Assembly: GCA_015227615.1 (NCBI GenBank)
Contig: JAALGZ010000008.1
Span: forward strand, 1,514,478 to 1,578,477
Reading direction: 5' to 3'
Length of the DNA: 64,000 nt
DNA from: Labyrinthula sp. Ha
Taxonomy: Eukaryota > Sar > Bigyra > Labyrinthulida > Labyrinthulaceae
Below are positions 1-64,000 of the stretch, one piece after another (the stretch's first letter is position 1; every line of letters begins with the position of its first letter). The notes beneath the pieces were generated by a model. That model was not told where the DNA came from. It did no database searches and saw nothing but the letters and a program-made list of their open reading frames with translations. The position numbers and the translations under genes were made by a program.

Positions 1-1699
1 TCTGGGAGAAATGCAACGAAATTCGACCTAAATCGGATGTCAGCATTCACGTTGAACACAACTGAAGAAACAACACACATCATAAAGCCTAAAACAAAAG
101 GTCAGAAAGAAAAGCTACGGAAGAAGATCATTCAGTCTAGAATTGATCAGAAACCTTCCATTTACCGTGACACAGGAGGTCACCCAGACGAAGCATCTTA
201 CAAGAAAGCGGTCGAAAAAGAACTCAAAGCTTTGGAAGAACGAAAGGTTCTCAAAGTGATTAATCGCTCTGAACTTCCTGAAAATGCTTACGTTGGAAAA
301 TGCACGATGCTTGTGAAACAAAAACGCAATGGTAGTTTCAAAGCAAGATGTGTTTACAATGGAAGATCTCAGAAATTCAAAATTACACCTTACCGCAGTT
401 CTCCTACCTTAGATTACAACAGTCTTGCAGTTGCACTAGCAGTTGCGGCTCGAAGACAGTTCCATTTTAACTCTTTAGATGTTAGTACCGCATTCTTGTA
501 CGCGGATCTACCTGCTGGCACTACACTCTACTGTGAAATCCCTGATGGACATGAACTGAAACATGACAAGACTAAAGTAATGAAGATTGAGAAAGCGCTT
601 TACGGTCTGAAGGAAAGTCCCAAGCTTTGGTTTGACAATGTTTCTGCTAAAATTCAAAAACTTGGACTCAAACAAGCAATCTTTGACGAGTGTGTTTTCT
701 ACAAGAAAGATTTAATTACTTTACGTTGATGATGTACTGATGCTCGGTACAAAACAAGAAATTACAAACTTCTCAAAACAGTTTGGGAAAACTTACAAAA
801 TTACACTAGGAACACTAGATCAGAAAACAGACTTCTTAGGAGTTTACATTGAAAGAAAACCCAATGGAGACTACCAAATTGACCAAACCAAACACATTGA
901 GAAAATTTTAGAAAAATTCAAGGATTTCAAGACTAAAGACAAATTTACACCATTACCTTCTACTTTCGCTGAGGCTGTTAAGAACAATTCCAATGCTAAA
1001 AGCATTAAATTTCCGTACAGAGAATTGCTTGGATCTTTAATTTACTTACGACTTACAAGATTTGATTTACTCTACGCGTTACATGCGCTTAGTCAACTTT
1101 CTGAACACGTGACAAGTTTTGCAGTAAAGTCAATTCTCAACACATTAGGTTACATTAGTAAAACGAAACATCAAAAACGAATTTTTTACTCAGATCAATC
1201 AAATGGTGAAATTACACTTCTTGCCTTTTGTGATGCTGAATGGGCCTCTAACTCACTTAACAGAAAAAGTGTTAGTGGTAACTTCATTTACTTTGGTCAA
1301 TCGCTCATTACTGGCAGAAGTTCAAGACAAAGGACAGTTGCTACCTCTGCTGCCGGAGCTGAGCTGATTGAAATTTACAAGACAGCAAAACATTTGCAAG
1401 GAATCTACGGATTGTGCATGGATTTAGATTGCAAAGTCAAACTACCTTCAGTGATTCTTACAGATTCACTTAGTTCAACTAAAACCTTAGAAAAGACAGT
1501 TTCTCCAGAGCAAAAACACATGAGTGTTGCAATTCATTTCTTAAAAGGACTCATTCGTTCAGGAAAACTAAAGGTGATTTTCATCAAACGCGAATTCAAC
1601 ATTGCTGATCTTCAAACGAAACAGAATCCAAGAGCTGAGTTTGAAAAACTTTGGAACATGACTCATTCAAGGATGAAGTGGCAGCATTTGAAGATCTAA
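1..1699 (+). pseudogene. Copia pol fragment: reverse transcriptase and RNase H, frameshifted at the active site
   Basis: Reverse transcriptase and RNase H part of a Copia polyprotein, which would copy element RNA into DNA in a cytoplasmic particle. Visible motifs are LDVSTAFLYADL and KALYGLKESPKLWF (RT), then FCDAEWAS, a TDS motif and the C-terminal IKREFNIADLQTKQNP (RNase H and tail). The frame from the left edge runs to about 729. A second frame, starting at about 740, runs to the stop at 1699. Compared with the copy at 58.6 kb, one 5-bp unit of a TTTAC tandem repeat is missing near 715-727, exactly where the YVDD catalytic motif is encoded. The copy is therefore dead unless complemented in trans. 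Gag, protease and most of integrase lie outside the window. Confidence 0.95.
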
Positions 1700-1709
1700 A
1701 AAGACCGCA

Positions 1710-2012
1710 TGGAGTCAGACACTAAGCAGTCGAGTGTACGACTCTCTCCATACTGACTGTTTACACTTTACATAATTATAATACAATATTACATTACTGC
1801 ACAATTGGTGCAACTTTACATAATACATTTTTACTAATACATAAGCACCGGAAACAACAGATAGTAAAACCTCAATATCTCAACAACTACTGGGAGTTAG
1901 AAGACGTTACTTATATCATCTTAAAGCTGTTTTCAAGCTCTTTCAGTTAATTTAATTTAATATACTTATCCTCATACACATATAGAAGATACGGACAATT
2001 ACTTGTCTAACT
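1710..2012 (+). repeat. Copia LTR (3' LTR of element 1), 303 bp
   Basis: It begins TGGAGTCAGAC shortly after the pol stop codon and ends GTCTAACT. Two other copies of the same 303-bp length lie at 57341-57643 and 62105-62407 on the other strand. All three are followed by different sequence directly after CTAACT, which fixes the 3' boundary. The 5' boundary is inferred from the TG dinucleotide and from the imperfect inverted match AGTCAGAC / GTCTAACT. The termini TG..CT are non-canonical. Confidence 0.85.
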
Positions 2013-4525
2013 ATTATTCATTTTATTAAGAAATTAAAGGCTTAAATTATACTAATTTCCTGAAATATATCAGCTAAAAATTCGTGAATAAAAATCTGTT
2101 TCTTCTTTTATCCGATAGATTTGTATTTCAGCACCTCTTCTCACAACAAAACCAAAGTTATCAAATACATCAAAGCAAAATAATTTCATGGAACAGCACA
2201 CAACTAGGCTTTAAGTTGTGCACTCAACGTTAGTATTCTGCCGCTCAAAATCACCATTGGCGCTCTTTTCGTTTTTTATTTTGTAGTTCACACAAGTTAT
2301 ATTTCCTTATTCTTTAATAACAGTGTTCGATTTTGACTTCAAGTAGGAGCACAAGTAGACTTTGGTGATTATCTCAGAAGGCTAGGACATGAAATTTAAA
2401 AATCAATTTAAGAATATGACGCTAGTTACTATTTACTTAGATTTCTGGGTGGTAACTATAACTTACAGTTCTTAATGTTGATGAAGTGATATTTAAAATT
2501 TTACTTTGTTGAAGCCTGGTTAGATCTCGTTGACATACTAACAAAACCGCACGATAAGCTAACGACAGTAAACTTGTGCATTTGATATAGTAAATGATTT
2601 TGCTACGAATGTTAATTTATCGTGGGTCAACGCACTAATGTTCCCTTCTTCCCAATTGATTGGTTTCTGGAGAATAATAAATCTTCACCCACGAAACAAA
2701 TCTCCTGGACCAACTAAAGTTTAAGAAATACAGAATATAACGCGTGGGCCAATAGGACAAAAAATATGTTTAGAGTGGGAGAATGTAGACACTGTAATTC
2801 CCGATTACTTTGCCACTATTGTTGACAAACACCATACTACCTTTCATGCATAAATCCGGAAAAAAACGAAAATATTACGTTTTTTTTGTGAAACCAGAAC
2901 AGATATTCTCGTTAAATTCTCCGAATGATTTGTGTACCAATTGAAAGATGGTTATGAGCCTTTAGTCTGTTGTTAAAGTTAATAAAAAATATTTGTGTGT
3001 AGGAATACAAACGCACACTTAACTGAGATTTGTTTATTGCAACAACTAACATAGATCTAGCCAAGTCAAAGTGACTAAAGGTGTATTTGCTTCTGTTATC
3101 CCAAATTAATTCAAGGTTTGATTTCTTCTCTTACGCTTATGAAAGTAATAAGTTTAAGAGTTCTAACTCTTCTCTATAAGACTTATAGAGTGACCTGGCT
3201 CTTTTATATTTGGTTCTGCTGAGATTTAGCACTAAACATGATTTTTGCTCGTTAACTCTAGAATATATGGACCCGTTACCGAATCAAACACAAGACGAAT
3301 ATTACGGTTTATATACTACCAGATTTTACTCTGCTTCACGCATAACCTATGCTTGATGATACTCTGGATTTCTTCTCATGGTTTTAAACTAGCTTGAGTT
3401 CTTTTTCGACAACTTCAAACCTCTTTATTTTTGCTCGTTTCTTTTTTATGTGGGAGGCTTGAGTGATCCACAAAAGTCCGACATAGAAGGATATACCGCT
3501 AGAGAGTTACTTTGTACCCTAACTACAAGGTTACTGTGCACCTATGATGATTAATCTACACATTACTACAAAGCTGTTTATATACTAATTAACAATGATA
3601 ATAATTTCCAAACTAATTTCTTCCTATTCTTTGTTCCTACAAACTATTTTTATATAGGTCTAAATTTCAAGTTCTCAATATTGTGACTAGTAGGAGTTCA
3701 GTCTCGACTATTTCAAGGTTAATTCTGAGAACAACTTAGTTGAACCTAAAAATCTAAAGCTGTGGTTAGTTCGGACGCTCCTCTAACTTCATTAAACAAT
3801 GCTAAACAAGACCAATCGGTACTCATACCTTCAGTTTGCAACATTTCTTTTGAGTGTATTGTCACCAGGTATGTTCATTTCAAAAATACTTGTCATTTAT
3901 GAGCATCATTCTTCTGAATTTCTGGGATGTTTAAAATGAAATTCTTATTTATGAAATTTAGGTAGAACACTTCAAAACTAGAAAGAGCTTGCCCTTAGAC
4001 CTTGAATTATCCATTCGTTAGATTGGTGATTCTTGTTGGGCTCTAGTTAAGCCTTTCCTGAGAGAGTTCACGAATTTAAGTTGAGAGAAACTGCATATTG
4101 GGTTTAATTAAAAAAAATAAACTTCTAAAAAATATTTAAAAGAGAATAATACATATATATTTGTTTCTGGGGTTTTCTAGAGTAAAAATTTCTAGTACAA
4201 TACAAAGTTTTTATCTGTTGCGATTATGGCGCTTTTGTGAGGCTATTTGACATATTAAATGCAAATCCAGCACCACCTTGTTAGGTAATCAAGACATAGT
4301 TCCTGAAGAAATCATGAAAGGATAGAGTAACACAAGACTTTTCTTTTTTGGCTTTACTTTTCTAATCATTATGGTTTACTTTCTACTAACTAGGGAGTTG
4401 TTGTACATTATCAACGTCATATTAACCCCAACAAAGCAATAAGTTCCAAGATGTTAATTGAAAGAAGTCTACGATCTTAGAGTGAGTAAGCTTGGTTATC
4501 TTAGCTCACCCTTGATTTTCTGCAA
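2013..4525. other. No gene recognised
   Basis: AT-rich sequence with frequent stops in every frame. I see no long reading frame, no recognisable protein motif and no RNA gene. Confidence 0.6.
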
Positions 4526-5079
4526 GAGAAAGAAAATCCTGGGATAAAGTCTTAAATATCAGTGGAAGCAGAGTTGGAGCTATTTAAAATTTATTCATTG
4601 ACAAAAGATACGAGTTTTCATAAAGAATCCAGATTAAACTCTAGACTTACATAATATAGATATAAAAAGCTAATATTTATTGTGTCTAATGGCATTTAGA
4701 GATGAGGCAGATTCTTCTGATTCTTCAATGGTATCACTTTCTTCTTCGTACTCTTTTGTGTTTTCACCTAATAAATCAGCACAACAATCAACTGTCACAC
4801 CACCTAATACACCTGAAACACAATCAGCTGTGAATGCCATATCTGATGAGCTATGCCTTCTAATTCCCTGCTGTGCAAAGTCAGCAACTGTTATAAATTT
4901 AAATTTGAATCTATCAGCTTCATCCACTTGCTCACCTCCATCATTAGTGTTTATCGAAACAATACAACTACATGCAGTGCAAATTTTTTCTTTTTCAAAA
5001 TCACATAAAGCAAATTCATCTTCACAAACTAAAGGTTCATATTCTGGAACTATTTCAATACCTTGTTCTTCTCTTTCAT
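4526..5079. repeat. Direct repeat copy 1 (3' module of surface-protein gene)
   Basis: These 554 bp are repeated at 6696-7288 in the same orientation with only a few substitutions, apart from one block. That block is 30 bp here (4832-4861) and 69 bp in the other copy, with mostly unrelated sequence. The repeat covers the C-terminal coding part and the 3' flank of two genes, and stops sharply at the codons for EREEQGIEIV. Confidence 0.93.
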
Positions 5080-5308
5080 CAACTTTTTTTATGCCTTTAT
5101 CAAGCAGAATAAAATAAGAAGATATTTCAACTATCACCAAAAATATATTAAATAAAACAAGATAAAACTTTTGTTTTTTTTCTTTATTTTTTTGTTTTTG
5201 AACCAAATAGTTTTGTCTTATTTGAAGTTCTTGTTCTCTATCTTTAATAAACCAACGAGGAGTATATTCTTCAGAAGTTGTATTATTTATTTGTAACTGA
5301 ATGTTCAT
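4670..5308 (-). CDS. Single-pass membrane protein with Cys-rich acidic C-terminal module (family member 1)
   Basis: 212 residues, function unknown. A polar, Lys/Arg/Gln-rich N-terminal segment (1-47) is followed by one hydrophobic helix (about 48-69). An acidic region follows with C95 and C102, then a C-x2-C-x-C cluster (110-115), a later C163 and a CC pair (175-176), and a Glu-rich tail. With no cleavable signal peptide visible, I infer a signal anchor with the Cys-rich part outside the cytoplasm. The helix and its flanks resemble the proteins at 37686 and 39511, whereas the C-terminal half is nearly identical to the gene at 6840. The ATG at 5308 is the first in frame. AATAAA lies inside the last codons (CACAATAAATATTAG) and may serve as the polyadenylation signal. 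No close known family is recognised. Confidence 0.75.
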   Translation of the reverse strand: MNIQLQINNTTSEEYTPRWFIKDREQELQIRQNYLVQKQKNKEKKQKFYLVLFNIFLVIVEISSYFILLDKGIKKVDEREEQGIEIVPEYEPLVCEDEFALCDFEKEKICTACSCIVSINTNDGGEQVDEADRFKFKFITVADFAQQGIRRHSSSDMAFTADCVSGVLGGVTVDCCADLLGENTKEYEEESDTIEESEESASSLNAIRHNKY

Positions 5309-6695
5309 AATTATTTTTATTAAGTACTTTTAATTTTTTTCTATCTTTTCTTTTCTTTTCTTTTATTAAATATTTTTTGGTATTATTGGTTCAAAATTTA
5401 ATGATCTATTAATAATTATTACTATTTAATAAAATAATTCAGTTCATTTATACTTAATATACACATAATATATAATATTAATATTATATCTTGAATTATT
5501 TTTATATAATTGTTTCAAAAGTTCTTTCTTAATATGTATTCAGAAAAATTAAGTTATTATCTTAGTTTTCTCTAGAACTACCTCATACATTCAAAAAGTC
5601 ATTTTTATTCATACGAATCAAAAATATGTTCCAGAGGAGTTCAGTTATCTGAGAGTTTTGGTTTTATTATATCTCTACCAAAAGTCTCATCAACGCAAGA
5701 CCTGTATTAACCAGAAAAACTTGAAATCCTCTTTATGACAATTTCTTTTCGCCCATTTCTGTTGCCTCTATATTAACACTGGAAACAAAGAAGTCTTTCA
5801 TTATGTAATCATTATGCAATTTTCAAAGAAACAAATTTTCCTACTTTCTCATAAGAAAGGCAACATAGGCCATATTAACTTCTACTTTTTCTTACTAACA
5901 GTTTCTATTTAGGTCACTGTAATCAAATAGTGGAGAATTTAAAACTAAGAAAACAAGGAACAGGAAATCTACTAGATTTTATAATTTTAAAAATTTATGA
6001 TGGTCTAAAAATTTATTTGTTATTCACTTTTTGAATAATAGAAATATAAAGCCATTCACCAATATTTGTCCTTAACATAGCAGCAGCTGAACGAAATCTT
6101 TTCAAAATTAACTATTGCGCCAAAAAATTGTTTCCATAATTCTACTGTCAAGTCTCTATACTTAAAATTCTTCAGCTGAAACTTAATTTTCTTTTCAGCA
6201 AGAAATTTTATTTACCAGTTAAATGATCATGATTTTACATGTTGATAGTTCTAAAGGCAGTTTGCTGGTCATGAATCCAATGAGATTAAAGTTTCTCTTA
6301 ACTGTAGAAACAGGTTCAAGCAATAAATTATCATTTTCCTTTATTATATTCTTCCTGAAATCTGCTGAGTTACCCCGAGGATTTATATCTGCGATGGGGA
6401 ATCCAAATATATTAAGTAGGTTCATAGAAGCAAGTTTGAGAAATAATTTTGAATGCATTAGGAAAAGCGACTAAATATTATTTCTATCTATTCAACTGCA
6501 TTGCTTTTTCCTTAGGTTATTCATGAACTCTACTTTCTTTGACCATTCTTATTAACTAAGTTTTTCAATGATGAGAACAAGAGTGATAATTCTTGCTTTC
6601 CATTTTGTGGTGTAATAAACTTGTTTCTCTTTTTTCGATTATGAACTTATTTTGAGAACTCTTGAAAATGATTACCAAAGGCTACAGTACTACAT
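5309..6695. other. Spacer between the paired surface-protein genes; no gene recognised
   Basis: AT-rich, with TTTCTTTT runs just upstream of the gene ending at 5308. Short frames near 6219-6474 are open on both strands but show no recognisable motif, and I do not call them genes. Confidence 0.55.
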
Positions 6696-7288
6696 GAGAA
6701 AGAAAATCCTGGGATAAAGTCTTAAATATCAGTGGAAGCAGAGTTGAAGCTATTTAAAATTTATTCATTGACAAAAGATACGAGTTTTCATAAAGAATCC
6801 AGATTAAACTCTAGACTTACATAATATAGATATAAAAAGCTAATATTTATTGTGTCTAATGGCATTTAGAGATGAGGCAGATTCTTCTGATTCTTCAATG
6901 GTATCACTTTCTTCTTCGTACTCTTTTGTGTTTTCACCCAATAAATCAGCACAACAATCAACTGTCACACCACCTAATACACCTGAAACACAATCAGCTG
7001 TAGATCTATCATCAACACACACAAGACAAGTATCTGATGATAATATAGTTTCTCTTGCTACTGTGGCGTTAATTCCCTGCGGTGCAAAGTCAGCAACTGT
7101 TATAAATTTAAATTTGAATCTATCAGCTTCATCCACTTGCTCACCTCCATCATTAGTGTTTATCGAAACAATACAACTACATGCAGTGCAAATTTTTTCT
7201 TTTTCAAAATCACATAAAGCAAATTCATCTTCACAAACTAAAGGTTCATATTCTGGAACTATTTCAATACCTTGTTCTTCTCTTTCAT
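6696..7288. repeat. Direct repeat copy 2 (3' module of surface-protein gene)
   Basis: 593 bp matching 4526-5079 at a constant offset of 2170 on the 3' flank side. The length difference of 39 bp (13 codons) falls entirely in the variable block 7002-7070. Upstream of 7288 the two genes are unrelated in sequence. Confidence 0.93.
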
Positions 7289-7809
7289 TCTCTTTTTCAT
7301 GCTCAGCTGAAACCAAAACAACTATTGGAACAACAATCAAAACCAATAATAGAATAATAGGTATCAAATATTTCAACATTCTTTTTCTCTTTTCTTGTCT
7401 CTGCATAGCATCATATATTCTTTGTGGTTCTTTAGAAACTTCTATCTTTTCTCCATTTCTAGCTAACTCTTCATCCCTTCTATTTATCTCTCTAGCATAT
7501 TGTTGAAATTGAGGACCTGCTTTATATTCTTGAATTGCTTTTTTTCTCGCATCAGAAAGTGTTGTTGAATTTTCTAAGCTTTATTATAAAACATATAAAA
7601 ATACGAGTATGAATAGTTGCAAGAGACGCATGGGAATCATAAGGTGTACCAAGTATTTTAGTTGAATCACTTTCTTCACTATATCCAGAAGCAAAACTAG
7701 CTGCAATAGAATAGTGTTTTGGAACAGACTGTTCTTCATCCGTTGTGGTATTTCCACCGCTGTTTGGTTTCATAGTTTGTTCTGGTTGTTTTGATGAAGG
7801 GGGTTCCAT
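6840..7809 (-). CDS. Single-pass membrane protein with Cys-rich acidic C-terminal module (family member 2), one 31-nt intron
   Basis: Two exons: 7605-7809 and 6840-7573. Removing the 31-nt GT..AG intron at 7574-7604 gives one 312-residue frame starting at the ATG at 7809. Residues 1 to about 130 are polar (Ser/Thr/Pro-rich first, then charged and probably helical). One long hydrophobic helix at about 134-158 is followed by an acidic region and the same C-x2-C-x-C...CC module as the gene at 4670. The variable block here is 13 codons longer and adds two more cysteines (TCLVC). The N-terminus and helix are unrelated to member 1, so the two genes are chimeras around a shared module. Function is unknown. 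A start at the internal ATG at 7406 is the alternative, but it would discard a clean in-frame exon. Confidence 0.75.
7574..7604 (-). other. Candidate 31-nt spliceosomal intron
   Basis: On the - strand it starts GTATTTTTAT and ends AAAGCTTAG. It contains in-frame stops (TAATAA) and its length is not a multiple of three. Excision joins the frame of the upstream exon in phase 1 to the downstream frame with no stop. It resembles the 32-nt candidate in TSR1 (GTATAG...CTTATAG). Confidence 0.7.
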
Positions 7810-8602
7810 ATTTTCTAAAATTTTGAATACGTGTTCTATTAGAAATATATACTTTTTTATATTTAATTCTATAGATTGGTTTTTCTTATGCAATTGTTTT
7901 ACGAAATGCGACTGATACTTTTCTATTCTATTCTTATTTCACAATTATTACGGGAAATTATTATTTGGTACATAATATACAGTACAATATAGAAGACCCA
8001 TTTGTTAACTCTATAATAACATATATATATATACTTGGTAGATACATTTAACAAAGTTATAATAATTCAATTAACATTTTATGTCTATTATCTAATATGA
8101 CATTACTGGACATATGTAATAGAAATAATGATATATACTTCCGTCTAGTATTTATACCTAGGTAGTCTATTTCCTTTAATAGACCTTTACTATATTATTT
8201 GGTTGCTCTTCAAAAGAAAGTTTTCGTAATAGGTTTAGAGTGAAACATTGTACTAATTGCGAAAACATAAAGTTTGGTGTTAAGAAAAGGCAAAGCTTTG
8301 GTGCTAATAGAGTACTACTGCAAGCAAAGAACTGAAGACTGTACTCATACTTGTACCTGGAAACTTGTGGGGTTTAAGGAGCCTTGACAAGAGCGTGTTA
8401 TTTCTTCGAAGAGTAATCTCTTGAATAGCTTCAGAAGAACTTTGTTTAACTTCTCTCCGTAACGTTTCTCCAGTATTCAAGTTTGAATTAGTTCATATAG
8501 TTTTCAGATAGCAAGTGATAACTCTTGCGGTTATTAGTTCTAATAGTATTATTTCTAGAATCACTTGCTTCGAAATAACCAAAACAAAATAAACTAATAA
8601 AA
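7810..8602. other. No gene recognised
   Basis: AT-rich spacer with ATATAT runs near 8020. No supported coding or RNA feature. Confidence 0.55.
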
Positions 8603-8866
8603 ATGGCTGCTCACCCCAATGGGAAATAAATTCTTGCCGCTGAGGCGGCTGAAAAGTTCCGTTTTCCAGTCGAGCTTGATCATGTGTTTGTAACAGGTAA
8701 AGACGAAGAAAAAAGACTCATGCAAGGTTGGAAAAGGACTAAGTTGTCAAAACTGAGGGAGTTTTTTGTTTTAATGGAATCTTATAGCTTCTTATTTACG
8801 CCTGTTGTTATATCTACATTTTTTTATGCATTAATTATACTATATTACCACGATTTGGTTAGCTAA
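8603..8866 (+). pseudogene. Possible gene remnant with an early nonsense codon
   Basis: An ATG in good context (AAAATGGCT) opens a frame of eight codons (MAAHPNGK), followed by TAA at 8627. The same frame then continues open for about 79 codons with protein-like composition (AAEKFRFPVELDHVFVTGKD) before turning hydrophobic and AT-rich. GC content at 8600-8760 is clearly above its surroundings. I read this as the 5' end of a broken gene. I do not recognise the family, and a chance open frame is possible. Confidence 0.35.
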
Positions 8867-11117
8867 TAGCCTTAACCCGAGAAGACAGGCCTCGTTTCGT
8901 AAGGCGTTATTTCGCATGAGGTTAGTTCTTTTTCGTAGGAGGTTGAAACAGGATTTTAATGGCAAGCGTTTTGCTTTTCCAAGTACCGTACTATTGAAGT
9001 CTTTTTTTTCTACCGTTTCCCATACCCTGTAGCTTCTGTTGTAAACTCTATGAAAAAGGTCCATTTATTTAAGTTTATTTAAAGGTTAGTTTCCCTTGAA
9101 TGAACAATAGATATCTAGCTGACTAACTAAACCAAGAGCTATAATACTAAGAAAGGTCTAAGTAAAATATATATTAGACAGCCTCGCATAGTCAAATGAA
9201 GAAGAAAAACAGGTTTCACACACGGCCAAAAAAGAAACTTTCTAGATATTTATTATCGAAACTTCGTATCTCTATGAGAATGTAAAACTTCCTAAAGCAA
9301 CGGAACCATATATCAAATACTTACCGAAATCAATACATGTTGCTGAGATTCTTTTTCTGTTCCAATTAATAAAGTGTTAATCCCACGTCCTTGTTATCAT
9401 GGCCGAAACTTGAAATTATCAAAATCAGATCCGCAGGAACGAATATTGCATAAATCTTCTGTCTTGCTTTTTGAAAGAATATTTGAAAATTTCTTTTAAA
9501 TCCTTCTTTTCTGCACGGAATAAGTACTAATATATGTACTGAAATTCTTCATTATGAAACTGGAGCATCAATTTACTGAGAATAAGGCACTACCTGCCGC
9601 ATGATTTTATAACACAAACTTACTTATCTCCATCTTGGACCGATAACTAAAACTATATATAAAAGAAGTTAGCTCCTTATTACACAGGTTACTGGTTGAA
9701 GTTTCTGAATTGTTTATTTTGTACTTTCATTTGCAAAACTTGTAGTGGAAGGTACAAAAAAAACTTAGAAGGGTACATCTGCTTACAAGAAGAACTTAGA
9801 AGCTCCAGGGCAGTACTAAAACTTAACCATTTGAGCTCAACTGGACAGGGCATCAGTTCTAGAGAAATCCGTTCTCAGTAGCAGGACGTGTGGACAAATC
9901 ACGGTGGATAGGCTGTGTTTGGACTGTGTTCCAGGGGTCCTGCTCAGATATGAGGATAGAACAACGAAGTAGATAAATTTAAGTATTTAGTGTGAAAGAA
10001 AAAATGCTAAGTGGAATGCACGTACTACTTGAGCTTAGATTACTACCCTTAATACTATTAGCAGCCTACACTCATTCTGTTCACTTAAACATTACTCCAT
10101 TAATATACTCAGATTAAGAATTCTTAAGATGAATTAGTTCTCATGAGTCAATAATTGTACAAACTTAGAAAAAATATATCACAAGACACCTTGTCTTAAG
10201 GAATTTTAGTACTAGTTCCGTACAAGTACAACTCACTTAAAAAATATTTAGGCTAAGTTCAGGTTAAATAGCCATAACCTTGTAACTAAATTTAAAATGA
10301 AAAAGTTCGCAAGACAAATCGAAACGAATATCTCTTAACACGCATGATCTTTAGATTAATATAATGGTTGATTGACATCCCAATACTTGTGTACTACTTC
10401 AGCAGCATATGCGAAGAACCCGTAGTCATAGGGGAAAAATTTGAAGAGGATGAACAACAGGCAGGCAAAATTTCATGGCTTAAGTTTAGGACTGTGACCT
10501 TAAAATTTCATCTGTCTTTTAAACTAATTGCACTACTACTGGTCCTAGTCAGGCAGCCAGGTTACAGAATGCTGTTTTCTCGGGCTTTCTTTTACATTTA
10601 ATAGATTTCATGCTAGAAAGAATTTGTTTTAGAAGCTAATGCAGCCAATTTCAAGAAAATTATGAAGAATGTTGAGTGAATCTTCGCACAAGAAAAGGAG
10701 GTGCGAGTTTTCGGGTACACAGTTTTTTAAGGAATTAATTATTATCATCCCGCTTGAGAATTATTGGCACTACCAATGAGGAGCCCTGATGCTATAAAAA
10801 TTTATTTGGGGTTCTAATCTCATTTCACTGACTATGGATTTGAAATCACAGATGTTACTATAGGTGAAAGATGAGATTAAGTGTCTCCTTAAGAATACCT
10901 TTTTTCCCATCTTAAGCATTCTTTTTTGTTAATCAGCTTTAAGTCAGAGGTAACAAACGCCATTTCTCTTAGTTTGTAGCTATAGCAGTAATATCTAAAT
11001 CAGGGTAAATGACATGGCACGGTGAAATTAAAAAATAAAGCTTCAATAAGGTTTAAAATATTTAATTCCATCAGGACAAACAAAAAATACGAGCCTCTAA
11101 AAAAATACATGATATCC
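8867..11117. other. No gene recognised; isolated higher-GC islands
   Basis: Mostly AT-rich with stops in all frames. Stretches near 9770-9960 and 10400-10600 have more balanced composition and short open frames (for example + strand to 9881 and to 10601). They could be remnants of old coding sequence, but no motif is recognisable. Confidence 0.45.
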
Positions 11118-14100
11118 CTAAAGCCCAACTGATTTTACAATGGTACCCAGAACATCTTTAAGTAAGGGACCAACATTGCCATCATTCCACTCAACCCTTA
11201 GCCCTTCGATAAACTTTTCAACTTTTTCAACCTCTTTAAACTCGTTTAATCTTAAACTTAAAAACTCTTTAAATAACCGAACTTCCTTTTGCTCAGCTTC
11301 AGCAGGTATGACGTCGAGCAACTGCAGAACAAAGTTATCCTTCAACGCGGGCCTCTCCAAACAAGTTTTCAAAAGCCTATTTTGAAAGTTTACCCAGTCT
11401 CCGATACTAACATATCCTTGAAGCTCGCGTTGAATATCACCCAGATATCTTGCTGAGATAATGTTTTCAAGTTCTGGGAGAGCTGGGTACAGCAAATTAA
11501 CCTGTTCTACAGACACTTCGGGTAACAATTCTTCAAGTAAGAGCCCAGCTTCTTGCTTTGAATTTACTTGTTCCAAACAAACGGCGAAAAGATATTTTTT
11601 CTGGAGAACAGATAATTCGTTCCCATAAAGAGCTAATTTTCTCAGCACAAGAAACATACCAAAACTAAACAGCTCTGGAACAGAGACGTCCAGCAAAACT
11701 TGACTCTGTGGAAAAGAAACGTTCTCTACAATAAGCTTCAGGTACTTCCACACAACCCCATACTTCACTTCGTCGTCGACTACTCTCCTCATTGCCTCGT
11801 ACCCGGATTTAAATTTGTATTCTTCATCACTGCTCACTAGTTTAGCAAAAACAGTTAACCAGTTTTCTGATGCAACTCCCTTCTGATACTTGTTTAGAAA
11901 GCTAAAATCATTACTTCCAAAATATACTCCAGTTTCTTCTTTCAGCCAATTGATTAATCCGTCACTCCTCCAATCTCTTATACCATGCTGTATCTGTATA
12001 ATATCACCTTTCCCATATGTCATTTCAAACAAGTTTATTATCCTACGACAAACGCTTTTGTTACCAAACTTCTGCCGTAAAATGTCAAGCATATCCTTCC
12101 AATCTCTTCCTTTCAACTTAAGTAAATATCCACCAGAATTTCTAAATTCCTTCTTTTTCCAAAAACCTACTTTTTGAGTATGTGCCTGAAGAGCAGATCT
12201 ATCAAGTGCATATTTTGAAAAGTGCTCCACTCTAAATGTCCATCTCTTGTCCTTATACTGGATAAACTCAGCCCCAAGGGAGTCTTTAGTGAAACCCTTC
12301 AGGAAATCAATAAAATCCTCATCTGATATTCCGTCAGGGGTTTTTTCAATATTGTACATGGTAACAATGGCAGGATTATTTAACTTTTCACCTTGTTCAG
12401 GTGACTCTGTGTCAGTGCCGTAAACTTCCACACTTTCATTCTCTATTTGAACTACTTCATCAACAACTAACTCACGTACATCAACCTTGTCAATCCATTT
12501 CACGCTTCCTACACCCTTTCTCATAATTTGAAAGTTCTCCATTTCTCCTAATTCCTCATCTGTCATAAACTTCATCTCACTTACATCGGGACTTATTGAA
12601 TACCCCATTTCTCTATAAGCACTACTAAGTCGAGGTGCCTTCAAGTTAATCCGTCGTCGGGTTACAGGAATCTGATCAACTTCAGTATCAACCTTTTTCT
12701 CTTCAATTTTCTTTTTACCAGGTGTCAAATTTAGCGAGGGAACTGAAAACTTAGCAGGAGGGGTGTAATGTCGATTGACAAAAGTTTTATCACCCAACAA
12801 ATATCGTTTTGTTCTCGTCTTGGATGGTGTGAATTTCCTTCTTATTGGCAGCTCACCTAATGGATACACTTCTTTCGACTTAACTTTCTTCTGCGGGGAG
12901 CTCTTAGACTGTGCTAACCAATTTAAGTAAGGCTTCGGTCGCCGAGGAAGCCTATTCTGGGTAGATGGGGATGACTGCAACAGCTTCATAGAAAGAGGGA
13001 GATCGACCTTCTTAGGTGTCGGATTAAGCTGCCTAGTACTCTTGTTTGACCAAAGCTGCTTTGCTAAAAGAAGTTGTTTAGTTGCAGGTGTAAACAGTAA
13101 AGAGGAGTTTGGCGAGGAGGTATCCAGCAGAGAGAGGGTGAGTGCTTGCTGCAAGCCTTGGTTATTTGGTGTATTATTATTGTTATTATTTTGATTATTG
13201 TTCGTATTGTTATTTGAAAAGAGAGATCCTGAATTTGTATTGCTGCTGCCAAACAGTGAGTTGCTGTTACTATTTGAATTATTATTGTTTGCAAACAATC
13301 CTCCCGAAGAATTGTTGTTATTTGAGTTTCCAAAGAGCCCACCACTGCTTGAGTTATTATTATTATTAGATGCGTTCCCAAAAAGTCCTCCACCTGTTGA
13401 GGCGTTATTATTTGAAGTTCCAAACAACCCACCTGAACTATTATTAGTTTTAGTATTTCCAAACAGACCTCCACTTGATGTATTCGTGTTTATATTCGAA
13501 TTTCCAAACAATCCACCTCCAGAGTTGTTATTATTGTTCGTATTTGTAGCACCAAAAAGTCCACCCCCAGTATTTCCTGTTGTATTATTATTTGAAGTTC
13601 CAAATAATCCTCCACCTGAGTTATTATTCGTAGAACCTCCAAATAATCCACCTCCTGAGTTATTATTTGTAGAACCTCCAAATAACCCTCCACTATTATT
13701 ATTATTATTAGTTCCAAACAAACCACCACTATTCGATGAGTTGTTATTATTATTATTATTATTGGCACCAAATAATCCACCAGAAGTATTATTATTTTTC
13801 GAAGATCCAAATAAACTTCCACCAGTATTAGTGTTATTATTATTATTGTTTGTAGCTCCAAATAAACCACCACTGTTTGTATTATTAGTATTATTTGCTC
13901 CAAACAACCCTCCACTAGTATTATTATTATTGTTAGTGCTTCCAAATAATCCACCAGAGTTCGTATTAGTATTCGTTGTACCACTGTTTCCCCAGATTCC
14001 TCCTGAGTTAGTGCTTGCACCACCATTCATAAATTCAACCCTAAGTTCTTCAAAACTCTTATCTCGATACTTATCCATCGCAGTAATACTAGCAAACTGT

Positions 14101-14591
14101 AAATTATTATTATAAGTGCTCGAGCTATCTCTCGTCGGAACATAATCATTCTGCACCTGCCCTTGGTTTTGACCCATAGTTCCAGACGTACCAAACGTGT
14201 TTGTAGATGTTGATCCAAATCCGCCACTATTTCCAAATGTCCCTGTGTTTGTTCCAAAGGTAGATGTGTTCGTGTTTGAACTTCCAAAAGTATTTGTCGT
14301 GTTGTTGCTTCCAAACAACGACCCAGAATTATTATTATTATTTGTTTGTCCAAAAGCGGTTGTACTATTTGATCCAAAGAGGTTTGAACTGTTGGTGTTA
14401 TTACCGAACATGCTGGAACCAGAACTTGTTGTTGTTTGTCCAAACGCGGAAGAGTTGTTGTTATTGTTGTTAGAGCCAAACAGGCCGCCTGATGTATTGG
14501 ATGATCCAAATCCCGTGTTATTATTGGAGCCAAATGCATTTGATGTGTTATTTGATCCAAATGTTGTTGATCCGAAGCCACCAAAGACCAT
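11118..14591 (-). CDS. NUP98: Nup98-Nup96 precursor (Nup145-type GLFG nucleoporin with autoproteolytic domain)
   Basis: 1157 residues. FG and GLFG repeats with Asn-rich spacers occupy about 1-150 and 195-480. Such repeats line the nuclear pore and bind transport receptors. Between them, at about 150-190, lies a GLEBS-like segment (SITAMDKYRDKSFEELRVE), the Rae1/Gle2-binding site in this family. A basic Pro/Lys-rich linker follows (480-650), then the autoproteolytic domain (about 655-795), ending in H790-F791-S792-K-Y. The HF/S motif predicts self-cleavage between F791 and S792. The remaining 366 residues are a helical Nup96/Nup145C-like part that would join the Y complex. It is much shorter than usual for this half (roughly 700-900 residues). 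The gene is a single exon with its start directly at the FG region (MVFGGFGS). The shared upstream motif lies 49 nt before the ATG. Confidence 0.93.
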   Translation of the reverse strand: MVFGGFGSTTFGSNNTSNAFGSNNNTGFGSSNTSGGLFGSNNNNNNSSAFGQTTTSSGSSMFGNNTNSSNLFGSNSTTAFGQTNNNNNSGSLFGSNNTTNTFGSSNTNTSTFGTNTGTFGNSGGFGSTSTNTFGTSGTMGQNQGQVQNDYVPTRDSSSTYNNNLQFASITAMDKYRDKSFEELRVEFMNGGASTNSGGIWGNSGTTNTNTNSGGLFGSTNNNNNTSGGLFGANNTNNTNSGGLFGATNNNNNNTNTGGSLFGSSKNNNTSGGLFGANNNNNNNNSSNSGGLFGTNNNNNSGGLFGGSTNNNSGGGLFGGSTNNNSGGGLFGTSNNNTTGNTGGGLFGATNTNNNNNSGGGLFGNSNINTNTSSGGLFGNTKTNNSSGGLFGTSNNNASTGGGLFGNASNNNNNSSSGGLFGNSNNNNSSGGLFANNNNSNSNSNSLFGSSNTNSGSLFSNNNTNNNQNNNNNNTPNNQGLQQALTLSLLDTSSPNSSLLFTPATKQLLLAKQLWSNKSTRQLNPTPKKVDLPLSMKLLQSSPSTQNRLPRRPKPYLNWLAQSKSSPQKKVKSKEVYPLGELPIRRKFTPSKTRTKRYLLGDKTFVNRHYTPPAKFSVPSLNLTPGKKKIEEKKVDTEVDQIPVTRRRINLKAPRLSSAYREMGYSISPDVSEMKFMTDEELGEMENFQIMRKGVGSVKWIDKVDVRELVVDEVVQIENESVEVYGTDTESPEQGEKLNNPAIVTMYNIEKTPDGISDEDFIDFLKGFTKDSLGAEFIQYKDKRWTFRVEHFSKYALDRSALQAHTQKVGFWKKKEFRNSGGYLLKLKGRDWKDMLDILRQKFGNKSVCRRIINLFEMTYGKGDIIQIQHGIRDWRSDGLINWLKEETGVYFGSNDFSFLNKYQKGVASENWLTVFAKLVSSDEEYKFKSGYEAMRRVVDDEVKYGVVWKYLKLIVENVSFPQSQVLLDVSVPELFSFGMFLVLRKLALYGNELSVLQKKYLFAVCLEQVNSKQEAGLLLEELLPEVSVEQVNLLYPALPELENIISARYLGDIQRELQGYVSIGDWVNFQNRLLKTCLERPALKDNFVLQLLDVIPAEAEQKEVRLFKEFLSLRLNEFKEVEKVEKFIEGLRVEWNDGNVGPLLKDVLGTIVKSVGL
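13190..14560 (-). repeat. AAT/AAC trinucleotide runs coding Asn spacers between GLFG motifs
   Basis: The FG region is built of units (GGLFG plus 5-15 residues) separated by runs of AAT and AAC codons, up to eight Asn in a row. On the + strand these appear as TTATTATTG tracts. Such tracts expand and contract by slippage, and they create long spurious open frames on the opposite strand. Confidence 0.85.
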
Positions 14592-14640
14592 CGCTAAAGA
14601 TCTTTTCCTTGGATAATTCTTGTCGTTTTCTTTTTATTGT

Positions 14641-14670
14641 GTTGTTTCGAATTGCGATAAATTTGGGGAA
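14641..14670 (-). promoter_or_regulatory. Shared bipartite upstream motif, NUP98 copy
   Basis: On the - strand: TTCCCCAAA, 11 nt, TCGAAACAA. It ends 49 nt before the ATG. The same two boxes with 11-12 nt between them precede transaldolase, the BED gene and TSR1, always in the sense orientation. Core promoter or transcription-start element is the likely role (inference). Confidence 0.65.
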
Positions 14671-14739
14671 TTTCTTAGAAAGAAACATCTTTTGTGTGTC
14701 TCTCTTTTATGGACATAATTTGAAGAACCACTTCTGGTA

Positions 14740-16560
14740 AAGTTAACCAATGCAACTTTGAGCTTGAAGAAGAAGATCTGGATCTTGTAAAGATAGTTAT
14801 TCCTCTGGAAAAATCATATTTCAGAAGAAAATAGTCGTGGACAATGAACTCACTGCTATCAGGGGACTCAAGAAACTTAATCCATCTGCACAAGCTCTAG
14901 CCAACTCCATATCTTACTTGGAAGCCATAGTATCAATTGGAGAAGAACCAATACTACCGAAAACACGCCGTCATCTCAAACACCAACCCACCGAGCAAAC
15001 GAGAACCAACCTTCAGCACAAGAGAATCAGGACCTGAACAGTAGCCAGGAAACAATGATGGGACAAGAACCAGAAGGACCCCAAAAGAAGGATACTACCA
15101 AATCTCATACTTCATCCGAGATACAATACCCGAAACATCTCCACTAACAATAGGTACAAAAGTATCTCAAGCTTAACCACAATAGCAACTGCAAGAATAA
15201 CTCGAGGTGGCGGAGGAATGAGTTCACTAGATTATATGCAACTCCTTGAACATTTAGAGGAATCTACCGCTGGAACCGAAGGACACCTAAAAAATACAAA
15301 TATTGAATCTGTAGCACCAATACGTAGAGAAAAAGCAGAAGCTGAACATCTTTCTTGAGCGGAAACCACTTCAATAACATTTAAGGAAAAAAACAGAAAA
15401 TGAAAAAGGAATCCCCCAGTTACCAAAAGAGTAATCCACAAAATGCCATAGAACGTTTCAAAATCACCTAAAAGCTACAAAAAACCTTACCTTTCAACAG
15501 AATATATAACCTCAATAAGACAGAAAAACTTCGAAATTCCATTAAAACCTCTGAACAATACTTGGATGCAGAACCTTGATATATAGAAGAGCATCCAGCA
15601 AAGAATGCAAATTGATCAACAGGATGTGAATTCTGCTCAGAACATGAACAGGTAGTATATAAGGACGGATAAGAAGAGCAACTTGAGAACAAAAACCTCT
15701 TGGTGGCTTGAAGCGGAAACACATGAAAATCTTTCATATTTTGTGCAATGTTTCCTTTTTTAATTTTAATGCGGATTATAAGATCTCGACTAAATTTTGG
15801 GAGATCGTAGAATTGGACCTTAAGACAGAGCTTGACCAACCATCTTCATGGAATCATACAACTGAACCAATCAGAGGAGGATGCTAACATGGAACCTAAC
15901 GGAAAGATCAATGATCAAGCCGAATTCATTCTTGTTACCACAGCATGAAGCTCCTAATGGTATTAAAAGCCCGTGATAGCGTTAGGCTAAAGAGCCCTTC
16001 CAAACTACCTAACTCACCACAACTGTATTGATATTGCTTGGAAGCTGTGAAATTGTTTGAAAAATCTTAAGATTTGGTTGAACAATCCTGCAAGCATTTT
16101 CTTAAGAACCATCAAGACCGTCGATCTTAGGAACTCTTGATAGTGGCATTTGCCGCCGAGAAAATCCAAGTTACCGAAGTCGAGCCTGAAAATACTTGTA
16201 GCATTGCTTTCAATATGAAGGAATAAGCTATCATCATCCATCATTGAACCAGTTCTATGCATAATTGTGCATTAGTCAACACTCATGCAAGAGTTAAAGA
16301 ATTTCACTTAGTCGATTGGTCAGACTTGGACTAAGAACGACAGGAATCTTGGTCTTATCCACCAGGTTGAAAAGGAAAGTACATCTTATTTTCTAAATAT
16401 CACCTCAATAGTTGATGGAAATTTTACTGACATTTCTCATATGTCGTTCAATACATTATAGCCTCAATCAGTACCTCTACTTTAGAGTTCGAGAGGTTTA
16501 AATCCTATGCTAGCATTGAAAATGAATTGTGGGCCTGGTGACAGCAAGTATATTGCTATT
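14740..16560 (+). pseudogene. Decayed coding-like region, possibly retroelement gag
   Basis: The + strand has purine-rich, codon-like composition and repeated short open stretches broken by stops and frameshifts. Examples are MDNELTAIRGLKKLNPSAQA from 14837, and protein-like pieces near 16030-16250 and 16450-16560. The charged, Gln/Asn/Lys-rich pieces would suit a gag or structural protein, but no zinc knuckle or catalytic motif is visible. It lies head to head with NUP98, starting about 70 nt beyond that gene's upstream motif. Confidence 0.35.
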
Positions 16561-19500
16561 TAGACACTGTACAATTATAAGTAACCATAGCGTTTGTTAC
16601 TGGACAAATATGTTGCAGAGAGAACAACTTACTGACATACGTTTTCTTTTCATGATATAGATGTGCTTCTAGCCTCAAGAGTTTGATAGTAGGTTTAAGT
16701 ATTTATAAAAACAAAAACTCTGCCCAAAAAAAGTATTTTTATCTTAGGAAGACAAAGCTAGTTAAGAGTTCCTTGGAAACACGGGAACACAGGTTGGAGC
16801 ATTGGCTAGTTCATGGAAACTAAAAGTGAAGTAGAAAAATAAGTGTCAGTAAGGTGATTAGATGAACAAAATGTACTTCTAGCCGGATACTTATTTTCAC
16901 AAAAAGATTAGTCAACAGCATCAAAAGTTGATTAGCTTAGAAATTCATTTAATGATGTTATGTTAGAATGTAGAACATGAACAAGCTAACCCTATTCTTA
17001 AGATTAAACTGCCAGGAGCAGTTGCTCAACCCATAGAGCCTGTATTGTTGCTTCTAATGGGTTATAAGTTTACAAAATTCTCTATAAACAGCTCTAGTTA
17101 AATAAAACGGTCTACAAGCTTTCTTTAGATAATATTTTATGTTTGATTTGAATTTTCATTTCACATCGCCCTTGACTGGAAAATTATTGAAATGATGATG
17201 GGGTTTTACACTGGAAACCAGTTTAAATCGGGATGATTTCCGGTCGAGCTATTAGCTTGCAATAAGGTAACTTAAGTAAGCACAGAATTTCTTCGACTGA
17301 GAATACATATATTTACTTAATCTCCCTTCAAAACACCTGAAGGTAATCTGTTGACATGTGCAATCTTTTATTATAAATATTCTAATAACACAATTACTCG
17401 TCACTAACAATGCCTTTTTTTTTTCGGCAAATCTAGATATATAGTATTCTGTGTTATTGTAGTATTATAGATTAGGCTAGAGGATTTTTGCATAGAATTA
17501 AGTCCAAAGAAATAAATAATGTTAGTATTAAATTCTTGAGAGTGTGTGGCATTCCATTTGATTAAGCCGAAAAAAGAAAAATAAGTTGTAAAGAATCCTT
17601 TCAGTGTATCGCTATCCCTCTTATATTTACTTTCCTAAAGCATAAATTGGGACTCTGAACATAACTATCCCAAGAATTCAACAGGCAAGAAAGCCATATG
17701 AAAGCCAAGCATTGAAGATTAACTGTTTTTACATAGTCAAAGTTTTATGTTGAAGACTTTATTTTTTCTAAATGTTCTATGTTATAGAACTATTTGCTTT
17801 TCGTGTATCTCGAAGAAAGAGGGTTAACTAATCACCCAAAATTATTAGTATTGACTATGCTTTCTATGTTTATAGTAGCACCTACTAGTTCTTAATAGGT
17901 TATGGATATACTTTGGGCCTTTTAATCGATTAACTTAGGATATATTTAAATGTACTCAACTAGTTCCATTGTCATATTAACTTTGACAGTTGTCGTCATC
18001 GGATGCTGAGACGGCAATATAGTCCATACACATTTCAACTGTGTATATAACCCGACCCATTAGTGTAGTAACAAATATAATTGTGATCAGAATCTTATTT
18101 TCTATTATGATAACTTCAAATAGAATTTTAGATTGTTTTACCATGAACCATACAGATATGACATATGATCATGCATCTAGTTGGCTGATATTGATTTCTA
18201 GTACTTATTGGTATAGGTTTCCAATGAAGCTTTCTATAATTTTCGGAATACAAGGTTCCATATATAAAGATAAGAAGATAAGTCTCAAGGCGAGTTCCCA
18301 AGTCATATAAAGATTTGCAAAAAAAAGTGAAAATGGCTACAGTTAACTTTCTGACGTCTCATTCAGATGAGGAAAGGTATTTTTCATTATAGCTTTGGAA
18401 AAATAAAGATAATATGTTTGTGACTATGTGAAATAGTTAACTATTTAAATTCTTTTTCTACCGTTTTTTTCACAAAAATCTTTTTTCTAGCTTGTTTAGT
18501 CTTTAACATTTTCCCGAAGAAGCTCTAAAGTTCTAGTTTAATACAGGCCGAAAATAACTTATAATCTACACGTTTCATCAATACCTTCAATAGTGATGAT
18601 GCCATATCATTAGTCTTCAACAATGTATACGTTTGAAAAGATGTATATACAAGGAGACAAGATAATACATATATATATTAAAAAGTAATTGCTTTAGATT
18701 AAAAATGGGTAAGAGCCTGATCCTGGGATAATAGTTAATGATTTGAGAGATGAACTCCTCGCGAAATAGTGAAACATATACTGTTAACAGAATATCACGT
18801 TTTGAACACAAAATATCGGAATTAGTATTACTTTATGGATCTGTACATTGTTAAGCTAGGTACCAGATATGCTCACTTTTTAAGAATGTATGCTCAGCAC
18901 GTAGCCGTTGCGAGATTATAAGTATACATTCTTATTGATGTTTCATACAAGCATTGATGCTTGTATTTGCATGAAGGGTATCATTATGTATTTACACACC
19001 TGTTTACCTCTTGCAAATAGTTTATCCCATAAAAGGTACGAATCTATTTAAACCAATACCATAGACGTAGCTAAGTAAAGTTTATTCTACTTTTTCTTTA
19101 TTTTGAATTCAAAATCAAGGTTTTCAAACAAGGTGAGGATTTAAATTTGTGTGTAAGAATGCTTTGTGCATTTGATTTTATATTGTTCTAAATATCTGAA
19201 ACCTCTAAATAGCTACAAAACTAAGCTGGTACACTAATCAAACCAAGAATTAGTTCATTTTTTAGATTTGTGCAACTAATATTTTATTACTTTGAAAGCA
19301 TCTCTTTCTCAGTGTTGCCTTTTTGGAAAATGTTAGAAAGCTTTCAACAGTAATGTGGAAATTTGGGGGGGTTACGTGAGTTTCAAACTATACCCATATC
19401 CATGTTTGAGATAAATTGGTGTTTCCAACTAATAGATCGCATTTAAGAATCTATTCTATTAGCGGAATCAAAGCTTTGAAGGCAAATGGCATTATATATA

Positions 19501-21949
19501 TATGAAATAGCGGTTTAACTAAACGATGGCTTCAAATTGGTTTGAATCCACAGTATGTATTGGTGTACAACTGTGTCAATGACTATAATTTTAGCTCTAG
19601 CAAAGGGGGAATACTCTGTTTTACAAGTTATAATATACATATAGGTCCTATCTAAAATGGGTTCTGTTGGAACTATTATTAACAACATCTCATATACATA
19701 GTTTGAAGGTTCAACATATATTTCCTATTATATATAGTTGTTCTAGCAATCCTAAGCTACTTAAGAGAATCTTAAGGAGAATCAACCAACTTTATAACAC
19801 CCTTGCCCTTAAAACAGTAGTAAAAGTTAGTTCTTAAATTTTCATTCTAGAAATGAAGGCTCTGCTTAATCATGGAATTCTAGCAGATTTAATTTAAGAT
19901 TACACCGATCTAAAAAAATGTAACTCTCAGAATTCCCAACTTAGCTTTTCAGATGAAAACCCGCTACATCTCTTGGTCTCAAAAGGCACTTTATGTTAGA
20001 GGAAACTTTTATTACCTGGTATTAAAGAACATCTGTAGTTAAATTAAAAGGTGTAATCGCTATTACACTCTTTTTTCCAGAATAAGAATATACTGAAACA
20101 GCACCATTTTACTATTAAATTCTACCAACAAAATCTAATGGAAAAAGCGAAAGAACAGCATTCAGGATTTATATCCTATAGTACAGTGGAGCTATGCAAT
20201 GTCCTTCTCAATAGAATAATTAGATCATTCTAACGTAGAAAAACTATTTTTTTATAACATTTAGCTACCAGTAAGCTATTCATCTGATTCAATTATGTTG
20301 TATTATTAGGCCCTCAACTCCCATTCCATGTATATACACTCATTCAACTACATTTAAAATGCTAAAAATATTATTTATAATCTTGAAGTGGTGGACTTTG
20401 GAAGTACCTGAACCCGAGCATTGACAAAGTCATTACTATCAGCAAACTAACGATCCCCAAATTAGAGAGAAAGTGTACCATGAGGTTATATATGTAACTA
20501 TTTACTATTGGTCATTAGAGGTTGAAAATTTGCAATATATATTTGTTAACTTATTATCGGTTATCAGCTTAGCCTTTGAAACGTCTGTATGTAGCCTTTA
20601 GATTCTCAGGTTCGAGTCTATAATAAGACTTGCAACCAAATTCAAGGTGATAAAGATGAATACCACAACTTGAAATACGTTAAAGTTACTTCCTTGGATA
20701 TGTGGCAGAATACGTCCAAATACAAGGCTTAGAATGACATTATTCTTAATCATTTCAAAAATTTATTCTTGCTTTTTCATGCAGTTAAAGCAGTCACTTA
20801 CTTCCAAAAATTTGTTTAAGCAAATCACTTATGATACGAGCAAAGTGAGAATTAGTTCAAGAGATCTGTTGAGTTCAATGTACTGAGACTTAAGAGTCCT
20901 ATCGTATTCCTTCTCTTAATTTTTCCTGCATGTGATTAACCATTGGAATACCTTTTGCTTTCAACCTTAAGTTTATTTCTCGCTGTCGATTATTTTTATG
21001 TTAGATTTTTTTGGTTCATGCTAGATATCTTATTCATATTTCTTCATCAGTGGAGGTTTTGTGGTAATCTAGGGTTTGCAGGATTCAGCTGCTAATTTTG
21101 GATGAAACATATTCAGGGCATTGTAATAAAAGAGATCATTTTCTGGAGTGTATGAATACTTAAGAGTTGCCATTGAGAAGTGGACTGTTCTTCTGAATAT
21201 CCTTCGTTTACCCGAAGTCACCCATTATGTCAAAGACAATTTATAAATGCTATTACATACGGCATAAAGATTGGATCTTACAGACTATATATGCAAGTTT
21301 TTAGACTTTTTATCTGAGCATAGACATTCCTTCTTAACATTTGACCAAGGTTATAGTATTCCGAACACTATTTACTCAAAAGAAAACAAAAACATTAATT
21401 TTTCATTAACTGCCTTCAGAGGGTCCAGCAGGTGCAAGGGCAGTCATTCATCTGCTAATATTCTTTGATAAGATAAATATTTTAAGAACACGAAAGGAAG
21501 GCGATGAAAGTTCCACCCCGGTGTAATCAGAAATAGGTTCTATTAGGTTGTGGTGTTGTAGACCCAACTTGACCTTGAAACGTGTGTTTAATGCCTATGA
21601 ATTCTTTATAAGCTTGCCCTTAGCTTACCTGTTTATTTCCGAGAGTATCTCTAGAGTCATCAAAGAAGTTGAAACCAGTTCGCATCTAGAACAAACTCAC
21701 AAGGGCATAAAAATTAAGTGTTATGACATTTTTGTACGAATAAAGTCAAACGATCTGACAAAGAGATATAAGTAACCAAGAACAAACAAATCTTTGGTTA
21801 TATATTTGTAATACTTTTTTATTTAACTCTAAAAACTAGCATACTTATTTTTGGTAATAACCAATATGTCTTTTTTGGTACAGAAACAAGATAACATAAA
21901 ATTGAAACAAATTGAGAAATTGTGGAATCTCCGTCTCCATTCAATTCAA
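16561..21949. other. Long gene-poor AT-rich stretch
   Basis: No reading frame with a recognisable motif. Frames near 18041-18310, 21271-21468 and 21548-21775 are open by chance-like composition. I see no RNA gene. A tRNA-like phrase GGTTCGAGTC near 20610 lacks the rest of a cloverleaf. Confidence 0.5.
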
Positions 21950-21979
21950 TTGCCCAAAATATTCTTTATTCGCAACAAC
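21950..21979 (+). promoter_or_regulatory. Shared bipartite upstream motif, transaldolase copy
   Basis: TTGCCCAAA, 11 nt, TCGCAACAA. It ends 64 nt before the transaldolase ATG, and its first 13 bases are identical to the BED-gene copy on the opposite strand. Confidence 0.65.
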
Positions 21980-22043
21980 CAATATCTGACAGAATAGAGA
22001 AAAGCAAACCGAAAAACCGAAGATAAAAATCTAAATTTCGAAG

Positions 22044-23105
22044 ATGGCTCCAGAACCGCAAACAAAGAAAGCTAAAACATCTAGTAATGAACTTGAACAA
22101 TTAAAAAAACATACTATTGTTGTTGCAGATACAGGAGATATTGATTCCATCAAGTCATTCAAACCTACAGACGCAACTACTAATCCCTCCTTGATCCTAG
22201 CTTCAGCTACAGATAAAAGATATAAGAAACTTGTTGATGAAGCAGTCGCCTTTGCTTCCAAGGAAGAAAATCAAACAAAATATGCTATTTCAAACTACAA
22301 GTCCGAGAAATCTGAGAAAAATGGTACTAAATCCGAAGACGGAGATGTTCTTGGATTGGCAATTGATAAAGTCTGCGTGAACTTTGGAGTTGAGATTCTG
22401 TCTCATATTGAAGGATTAGTATCCACAGAAGTAGATGCTCGGCTTTCTTATGATACGAGTGAATCCGTTGCTCGGGCAAAAAGGATTATAGATCTATATA
22501 AGGCAGCTGGAATTGAGAAAGAAAGAATCCTCATTAAGTTGGCATCAACCTGGGAAGGTTTCCAAGCAGCTGTTGAATTAAAGAAAGAAGGAATAAATTG
22601 CAACATGACTCTGTTGTTTTCATTTGCTCAGGCAATAGTTGCTGCTCAATCTGAAGTTGAATTGATTTCTCCTTTTGTTGGGAGGATTAGAGATTGGTAT
22701 GTAAAGAATAGAGAGGGAAATTTTATGGATGCAAAAGAAGATCCAGGAGTATTGAGTGTAACTAAGATTTACAACTATTATAAAAAGTATGGATATAAGA
22801 CAGTTGTTATGGGAGCTAGTTTTAGATCTAAAGAAGAGATTATTGAGTTAGTTGGATGTGATAAGTTGACAATTGCACCTAAATTCTTGAAAGCGTTGGA
22901 AGAAGGAGAAAGTGAAGTAAGTTTGAAGTTATCTAAAGATAATGTTGGAGAAGTAGAGGAAAAAGTAGAACTTACTGAAAAGGAATTTAGATGGAGAATG
23001 AACGAGGATCAAATGGCTGTAGAAAAACTAAGTGAAGGAATTAGAAATTTTGCAAAAGACATTGTGAAACTTGAAGTTATGCTCAAGGATTTAATTAAGA
23101 GTTAA
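22044..23105 (+). CDS. TAL1: Transaldolase
   Basis: 353 residues. Transaldolase moves a dihydroxyacetone unit from sedoheptulose 7-phosphate to glyceraldehyde 3-phosphate in the non-oxidative pentose phosphate pathway, normally in the cytosol. Family motifs are all present: DATTNPSL (about 43-50), [20 protein letters not shown] with the Schiff-base lysine K165, [21 protein letters not shown] and [14 protein letters not shown] near the end. It is closest in style to animal and fungal class I enzymes. The N-terminal QTKKAKT is a basic patch like the nuclear-localisation tail of animal enzymes. A Lys/Ser/Glu-rich insertion (about 86-101) makes it longer than the typical 315-337 residues. Single exon. 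The last 15 bp overlap the end of the convergent BED gene. Confidence 0.97.
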
Positions 23106-23585
23106 ATGAAGGGTTACTGGAAGGTTCAAAGTAATAATAGCTTTATTTTGTCTCAAATTTACAACTTGGTCTCTAATTTTTCCAGTTTCTACATGAAAAA
23201 TAAGTCTATTGATCCCTCCACCTTCCTTACGTTCCCCATCTGCTATCTCTGCTCCAGCAGTAAGATTAGATGTTCCTGAGCACTGACGAAGAACGTGCCA
23301 CCGCATTGAGGAAGTTGTTCCCCCTTTGTAAATGACTTCTTTTCCACACTGTTTACAAAGTACACTGTCCTCTCTATTTGGGTTTGGTTCAAAGTATGAA
23401 TGCCATTGGGATCTCTTTGCTCTAGTTGTTTGTTTTAGTTGTTCAGGTGGAGAAGAAGGAAGTGATAGTGGCAATGGAACTGTCACAGCAGTATTTAGAT
23501 TTACCTGGGCTTCAGCATAACTTTTACCTATGGTTTTTCTCTTCTTTAGAGCCGGTTCCACTTGAATACTAGGTAGTTCTGCCAT
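23091..23585 (-). CDS. BED-type zinc finger protein, small
   Basis: 164 residues from the ATG at 23585. A frame is also open further upstream, but the shared promoter-like motif lies inside it at 23631-23660, so I prefer this ATG. A basic, Pro/Ser-rich N-terminus leads into a BED-like finger: [10 protein letters not shown], then C-x2-C (CKQCGKE), then [10 protein letters not shown] with H-x4-C. BED fingers bind DNA and occur in transposases and in domesticated chromatin proteins. No transposase catalytic region is present here. The C-terminus is short and without motif. It is convergent with transaldolase and overlaps it by 15 bp. A solo finger of this size could be a domesticated transposon fragment (inference). 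Confidence 0.75.
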
Positions 23586-23630
23586 TGCACTGAAAATATC
23601 TCCCGATAGCTTTCTTTCTTTTGGTGTCGA

Positions 23631-23660
23631 TTTGTTGCGATATGCCGATATTTTGGGCAA
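23631..23660 (-). promoter_or_regulatory. Shared bipartite upstream motif, BED-gene copy
   Basis: On the - strand: TTGCCCAAA, 11 nt, TCGCAACAA. It ends 45 nt before the chosen ATG. Confidence 0.65.
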
Positions 23661-26600
23661 TGGAATCAAGTGTAAGATGAAATAGTTTCTAAACTAAAAA
23701 GTTATCAGTATTTTTTTTTGATAAAAACCTGGATTATAAGTAGGAGAAGTTATACCATTATTACTCCTAAATAGTTTGTTTATCTTTTACTAAATTATAT
23801 AAGGCTCTTAAAGCAATATTATACCTTTAGAATATTATTGGGCTTGCTATACTCCAATTAAGATATGTCAGAAACAAGTTAAAAGTCATGAAACAGAGCA
23901 GAACGAGGAAAGTGTGACTAAGCATAGAGAAATTTAAATATGAGTTTATTTTTTTTTAGTTTTAAGCTTATAATTGCTAAAACTCTTGAACTTAAGAATA
24001 CATTTTTAAAGCTCTGAACTTTCATTTAAGATTACAAGGGTATAGCATAAGCTAATCTAAACTGAGAATTAAACACAACAAGTTCGAAGAAAATTTTTAA
24101 TATATTTTTAATTCATTAGGATAGCTTTTTTATTTGAAAATGCTTCAGTCCGCAAGGAAGATATATCCAGCTTGTTGTACCATAGACACGTAGTTTCTTT
24201 TACTTTGGCCTAACATATGCCAACAAGGTAGAAACACTTCTACTAATAAGCTGCTTGATATATTAAAAGATAATTTAGCGATAGCTAAATCAATTTATGC
24301 AGAGATAATATGCACACAAAATACATTATACCGGTCACAGCTCTTGGGCTCCGAATTATAATGTAGAAAAAATCTATCCATAAATACATGTTTTCTTTCT
24401 GTGGGCTCATATCTATCGGTTACGCTATTCCCTTGATTTAAAAAAAAAAGACTTACCAGGATTAGAAAGTTCATTTAATTTCTTTGTTAGACTAACATAG
24501 AGTAGTTTATATTCGGAGAACAGGTCACTTGGTCCATGTTCTGCAAAATCGCATCGAAGAATCATGGTTAAGATCCGAAATAAACTGAAAGGTAATCGCA
24601 TATGAGATTATGATTAGAATACGAGAGTCAAAAGAATCGGATAATTTTAGTGAACTTTGAATGTTCTTAGTAATATGCAAATTAGGTCAGCTAGTCCTGC
24701 GTCACGAAGTCTTCACATACAGTACCACAAGACTCAAAGCATGGTTTTTCTAAAGCTGCCGGAACATTAACAGAGCCTAGATTAATAATGCAAAATTCCA
24801 AACTTGAACCTCTGACTTTTATCGTGTACCCATTGAGTTCAAAAATAATTTTTTTTCTTTAGAACCCATGTAACTTAGATGGAGTAGTTGATTTGGGATG
24901 AAGCCAATGACGTTTCCTTCAGCTCAATTTTAAGAACTAGATATTGGTGGTTTCCCCTCAACATTTTTTTGAACTTTTAAGTTTTAAATTATGAGCTACG
25001 TATAATATATCAAGCTAGCATGGCACGAATTGTTGTTGTTTGAAAATTGCAGAAGAATCCGCTAAATTGTTTTCTCAATTATTAAGAGATTCCTTCATAA
25101 TTATACGAAAATTAAATGGAGCATAATGCTATCTTTCTCTAATCACTGTAAGCAAAACAATGATCGTTCGATCAGCAGAGCTGTGAAGTTTTCTTATTAC
25201 TATCTATTAAGGCAGATCTGATTACATCTGAAACAACAGAGCTCAGAGTCGACACTTCAGACTTGAATCTGAACTTCAAGCAAACCGAGAAATCAATACT
25301 TAGACAAGTACAAGAACTTAAATCTTTATCAAAAGCCGCGCCATACTTGGTAGTGGGCTTTGAGCAGTGTTTTAACTGGTGTATACATCTGCATTTTGAA
25401 CGTGTCTAGCTGCATACCCTATTTATATACTCACATTCTACTCGATGTAAGCTAATGAACAAATGGCAGAGGTTGCAGGTCTGGAGAATCTATTTGGCGA
25501 TTTGAACCGACTAATTGCCTCTAGCAAAACATTCTAGGCAAGAGAAGTATGGAGGAAACTCTCTTTCAATATTTCATAAATGTCATAAAATACTTTTCTT
25601 AATAGAGTCTGGATATCGTCCAGCAGATTAGGTGAAGGGTATCTTTAAGAATAACAAGTATTGTATCCTTAGATTTATACAATTTTCTTTATACACATTT
25701 AGGAATCCCTTTTATTTTATTTCTTCAGGTACCCTAGTATCATAAAGTCTTACGTATTCCATAACATATTTAAAGTAGATTAATAATTACTCTAAAGAAT
25801 CTAAAGCTTTAATTATCTTGATTTTTTAGTTGGTCTCTTGATTTCTATAAACATCACTTTCAGAAACTTTTACAATATATTACCTTAGCTCAAAATATTT
25901 CGTAGGGAAGCTATAAGAATCAGTGCCAAAGCAAGATTTAATAAGACTGCTTTTTTGCGGAAGTGACACACTATTTAGATTCTAGGTATATTTTAAAGTT
26001 CCTCATAATTTTTTTACTTTTCGAAATAGCAAGATCAAGAGTATACTTTAGGATTTAGCGTGGATGTGTTGATTCATAGTATAAACAACACTAAAAAGAG
26101 GCTAGGCAGTGAGCTTCACACTATTATATGCAGTCTTTGATGAATTATATATTTCACAATTAGTATATTTTAATAATTTATGTATTGATACAAGAAATTA
26201 CGTATTCGTTCACATCCTTAAACTTTCTTTATTCTTGGTTAGTCAAACTAATTGAGATTTTCAAATTCCAGGTTAAATAATGCGAAACACTCTAAAAAAA
26301 TAACCACATGTTATTTTAAACTAAAAATAAAACAATATCAATTTATTATTGTTAACTTTACAGTATATTAAAATTCAGAAACATGTTAGTATGGGCCATG
26401 TGACCATATACCAAGCAGTGTAACAATAGCCCAAAATCCTAACGTTACCATTAAAATATACCAAATAAAATTATTGTAGCCTTAGTTAAAGAGAAAAAAT
26501 TTTCACTATATATAGAAGTTAAGAAAAGTATTAAAATGGAAAAATTTATTAAATTCAAATATAATATAATTCTGATTCATTAAATATAACCAACCAACCC

Positions 26601-27078
26601 AACAATAATCTTCCAATAAAAGAAATTTACTATTACCAAGATGAGTATTCATGAACTACAACAAGCAAACCAGAGTTATTATAATATATTTACAAAGATT
26701 TTTCAAATTTAGGTACTCACAGGCTCTAAGCACATTGTTACCAGTTTAAGTATATACATCCTTCTTCCATGACGTGCCAATGAGTAGAGCAAAACCTACT
26801 CTTGAAGAGTCTTCTGAACAAACTAAACTTCTAAATTCTATGTCAAAAGAAATGAAATACAGCTAAATTACAGATCTTGAAACAAAAAGGTTGTTTTTAG
26901 GCTTTTTAGCCTACATCTAGTGGCAAATATACTCAAGTCAATATACTTTGAACAATACAATATTAGTCTGAATAAACTTTATGTTTTGAATTAATAGTAC
27001 TTTTTGTAGATAAAATAAAAATATCCAAACAAAACTACAATTTTACAATTAACTACAGAAACCAACAAACACAATACT
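23661..27078. other. No gene recognised apart from one coding-like fragment
   Basis: AT-rich with stops in all frames. The only stretch with protein-like codon texture is 25150-25412, listed separately. Confidence 0.5.
25150..25412 (+). pseudogene. Coding-like fragment without start codon
   Basis: A + strand frame stays open for roughly 80 codons, with balanced polar composition (for example ELRVDTSDLNLNFKQTEKSI), ending in TAG at about 25410. There is no ATG at its head. Local GC is higher than in the flanks. It could be an exon or a remnant of a decayed element. No family is recognised. Confidence 0.25.
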
Positions 27079-27810
27079 TTATTCCATAGACTTTTGCATC
27101 TCTTCAAACTTTTTTTTATCTTGAAAATACTCTTCTTTTAATGGATTTACATATTCTAAAATACATTCACACTCACTTTCTTTTAATAAATCCCAATACC
27201 AACAAAAATACATAAATCTTTTAAACAATCCTTCAAAAAACTTTTGTTGTTGATCTCTTCTTTCACCTTCATACATTTTACTCAATAATGGATTACTGAA
27301 AATAATAGCAAATATTCTAAAAGCTCGTTGAAAAATTTTTTTACAAAATCGAGATATAAACCAACTTGGATAACTTTCATTATAATCCAAAGGAAAAGCT
27401 TCTTCATTTCTAAACTGTTTATCTATCCACTCAAAAACAGCTTCAATGTAAGAATCAACTCTTAACTGAACTGGTTTTTCTTGTCCTTTAAGTTTCCATA
27501 AATATATTGTTTTTCTTGGATATCCACTATTATTCAATACTTCAGGATGTTTTAAAGCTTCTTCCCACTCTCTGTTATAATGTGCCATAAAACTATACGT
27601 CTTTCGTAAATCTTCAACTAAATCCAACATATTTTCAGCTATCCAATCTTCTACTCCACTTTCTGAAATTTCAGTTTCATCATCTTCTGGAAGAGGAACT
27701 ATACATGCTCCATAAATTTCCTCGCCAGCCACGGTTTTCTTTGAGCTTGCGATAGACGATCGGAACTTAGATTTACGTGGGCTTGTCTTCGTTTGATCAA
27801 GATAATTCAT
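27079..27810 (-). CDS. Divergent MOB (Mob1/phocein) family protein without zinc ligands
   Basis: 243 residues. MOB proteins are adaptors that activate NDR/LATS kinases in Hippo and mitotic-exit signalling. The family core is visible: VEDWIAENMLDLVEDL (N-terminal helix), the segment from about 115 with YIEAVFEWIDKQFRNEEAFP, then FCKKIFQRAFRIFAIIF and FKRFMYFCWYWDLL. In typical MOBs a Cys pair after the first helix and a His pair in the helix reading RVYAHIYHQHF bind one zinc. Here the Cys pair is missing from the matching segment, and the helix reads RIFAIIFSNPL, so both histidines are gone. Length and helix spacing otherwise fit. Single exon. The N-terminal 40 residues are basic and Ser-rich. 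The shared promoter motif is not visible upstream. A pseudokinase-like regulatory role is possible but unsupported. Confidence 0.8.
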   Translation of the reverse strand: MNYLDQTKTSPRKSKFRSSIASSKKTVAGEEIYGACIVPLPEDDETEISESGVEDWIAENMLDLVEDLRKTYSFMAHYNREWEEALKHPEVLNNSGYPRKTIYLWKLKGQEKPVQLRVDSYIEAVFEWIDKQFRNEEAFPLDYNESYPSWFISRFCKKIFQRAFRIFAIIFSNPLLSKMYEGERRDQQQKFFEGLFKRFMYFCWYWDLLKESECECILEYVNPLKEEYFQDKKKFEEMQKSME

Positions 27811-28575
27811 AGCATTTGTTCTTGTATTATGACTAAAGGGGAAATAAAAATAATAATGTACAGTTGGACTACGCTCATTGTTGAGTTTTGTTGTTGTCTT
27901 TTTTAGTTTCTTTTTATTTTGATATACGATTTAAAAGATACAAAAAGGTTCCTGGTTCCACATCTTTGGGATATTTAATTTTATTCAATATTAATTATAG
28001 AAATAATATTAAATTCCACAATAGGGTGTGCCGTAATTGTATTGTGTGCAAATTAGCCGTTTGTGCAGATTTACTAATGAGGAGATATAGACAGAAATAG
28101 ATAATAATAAAAGAACCAATTATAACAATTTTTCAAAAGCGACAGTATGAAAAAATGGGTAGTATTCTATTGAGTACTCTTGCTCGTAGAAGAAGAGTTT
28201 TTCATCATAACAACGATAGCCTTACGTATAGGAAATAATGAAATCAAAGGATAAAATTATAATCACTGTGGCACACTGAGGTCTGTTACTTCTCATGGGT
28301 AATTCTTAAATCCCAGCATTTTTTTTAAGTCATGGAAAGAGAACCAAACTTCTTAGGCCTAAGAAAGAACACTTTTATCAATAGATAAGAGTTTTCTACC
28401 TCGTTGAATGAAACATTTCCAGGACCTCTTGGTCAATAGCAACGATAACTAGGACGATATTACTTTCTACTTGAGAATGAAAATCAGAAAGCGGATAAGA
28501 ATCTATTTAATTGTGGTGCGTGTAGGACCAATATACTTTAGAGTGCAGCTGCGGAGAACTCTTGCTAAGTTTATT
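27811..28575. other. No gene recognised
   Basis: Upstream flank of the MOB gene and AT-rich spacer. An open frame on the + strand (to 28100) lacks any motif. Confidence 0.5.
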
Positions 28576-28818
28576 TCATTTTATAAAGTCATTTTTTTTT
28601 GTAACCAGAACTAACAACTTGCGGATAAGAGCCCATTGAAATGGATTTAAGAAACAGGGCTGCTTCTGGGAGATAAGGGAAGCGAGATGTTTTCGCTCGG
28701 TTCGAGAGAGATAATTTGCGTCATGGCTTAGCATTTCTAACACTTGAGAAAAGCCAAACTTTATTTGTTGCGTACTTGAACAAACTTGGATTGGATTTCT
28801 ATCCCAGGGAAATCTCAT
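28576..28818 (-). CDS. Small hypothetical protein
   Basis: 80 residues from an ATG at 28818, with protein-like composition (YLSRTERKHLASLISQKQPC) and higher local GC than the neighbourhood. It contains no membrane helix or known motif. It may be a short gene, an exon, or a remnant of the same decayed element as the + strand frame starting at 29004. I do not recognise it. Confidence 0.3.
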   Translation of the reverse strand: MRFPWDRNPIQVCSSTQQIKFGFSQVLEMLSHDANYLSRTERKHLASLISQKQPCFLNPFQWALIRKLLVLVTKKNDFIK

Positions 28819-29003
28819 TCACTGAGACATAATAGCGCTTTAAAACTCCCTAGGACTTTCTGTAAGTAAAGATCCAACAGTATTTAATTAAAAACTAGCA
28901 TTCTTCGAGCATTGTTTTGCGAAGCTCTACGATTGAGTTTAGCTTTTCCCAGAATGCTAAAAAGGCTATAAATAGCTAATAACTAGGTTATATATAATCC
29001 AAG

Positions 29004-29280
29004 ATGAAAAAAAAAGAAATTAGCGCCTGGAATACTAAAGTAACTGCCCCGAGGTTTGAACATCAACCAAAGAAGGTGCTTCCTGGCTCAAACAACCAAC
29101 TTGACAACCCACCAGAAGCTTCCCCCTACGAATTTAGATTCCAATATCTTTTAGAAACTTGAGGCCCTACAGCTTAAAAGGAAACCAGTGGCCTAGATAT
29201 CCTAGTACTACATGGTATGATGAGGTCAGGTACAAGAAGACTCATAATAAGAGGGTGCTATGAATTAGACCAATTATTTC
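29004..29280 (+). pseudogene. Decayed reading frame, unidentified
   Basis: An ATG after a TATATAATCC stretch opens 52 codons of normal protein composition (WNTKVTAPRFEHQPKKVLPG), ending in TGA at 29160. The same frame continues coding-like beyond it, with further stops (near 29178 and 29288). GC is well above the flanks. I read this as a broken old gene or element fragment. Confidence 0.35.
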
Positions 29281-32200
29281 TCATATAGCCATGTAATAAA
29301 GATTTAGAGCTTTAATGCCAAGCCGTCTTGAAAATTTAGCGTAGGGCTATTCAAAAAAAAAATTCTTAGAATAATACAAGTTCTAAAGATGGAAGTTTCT
29401 TATGTTCAGGGATTTTGCTCCACATCTACTAAGAATAAGATGTGAGTAGAAAGTTTTTGAAGGATGTGGTCACAAGAAAGAAATGCAGGTTAGGTGACAG
29501 TACATTTGATAGCTTTTAGTGCAGTGGCAACGGTTACTTGAACCAAGGTCTAAATAACTCTTGTAGAGGAAATATTTCCAAAAATGGTGAAACCAGATGC
29601 TAAAGAAAGTGTTCTTAGCTGTTAGTTTCCCTATCAAGTCCAATTATTGAAGTATAGCATGGAACAGTCAAATGGTTCACAGTCTATGACTTAAATTCTC
29701 TTAGACAGTTCTTCTTATCAATATGGCAAAAGGTGAAGAATATTTCATCTCCTATATACTTATCATACACATATTCATATGCTAAGACCAGCTTCTTAGA
29801 AAATATGTGGTAAATGCCCTGTGCTCTTGACAAATGTCCAAATTTGTTTAGGTTAAGGACGGCGTACCACATAAAACTTAGCACTTTCATATATACGCTC
29901 ACATTGTCAGATCGCGTGGCTGCGTTCTATCAGCCGTCATCGAAGCTTCCTACAAGTTTGCTCATAAGATATGATCTTCTTTAACAGTGCTATGCTTCTA
30001 GTCAAATGATCAACTTTAACCCAACCACCTTCCCATCTTAAAAAAATCAGTATCTATAGATGACAATACGCTGTTGTAGGCTGCAAGCATATAATTACTC
30101 CAAGACATCCAGAAACAATAGTAACTGTAGAACCACCATGGGAAATATCACCTTGCTAAAGAGTTTTTCATAAACTATGTTTAGTATAGGAGTATATGGC
30201 TTTACTTTCATCTGCATTCATGGTACCTTTATCTGTTGCCGCTGCTGCTACGTTTTTCTTAGAGATGTCCGCTAGTGCTGGAGATGGGGTCCCTTCTTCC
30301 TGATAACTGACATGAAGCTCTGGCTTCGAAGCTGCTCTGGTTAGAGCCAGACTTCAATACTCATAAAATGAAGCAACAAATATTTGGTTTCTTATTCTGA
30401 TTATCAATTTGAAATTCAGGGTTTTGAATAAGACATATTTTTGTAATTTTTCTGAATGTGAGATATAGGTAACAATCACTCTACATAGCTTTTGCAAAGT
30501 CCATACTGATTTATGAAAAAAAAGATTCCTTTATAGCATCAGTTAATCCTTGTCTCCTCTACTTATAGTCTGCATGAATTAATTATGGGCCTTGTGCTGA
30601 AACTGTTCGAGGATATATCACGATGACCTACGTTCTCACTACTGTTTGCACCTTATTCACAAGAAAACTCCATATTGCGGAATGTGGAATTCATGTAATA
30701 TTTCAATCAGAAAAACTGTATAGCTCAAGTAAGAGTGAAGAATAATTCATTTGACCTGTCATTTTAAGTTATTATCATTGTGAAGCTAGAAGACCTCATT
30801 ATATATACGTGCACATGGTTGGTCTTACAAGTCCATAAGGGTTTGATCATGAAGCAAGCCGGCTGTGCATTCGGGTTCCAAACTTATCCAGATATGCCCT
30901 TGGTTTTTCCATTACCCTGAAGGGCAAATAGTAGTTATTATGCGATTGAACTATATTGAAACTCAGTGTTTACTGTTCTCTAAGGATAATCTACAGAACG
31001 TTGTTTTTTACCAACTATAAAACTTCATTAATTCCCTTGAAGGCATAATCTACATAGCATACAATCTTTAGACAGGTTTTCTTCTCTTGGCTACAAGATG
31101 AAGAAGGGAAGCTTGTGAGATTAGAGTACCTCATATGTGCCTGTAGCGTTTTCACGCACTAGCCCCAAATACGTTTGTTGATAGACAAAAGGAGCTCTTA
31201 TGGAAGAGTATCAGACCCAATCCCTGAGGGTGACCCTGTAGATCTTATTTCCACAGGATGAAGAACATTTAATGTTAGCGTGTTGTTTCCAATTCTAAAA
31301 GTCTATATACCTTGATAATACTGTAGCCAAGTGTGCTACTACAGCTTCTGATTCGCTTTCTGGATACATATATTTCCATGGAAAAGCATAAGAAATTATA
31401 TTGCTGAATAAAATTGCATCCTGGTAAAGATAAGTTATACACTCTTGAGGTAGATATAGTTTCTACCTATTTGACTTCTGATATTAAGGTACAGGAGCAA
31501 GAGTTAAGCAGATCTGTGATGTATTATCTTAGATATTAAGCAGTAATTCCCCTAGTAACATCATAGCTCAGTTGCCAGAGGTAGACGTACTTTCCGAGAA
31601 TAATTATAAAAAATAAATTTATCCTTTTTTTGACTCAGATTATCAATAGGAAAATGGTATTTTTGATTTGCAGCAAATGATTCTGACCTTATTCTGACAC
31701 TTAATTGATTTTGAATACTCTCTCTGCCCACTTACGGACTTAGAGAGTAAATCATCAAGAAAGTTTGAGTAAGAGATATTTAATTGAAGCATCAATATAT
31801 CAGAAGGTATCCTTAGGCAGAGTTACAAACTATAATTTTGAGTGATAAGTAACTCTGGACTATTAAGAAAAACTATGTTTGAGCTTAGGACATTCACTTA
31901 ACTATAGAATTAATTTGTTTTCAACTATAAATAATTTCTTGTGGTGCGCACCTTAGCCACCATGCTAGATACTTGATGTAGCTTTCAAGAACAAATTTTG
32001 GTTTCTAATTCTTTCTTTTGAATAGAAGAGCTTTTATGAGAGAATTCTAAGCTTTATGCTCTTTGTTTAGAGAATGTCTCAATATCTAAGTTGACGAACC
32101 TAAAGTCGAATACTAAAGTCTTCAAAGTGAATTACTGTCGGAAAAAAAGATTCTTATTTTCTTACTTTTACTGAAAATGATATAAAAATATTTGTAGATT

Positions 32201-32589
32201 CATTACAGACTTTCTGGGGACAAGCTATAGATTTATTTTATTGTTACTCAGAAACCTTTAAATGCTTAATTCTTCTCTTCCACTATTATTTCTAAGAAGA
32301 TACAGACAACATAGTATAATTAAATGTTTTCATTAAAGATCTACAATGAAAAAAATAGATCCTAATTTATCAGTTCACTGACATATAATCTTGCGTTTCA
32401 AAAATATAAACATGATGGTAAATTATTGTAATATTTTTCTTTGCTGAGAATTAAATGTTTGAAAGAACTTATAAGTAGGAACTAAAGTGCAAAAACTATT
32501 GTGAAAGTAATAGTAATTCTGAAGTTATCATTGAAGCACCATAAGAAAAAACAAGAATATACAGATTAAATGAAGAAAGAGAATAGTTT
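29281..32589. other. No gene recognised
   Basis: AT-rich. A TAGCTCAGTTG phrase near 31565 looks like a tRNA D-arm, but no T-arm or acceptor pairing follows. Scattered higher-GC patches (30220-30350, 30830-30920) show no readable protein motif. Confidence 0.5.
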
Positions 32590-32627
32590 ATTTTATTTTC
32601 ACCTTACAAACTAATACAAAGAGCAAC

Positions 32628-33497
32628 TTATTTTTTAGAATGATGGTGTAATAGTTTATCAACTTCATCAAACACAATATGACCTGTAGACTCATCATGA
32701 AGTGTAATTCCTCCTTCCCATTTAAACTTAGCTCCAAGTTCACTCATTTTTTTATACGCTTTTGCAAAATCTTCACGAAACTTTTCTTCATCCTTAGCAT
32801 ACAGATCATGCCACTGTTTAAAGTCATCATGTAACAAAGCTTCATCTGTATCTAACCAAACAGTTCTATTCTCTGGAGTTAATTTAAAATACTCATTATT
32901 AAATTTATGTGGATGGGCTGTCATAGGAATTGATACTTGTCCTGTTCGATCATCTGTTGTTCTATCCGCAAATCCTTTGCCTAACGTGTGAGATCCAGAT
33001 AAAGCAACTATCTCCTGAACACTAAAACCTAATCTAAAAAATATATTTTTCAAATGAGCTCCGGCATTTCCTTCTGGCATTTTCCTTAAATCTGCTTCTG
33101 GAATAAGTCCAGGAGGTTCTGCTGTGTTTGAATCTATTCTTCCATAGCGAAGATGAACTTTTGGACCACCTGATACATGTAAAGTAGCTTCTCCTGCAAG
33201 TTGAATAACATCAGCCCAAGAAAGAGTTGGGAAAAATGTTTTTATTGGGTTCAAAACTGCCATAACTTGTTCAACAAAAGGAACATTTGGACCAACTTCA
33301 TATTCTTCTTTCAAGTGAATGGAACCATTTGCACCACCACAATCAGGCCATTCTAAATTTGGGCGATAACTTGAAACATCATGGAAAGCAAGTCTAACAA
33401 AAGCAGCACGTTTATCTTTCCCATAATCAGTTTTCATCAAAGGGATCAACATATACCATAGTGCTTTCAAGTGGAACCTGTAAATTTCCTTGTCCAT
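32628..33497 (-). CDS. Class I haem peroxidase, ascorbate-peroxidase-like, atypical proximal site
   Basis: 289 residues. The family reduces hydrogen peroxide with ascorbate or cytochrome c. Distal site: R35-L-A-F38-H39 (Arg and His kept, Phe where plant enzymes have Trp). SWADVIQLAGEA is the usual class I helix. The proximal ligand H170 sits in ALSGSHTLGKG. The conserved proximal Asp is D218 in LDTDEALL. The segment that normally reads PW-T-x-N-P carries P-M192-T-A-H-P, so the proximal Trp typical of APX, CcP and KatG is replaced by Met. There is no transit peptide or membrane segment, so it is probably cytosolic. The ATG at 33497 is the first after an in-frame stop, with a TATATAA stretch about 50 nt upstream. 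AATAAA lies about 35 nt after the stop. Electron donor unknown. Confidence 0.88.
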   Translation of the reverse strand: MDKEIYRFHLKALWYMLIPLMKTDYGKDKRAAFVRLAFHDVSSYRPNLEWPDCGGANGSIHLKEEYEVGPNVPFVEQVMAVLNPIKTFFPTLSWADVIQLAGEATLHVSGGPKVHLRYGRIDSNTAEPPGLIPEADLRKMPEGNAGAHLKNIFFRLGFSVQEIVALSGSHTLGKGFADRTTDDRTGQVSIPMTAHPHKFNNEYFKLTPENRTVWLDTDEALLHDDFKQWHDLYAKDEEKFREDFAKAYKKMSELGAKFKWEGGITLHDESTGHIVFDEVDKLLHHHSKK

Positions 33498-36400
33498 TGC
33501 TTTTTTCTCTAATGCTTTTAACCTTTTACTTTCCTAGCTTGATAAGTTTTGATTATATAAATATGACATAAACTACGGTACAATATGGGAATTTCTATGC
33601 AGTGTTCGAGATCAAGAATGTGTGTAGCTACATATGTTTGGGATTTGATTCTTATCTCCTGAACTTTATTTTGGGCACCAGTAATGTCATATTGTGTAAC
33701 ATGAAAAGTGCATTATAGCATAATGACAAGAAGAAATAAAACTGAAATTTAAAAACATTTCCAAATGAACTGAAAGGCAATAGTCAAAGGCTTAAATGAT
33801 CTCTAAGTGAAAAAGAGCAAATTTAAAAACACGATGAAGAGTTATATGTAGTTAAGTAGATACAGCTTTAAATATACTTTGTTACCTTTAATCTCATATT
33901 TCTGTTGATGTAAGATATTCAATTCAAACAAGATCCTTTCCAAACCTGACTTGAGCGAATCATGTGGTTCATAGCTGTTAAGTTTAGAAATATCATCAAT
34001 TGGTACAAGTTTGAGTTTCTTGGGTCTTAAATGTGCTCAAACCAAGCTAGTTTATTTCTATTATACCATGTTCAGCCTGAATGTAACTTTACTTGAACAT
34101 CTGAGAAATCCATGAGAGAGGATGGCAATAAGTAAGATATTGAAAATTTCTAGATATAAAAGTACAGTTAAACAACTTTAAACCTATATATCTATCCCTA
34201 CATCTATTTTTTCTGAGCCACTCAAGAACTACTTTGGAAAATCATCCCCATCCACCTTTCTATTTAAAACTGAAACATAACTCCTAAAATAATTAATAAA
34301 AAACTTTATGGTAATTTTATTGAGATCTCGCATTTACCTTTTCATGAAATCAGCAATGAAATATTTAAAATTGTTTAATAATTAAGAAAGTATTCACAAA
34401 TTTTATGTGTGTCACTAGTCACAGTATAAAGACCATCACTTGGTAAAAGTCTAAAGCTAAGCTACACTGTGTCAGTTCTACCTATTAGCCATCTTATTTC
34501 TAGTTAACTATTTACAAACTAAAACATCTACACATGCAAGCATAAAACTTTGCTCAGCAGATTATGCATGTTTGGCTCCTTTGTAAAATGTTCACTCAAT
34601 ACTTGAGTCATGAGGCGGGGTAGTTTCACAGCAATATTAATACTGAAACAAACACATGAAATAGAATAAGCCCTAAGCTAATAAGTAAAATTTTCCCAGA
34701 CTAACTTTTATCAGACAATTGAGCTAATTTACCAAGTTTCGTTATGAACGGAACTAGAGTCAGTTTCTTAAGAATATATATATATATATATACATTCCTG
34801 GAGTTCTATTCTAATACAAAGTATTATTAATAATGAAACTATCTACGTATGAACTCTCGTGACGATGGCTAATAATCAATAACTACTATAAGTTAGGAAT
34901 ACAATAATATCGCAGTGGGTTCTAGATTTCGTGATATCTTTCCCAACTTCGCTAGTTTTAAGTTCTTACAAACGTTAAAATTCTTGCTAGAATCCATAAT
35001 TATATGTCAAGGTCAAAGTTCCTCATTCGGCAAATTTCTTATGACCTACTTTGTACAAGCTAGTGGCTCATGAAATATGAAATTACCTTAAAAATATCAG
35101 TTTTCTGCTTTCTGTTCACTGGTATAACTTCGTATTAATATATAATTAACATTATAAATTTCAATCTAGTAGAAAAACTCTTGAATTGGATCTTCAAGAT
35201 TATAGTTTTTCTTCAAGAACTGAAATATTTACCGTAGAGATAGTTCTACCAGGTTTGTTCAGTTATTAGGTCTAAAGACACCTGTTTGGGCCTTGGAGGA
35301 GAGTTTTTTTTAGTTTTAACAGATTTAATATAAGATAGTGCAACTGTGAAGAGCCTATTAAATACTCTAAAGAAGCAGGAAAATTTTGTTGTGATATCAA
35401 TGAGGAATGTGTAACAGGGCCCACTCAAGGATTATCTAATCCATGAACCCTCTGAGATAATAGTCTTCAAGAATGTTAACATCCTATAAATAAACATTCA
35501 ACCAGTAAACAATTTTCTCCTCGAAACTTGTTGAAATAATTGAGATTTCTAAGTTAATGTCATTGCTTAAATATAGAAAACAGATTAACAGTAGCTTGTC
35601 ATGTTTCCCGAAAATTAAATGGTTAACATACAACAGAACCAAATCCAAAACAAATCCTCAAAAAATACTTAGACTATAAATTATTGTGAAATTAAGTTAA
35701 GGCTTAGAAATACCCTGACTCTCAATACACCTCTCCGAGAATTTACCGCATATCGAAGAACAAAACAGAATATGTTCCTTGGGCTTTTCTAATTATCAAC
35801 TCCAGTTGTATTGGTATACAGAGAAAAAAATATATATTCTTATCTCGACTTCAATATTATTTAAGGTTGCTAGGAAGAAATTAACATAATGGCAATTTTT
35901 TGGCTCTTCTCCTTTCTTTCAGGAGTACTAATCCATAAAGATATCAAATTCTGTATAATAATTCATGAAAGGGCTACACAACTGAGCAAGAGATCTTGAC
36001 CAGAAGCCAATTACAATAATGTGGTTCTGTTAGGGTAAAAACTAATGGAATAAGGAAGTATTGACAAAACTTTTAATCTTATACAGAAGAACTAGAGGCT
36101 AAAATAAATTCTTCAAGAGAATATACGAATCCTCAATCATTGCTTTTGATCAAGAAGGGAAAGTAATAAAAAACAAAACTTGCTTAGCTAGAATACTTAA
36201 GCAGTTGACTATATGATATAAATCTCGGATAAAAATTTATTTGTTCTGGACGAACTAATGAAATTCAGATACTCAAAAAATGAGGCAAAGGCGATAACCT
36301 GAGTGTTAGGTTATTAATTGAAATGATTCAAGCTATCTTCAGTGACCAACAAGTCAACCAAGAGATAAATTACTCAAAAGAAGACTTGAGAGGGGTTAGT

Positions 36401-37685
36401 AAGCTCTTTAATACTTATTTTAAGTCTAGAAACTTACGTAGAACATGTGATACTATGTCTCCTTACTCGTATTGGGACACCCTTGGAATATTTTTTAATT
36501 CGCTATTAGCTTTGTTCTTTTATTTTTGTTATATCTTAGACAATGCCTTGAGATTGAATACGCTATAATTTCTCAAAATATACATTCTGTAAGCACTATG
36601 CTATTTAATACTGCTATGATAATTAATAACCGATTAATAAATGCAAAACATTAAGTTCTCACAATGGAAAAAACCAGAATATATATTTTCCCTTAAAGAG
36701 CAAACACGGCTTACTATGTATATCCTAATTCAATTAGAGAAAAATACAAGCAAAATATAAAACATGCATCCGATAGCCAATATGGGAAATGTTAACAATC
36801 TCCAAATGGGATAAATTTCGGCTCAGCTCTATTTTAGAGATGTAGTTTTGGGTCTTCTTAAAAGTATATTCATAATCTAAATATATTTTTGGTCACTTTT
36901 AAGCTCTGTTATTTTTCGTTTTTTTAAAGGGGCAAGCCAACATTTTCTGATGCGCATTAAAACATCTATTCATGAACCAAGACACTTATCAGCAAGAAAA
37001 ACTTAGAGAGGCCATATTTAAACTTAATGTTAACGTTAAAAATCTAAATTAAGTTTTTAGAAAAAGATATAGACGTATTAAAATTCTATAGCCCAATTAG
37101 ACTCCTTACCAATGGAATTTTACCTGCATATGACTTAAGCCAGTGTGAAATCCTTATCCAACGTTAGATTCAACTCACAGTAATATTCTGCAAATGGATA
37201 AAGACTTCCTTGAAGAAAGAAAAGTTTGATGTCTCTAATCATCTACGAATGACTTCTTCATTTTTAAGTTGTTTCTTTAATCTAATGTAAAAAAAGCGTT
37301 GAGTGTTGAGGTAATTTACTCCTATACTTTTTTCACCAATGCTATGCTATATATATATAATATCTATTTAATTATATTTCATGCAATAAATTCTTCTCGA
37401 GTAAAAAAAACTATATTAAATATATTTTTCATAATGAACACAATTCATATTTTTTTTACTTTATGGAATTCAAAATGGATATAAAGGAATTATTTTCTGG
37501 AACATATTATAGTAAAACAATATAAAAAAAAGAACAATAATATATTTATATTGCTTCGACATTCAATAAATCTAACTATAAGATAAATGTTTCATAAATT
37601 GAACTGTTATGACTTTTGTAAAATATTAAAATATATAATAAAATAGAATAAACTTTATACATTGTGTACCAAAAACAAAACTAAA
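33498..37685. other. No gene recognised
   Basis: AT-rich, with an (AT)n run at 34774-34792. Short frames such as 36323-36568 (+) have no motif. The part just before 37686 is extremely AT-rich. Confidence 0.5.
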
Positions 37686-38249
37686 ATGACAGATTCACAA
37701 GAAAAAACTAAATCAAATCTCCTTACCACAGAAAGACAGAAAAAAAAGGAAATAAAATTATTTCGTACACTACTCCTCTTGGACATCCTCTTCCTGAGTG
37801 TAGAAATATGTGTTGGATTTATTTATTTACCTCAAAAAAATGTCTCACCAATAACTACAGAGTTTCCTACTACCTCTCCAAGTAATGAACCAACTACAAT
37901 TCCAAGCCTATCACGAACACAATTTCCAACACCAGAGTTTTCCCTTTCAACTAATGAGTTAGAGAAACTATGTGATCTCTGTTTTTGTGTTGGTTATTTT
38001 TCTTTTAACGAGACTACTAATACATATTCGGCTTTTGACCTTACGGTAAATGAGCTTTTTATCGGGTTTTCAACAGAGTTATTACGTTCTATACTCGAAA
38101 ATGAGTTTTGTTGTGCTCCTGATGAAGTACTGCAGGAAATTTTTGTGAAGGTGGTCATCATTTCCAAGAGTATTGTTGTAATCATTAAATTAACTTCACC
38201 TTTTAGTTTATGTTTTAACATTAAATTCAATTCTTATAGAAGACAATAA
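37686..38249 (+). CDS. Single-pass membrane protein with Pro/Thr stalk and Cys cluster (family member 3)
   Basis: 187 residues from the ATG at 37686 (context CTAAAATGACAG). A basic N-terminus (1-24) is followed by one hydrophobic helix (about 25-48) ending FIYLP. A Pro/Ser/Thr stalk follows (55-85), then C96-x2-C99-x-C101, a Phe/Thr/Asn-rich segment, a CC pair (142-143, reading CCAPDE) and a Lys/Ile-rich end. The helix matches the gene at 39511 closely (LL.L.I.FL..E...G.I.LP.KN). The C-x2-C-x-C...CCA pattern matches the genes at 4670 and 6840, so it links the two halves of the family. Probably a signal-anchored surface protein (inference). Function unknown. A second hydrophobic stretch near 152-168 may be a membrane segment or a read-through of a lost splice site. 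Confidence 0.65.
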   Translation: MTDSQEKTKSNLLTTERQKKKEIKLFRTLLLLDILFLSVEICVGFIYLPQKNVSPITTEFPTTSPSNEPTTIPSLSRTQFPTPEFSLSTNELEKLCDLCFCVGYFSFNETTNTYSAFDLTVNELFIGFSTELLRSILENEFCCAPDEVLQEIFVKVVIISKSIVVIIKLTSPFSLCFNIKFNSYRRQ

Positions 38250-39510
38250 ACTTCTTCAGTTTTAAATTAAGGCCCTAGTTTCTAGATAGCTTACAAATAC
38301 TGTTAAGAATAATACTCTATCTTAAATAAGTTCAATACAAAAAAAACACCTAAAGTCATAGATTAAGATTTATTCTAAGTAGAAAGTCATATTCCAATCT
38401 TATAAGTACTTCTGTTTCATAGCACAACCACCTGAAGTTTTCCAGTTATAAAATATTTGGTTGAAATAAAATATTCCAGAAGAATACTAGCTATAAATTA
38501 TTTTGTTACCAGAAAAAAACGAAGATAACTAGCTTTTTATTTCTGAATCAAGTAGAGGAACTGGTATTCTTCACACAATAGAAATCCATTGTATTTACTC
38601 TTTTCATCATTTTTAAGTATAGTATTTATTGCTATAGCCTAATCACTGCTTCAAGCTAATTGCTCCAATTTGTACAAGAATTCATTTTTTAATATTCTGG
38701 CAAAATCCTATACAGCCCTTTCAAAGTATTCAACCTATATTTTTTGGTTCCAAAATTCAAATGTGTGTTCATCAAGTTTTTATGTATATTGCTCATATGT
38801 TTTTCTTTTCTTATTATTAAAAGTTATCACACTTCAGCATTCACATTATTTTCCTCTCTTGATTTTCTTTTTTATCAATATGAGTTTTTATAGTCTGAAC
38901 AAACTTAAAGTACCTTTTAGTCTAATAGTTTCACTCAAATAATGTCTTAGCATTTCTTCATCATGTTAACTTTGCATTGAAGAGATAAACCAAGTTTATT
39001 ACAAATAAATGAATATGTTAAACTGCTCTGCAAAGACACCAAGTTTAATATCATTCTCTTTTAATTTGATAGAAGCTATTCATATAACCTTAGCTACTGT
39101 GTAAGTAATGTTCTTGAATAATAAATAGCTTGATATTATATTTTTTGTTAATCTTGTCTTTTCCTTCATTCTAAAATATATATTTTACGTTTATGAATGA
39201 AATAAAAATATTTATACACTGTTTATGTAAAACAGCAAAAGGTTCTTTTCTTTATCATATTCGGGAGATAACAGAATATATAAATAAATATTTACATAAA
39301 ACTAAAGTTTACTCGTCCTAAGTAAACAATCATCTTATTTATTATAATATTGGGTTTTTCCAAATATTAATCGGTTCTTTTTTCATGTACTGTTCCAGAA
39401 TAACATTATTTTTTTATGTGTGGTTTGTTCAATATAAATGTTCCAGCTTTGAAAGCGGATAAAAAACAAACTGTTTATTTCAACCAATAAAAACATATCT
39501 AATTAATAAA
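38250..39510. other. No gene recognised
   Basis: AT-rich spacer. The + strand frame 38670-38942 is hydrophobic and low complexity, and I do not support it as a gene. Confidence 0.5.
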
Positions 39511-39945
39511 ATGAAACCTCCAAGAGCAAGAGATATACAAAAAACTTCAGTATTTTCTGTAAGACAAGTGAAAAACACTATAGAAATTGCGGAAAGAGAG
39601 TCAAGATTGTTCAAATTGCTCATTCTGTTGAATATAAGTTTCCTCATCATTGAACTAACTCTTGGCTATATCTTTTTACCTTCAAAAAATACACCTTTTT
39701 TAAGCCCCACAATATCTCCTACGTTCACTACAACCAATCAACCTAGTTTTGTTCCTACATCATCCCCTACAGCTTCTCCAACAAATAAACCCACAATATC
39801 TCCTACGTATTCTCCAACTAATCAACCCAGCCTTTACCCTACAACATTCCCAACAGCATTTCCTACAGATTTCCCAACAGCACATCCAACAAGCTCCCCT
39901 ACAGATGTTCCTAGGATTGGAATATCATTGACTGAAGATCAGTAA
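39511..39945 (+). CDS. Signal-anchored protein with PT-x-x-PT stalk, lacking the Cys module (family member 4)
   Basis: 144 residues. A basic N-terminus, then one helix (about 34-56) ending YIFLPSKN, nearly the same as in the gene at 37686. The rest is a repeat of SPT/PT units (for example SPTASPTNKPTISPTYSPTN), the kind of stalk common in surface proteins of stramenopile algae. In member 3 the stalk is followed by FSLSTNELEKLCDLC. Here the matching ISLTEDQ is followed at once by TAA TAG. So the Cys-rich module is missing: either a truncation or a stalk-only variant. I found no Cys cluster in any frame just downstream. Start: first ATG, preceded by AATTAATAAA. Confidence 0.65.
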   Translation: MKPPRARDIQKTSVFSVRQVKNTIEIAERESRLFKLLILLNISFLIIELTLGYIFLPSKNTPFLSPTISPTFTTTNQPSFVPTSSPTASPTNKPTISPTYSPTNQPSLYPTTFPTAFPTDFPTAHPTSSPTDVPRIGISLTEDQ

Positions 39946-41018
39946 TAGTACTATGAAGTTATCAGAGTTATGTTAGTAGTGTTCAATCTGTTCTTAAATA
40001 TAAAATCAAAACACATAATAACCATCTCTTCGAATCCGTCTATATCTTAAAACCTATTTTCCTTGTTAACAGGATACAAATCTACGGTTATATGCTCTTG
40101 TTTCATGAAAGTTCCAGGTCTCTCTGCTTAAAATAATATCTAGTGCGCTGAAGTTTAATTTTCATCCCTAGCATTGTATCAAATTTAAATCTTTCTGTGC
40201 ACGAAAGTAGCCTTCAACAAAAAAGTTCATCATTATTTTCAAGTTTTGATGGTAATGTTCAGTTTCTAACATGGCATATTTCTCTTAGAGAGAGTATTTA
40301 GAAAATAAATTTATCTAATAGGTTTTCCCTACTAGAGTACTATCTCCATGAACCAAATATATAGAAAAAATCTTCTTATAGTGGGAATAAAGTAACTTCT
40401 CGTTACACTAAAACAAGTTGTATCATTAAACCTTCCATACACCAAGGCTCTTCAAGAGCCAATAATAGATTAGAAATGACATAGGAACATGTACCTCTTT
40501 ATGCTTCATCACTTATATTTCATCGATACAAAATTCGTTATAGGCATTTCAGGGTGGTACCTATTTCGCAGTATAATTTCCCTTGGGGAATTAAAGACGA
40601 AGTAATCTTAATTCATATTCTAAGAGAAAGTATTTGAAATATGATCTTAGGAAGAAAGCCAGTGCCAGGTTGTGTCAACATGTTCACTAAGTATTTAAAA
40701 CTTTCTTGAACATGCTTTGGTATAATTTCTTTTTCTTTGAAATTCTTTTCTCAGATACAGTGAGTAAAAGGTTAGAAGTAAATGTAACTCTTTTTCAGCA
40801 AAATTTTTTTAGTCATTTATTATGGAGGTTCCGTGACATTACCAATTGAGGCGGACGACCCGATCCTGTACGATCCTACCGTCTTGCTTACACTCCCTAC
40901 ATTAAAAATGTTGCTGATTTTTTGTTCCCTAAGTTAACATATACCTTGGGGTGACAGGATTACTGTTGTTCCACGAGCGTTTCACTTTATCCCGGTTCTT
41001 GTGCTAAGTTTCCCAAAA
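39946..41018. other. Mostly non-coding; possible upstream exon or remnant at 40799-41018
   Basis: AT-rich to about 40790. From 40799, after a pyrimidine tract ending CTTTTTCAG, a + strand frame of about 45 protein-like codons (GGSVTLPIEADDPILYDPTV) runs to a TAA at 40935. It reopens directly in the same frame and joins the frame starting at 41019. GC is raised here. This could be part of the next gene with an unresolved intron. Confidence 0.35.
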
Positions 41019-41704
41019 TGAAGTCCGGGGGAAAGAAAAAATAATAACAGGGATGATATTAAAGGTTGGATATGTGTGAAAGGTGCGACAAGGATTCAGG
41101 GACCCGTGTGTGACATAAAATGGCTTATTTTAATACATGGGAGGTTATTTGACAGTTTGGGCAGCCTTGGTTCCTATTACTTGTTTGGATATACTGGTGT
41201 GTTTGGAGTATTTTGCTATATTCAGCCAAGTTTAGGAAACATATTTTTCAGTTTGCCAAAATATCTTCAACTGGTTTTTCAAAGTATTTTGTTATCCACA
41301 AATGAGTTTCTAGTGCCGGTTTCTTGTTCAACTTGTTTTATTTTCTTTGTTCAACTCGTCTTGTGTTCTTTGTTCTACGATTTAGAAGTAGCGTATTTGC
41401 TGATTTTATTCTATCATGTCGCTAGCATGTGGATAATGTTGCTAGGTTTATTGGTTAGCAGAAAGTGTTCAAGGATCATTATATTTCAGGTATTTTTGAA
41501 AGTATCAAACGCTTATTCCTTACATCTCTTCATGTTATATTGATCTGTACATTCCGGCCTCTGTCAGTAACAGCTAATATTTTCGCATTCATTTTGTCTA
41601 CGATCTGTTTCTGTAGCATCTGCAGAGTTACTGGCTTAATTCTACTCGCAATCCATTGCGGGATATGTATATACTCGTTAGCAGTAGTTTTCTATGATTT
41701 TTAG
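41019..41704 (+). CDS. Possible multi-pass membrane protein, gene model uncertain
   Basis: An ATG at 41019 (context CCCAAAATGAAG) opens 175 codons. They have a charged N-terminus and then several hydrophobic helices. The frame ends at 41543, but a second hydrophobic frame from 41465 to 41704 overlaps it. A 44-nt GT..AG segment at 41446-41489 would join them in phase 1 without a stop, although its 5' end (GTTTAT) is weaker than the GTAT of the other introns. The frame is also open upstream of the ATG to 40938. The order W-L...G...FDSLGSLG, followed by helices, recalls the GPI-synthesis subunit Gpi1/PIGQ only vaguely, and I do not assign it. A decayed gene is the main alternative. Confidence 0.35.
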
Positions 41705-44339
41705 ACTCGATCTTAAGAGCTACAATCGTGCTGCGCACTCTGTAAGTTTTAGTTAAACCTTGATGAAGGGATTGGAACAAAAGAATTGTTACTTCAATGG
41801 AGCGGAAGTTTGCTTGAGAAAAATTCAATCTAAGGCTTTGTTTCGGCTGACTTTTGATATGCCTTAAAAAGCCTTTCGGCACCTTTTTTCCAACTTCTTG
41901 GAGTGATATCAGTATGTACAAAGGTTCATGCAAAAATTTTACTATTTCTATAAGAGCTTGCATTGAGCAAGGCCACCTAGCTTTAGTTAGGGTGCTTCAA
42001 CATATACTTTTCATCGGTTCGTAAATTTTAGAAGACGATGTGCACGCTGAGTAGAAATAAATTCAATTTTAGAAACCCAAAATGTCGTTTCTCTGGTTGT
42101 CCAAGAAGGCAAGAATCAAATTATTGCCTCTCAGATATTTTCATAGTTTGGATTCTATTAGATAGAGAGAGAGAAAACAATTTCGCAAACTCTATTTGTA
42201 GTCAAAGATAAATATCTATTTATGTTTTTTATACATTAATGATATTAACCAACACAGAGTGTCTGGAATTAAGCAGTTCACAAAACGTAGCTAAGAAGGG
42301 ATTCTACTGGAACTACAATCCGAGATAGTAAACGACAGGGAGAAAGTCGAACTAAACACCAATGACTTCAAGTCAAATTCTACAATCAAAATTAATTTAT
42401 TCCTCCAAGTTAATAAGTCGTGATAAAGAGAACGTATAGGTAAAATGAAATATTGTCAAATTAGAAATTGAAGCTATTATCTCCTCTAATAATTAAAGAT
42501 TAAATATTCTCATTGGAGTACAAGATCAACTAACTTGCTTGTAAATTTCTATCTGTTTGAAATTCACTTTTAAAACTAGTTTCTAGTTTCTTAATCTTGG
42601 ATGAGCTATATCAAATATCACTACTTACTATAGATTTCTCCCTTGTTTAGATCTTCAATTAACTGAATGCTCTATTGCTTTTATTTATAAAGTAGTCACT
42701 ACAGCATCGTATTATATTTCTCAATCAACATAAACAGTCACAAATATCTTGATGGAGATAGTTTAGACCAATCAGAAAAATTATACCAACATATACGTTA
42801 TTTTAGAAACTTTTCCTTTGATGTAATACAAGATCTTTAGGGGATATTTTTGACGAAACTCAATCTCCATTCGAGACAATATTCTTGGGGTAAAAAACTT
42901 AGATAAGAAACTATTGCTAAATTTGATACTAATAATAGCCAATTCAGGAATAGAAGATACCCATTTGGTATTTTTAATCAAGAGAAAGGTGGAACTCTAC
43001 TACCCATAGTAGCCAGTACTACATTTCTCTCTGGAGCAAATAAGTATTTCAATACCTAATAAATGAAATTCTTAAGGCCGCAGCTTATGGTTGAGAAAAG
43101 GTTAACTAAGAAATTTCTTCTAACACTTTAATAATTTCTTGGGGAAAATATTCACAATTGACACCTGAAAATTACCTAAGAAGTTCTTCAGAGAGAACAG
43201 TTCAGCCATTTTCCCTGGGGTCCATCAAGAAATAATACCACTTGGTGGCTAACCAGTGTTATATATTAGTTTGTTAATACACTTTAATCATTTAATTGAA
43301 TCTATATCTATTCAAAAATAGTAAAATTAGTTTTTTAGTTAATATAGAAGCTAAACAATCTATGCGATTATTGCATGGATTACCCAATAATCTGTATATA
43401 TTTTCATTAGCGCAAACGTGTATAATCAACCTTATTTTTCATATATGAAAAACTTGTAGTCAAAAACTAACTCCTAGATTACTATATATCCTTGAGAATA
43501 ATCACTTATTATTCACCAGAGACATTTGTTGCCTAATGACAATTATTTCATAATAGGAGTACATGATTTATGTTGACTGCTTAGCTTCTGAATTTGGAGA
43601 ATAATCAAAAAAGTCAAATGCAAGGTTTTTGTTTCATGTTTTATCGAAGCTTTATAGTTGCTTTGAGAAAGTTAGGCTGTAGTAATACTAATCAAGGCAG
43701 AGAGATACACTTGCAAATATATTGCAGGTAAAATATCATGATAGCAGGTCGTAATACTTGTTGAATTGTATACTATTGAGAATACTTTCATCCATCAACG
43801 AAGCCATTCCACTAACATAATAAGGTTAGATTCAAAGTAGATGAAATGCTATTTTAGAGCACTTATTTCCAATCTAGATCCTATTTCTCATGGGTCAACT
43901 TAGCAGATATGATAATATCCAGTTTCTCCGAATTATCTGGGCTTATCAATATCTAACACAGTTCTCGCGATCTATCAAAGCTTATAATAACCTGTTCTGG
44001 CGCCGATACGAAACTTCAAGAAAAAATCGTTGGAACCTAAATAAGGTGATAGTTCTCAAATATGATATCATATTGTTGTTTATTCCTTACTACGCTGCAA
44101 TGGATCTGAGTAGTGAAAATTTTTTGTTGAAATTAGAGTAGAATGAAATTAGAAATGATATCAGCAATATCAAGTGCCAAAAATTCTTCCAAATATCTGA
44201 AAAAATGCATGAGATTTCATCACATCATCATACTTATTATATCAACTCACTATTTAAATTTTAGTATTTCAAATTTGAAAAATGTTAAACCAGATAATCT
44301 AAGATTTAAGGTTCAAAGGCTTGAAAGGAGTTCCATGGT
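41705..44339. other. No gene recognised; adjacent short frames at 43890-44349
   Basis: AT-rich. Two + strand frames, 43890-44141 and 44143-44349, follow each other almost directly, each with an ATG and polar, protein-like content, but show no motif. They may be remnants next to the LINE that begins at about 44340. Confidence 0.4.
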
Positions 44340-47300
44340 GCGGGGATAGTTGTGCATAGTGACCTAATCATATGAACATGTGATCTTGCTCTCCTTAGTC
44401 CTACCGCATTCTGATTCTTGAAGTATATCTCCTTTGCCATTTTCCTGTGTGTTGGTGTTAGTTGCCTGTTCCATTTTTTTTGCTCGATTCATCTCTTTTT
44501 ATTTTCATTGCATTTTTTCTCGTGTCATCCTTCCTTGTCTCTCAGTAGTGTCTTAGCCCTGTCTAAATAACATATCAACATTGTGCGAAAGTCTTATTAT
44601 TCACGGTACTGTAGTTTAACTTCTACTTGTTACGCTGGTATTACATCCTCTGTTGTTCAATTTTACAAAATCGATAAATACTGTGATTTCGGTTCAAAGT
44701 TGTGATTTTACAAAATAGATAACCATTAATAGCTGCAACAGAATACGAATAGATTGAAATCTTGAGCAGTTGAAACAACACGGTAATCTCCATGTTGCTA
44801 TTGGACGCTGTCTACGAATCCTTGTCTGTTGAGTACAAGAAGATGGCCCAGTATAATTTGGAGAACCTGGCTGTCTTAGTCCATCTCGGATATGACCATT
44901 GGTCGCTGGTTTTTTTTGGAAACTTTGGAGCTGTCTCCTCATTTCAGTGGACCTATCTTCAGATTTACTGTTATTTGGACAATTTTGATTTGAAGTTGGG
45001 GTTTGGTTCTTAGCACAATACTTCAGATAATATCTAATTTGAGTTGAATTGCGACGATACCAATATTCTCAACTTTTTATCCCTAAGGAAGTGTTCTTAT
45101 CCTGGTCGTTGGATTTTGGTTCTCCTATCTTTGGATTATATAGCTCGGATATTTCTTGTTTTTTTTGAAAGATATCTGGTTCATCTCATTTAAGCATTAT
45201 ATCGTAGGTAATTTTCAGATGGAGAGATTATTTAAAAAGTTTTATTCTTCTTTTTCCACTGTCCTTTATTTTATGTTCCAGAGATCCAGATACCGGTCAA
45301 AAGGGTTTCAGTTCAAGCCGCTATGTAGATATAGCAGCTGCAAGAGTTTCATTTTTAGTTGTTGCTAACACTTGTTGTTGTTATTACTATTTTTCTGTAT
45401 GGAAGTGAATATTCCTGACACTGTTAATTTTGCTAGCCATTCAGTTTTATTTTCATTCCGCAAGTTTCAGTTTAGGAAAATGTCGTGTGTAATGAATTTT
45501 CTTTTTGTTATTGATGATTTAATTATTAGACAGCTGTAACTTAAAGTAGAAGAATTTGTTTGTGAAGGTTTTGATTCTTCACTATTTTATAAATACTCAA
45601 TAATCTTCGGATGAGAGAATATTTCAGACGCTGAGATATTGGTTGAGTGTGTATTCCTATATGTATTTGACTATGTGCTATACCTTTCTGCTTGGAGTTG
45701 TTCAACTTCCACTTCATTTTTCCTATATCTGGTTATCCTTTCACGGAGTATATTCAGATTATTTGTCTCACCTTGTACTATCACTAGCCTGTTATCTCTT
45801 ATATTTTCTTTATATTATTATCTTTTCTTCATAGATTGTAGAGTTTTACTCTTTATCCCAGAGTGTATATCTCACTTATTGACGCTGTAGAGTATTTGAA
45901 CCAGAACCATAAAATATACCACCACTTGTTGTACTTCTTGGCTTAGTGAGATTAAATTCGGATATGTTATATATTTTGTAGAGCTTGTTTAGTATTTATT
46001 ATCTCTAACCTATTGGTTTCTGTATCTATTCCGGAAGCGTTGAACACAGATTCGAGGTATTTGAACTCAGTTACCCCATTATGTTTTCTCCATACAGAAT
46101 TATATGCTTATCTTTGTCTATGTGTAGTTGGATTACATTCTTCGCGTGTACATGACATAGTGTTTCGCTTGCGAATTTATTTCTTACTCCGTCGTAAAAC
46201 CTTGACGTTCAATGACAATGTAAGGATATTTATTGGGGAAATACCGGTCATAGAGAGCACTATAGGATTTTTGCATCAGCCTATTAACGAATTCTCTGGG
46301 TGCTTTGCCGCTAACTATCATTAATCTCTTTATTTTCATTATTTCTACCGTTTTTATATTTATCCTTAAGATACGAGTTGTTTCTACATTATTTGCTTAT
46401 TCAATAAGATACTGGACATGTTTTATATTTCTATAAAAAGCTGAAACATTATTGGCAAATGTCCTGAGTTGAGTATTCTGATTGTTAAGGGATATATTCT
46501 GCATGATGTTTTCTCTTGCCTCTTATATTATACTATCTAGAGTAAGGGTAGAGAAACATTGAGAAGGAATACCTGCTACATAACTCCTTCGTTGACATTC
46601 GCTTCTTTAATCCTAAATTCAGCTTCTGTGACTCTGGACTTGGTTAAGTACTAAAATTATTTTATTTTATGTTGCAGATACTGTGACACTTTGTGTTTTA
46701 ACAGTGGTATTTCTATGACCTTTTTTTTGAAATAAAATAGAAATGTTGCTTGAAGTTGGTAAATATATATTTATAGCAGCCCCTTATGTGATTTCCTTTC
46801 TTTACTATTATTTTTTATACTTCTATCTTATGCACTGTGGAGCTTGCAGGTTTATATTCAGGATAATAATATAACAGATTCTGCAAGGTTGAATGGAGTC
46901 TGCTAATTATTATCTTCGTTATTACTTTAAAAGAAGTATTTAACACGATCATTGGTCTGAATTTAGCTGGATATTTAGGGTTAAGTTTTCTCTCCAATAT
47001 GAATGTTACTTTCATATTACAGAGGGTGAATTCACCATTCCTCTCTAGCTTCTCTTTTCTAAAGAAAATTTAGGTCATATCTACTTAGTGATTCTTGAGA
47101 TCTGTCTAGTACTTTAGCAAATGATTTGCAATCTTATATTCGCCTGTCCCTTTCTTGTACTTTAGATTTTTTTTTTAATTTCTAGGATTTCATGTATTGT
47201 TGGATGCAGTTTTTAATGTTGTGTTGAGCCAGTTTGGATATCTAACTGTATGAATATGTGGCAATTCTCTAATAACTCCTTTGGAAAGGTTCCTAATTTT

Positions 47301-48870
47301 GAGTTTACATATCTATGCATATTTTGATTGTATTTGTTAAATGCCTTGAATCTTTTCCACTTGAAAAGTATTCATGTTTTTGTCCTTCGATAACTTAACG
47401 GTACTAGAATTACATTCATGGAAGCTTATATTAGTACATAAGCTTTCCTGGTATCATCGGTGTCAAAATTTTCTTCGATTTCTTGTGCATGTTTCACTAT
47501 TCAGGTTCTTATATGTCTTCCTCCTGCTGCTTTTTCCATGTTTGTTCTAATTTTCCTGTCCAGGAATCATTCTCCAGTAACATCTTTTCTTTCGTGAAAT
47601 TTTCAGTATTTTTCTTGATGAGTTGAATATGTTAAAGAATCTGACACTCTATTCCTAGACTTGTTCTTTTATCATTTCACATATGGATTCTATTAGAATG
47701 CTATAATTTATCTGCCTCCATTTAATAGCTGGTGTGTTTATGCTAAAGTTTCTGGTTGCTTAATTCTCTTTTTATTGGATGAATGGAGAGCGATTTGATT
47801 TATTGTTTTTTTATGTATGTTTATATACTGGAGAGATAAATCTACTCTGATTCTCAAGTAATCCCGGCCAATCACGTTCCATACTTGCAGAGCTATAACT
47901 CTGTCTATTTTCATTTTTACCTGCGCAAGATATGAAATCAGTAAGAATTCTATCTCATATCATTTTGTGCTTTTATTTCTTGGTACAAAGATTACATTTC
48001 CAAGATTTTCAAGTTTTTAAGTTCTAAAGTCTTGGCTTACGATGTGGATGTTATTTTTCTTTTTGAGCTCTTTGATTTTTTCATCATTTATGCTGATTCT
48101 CAAAGAGTTTTTGAGCTTTTTAAACTTATTTGGTAGTTTCTTCTTTACTTGTGAGTTGAAATCTCATACATCTAATATTAAACCTCTCTTGTTCATCTTC
48201 TCAAGTAGTTTATCTTGTGCATCTTGAACGAACTTCATGCATTCTGCTGCAGGTTTACCAAAATAAGAGATATAAAAGTTGATCCACATCTGAGTTTTCT
48301 TTGAGGATGACTTAAACTTAAGGACCAAATTCCACCGCTCCCTTTATAGATGCCGTTTACCATCATAAGAAAGTGTTGGCTTACGAAGCTTGCTTCGCCA
48401 CAAGACCTGGAGTTGACTTCTGAAGCGAATCACCTACTAGGACCTTTTTGACTGACTGTTTCGTTGGTTCTGTTTACTCTTTCAACTCTTCTTTGAATCA
48501 CTTCTTGAACAAGTAAAACTTCCAGGAATGGCGTCTTAGGAGCGTCATCAGTTTGAGCACTACGTCTATATTAAGTGAGATCACAAATATTCAGATACAT
48601 TTTTCTGAATGGAGAGTCTTCTTTATGTCACTTTATAATGTTTTTTTTGGGGGGGGTAGGATGCCAAAGGAACCTAGTATCAGGCTCAGAAATGTTGTTG
48701 TTAACAATCGTCTCAAGGTTTGTCCTAGATTTACTTAATCTAACGAGCCATGGCTGGATTTTGATATTTGGGGGCAACGCATTGTCTTATAAATACAAAT
48801 GTTATTTTTTGATGGGAAAATTAAGTTTTTCTTACAAACCACATTTTGAATCGTTTGAGTGTTGAGTTTA
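44340..48870 (-). mobile_element. Decayed non-LTR retrotransposon (LINE)
   Basis: The - strand holds a long stretch of broken coding sequence in LINE order (boundaries approximate). At 48100-48270 lies an endonuclease-like piece (FVQDAQDKLLEKMNKRGLIL). At 47300-47900 is a charged linker. At 46815-47015 is the first RT block. At 46440-46590 are the GIPSQ block and a degenerate FADD box (read FANN). At 46010-46080 is FKYLESVFNASG. Stops and frameshifts occur every few dozen codons, so it is old and inactive. The + strand is T-rich for the same reason, which makes spurious hydrophobic frames there. No poly-A tail or target duplication is identified. Confidence 0.75.
46815..47015 (-). pseudogene. 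LINE reverse transcriptase fragment
   Basis: A 66-codon open frame with the LINE RT signature: NPKYPAKFRPMIVLNTSFKV, then ITKIIISRLHSTLQNLL. This corresponds to the conserved R-P-I-x-L-x-N...K-I-x-x-x-I-x-x-R-L block. It is the best-preserved piece of the element at 44340-48870. Confidence 0.75.
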
Positions 48871-50474
48871 TTTGAAGACATTGGCATCTATCTCTAAATA
48901 GTGTCTACAAATTCTTAAAAAATTCTTGCTGGATCATTCTCTGTATACAAAACATAGTCACAAAAGACACCATATCTGTTTTAAAAGATTAAACTTTGAT
49001 TTATCTAAACAATTATTCATATAAAATATATTATTGGTCACATGTACTACTTTGAAATCTTCCAAATTCCAATTAATTTGGCTGAGATTACTAAAAAAGG
49101 AGAGACGAAGTATTTATCGGAAAGCTCTGTTAATGCATTGAATATAAAGGTCTATTATATTATAATTAAAGAAATGAGGTCAAAAATAGCGGATTGCTTC
49201 TTTTAGCAATCTAGCAGTAGCTCCTTGGCGCAGAAAATAATTTTCTAATATATACTAAGATCTTGTCCTAATGTCGTTTGAAATTTAAAATTTAGCAAGA
49301 AGGAACCAAAAAAACAAATGTATTCCGGATAATTCTATTATGCGTAACTTAGTAGATTGAGTCATCTAAATGAATTCGAGACACCCATATTCCTTACCTA
49401 TTCCGTGAAATATATGTATATATCCATCTTTATAATCAAGTGTGCTTATTAGCTACTTTCTCCTGACGGGAAAAACATGCGCGAATTTTTTTTTATGATC
49501 TTAGTTATAAAATACCAGATCTAAATAATAATTAAGAACTCTATTATCTTCCAGTAGAAAACTTCATATTATTTCCTTAATCCAGTTGAAAATATTCATT
49601 CAGGCAACACTTAATTAATGATGTTTCTTTCTCTTTAGCATGGAATACTGATAAAAACCATATTTATGAGTTTTTCAGTTATCGCTGGAAAATTTTAATA
49701 TGGTTAACGTTGTTGATAATTTTTCCACAGCTGGACACATGTTAACTCTAAGAGGTTATAAAACCATCATTCATTTCTTCACTGCAAGATTGTTTGAATT
49801 AAAGTTCATTTATCTAGTTTTATATAACTAGGATGATCTCTTTTTAACGAAAATATTAATAGATTTGAGCTTTATAACAAAATTATTTGACGAGATGAAC
49901 TAGAATATTAGAAATGTTCCTAATATCTTCAACCCTTCTTTTAGGGCCTGTTGAGAACAAAAGAGATCGGATATACTGCAAAGAAATTTCCTATATATAT
50001 TTACAGTAGCTTTAGAGTTAATATATGAGTTTCTGCAGATTGTCAAGAAATTTGTATATACCTTTTTCAACATAGATAAAACATTAAGCACATATAGACT
50101 AAAGAAAATACATTCAAACAATGAATTTAAGCTTATGAAAAATTATTGATCTTACTTCTTTTCTGACAGCTAAGTTTTTTATACCTCGATATTTTCTCAA
50201 GCTCAACAATACCAAGATCTCTAAAGGTGTGAGAGGAAAAGAGTTCCACAATCGAAAAATGAAGAACAACCTGTGTTGAATACAATATCTTATGGTATTC
50301 AAGTTATATAAATGTGTTTTTCTTTTGTTTATATTTATGTTATATTAACCTATATAGATTCTAAATAAAGTTCAATATTTTTCTATTAATATCCTGTTTT
50401 TATCCATAACTCTCTTTAGATTACATCTTCTTCAAAAATGGTGTACATAATAATAATGGGACAAATATATCAAA
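48871..50474. other. No gene recognised
   Basis: Very AT-rich sequence with no coding or RNA feature that I can support. Confidence 0.55.
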
Positions 50475-50505
50475 TTACCCAAAAATAAAAGCATATTGAA
50501 ACAAC
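50475..50505 (+). promoter_or_regulatory. Shared bipartite upstream motif, TSR1 copy
   Basis: TTACCCAAA, 12 nt, TTGAAACAA, ending about 34 nt before the ATG at 50539. This copy has one extra spacer base and T for C in the second box compared with the other three. Confidence 0.6.
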
Positions 50506-50538
50506 CCATAAATAAGTAAAGACAACAAAATAAGAACC

Positions 50539-52703
50539 ATGACTTCTGTATAGTTTACATATATCTTTTATTCTTATAGCATCAAAGTTCTTGGTTAAAA
50601 CAAAAGAATAAACAACATAAAACATCACATAGAACAAAATCACAACTCAATAAATTATCTCATGGAAGAATACTAACAAGAAAACGTAAAGCTTCTACAA
50701 ACTCCCATAAAACCTTTAAAACCACATTAACAACAACATCCAACTTATCTAAACTATCTAGAAATATTCATTCAAAAAATATACGTAAGAATAAGAAGGT
50801 TAAACTAGAGAGCAAGTACTTAAAATCTGGACTTTCTACTTCCAAGCGAAATTCAAAAGGTGCTCCAAAGCAAGTGACTATAATCCCGCTTGCAGAAACT
50901 CCAGACTTTAAGGAGATCTCAGATATACTTTCTCTGCCTCATGTTTCTGAAGGTTCCACACAGTTAACTCAAGATGGGAAGTTCTTAATCCACATTCCAC
51001 ACTCTAATATATTCTCTCTCTTAGATGCAGCAAAGTGTTCAGATATAGTTTTATTACTTACTTCAACTAATATAAAAGAAAGCAACTTCGAAAAAATTCT
51101 AGAAAACTCTATATCGTCACGTGGCAGAACTTTATTGACTCTTCTTAAAGCACAAGGTCTTCCAACAATTATTGGAAGTGTCCTTGGTTTAACCATTAAT
51201 AAGAAGTATCAACAAAAGCTAAAGAAAGAATTTCAAAGGTTTTATGAGGAAGAATTTGGAAAGGAAGTGAAGTTTACTCAGTTAAACCAGCTAGAGAGAG
51301 TCTTGGGTGAAGTTAAAATAAAAGAAGTTTCATGGAGGCAAGGTCGTGGATGGCTGTGGAGTGAGGATGTTAGGGTTGAAGAACGAAAAGTTGTTGTTGA
51401 GGGATGGTGGAGAGGCATGCCATTGGATGTTCACCAAGTTGTTCATTTGACAGGATTCGGTAGTATGAATATTGAAAGAGTAGAAAATTTGAACTCGGAT
51501 GAAGTCGTGGTTGCTGATCAAACAAAGAAAAGAGAGATAGTAGAGGAAGTTAAAGATGAAGATGTTGATATGTTTGCTCAGGAGCAAACTTGGCCTACTG
51601 AAGAAGAGTTGGGTAAAAAAGAAGGATATGGAAAGGACTGGATCCCGTCCGATGACGAGAGTTGGCTGGGCGAAATTGAGGAGAAAGATGAAGATCTTAA
51701 ACTTGCTGTAGAAGAAGAGGAAAAAGATGAGTTAGAGTTTCCAGATGAAAAGGAAGTAAAATTTGGAGAGCTTGGAAAAGAAAGGTTTGTCAAGTATAGA
51801 GGTTTGGAAAGTGGAGGTAAAGGTTATTGGGATCCAAAGGAGAACCTTCCTCGAGAGTATTTGAAGTTATTCCAGCTAGAGGATGTGACAGGTATAGAGA
51901 AACATACTCTAAAGGAAAATGAAAACTTGCAGAAATGGCATCTCACAGAAGCTAGTAAAGAGAGAACACTTAAGTTTTCATCATCACTTAATGGAATAGA
52001 AACTAGCTTTATTCTTCCGGGAAATAGAATACGATTAACCTTGAGTGGAGATAATTTGGTAGTGCAGAAGTTGGTGGCTCATAAAGGATCTGTGAGCATA
52101 TTTTCTTTGAATAACCATGAGACAAAGTTAACGACATTGACAGCTCGAGTGCGGAAGAATACTGACAGACCCGTGAAGTCAAAAGATGTTTTAATGGTAC
52201 AGTGTGGTTTCTGGAGACGTGAAATACGACCTGTATTTCATCAACAAAAACCAAAAGACATGAATGCAAAGTTTCTAAAATTCTTACCAGAGGACTTTAC
52301 AGACTCTACTTTTTTTGGTCCAATTACTTTTGGAACAGCTATTCCTGTGCTTTTCTTCAGAGATGAAGAAGTTGTTGCAAACGGATCTTTAACTGACATG
52401 AATCCTGAAAGGGTTATCCTAAAGAGAATTATTTTGACGGGATATCCTTTGCGAATTAAAAAAAATAAGGCAGTAGTAAGATATATGTTTCATGATCCTG
52501 TTGATGTTAGATGGTTTAGGCCAGTAAGTCTGTGGACAAAACTAGGTGCGAAGGGTGAAATAAGAGAACCCGTTGGAACACATGGTTTGTTCAAGGCAAG
52601 TTTTGACAGATACATCCAAAGTAATGATACTATTTGCATGAGTTTGTTCAAGAGAGTGTATCCTAAAGGAGTCCAAGAGTTCAAGGGTATGGAACTTAGT
52701 TAA
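50539..52703 (+). CDS. TSR1: Ribosome biogenesis protein Tsr1 (Bms1/Tsr1 family), one 32-nt intron
   Basis: Exons 50539-50547 and 50580-52703 give 710 residues, close to the yeast (788) and human (about 800) proteins. Tsr1 is a GTPase-like factor without nucleotide binding that caps the late pre-40S subunit. The N-terminus reads MTS-HQSSWLKQKNKQHK, the expected basic start of the family. It is reached only by splicing, because an in-frame TAG lies at 50577. GAPKQVTIIPL (about 97) starts the GTPase-like core without a P-loop. The AARP2CN-type domain is at about 244-306 (GWWRGMPLDVHQVVHLTGFG). An acidic segment follows. The family block YWDPKENLPREYLKLFQ is near 420, and the C-terminal DUF663 region contains FGPITFGTAIPVLFF and VRWFRPVSLWTK. 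A start further downstream would lose the conserved N-terminus. Confidence 0.93.
50548..50579 (+). other. Candidate 32-nt spliceosomal intron in TSR1
   Basis: It starts GTATAGTTTAC, ends TTTATTCTTATAG and has a pyrimidine-rich 3' part. It interrupts the frame after codon 3 (phase 0), contains in-frame stops, and its removal restores the conserved Tsr1 N-terminus. Position near the ATG is typical of intron-poor genomes. Confidence 0.75.
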
Positions 52704-53199
52704 GTGGGTAATGCAACACTATTTTCTCGTTCATCTGGTGATTACTGTGGAAATATCCTAAGTCCTTCGAAGTTAGGCACATTTTCTGTCTTTATGGCTA
52801 CGATGTTAGTATAAGAAAAGTTTTTCTTGTCTTGTCTTTACCTCGAACAATCTATTTAGATAAGTCTTATCCGAAAATATTTAAATAGAGTTTGCCAATT
52901 ATAAAGAATTAATTATGCAGTAAAAAGTGGTAATCTAAGCATATTCGTATCATGTAAGTTGGAATTCGCTAGAAGCTTTCATATCTTAAAAGGATCAGTT
53001 GCCACTGAGTTGAAGTAGCACCCATGTGCATCATGGCCTTACCAATATCGAGCTCTCAATTTCAAACAAATTGTGACAGAGCTAACCTCAGCAAATGGGC
53101 TGAGAATTCTACTAGATTTTCTGAAGCTTTCTGAGAATAGACAGCTATATTCATTAGACTAGGCAAAAAATTTGTTTCTTACGACTATAGAGTACGTTG
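52704..53199. other. 3' flank of TSR1; no gene recognised
   Basis: No coding or RNA feature supported. Confidence 0.5.
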
Positions 53200-54880
53200 A
53201 TAAAAAATGTGGGCCATATTTGCTTAAATTAAAAATACTTTGTTTTGATGAATGGGGATGGGCAAGAGATCTCACATGCCGGAATATATACTTTTTTTGT
53301 ACGGTCATGACTCCAAGTTCCAATCCCTGGAATCCAGGTTTTCAAAAATATTTTGTTCAGTTTGCCTAGAACCTGGGTTTATGGTACTACGAATCTTAAA
53401 CCATCACCATCTGGTACAGAAGCTCTGAAAACTCTGATTCTATTTCAATTTGGTCTTCTTGTCTTCTGAATCTGGAACCAGTACAGTAAATTAGGTTGGT
53501 TAGAAACAGCAACATTGAAGATAATTTCTTGTAAGAGAAAATCTAAATGAGGCAAAGCGCAAATGAAGATAAGAGATATTTAGATGAATCCCTGACTTGG
53601 GACTTGGACAATTCTCATGCAGGAGATGAAGAATTGGACTTGTGGATTGCACCCGCTGCCTTTCACCCAAACTACGGTGTTTCCGTGATGTGTCGATTGA
53701 GGCTTTGGTAACTGCCATTTAGGGCATTTTCAATTGTAAACAGTATTAGGTGGTGGAGCCTACCCCTTTGCCTTGGGACTATGGAGCCTTCTATTGTTGA
53801 TCTTTTCTTTCAGTCGTAGTTTTTCCTGAGTATTGTCTGCTATGTACTGGGAAACGTTATTGGTGTTGTTTTCGATAGTTCCTGGAACGTTTTTGACTAT
53901 ATAGAATGTAAAGAAGGCGATTGGGGTGGGTGTATGATGGACAGAAAAGTTGGCATCGTTTATCTATGAGTCCTTGCATGTGTTTTTTTAATAGCACTGA
54001 GTATTTCTGAAGGCATTAAGAACAATAAAACAGTTAAGGACACACTTTTCTGAGGTCAAAGCTGATCTATATACAGAAATAATTTTAGTATAAAGTAAAA
54101 AATAGTACATTTACGTTTTGAAGCTAGATGTGTTTTTATAATTTTCGTCTAGCAAAGTTGGATCCTTCATAGTAACTTGTCGCGTTTAGTCATTTAGCTA
54201 CTTTGTTTCTGAAACCATGCAGTGCGAAGATATTTACACGGGAAATAACGGCACAGTTCTCAACCAATGTAAGCCTTCCGATTTGAAGACGGTTAATATT
54301 CATTGTTACAATTTTCATTGAATAGGAACCGTTCGTCACGATGACCGGAAAATATAGAATGATGCTCCAACAGGCATCTCTTATCATATCAATTTCTTGC
54401 TTTCCAAATTTTCCATAACCCAAACACATATGTTTAGAAACCTGTCTATGAAATGCACTTAGCCCTTTCTCACCCAGGGACATAGTGGCTCGTTTGCTTC
54501 TGAGTGTTTTAAACGAAGGATTCACACTCTGATATACCTCCTTCATTCCATTTAGTAACCAAAGATTACAAGGATTTGCACAGATCAAATTCCTACAATC
54601 CCCATTTTCACTTCTTAGCTTGGAGCTGTTGAATTTCAAAAAATTAAGGGCAGAAGTTTACGAGACCAAAATACACCTACAAATAACCAAAATACTTTGG
54701 AATGAGATCTATCACAGATTTCATTTCTCTGAAAGTTTTATCTGGATTTTTCCAACATCTTTCCAAGATGCAACATGAAATCTAAAATCTATGCATTTGT
54801 CCATCTCCATATCCCCGCCCCTATTAGAAGCTATCTTAGTGGACCCGAAGGCATACTCCCTATCTATCTGTCAGGATTTC
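53200..54880 (-). mobile_element. Coding-like remnant, probably LINE-derived
   Basis: The - strand carries a 149-codon open frame (54190-54639) of normal protein composition. It ends with SMKIVTMNINRLQIGRLTLV and then VNIFALHGF, which resembles the start of an apurinic-type LINE endonuclease (M-K-I-x-x-x-N-I-N-G-L...D-I-x-A-L-Q-E). Further coding-like, stop-broken pieces flank it at 54700-54860 and 53340-53720 on the same strand. The key catalytic residues are not preserved. The assignment rests on this one block and could be wrong. Confidence 0.4.
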
Positions 54881-57340
54881 GCAGCATTTTTTGGTTTGTG
54901 TAGCTACTCTTTCAAATTTTTTTATTCCCATTTCCAAGTTTAGAGAAGAGCTTTTATTTTCTTCTCGAATTTTTATTTGTTTATGTTTCTTTCAGAACCT
55001 CCAATTAAAATTATCACATAGATGAAATTTTTGTAAGAGAAGAATATACCTGTAGGTTATGTTTAAAATTATTTCTAAACCAGTTTTAGAATAAAATGTG
55101 TATTTTATTCAATTCTTTACATTTTTCAGCAAAATGCAGGATTCTTAAAACCTACATATTTATGAAAAGTTCCTTACTTGCTCAGGTTTATACTCAAATT
55201 CATGGATGCATATCCCGGCGCAGCAAAAAGAATATGAAATTGACGAGCTCCTGCAAAAAGCAAAAAAAAATTCCCTTGTATCAAGAGATATAGTGGCTTG
55301 TAGCCATCGTAAAACAATATTAATACGCATAAGGTTTTTCATCCATCAGAGGAAAACTATTTCTCTTAGTTGATTTCGAATTTATTAATATTTTTCAAAT
55401 AGACTTATGAATTCTTACAAGAAGAAACATATTTATCTGTGTTCTGTTCAAGTTTTCACATTTAAGTATCTTTTATTATTTCTAATAATTTAATGCCAAA
55501 TTGATGTACTTTTTGAAGACCCAGTCTTAAATTGATGTATTTTTCAAATGCCACCAGCATGTGTTGAATTCTGTTGAAAGCATGTCCATGGGAATGCTAA
55601 AGCAGGTGACCAGTAGCAAACACAAGTAAGCCATGTAGCAGTGCAAGTTTTGCCTCCGAGGAAATATTTTAAGGTTGTCCTGTTTTTTGTTTTTAGGCGA
55701 GTTCAAGACTTTTTTTGTCTCAAAAAATCAAAACTAGGTTAAAGCTACAAATGTCTAAGATATTAATCATGAGTACGATGCTTAGCCAAACAATGTAGCC
55801 ACCATGGAATAAGCATGAGTCTTAATCATTAAGAAGTCAATTGAAAATACTTTTTAATCACTCAAATTTCCTGAAATTTTTACCTCAGAGAATAATTCTT
55901 ATCTTTTCTGTTTTTCAATTTTGAAACTTTTGCCTCAAGAAAAACTTGTATGGGTGATGCTAAGCTCATCTTCATCCGAATCAGCAGCAGCTGTTGTATC
56001 AAGAGATTTATTTTTATTTTTTTTGCAAAGCAGATATATATAGTATGTGGAGAATTATATTATATAGGTTTTACCTTTATTTTATAAAATAAATTTTCTA
56101 TACAGCTCTTTAACATCCCTGAATGTTTAAATTGATAACTCTTGATCGAATGTGAACACTCATTATTGAAGCCAAAAACTTGGACTACTTAAGGATAAAA
56201 CATGAAGCAAAGTCCCCTACATAGTACCTATCAATTGTTATGAATAATAAGAATAGGTATGAATGGGTTATTGTTTCTTGTGACTCTCTGTATTACTCAT
56301 ATTAATTTCACTCCAACTTGGAGTGTTCATGGAGAAAATGGTCATAAATAAAACAAGATTTCTTCAAATATTATGAAATGTAGAACATATCAAGAAGAGA
56401 TAAAATAATCCAATCTTGCAAAATCTTAGAGTTTGAATCATTGTTTTTTGTATATGTGGAAGCTAGAGGCATAAGTAGATCCTTTGATACATAGAACTAC
56501 CACACCAAAACCCCTCGAAGAATAGGCTATATTCGCTAGAACTCTGTGGTTACAGCATTAGGCTGTATAAAGAACGAACATAAAATTTCAAGAATCTAAC
56601 CTGAAATCTGTGCGATAATAAACTCTTCCAAAAGTTTTGTTTTAATACTGGTTTCTTCAGCTATTCACCGGTATTCCTTGTGGAATCCTGGTTGAAGTTC
56701 CAAAGTGCGTGTGTACAGTGTTCAGATTTTGTGAACTTGGTCTCTTGAGTAATATCAATTTGTGAAATGTCAAACCATGGAAATGTCCAAAAGAAAGTAG
56801 AGAGTATACAAATTTGGGAAAATGTCAGCAAAAAGTAAAACAATTTGACCTTAATTCTATTTTGAACAGTTTCCCATTCAACATATGGGACTGAAACAAA
56901 CCCTTGTCATGTACGAAGCCAGAGAACTACCTTTGATAAGCCAATTTTTTCTCAATTTCTCTGTTTCTAAATTTAATCCATGTGCATGTTACTTCATTTA
57001 GCCTTAGTTATCTCAATGGTATTCCTTAAAACTTGAAGCAACTTCAAACTTATGACATGCACAATAGAGGCTAATCACATTACAATTGTAGACCTTGCTC
57101 AATAGAAAACACTTAGTATTGGATTAAATTTAATATTCTCTTTCTTTCTGCATAAAACTTTAAAGTTTTATCTTTTGCAACCTTAAACTCCAACTATCAT
57201 CTTACGGATTGTAGTTTCTGTTCTTGTGTCTGCTTCTGAATCAGATATTTAATATTATTTATTGATAATATATAAACTTTTGGTATTAATTTTATGCTCT
57301 TTCATTAACCATGTATTAATTAGATAAATTAAATAAATAG
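54881..57340. other. No gene recognised
   Basis: AT-rich spacer up to the LTR boundary of the Copia tandem. No supported feature. Confidence 0.5.
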
Positions 57341-57643
57341 AGTTAGACAAGTAATTGTCCGTATCGTCTATATGTGTATGAGGATACGTATATTAAATTA
57401 AATAAACTGAAAGAGCTTGAAAAGAGCTTTAAAATGATATAAGTAACGTTTTCTAACTCCCAGTAGTTGTTGAGATATTAAGGTTTTACGATCTGTTGTT
57501 TCCGGTGCTTATGTATTAGTAAAAATGTATTATGTAAAGTTGCACCAATTGTGCAGTAATGTAATATTGTATTATAATTATGTAAAGTGTAAACAGTCAG
57601 TATGGAGAGAGTCGTACACTCGACTGCTTAGTGTCTGACTCCA
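57341..57643 (-). repeat. Copia LTR, 3' LTR of element A, 303 bp
   Basis: On the - strand it runs from TGGAGTCAGAC to GTCTAACT. It differs from the 62105-62407 copy at about three visible positions. The sequence after CTAACT is CTATTTATTT, which is host flank. Confidence 0.9.
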
Positions 57644-57653
57644 TGCGGTCTTT

Positions 57654-60600
57654 TTAGATCTTCAAATGCTGCCACTTCATCCTTGAATGAGTCATGTTCC
57701 AAAGTTTTTCAAACTCAGCTCTTGGATTCTGTTTCGTTTGAAGATCAGCAATGTTGAATTCGCGTTTGATGAAAATCACCTTTAGTTTTCCTGAACGAAT
57801 GAGTCCTTTTAAGAAATGAATTGCAACACTCATGTGTTTTTGCTCTGGAGAAACTGTCTTTTCTAAGGTTTTAGTTGAACTAAGTGAATCTGTAAAAATC
57901 ACTGAAGGTAGCTTGACTTTGCAATCTAAATCCATGCACAATCCGTAGATTCCTTGCAAATGTTTTGCTGTTTTGTAAATTTCAATCAGCTCAGCTCCGG
58001 CAGCAGAGGTAGCAACTGTCCTTTGTCTTGAACTTCTGCCAGTAATGAGCGATTGACCAAAGTAAATGAAGTTACCACTAACACTTTTTCTGTTAAGTGA
58101 GTTAGAGGCCCATTCAGCATCACAAAAGGCAAGAAGTGTAATTTCACCATTTGATTGATCTGAGTAAAAAATTCGTTTTTGATGTTTCGTTCTACTAATG
58201 TAACCTAATGTGTTGAGAATTGACTTTACTGCAATACTTGTCACGTGTTCAGAAAGTTGACTAAGCGCATGTAATGCGTAGAGTAAATCAAATCTTGTAA
58301 GTCGTAAGTAAATTAAAGATCCAAGCAATTCTCTGTACGGAAATTTAATGCTTTTAGCATTGGAATTGTTCTTAACAGCCTCAGCGAAAGTAGAAGGTAA
58401 TGGTGTAAATTTGTTTTTAGTCTTGAAATCCTTGAATTTTTCTAAAATTTTCTCAATGTGTTTGGTTTGGTCAATTTGGTAGTCTCCATTGGGTTTTCTT
58501 TCAATGTAAACTCCTTAGAAGTCTGTTTTCTGATCTAGTGTTCCTAGTGTAATTTTGTAAGTTTTCCCAAACTGTTTTGAGAAGTTTGTAATTTCTTGTT
58601 TTGTACCGAGCATCAGTACATCATCAACGTAAAGTAAAGTAATTAAATCTTTCTTGTAGAAAACACACTCGTCAAAGATTGCTTGTTTGAGTCCAAGTTT
58701 TTGAATTTTAGCAGAAACATTGTCAAACCAAAGCTTGGGACTTTCCTTCAGACCGTAAAGCGCTTTCTCAATCTTCATTACTTTAGTCTTGTCATGTTTC
58801 AGTTCATGTCCATCAGGGATTTCACAGTAGAGTGTAGTGCCAGCAGGTAGATCCGCGTACAAGAATGCGGTACTAACATCTAAAGTGTTAAAATGGAACT
58901 GTCTTCGAGCTGCAACTGCTAGTGCAACTGCAAGACTGTTGTAGTCTAAGGTAGGAGAACTGCGGTAAGGTGTAATTTTGAATTTCTGAGATCTTCCATT
59001 GTAAACACATCTTGCTTTGAAACTCCCATTGCGTTTTTGTTTCACAAGCATCGTGCATTTTCCAACGTAAATATTTTCAGGAAGTTGGGAGCGATTAATC
59101 ACTTTGAGAACCTTTCGTTCTTCCAAAGCTTTGAGTTCTTTTTCGACCGCTTTCTTGTAAGATGCTTCGTCTGGGTGACCTCTTGTGTCACGGTAAATGG
59201 AAGGTTTCTGATCAATTCTAGACTGAATGATCTTCTTCCGTAGCTTTTCTTTCTGACCTTTTGTTTTAGGCTTGATGATGTGTGTTGTTTCTTCAGTTGT
59301 GTTCAACGTGAAAGCTGACATCCGATTTAGGTCGAATTTCGTTGCATTTCTCCCAGATCGCGTTGTGACTGGTAGACGAGCATTGCTGTTTTCGCTCGTT
59401 TGAGGTGTTTCAGGGTTTGTTACTTCGGCAGATGGAGTTGGATCATTTGCATCTTGATCGTGATCGAGTTGAACATCTGCTGAAGGCGGATTTTCATCGA
59501 AATTATCATCATGCTCAAAATCATGATTTTCTTGTTGATTTGCCTTCTGGCCATAACGTACATAGTGTATACCAAAATCTGGACTGAAATCATCGTCATC
59601 ATCAGATTCAAAATCATCCTCAGAAATTGGGTCATTTTCAGTTTTGTCAACAATTTTGATGTCACCAAATGAGAAAGTTGGTGGATTTTGATCGATTTGA
59701 TCATTTGTTCTTGATTCTTGGAACCAAACATCGGTTAGTTGAGGGTAAATGATTTTTCCAGTACTAAGTTTGTAGATGATTGCTGTGTTGAAACTTGAAT
59801 GTTCCTGTAGTCCAAGAAAGAGACCAGTGTCTGTTCTTTCTTGAAATTTGTTTGTCTTCGTTCCAGAAGATATTAACGTAAAACAACAGCAACCAAAGGT
59901 TCTAAGTGAAGAAAGGTTTGGTTCTTGCCCAGTTTCTAGTTTGTAAGGTGACTCACCAAGTGTTTTGTGATGCACTCTGTTCTTGATGTAACTTGCAAAT
60001 TTGACCGCGTAGATCCAACAGGAGTCATCAAGTTTAGACTGTAGTAGGGCGGCTGAAGCCATGACCTTTAAGATGCCAATCGTTCGTTCAGCAACTCCAT
60101 TGAAAGTGTCATGTCGATCTCTAGGGACAAAACGTAAATGAATGCCTTTTGCGGAAATTGAGTTGACAAAGTGTTCTGCCGTAAAACCAGATTGGCGGTC
60201 TGTAACAATCGTTTTTGGTAAAGTTTTGAGTGTAGAAAGAAGGTAGTAAAGAGCTGCAAGTAAATCTTTTGATTGAAGTGTTCTTAAAGGAGCAACCCTA
60301 ATTAGTTTTGTTTTCAGATCAACTAAAATCAATGCAGCCACAACACCATTGACTGGTTTCGTCGAGTGTTTTGGCGGAATGAGTAAGTCCATTGAAAAAG
60401 CTTGACCTTTGGAATTAGGAGAGAGTTTCATCTTGTGAATTAAATTCTTCACTGGGTTGTGTTTAGCTTTCGTCTGAAGACAGACTTGGCAGCTGTTCAG
60501 CTTTTGAGAACCCTTAATGAAACCAGCGTGTTTAAGTTTGTCTTCTGAGAGGTGCATCAACCTACGATGCATTAGATTTGGATCAGAGGTTTGTAAAACT

Positions 60601-62096
60601 GATTTCCCTAGTGGAATGATTTCAATGAAGCTTTTCTTTCCAAGTAAAATTATTTTTAATTTGTTTCCTGTTTCTAGTTGTACATTTCTAGAGCGATGGT
60701 TGACTTTAACATTCTGTTGCTCTAGATCGTAGGTACACAAAATGTTGAAATTTGCACTTGGCATGTAAATTGCCTGTACTGTAAAAAACTTAGAAGGAAA
60801 TTCTTTGAATGCAAATCTGGCTGTTCCAGTGCTTTCGTAGCTACCAGAATTTTCTGTAAGTGTAAGTTTACCAGGCTTCTGATCCATGTGTGTAAAAAAA
60901 TCAGCGCTTCTGAAAACGAAAACATCGCTGCATGAATCTAGCCCAGCTAAAGAGTTTGAACCTGTGGTACAAAGAGAAGTAGCGAAACTGAAAGGATTAA
61001 AATTTTCTTTTGTAGAAGTTACTGCTACTGTTTTCTTTGTAGGCTTTTTCTTCATCTTGGGAAGTTGTAATGTACGTTCTGGGTTGGTTGAACACACCTT
61101 TGCAAAATGATTAGGTTTACCACAGTAAGAACAGGTAGCACCTTTAGCAGCACATTGTTTTCCTTTGTGTGGAAAATCTTCACCGCAATTGAAACACAAT
61201 GTAACTTTTGAATTAGAAGAAACAATTTTCTTTGTAAATGCAACAACTGATGTACTTGGAGCATCAAAAGGGATCAAACCTGAATTGTCATGCTGAAGTA
61301 CGGCTTGTGTCACTTCACTCATGTAATCCTTCAATGGTAGATCTTTTGAATCCAAATTGTTGACAACTGTAAAAATTTTCTGATTGTTGTTTCTTCTGAA
61401 GAGAATCTTAGTTTGAAAAAGTGTAAGTAAATCAGAGTCATTTTGCATCATCTTGATCTGATTAGCCTGTTGTACCAAAGAATCAAAGCGTTTAACGAAG
61501 TCTGTAATGGGTTCTGATTCCTCCCAACAGCTGTAAATCAAGTTTCCAAAGTTAATTCTTTTTCTGGTTTGTGTAGGTAAGAATGTAACAGCCCCGATGC
61601 GTCGCAGGATTTTGCAAAAACGATGTGGGGTTCGGATTGTTCGCAAGAAAACAACGTCTTTTTTCCAAAGAGAAATGATGTCATCTGAAACTTCATCGTC
61701 AATTTCTTCCTTTAGAATGTAGTTAGATTTTTGAGTAAGCGGATTGTAAGATTCTAACAGCTCATCAATGATGCTGCGATCATGAGATTTAAAAAATTTT
61801 CGTAGAGATGTTCCATTAATTTGTAATTTTAAGGCAAGCAGGTACATCTCAACACCTTGTTTCAGAAGTTCGAATTGATTTTGATCAGTTTTTGATCGTA
61901 AAAGGTTTTCCAATCTTTTTCGTCCTTTTTTGTAGAATTCTTCGTTAATTGCTTCATTTGTAATTTCTAGCTTCGTAAGTGTTGTAGTTGAAGAAGGAAA
62001 GTTTTGTAAATGAGTTTCCCCTTGGGTCAAGTTGGAGTTTTCACTCCTTGCTGTTCGTTCTTCCACGGGATCACTCTGATTTTCGTTTACTTCCAT
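57654..62096 (-). pseudogene. Copia gag-pol polyprotein of element A, one nonsense codon and a changed protease motif
   Basis: About 1480 codons in one frame. Numbered from the ATG at 62096: gag in the first 300; a double Cys-rich knuckle at about 301-335 ending in canonical CSYCGKPNHFAKVC; protease at about 386; integrase HHCC (H-x4-H, C-x2-C) at 509-541 and DDE residues near 569, 633 and 670; RT with LDVSTAFLYADL and LLYVDDVLML near 1095-1170; RNase H with FCDAEWAS further on. Two defects are visible. The protease motif reads LDSCSD where D-S/T-G is expected (GGC to TGC). A TAA stands at 58515-58517 where the sister copies have TTA. Otherwise it is intact, so loss of function was recent. 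Gag and pol share one frame with no frameshift site seen. Confidence 0.95.
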
Positions 62097-62104
62097 CGCA
62101 ACCA
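62093..62104 (-). other. Candidate primer-binding site overlapping the gag start codon
   Basis: Directly after the LTR end (CTAACT) the - strand reads TGGTTGCGATGG. It begins with TGG, as a site complementary to the CCA end of a tRNA must. The gag ATG lies inside it (62096-62094). The implied tRNA 3' end would be CCATCGCAACCA, and I cannot name the tRNA. There is essentially no untranslated leader between LTR and gag. Confidence 0.55.
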
Positions 62105-62407
62105 AGTTAGACAAGTAATTGTCCGTATCGTCTATATGTGTATGAGGATACGTATATTAAATTAAATAAACTGAAAGAGCTTGAAAAGAGCTTTAAAATG
62201 ATATAAGTAACGTTTTCTAACTCCCAGTAGTTGTTGAGATATTAAGGTTTTACGATCTGTTGTTTCCGGTGCTTATGTATTAGTAAAAATGTATTATGTA
62301 AAGTTGCACCAATTGTACAGTAATGTAATATTGTATTATAACTATGTAAAGTGTGAACAGTCAGTATGGAGAGAGTCGTACACTCGACTGCTTAGTGTCT
62401 GACTCCA
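62105..62407 (-). repeat. Copia LTR shared by elements A and B, 303 bp
   Basis: On its 5' side (higher coordinates) lies the end of element B pol (stop at 62418). On its 3' side lies the primer site and gag of element A. A single LTR therefore serves as the 3' LTR of B and the 5' LTR of A. Confidence 0.92.
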
Positions 62408-62417
62408 TGCGGTCTTT

Positions 62418-64000
62418 TTAGATCTTCAAATGCTGCCACTTCATCCTTGAATGAGTCATGTTCCAAAGTTTTTCAAACTCAGCTCTTGGATTCTGTTTCG
62501 TTTGAAGATCAGCAATGTTGAATTCGCGTTTGATGAAAATCACCTTTAGTTTTCCTGAACGAATGAGTCCTTTTAAGAAATGAATTGCAACACTCATGTG
62601 TTTTTGCTCTGGAGAAACTGTCTTTTCTAAGGTTTTAGTTGAACTAAGTGAATCTGTAAAAATCACTGAAGGTAGCTTGACTTTGCAATCTAAATCCATG
62701 CACAATCCGTAGATTCCTTGCAAATGTTTTGCTGTTTTGTAAATTTCAATCAGCTCAGCTCCGGCAGCAGAGGTAGCAACTGTCCTTTGTCTTGAACTTC
62801 TGCCAGTAATGAGCGATTGACCAAAGTAAATGAAGTTACCACTAACACTTTTTCTGTTAAGTGAGTTAGAGGCCCATTCAGCATCACAAAAGGCAAGAAG
62901 TGTAATTTCACCATTTGATTGATCTGAGTAAAAAATTCGTTTTTGATGTTTCGTTCTACTAATGTAACCTAATGTGTTGAGAATTGATTTTACTGCAAAA
63001 CTTGTCACGTGTTCAGAAAGTTGACTAAGCGCATGTAATGCGTAGAGTAAATCAAATCTTGTAAGTCATAAGTAAATTAAAGATCCAAGCAATTCTCTGT
63101 ACGGAAATTTAATGCTTTTAGCATTGGAATTGTTCTTAACAGCCTCAGCGAAAGTAGAAGGTAATGGTGTAAGTTTGTCTTTAGTCTTGAAATCCTTGAA
63201 TTTCTCTAAAATTTTCTCAATGTGTTTGGTTTGGTCAATTTGGTAGTCTCCATTGGGTTTTCTTTCAATGTTAACTCCTAAGAAGTCTGTTTTCTGATCT
63301 AGTGTTCCTAATGTAATTTTGTAAGTTTTCCCAAACTGTTTTGAGAAGTTTGTAATTTCTTGTTTTGTACCGAGCATCAGTACATCATCTACGTAAAGTA
63401 AAGTAATTAAATCTTTCTTGTAGAAGACACACTCGTCAAAGATTGCTTGTTTGAGTCCAAGTTTTGAATTGTAGCAGAAACATTGTCAAACCAAAGCTTG
63501 GGACTTTCCTTCAGACCGTAAAGTGCTTTCTCAATCTTCATTACTTTAGTCTTGTCATGTTTCAGTTCATGTCCATCAGGGATTTCACAGTAGAGTGTAG
63601 TGCCAGCAGGTAGATCCGCGTACAAGAATGCGGTACTAACATCTAAAGTGTTAAAATGGAACTGTCTTCGAGCTGCAACTGCTAGTGCAACTGCAAGACT
63701 GTTGTAGTCTAAGGTAGGAGAACTGCGGTAAGGTGTAATTTTGAATTTCTGAGATCTTCCATTGTAAACACATCTTGCTTTGAAACTCCCATTGCGTTTT
63801 TGTTTCACAAGCATCGTGCATTTTCCAACGTAAATATTTTCAGGAAGTTGGGAGCGATTAATCACTTTGAGAACCTTTCGTTCTTCCAAAGCTTTGAGTT
63901 CTTTTTCGACCGCTTTCTTGTAAGATGCTTCGTCTGGGTGACCTCTTGTGTCACGGTAAATGGAAGGTTTCTGATCAATTCTAGACTGAATGATCTTCTT
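62418..64000 (-). pseudogene. Copia pol of element B, 3' part, broken
   Basis: RT and RNase H part of a second element, almost identical to A, running off the right edge. At least two breaks are visible relative to A: a 1-bp loss in a T run near 63463, which shifts the frame before the RT active site, and a CGA to TGA change at about 63066, a C-to-T transition at a CpG. YVDD itself is encoded (near 63390) but out of frame with the upstream part. The remaining frame to 62418 is open and carries the RNase H motifs. Confidence 0.95.

Follow-up and report, generated by a model that had tools for sequence, protein, structure and literature searches.

Four genes within a 64,000-nucleotide stretch of the Labyrinthula sp. 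Ha genome (the window) carry ahead of their start codons a pair of short sequence boxes, A and B (TYGMAACAA), and the question raised by this locus is whether the pair forms a promoter signal and which part of it is the common element. All four two-box copies of the original prediction were found at their places, its coordinates being one base off at one end (Table 1). The distance to the ATG, which had been put at 33–64 nt, measured 50, 65, 46 and 34 nt from the end of box B for NUP98, transaldolase, the BED-finger gene and TSR1, respectively, and so leaves the predicted range by one base at transaldolase. The gene names were upheld by Pfam matches for NUP98 (FG repeats and autopeptidase S59), transaldolase, the BED zinc finger, TSR1 (RIBIOP_C and AARP2CN), MOB and the peroxidase; no Pfam match was obtained for the membrane-family ORF at 4673-5329, the one tested of the pair at 4.7–7.6 kb. 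As judged from its reading frames, TSR1 appears to need a very short intron after codon 3, by which MTS would join HQSSWLKQ... in frame. The peroxidase gene had been listed as lacking the motif; no box B was found there, but a weak box A-like copy, GGTGCCCAAAAT, with two mismatches, lies 170 nt ahead of its ATG.

Table 1. Two-box copies in the window and the genes that follow them (positions are those of the window).
Feature	Position	Strand	Sequence or remark
Two-box span, NUP98 upstream	14642-14670	-	spacing N11
Box A, NUP98 upstream	14660..14671	-	variant ATTCCCCAAATT; originally predicted left box TTCCCCAAA = 14662-14670
Box B, NUP98 upstream	14642..14650	-	TCGAAACAA; N11 from box A; ATG at 14591
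NUP98 coding sequence	11118..14591	-	ORF, Pfam
Two-box span, transaldolase upstream	21950-21978	+	spacing N11
Box A, transaldolase upstream	21949..21960	+	exact ATTGCCCAAAAT
Box B, transaldolase upstream	21970..21978	+	TCGCAACAA; N11; ATG at 22044
Transaldolase coding sequence	22044..23105	+	ORF, Pfam, PDB match
Two-box span, BED-finger gene upstream	23632-23660	-	spacing N11
Box A, BED-finger gene upstream	23650..23661	-	exact ATTGCCCAAAAT
Box B, BED-finger gene upstream	23632..23640	-	TCGCAACAA; N11; ATG at 23585
BED zinc-finger gene, open segment from ATG	23091..23585	-	ORF, Pfam
Two-box span, TSR1 upstream	50475-50504	+	spacing N12
Box A, TSR1 upstream	50474..50485	+	variant ATTACCCAAAAA
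Box B, TSR1 upstream	50496..50504	+	TTGAAACAA; N12
TSR1 exon 1	50539-50547	+	ATGACTTCT; ATG 50539
TSR1 putative intron	50548-50579	+	32 nt, GT...AG; predicted from sequence
TSR1 exon 2	50580..52703	+	ORF, Pfam, PDB match

The two boxes had been presented as a single unit, and this part of the prediction did not hold: the common element is box A alone, extended to the 12-letter word ATTGCCCAAAAT, variable at its fourth base, of which the predicted left box is the core. The whole genome (50.8 Mb) has 827 exact copies of this word, whereas its reversal occurs 6 times. Allowing up to one mismatch to ATTNCCCAAAAT gives 6267 matches compared with 1866 for the reversed control, an excess of approximately 4400 copies. 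Eight of 90 exact copies examined were redundant, one repeat family holding several motif copies, and the 82 non-redundant ones were kept. Tandem pairs of box A also occur (32, against none in the control), seven of them in a 16-bp register; such tandem copies are more usual for a transcription-factor site and in that respect speak against the promoter reading preferred below. The idea that a second box A substitutes for box B at N11/N12 was rejected, as this was seen in 0/32 tandem pairs.

Within the window each box on its own is near chance (at up to one mismatch, 133 found and 117 expected for box A, 100 and 91 for box B), and it is the spaced pair that stands out: with up to three mismatches there were 7 N11 pairs against 1.74 expected and 9 N12 pairs against 1.88, numbers reached in 0/100 shuffles in either case. 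Genome-wide, the exact form occurs nine times at N11 (three in the window) and five times at N12 (one in the window), with none in the reversed controls. The spacing was then scanned with the window copies left out, making the scan a test independent of the discovery set. Among 31 spacings, N11/N12 accounted for ten of 23 exact co-occurrences (binomial 6.5e-7). A slightly altered pattern gave 32 co-occurrences no more than 30 nt apart, of which 17 were at exactly 11 or 12 nt (binomial 1.3e-12); the two scans overlap in places. The corresponding figure with box B reversed was 2/14, and with box B placed upstream of box A gaps of 11–12 nt accounted for 0/18 and a gap of 10 nt for 2/18. A one-base gap was found in 5/18 of these upstream placements. 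The rare two-box subclass with its sharp spacing is therefore real, but box B was rejected as an obligatory partner, since none of 80 non-redundant exact box A copies outside the window has it at this spacing with up to one mismatch. Of the outside-window two-box sites whose flanks were examined, 6/10 lie ahead of an ORF start, and one (L008) is antisense to its closest ORF.

The relation of box A to gene starts was assessed on 55 ORF starts taken from the window and from 200 kb of contig C1 sampled at even steps, 45 of them outside the window. With up to one mismatch, sense box A was present between -150 and -1 in 7/55 (5/45 outside the window), compared with 0/55 at -400 to -251, 0/55 in the first 150 coding bases, 0/55 for the reversed word and 3/55 for the reverse complement. 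At this stringency there is thus the oriented enrichment directly upstream of genes by which membership of the general core promoter class was judged; at up to two mismatches the orientation is gone, with sense and reverse complement each at 8/55 and the distal windows at 3/55 and 4/55. Starting instead from the exact copies, a coding ATG lies within 125 nt of box A in 30/82, against 12% of 4000 random positions. The element had been proposed for constitutive genes; copies also lie ahead of an amino-acid transporter, a RING-variant protein and a Myb-domain protein. No filter-passing ATG-ORF was found within 300 nt of 46/82 copies; short first exons explain some of these, though not demonstrably all.

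Composition around the exact copies changes abruptly at the motif, where the AT skew switches from T-rich to A-rich (in 20-nt bins, -0.20 to -0.03 upstream, then +0.10 and +0.29 downstream). In addition, 12 ATGs were observed between motif and start codon where 24.5 were expected, whereas the 140 nt preceding the motif had 49 for an expectation of 51.4. This count used 23 of 33 ORFs (score above 12; L042, L085 and L114 removed by hand) and took as start codon the best-scoring ATG, which in L092 is not the first. The skew flip and the scarcity of upstream ATGs together make box A seem the 5′ boundary of the leader, and they lend indirect support to the fixed position relative to the transcription start that is expected of a core promoter element. 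An alignment of 81 exact copies showed no TATA column between positions -50 and +89 relative to the motif, and the sequence downstream of box A has no conspicuous initiator-like signal in the 82 copies.

The prediction of an oriented, non-TATA motif near start codons was thus borne out for box A, which moreover occurs genome-wide, and these properties are best explained by a promoter or start-site element. Specifically, we consider box A to be an oriented core-promoter element of this lineage that is TATA-less and lies at the start site, box B being an accessory in a small subclass (probability about 0.5). The mRNA of one class of protein-coding genes would most likely begin within box A or directly behind it, the A of CCCA being one candidate; both this position of +1 and the recruitment of the initiation machinery are what we infer. 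Box B would act as an accessory element 20–21 bp downstream of box A, start to start, which would be two helix turns away on the same DNA face and, if +1 is the A of CCCA, would place it at +15 to +23, where a downstream promoter element would sit. Besides the tandem pairs, this reading has against it the loss of orientation at two mismatches, the missing initiator-like signal, the copies that have no nearby ORF, the gap in ATG positions 7–23 nt past box A and the antisense two-box copy at L008.

The original prediction had instead placed TYGMAACAA at +1, so that transcription would start in box B (at the CA of AACAA) and box A would be a core element further upstream, at about -27 to -19, where a TATA box would lie. 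The N11/N12 spacing does set box A at the distance of a TATA box from such a +1, no accepted ATG lies 7–23 nt past any of the 82 non-redundant exact copies (the next is at 24 nt), and A-richness peaks from about 20 nt past the motif. Against it, box B is missing from all 80 ordinary copies, and the start fits badly with ATGs 15 and 2 nt past box A: the former (L055, with an LYR domain from residue 5) would be left almost without a leader, and the latter (L043) would lose its start codon, there being no other Met ahead of a weak CID match that begins at residue 17 and falls below Pfam's cut-off. A further gene (L019, ATG 6 nt past box A) would be affected as well, although its start codon is less certain because its domain begins at residue 63 and the next Met is at 65. 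We regard a start in box B as possible but rather doubtful.

It is also unlikely, in our judgement, that box A binds an abundant factor just upstream of starts, either a sequence-specific activator or one that positions nucleosomes, possibly bZIP/C-EBP-like, with box B serving a partner factor on the same DNA face. In the motif, ATTGCCCAA resembles ATTGCNCAA, which we take to be of bZIP/C-EBP type, and the tandem copies with their 16-bp register would suit such a site, as would the reverse-complement copies upstream of starts (3/55 with one mismatch, 8/55 with two), some of which perhaps belong to divergent genes. In the excerpt of PMC7934236, a putative C/EBP-beta motif of the human alpha-SMA promoter is TTGGGCAA, which is included in ATTTTGGGCAAT, the reverse complement of box A. 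The strand asymmetry around exact copies argues otherwise, however, and the very short distances from box A to the ATG would be unusual for an upstream activator. That box A owes its copies to the spread of repeats or mobile elements and not to a function is very improbable: the redundant copies and the repeat family point that way, but most copies are non-redundant, and where the genes can be read, the proteins that follow are unrelated. Hardly credible at all is a chance find of the bipartite pattern in A-rich leaders, which would accord with the near-chance counts of the single boxes in the window and with box B not generally accompanying exact box A, yet leaves the sharp peak at N11/N12 that was seen beyond the window, and its absence with box B reversed or upstream, without a cause.

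A large gene class of this lineage may start neither from TATA nor from the usual initiator but from the long, near-invariant start-site element ATTGCCCAAAAT. A general initiation factor, dedicated or diverged, would recognise it, and a helically phased box 20–21 bp downstream would tune a subclass; we put this forward tentatively. Detailed knowledge of core promoters is limited to few eukaryotes, and box A would add one case of TATA-independent initiation. A word so long and fixed would help in calling gene starts in this genome and would permit direct pull-down of the factor that recognises it, and the helical phasing of both boxes in the subclass is a precise clue.

Literature searches with the motif words and with the core-promoter theme gave no report of the box A motif by title among the matches listed; those to the whole words concerned C/EBP-beta or were unrelated by title, and the theme search gave no match on chytrids. 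THAP proteins, considered as a candidate factor, bind TNNGGGCA; the search for the THAP domain (PF05485) gave 0 matches in this genome, but equally none in any of the 14 control genomes. TATA core promoters carry a TATA-like sequence 25–35 nt upstream of +1; box A contains none, and would share that position only if transcription started in box B. Trichomonas has two core promoter elements and short 5′ leaders, the sequences being unrelated. C/EBP-like bZIP sites are palindromic, of the type ATTGCGCAAT, and bound by a bZIP protein; box A resembles a half-site only and differs from C/EBP-type sites in its greater length, its orientation, its nearness to start codons and its genome-wide occurrence. 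The metazoan initiator consensus at +1, YYANWYY as quoted in the excerpt of PMC3599244, was rejected on inspection, as CCAAAAT of box A, with +1 assumed, breaks its sixth position (A for Y). According to the same excerpt, the start-site core promoter elements of the oomycete Phytophthora infestans are INR (YCAYTYY) and FPR (MWTTTNC), and DPEP (SAASMMS) lies on average 26 nt downstream of the start site, or 17 nt in the tested gene. By inspection of these excerpted patterns, neither INR nor FPR matches box A, which is thus not a member of either, and SAASMMS fits CAACAAC of the transaldolase box B but not the box B of the NUP98, BED or TSR1 copies. The likeness to the oomycete system, as excerpted in PMC3599244, lies in its organisation: TATA-less, lineage-specific start-site elements, to which a minority of genes add a downstream box.

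All four copies of the two-box motif originally noted upstream of NUP98, transaldolase, a BED-finger gene and TSR1 were found in the window sequence, and the gene names are backed by Pfam. Each copy has the sense orientation given for it and lies close to its ATG, at a measured 34-65 nt rather than 33-64 nt. The TSR1 start requires, on our reading of the sequence, one inferred intron after the third codon, which at 32 nt would be very short. Singly, box A (the left box) and box B (the right box, TYGMAACAA) each occur near chance in the window at one mismatch; unlike either box alone, the pair is above chance. Copia-type retroelement ORFs, alike and several with an interrupted frame, occupy both window ends. 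Two further ORFs have almost identical 3′ parts and different 5′ parts, and the first of these has no Pfam match.

Features of the window (N11 and N12, 11 or 12 nt between the boxes)
Feature	Position	Strand	Sequence
NUP98 two-box copy	14642-14670	-	TTCCCCAAA-N11-TCGAAACAA
Transaldolase two-box copy	21950-21978	+	TTGCCCAAA-N11-TCGCAACAA
BED-finger gene two-box copy	23632-23660	-	TTGCCCAAA-N11-TCGCAACAA
TSR1 two-box copy	50475-50504	+	TTACCCAAA-N12-TTGAAACAA
Inferred TSR1 intron	50548-50579		
Retroelement ORFs	1-1699 and 57654-64000		
Reverse transcriptase and integrase domains (Pfam)	58518-62156		
ORFs with shared 3′ parts	4673-5329 and 6843-7580 (-)		

The genome searched, window included, comprises 50.8 Mb in 153 contigs (G+C 34.6% in 264 kb sampled), and gene flanks read in 10-kb samples carry AATTGCCCAAAA-like words upstream of further ORFs. 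As the exact 12-mer ATTGCCCAAAAT, box A has 827 genomic copies versus 6 for the reversed word (its letters in reversed order); with at most one mismatch to ATTNCCCAAAAT the counts are 6267 and 1866. Ninety of the 827 exact copies, two of them inside the window, were examined with their flanks, and 82 were non-redundant. In 81 aligned exact copies the 12-mer is invariant as a result of how they were chosen, the preceding base is A in 59, and no other column stands out from -50 to +89. Among the 82, TAACGG-type words, which we take to be Myb-like, rank high upstream (7 copies versus 1.05 expected), as does CCGTTA downstream (6 versus 0.65), both figures being uncorrected for the many words compared; GGCCATATGGCC-like words lie near several copies (sampled loci L016, L045, L061 and L099). 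One repeat family carries box A in a shared context (cattggccgaattttcaATTGCCCAAAAT, then a T-rich stretch and caaaccaacaaa; L016, L020, L044, L053 and, more distantly, L097), and a second carries tcattggtca/cggatcgATTTCCCAAAA (L016:1188, L020:6871, L022:7954).

Position relative to genes was assessed at 55 ORF starts from the window and 200 kb of contig C1 sampled at even steps, accepted by a coding filter whose training set was the long ORFs in that sequence; some of these starts belong to retroelement ORFs, some are duplicated or internal, and BED and TSR1 are not among them. At up to one mismatch, sense box A lies within 150 nt of seven starts, two of them in the window, and the reverse complement precedes three; box A occurred at none of the 55 at -400 to -251 or inside the coding start, and the reversed word preceded none. 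At up to two mismatches eight starts have a sense copy and eight a reverse-complement copy, versus 3 and 4 in distal windows, so that only good copies show a clear orientation. Conversely, an accepted ATG lies within 300 nt of 36 of the 82 exact copies (22% for random positions) and within 125 nt of 30 (12%). Pfam placed 11 of 20 proteins downstream of box A above the curated cut-off and one below it (L043, CID), with eight unmatched. Genes downstream of box A copies encode uS10 and, by Pfam, LYR, CIA30, an SMC, an amino-acid transporter, cobalamin adenosyltransferase, RING-variant, Myb, a CoA-binding protein and an aldo-keto reductase; two more we recognise by their sequences as eRF1 and SSNA1, the latter without a Pfam match.

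Several features suggest an mRNA start at or near box A. In 20-nt bins the AT skew is below zero upstream of the motif (-0.20 to -0.03) and above zero downstream (+0.10 adjoining it, +0.29 in the following 20 nt). Across 23 genes, ATGs between box A and the start codon number 12 versus 24.5 expected by composition, and above box A 49 versus 51.4, a count possibly biased by our own choice of start codons. Some ATGs are also very close: 15 nt past box A in L055, whose LYR domain begins at residue 5; 2 nt in L043, whose weak CID match begins at residue 17 with no other Met earlier; and 6 nt in L019, a less certain start since the domain is reached only at residue 63 and residue 65 is the next Met. 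Against a start at box A itself, the filtered list for the 82 exact copies holds no accepted ATG 7-23 nt past it (that of L055 scored below the filter), a gap that would fit a start some 16-20 nt downstream.

The ordinary element does not include box B: at N11/N12 none of 80 exact box A copies outside the window has it with up to one mismatch, and mean mismatches (5.83/5.85) are at the background level (5.81 over all offsets). The two boxes as a single unit are not supported for ordinary box A, yet in a rare subclass their spacing has a sharp peak. When gaps of 0-30 were scanned outside the window, 6 of 23 exact pairs had N11 and 4 had N12 (binomial 6.5e-7); an altered pattern (box B without its last A, box A with one A added) gave 11 and 6 among 32 (1.3e-12), the two scans sharing some places and so not being independent. 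Reverse-complemented box B gave 2 of 14 at N11/N12 (Fisher p = 0.014 versus the altered-pattern scan), and of 18 co-occurrences with box B placed before box A, none had gaps of 11-12 and two had a gap of 10. Start to start, the boxes are 20-21 bp apart, or two helix turns. In the genome-wide scan with box B first, TYGMAACA stands one base ahead of TTNCCCAAAA in 5 of those 18 co-occurrences. The union of both scans, window included, gives 23 exact N11/N12 places. Eight of the 17 altered-pattern N11/N12 sites outside the window were read in context; a sense ATG-ORF follows in six of the ten two-box sites so read (L001 at 9 nt, L002 at 28, L003 at 34, L007 at 93, L009 at 69, L011 at 5), coding potential near the start being low for some (L002, L007). 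The ORF at L004 is doubtful (31 codons), and L006, L008 and L010 have no sense ATG-ORF downstream, the L008 copy being antisense and upstream of another ORF.

The best explanation is that box A serves as an oriented core-promoter element of TATA-less type at the start site, with box B as an accessory element downstream of it in a rare promoter subclass. It is possible that box A is instead an activator site, a reading favoured by tandem TTGCCCAAA pairs (32 genome-wide versus 0 for the control, several clustered on contig C63), 7 of which have a 7-nt gap and hence a 16-bp register. That repeats spread the box A copies seems very improbable. For the core-promoter reading, the nearest described analogue is the oomycete INR/FPR/DPEP set, whose sequences differ; there, about 13% of genes have the combined INR+FPR, and DPEP is located downstream of the start (PMC3599244).
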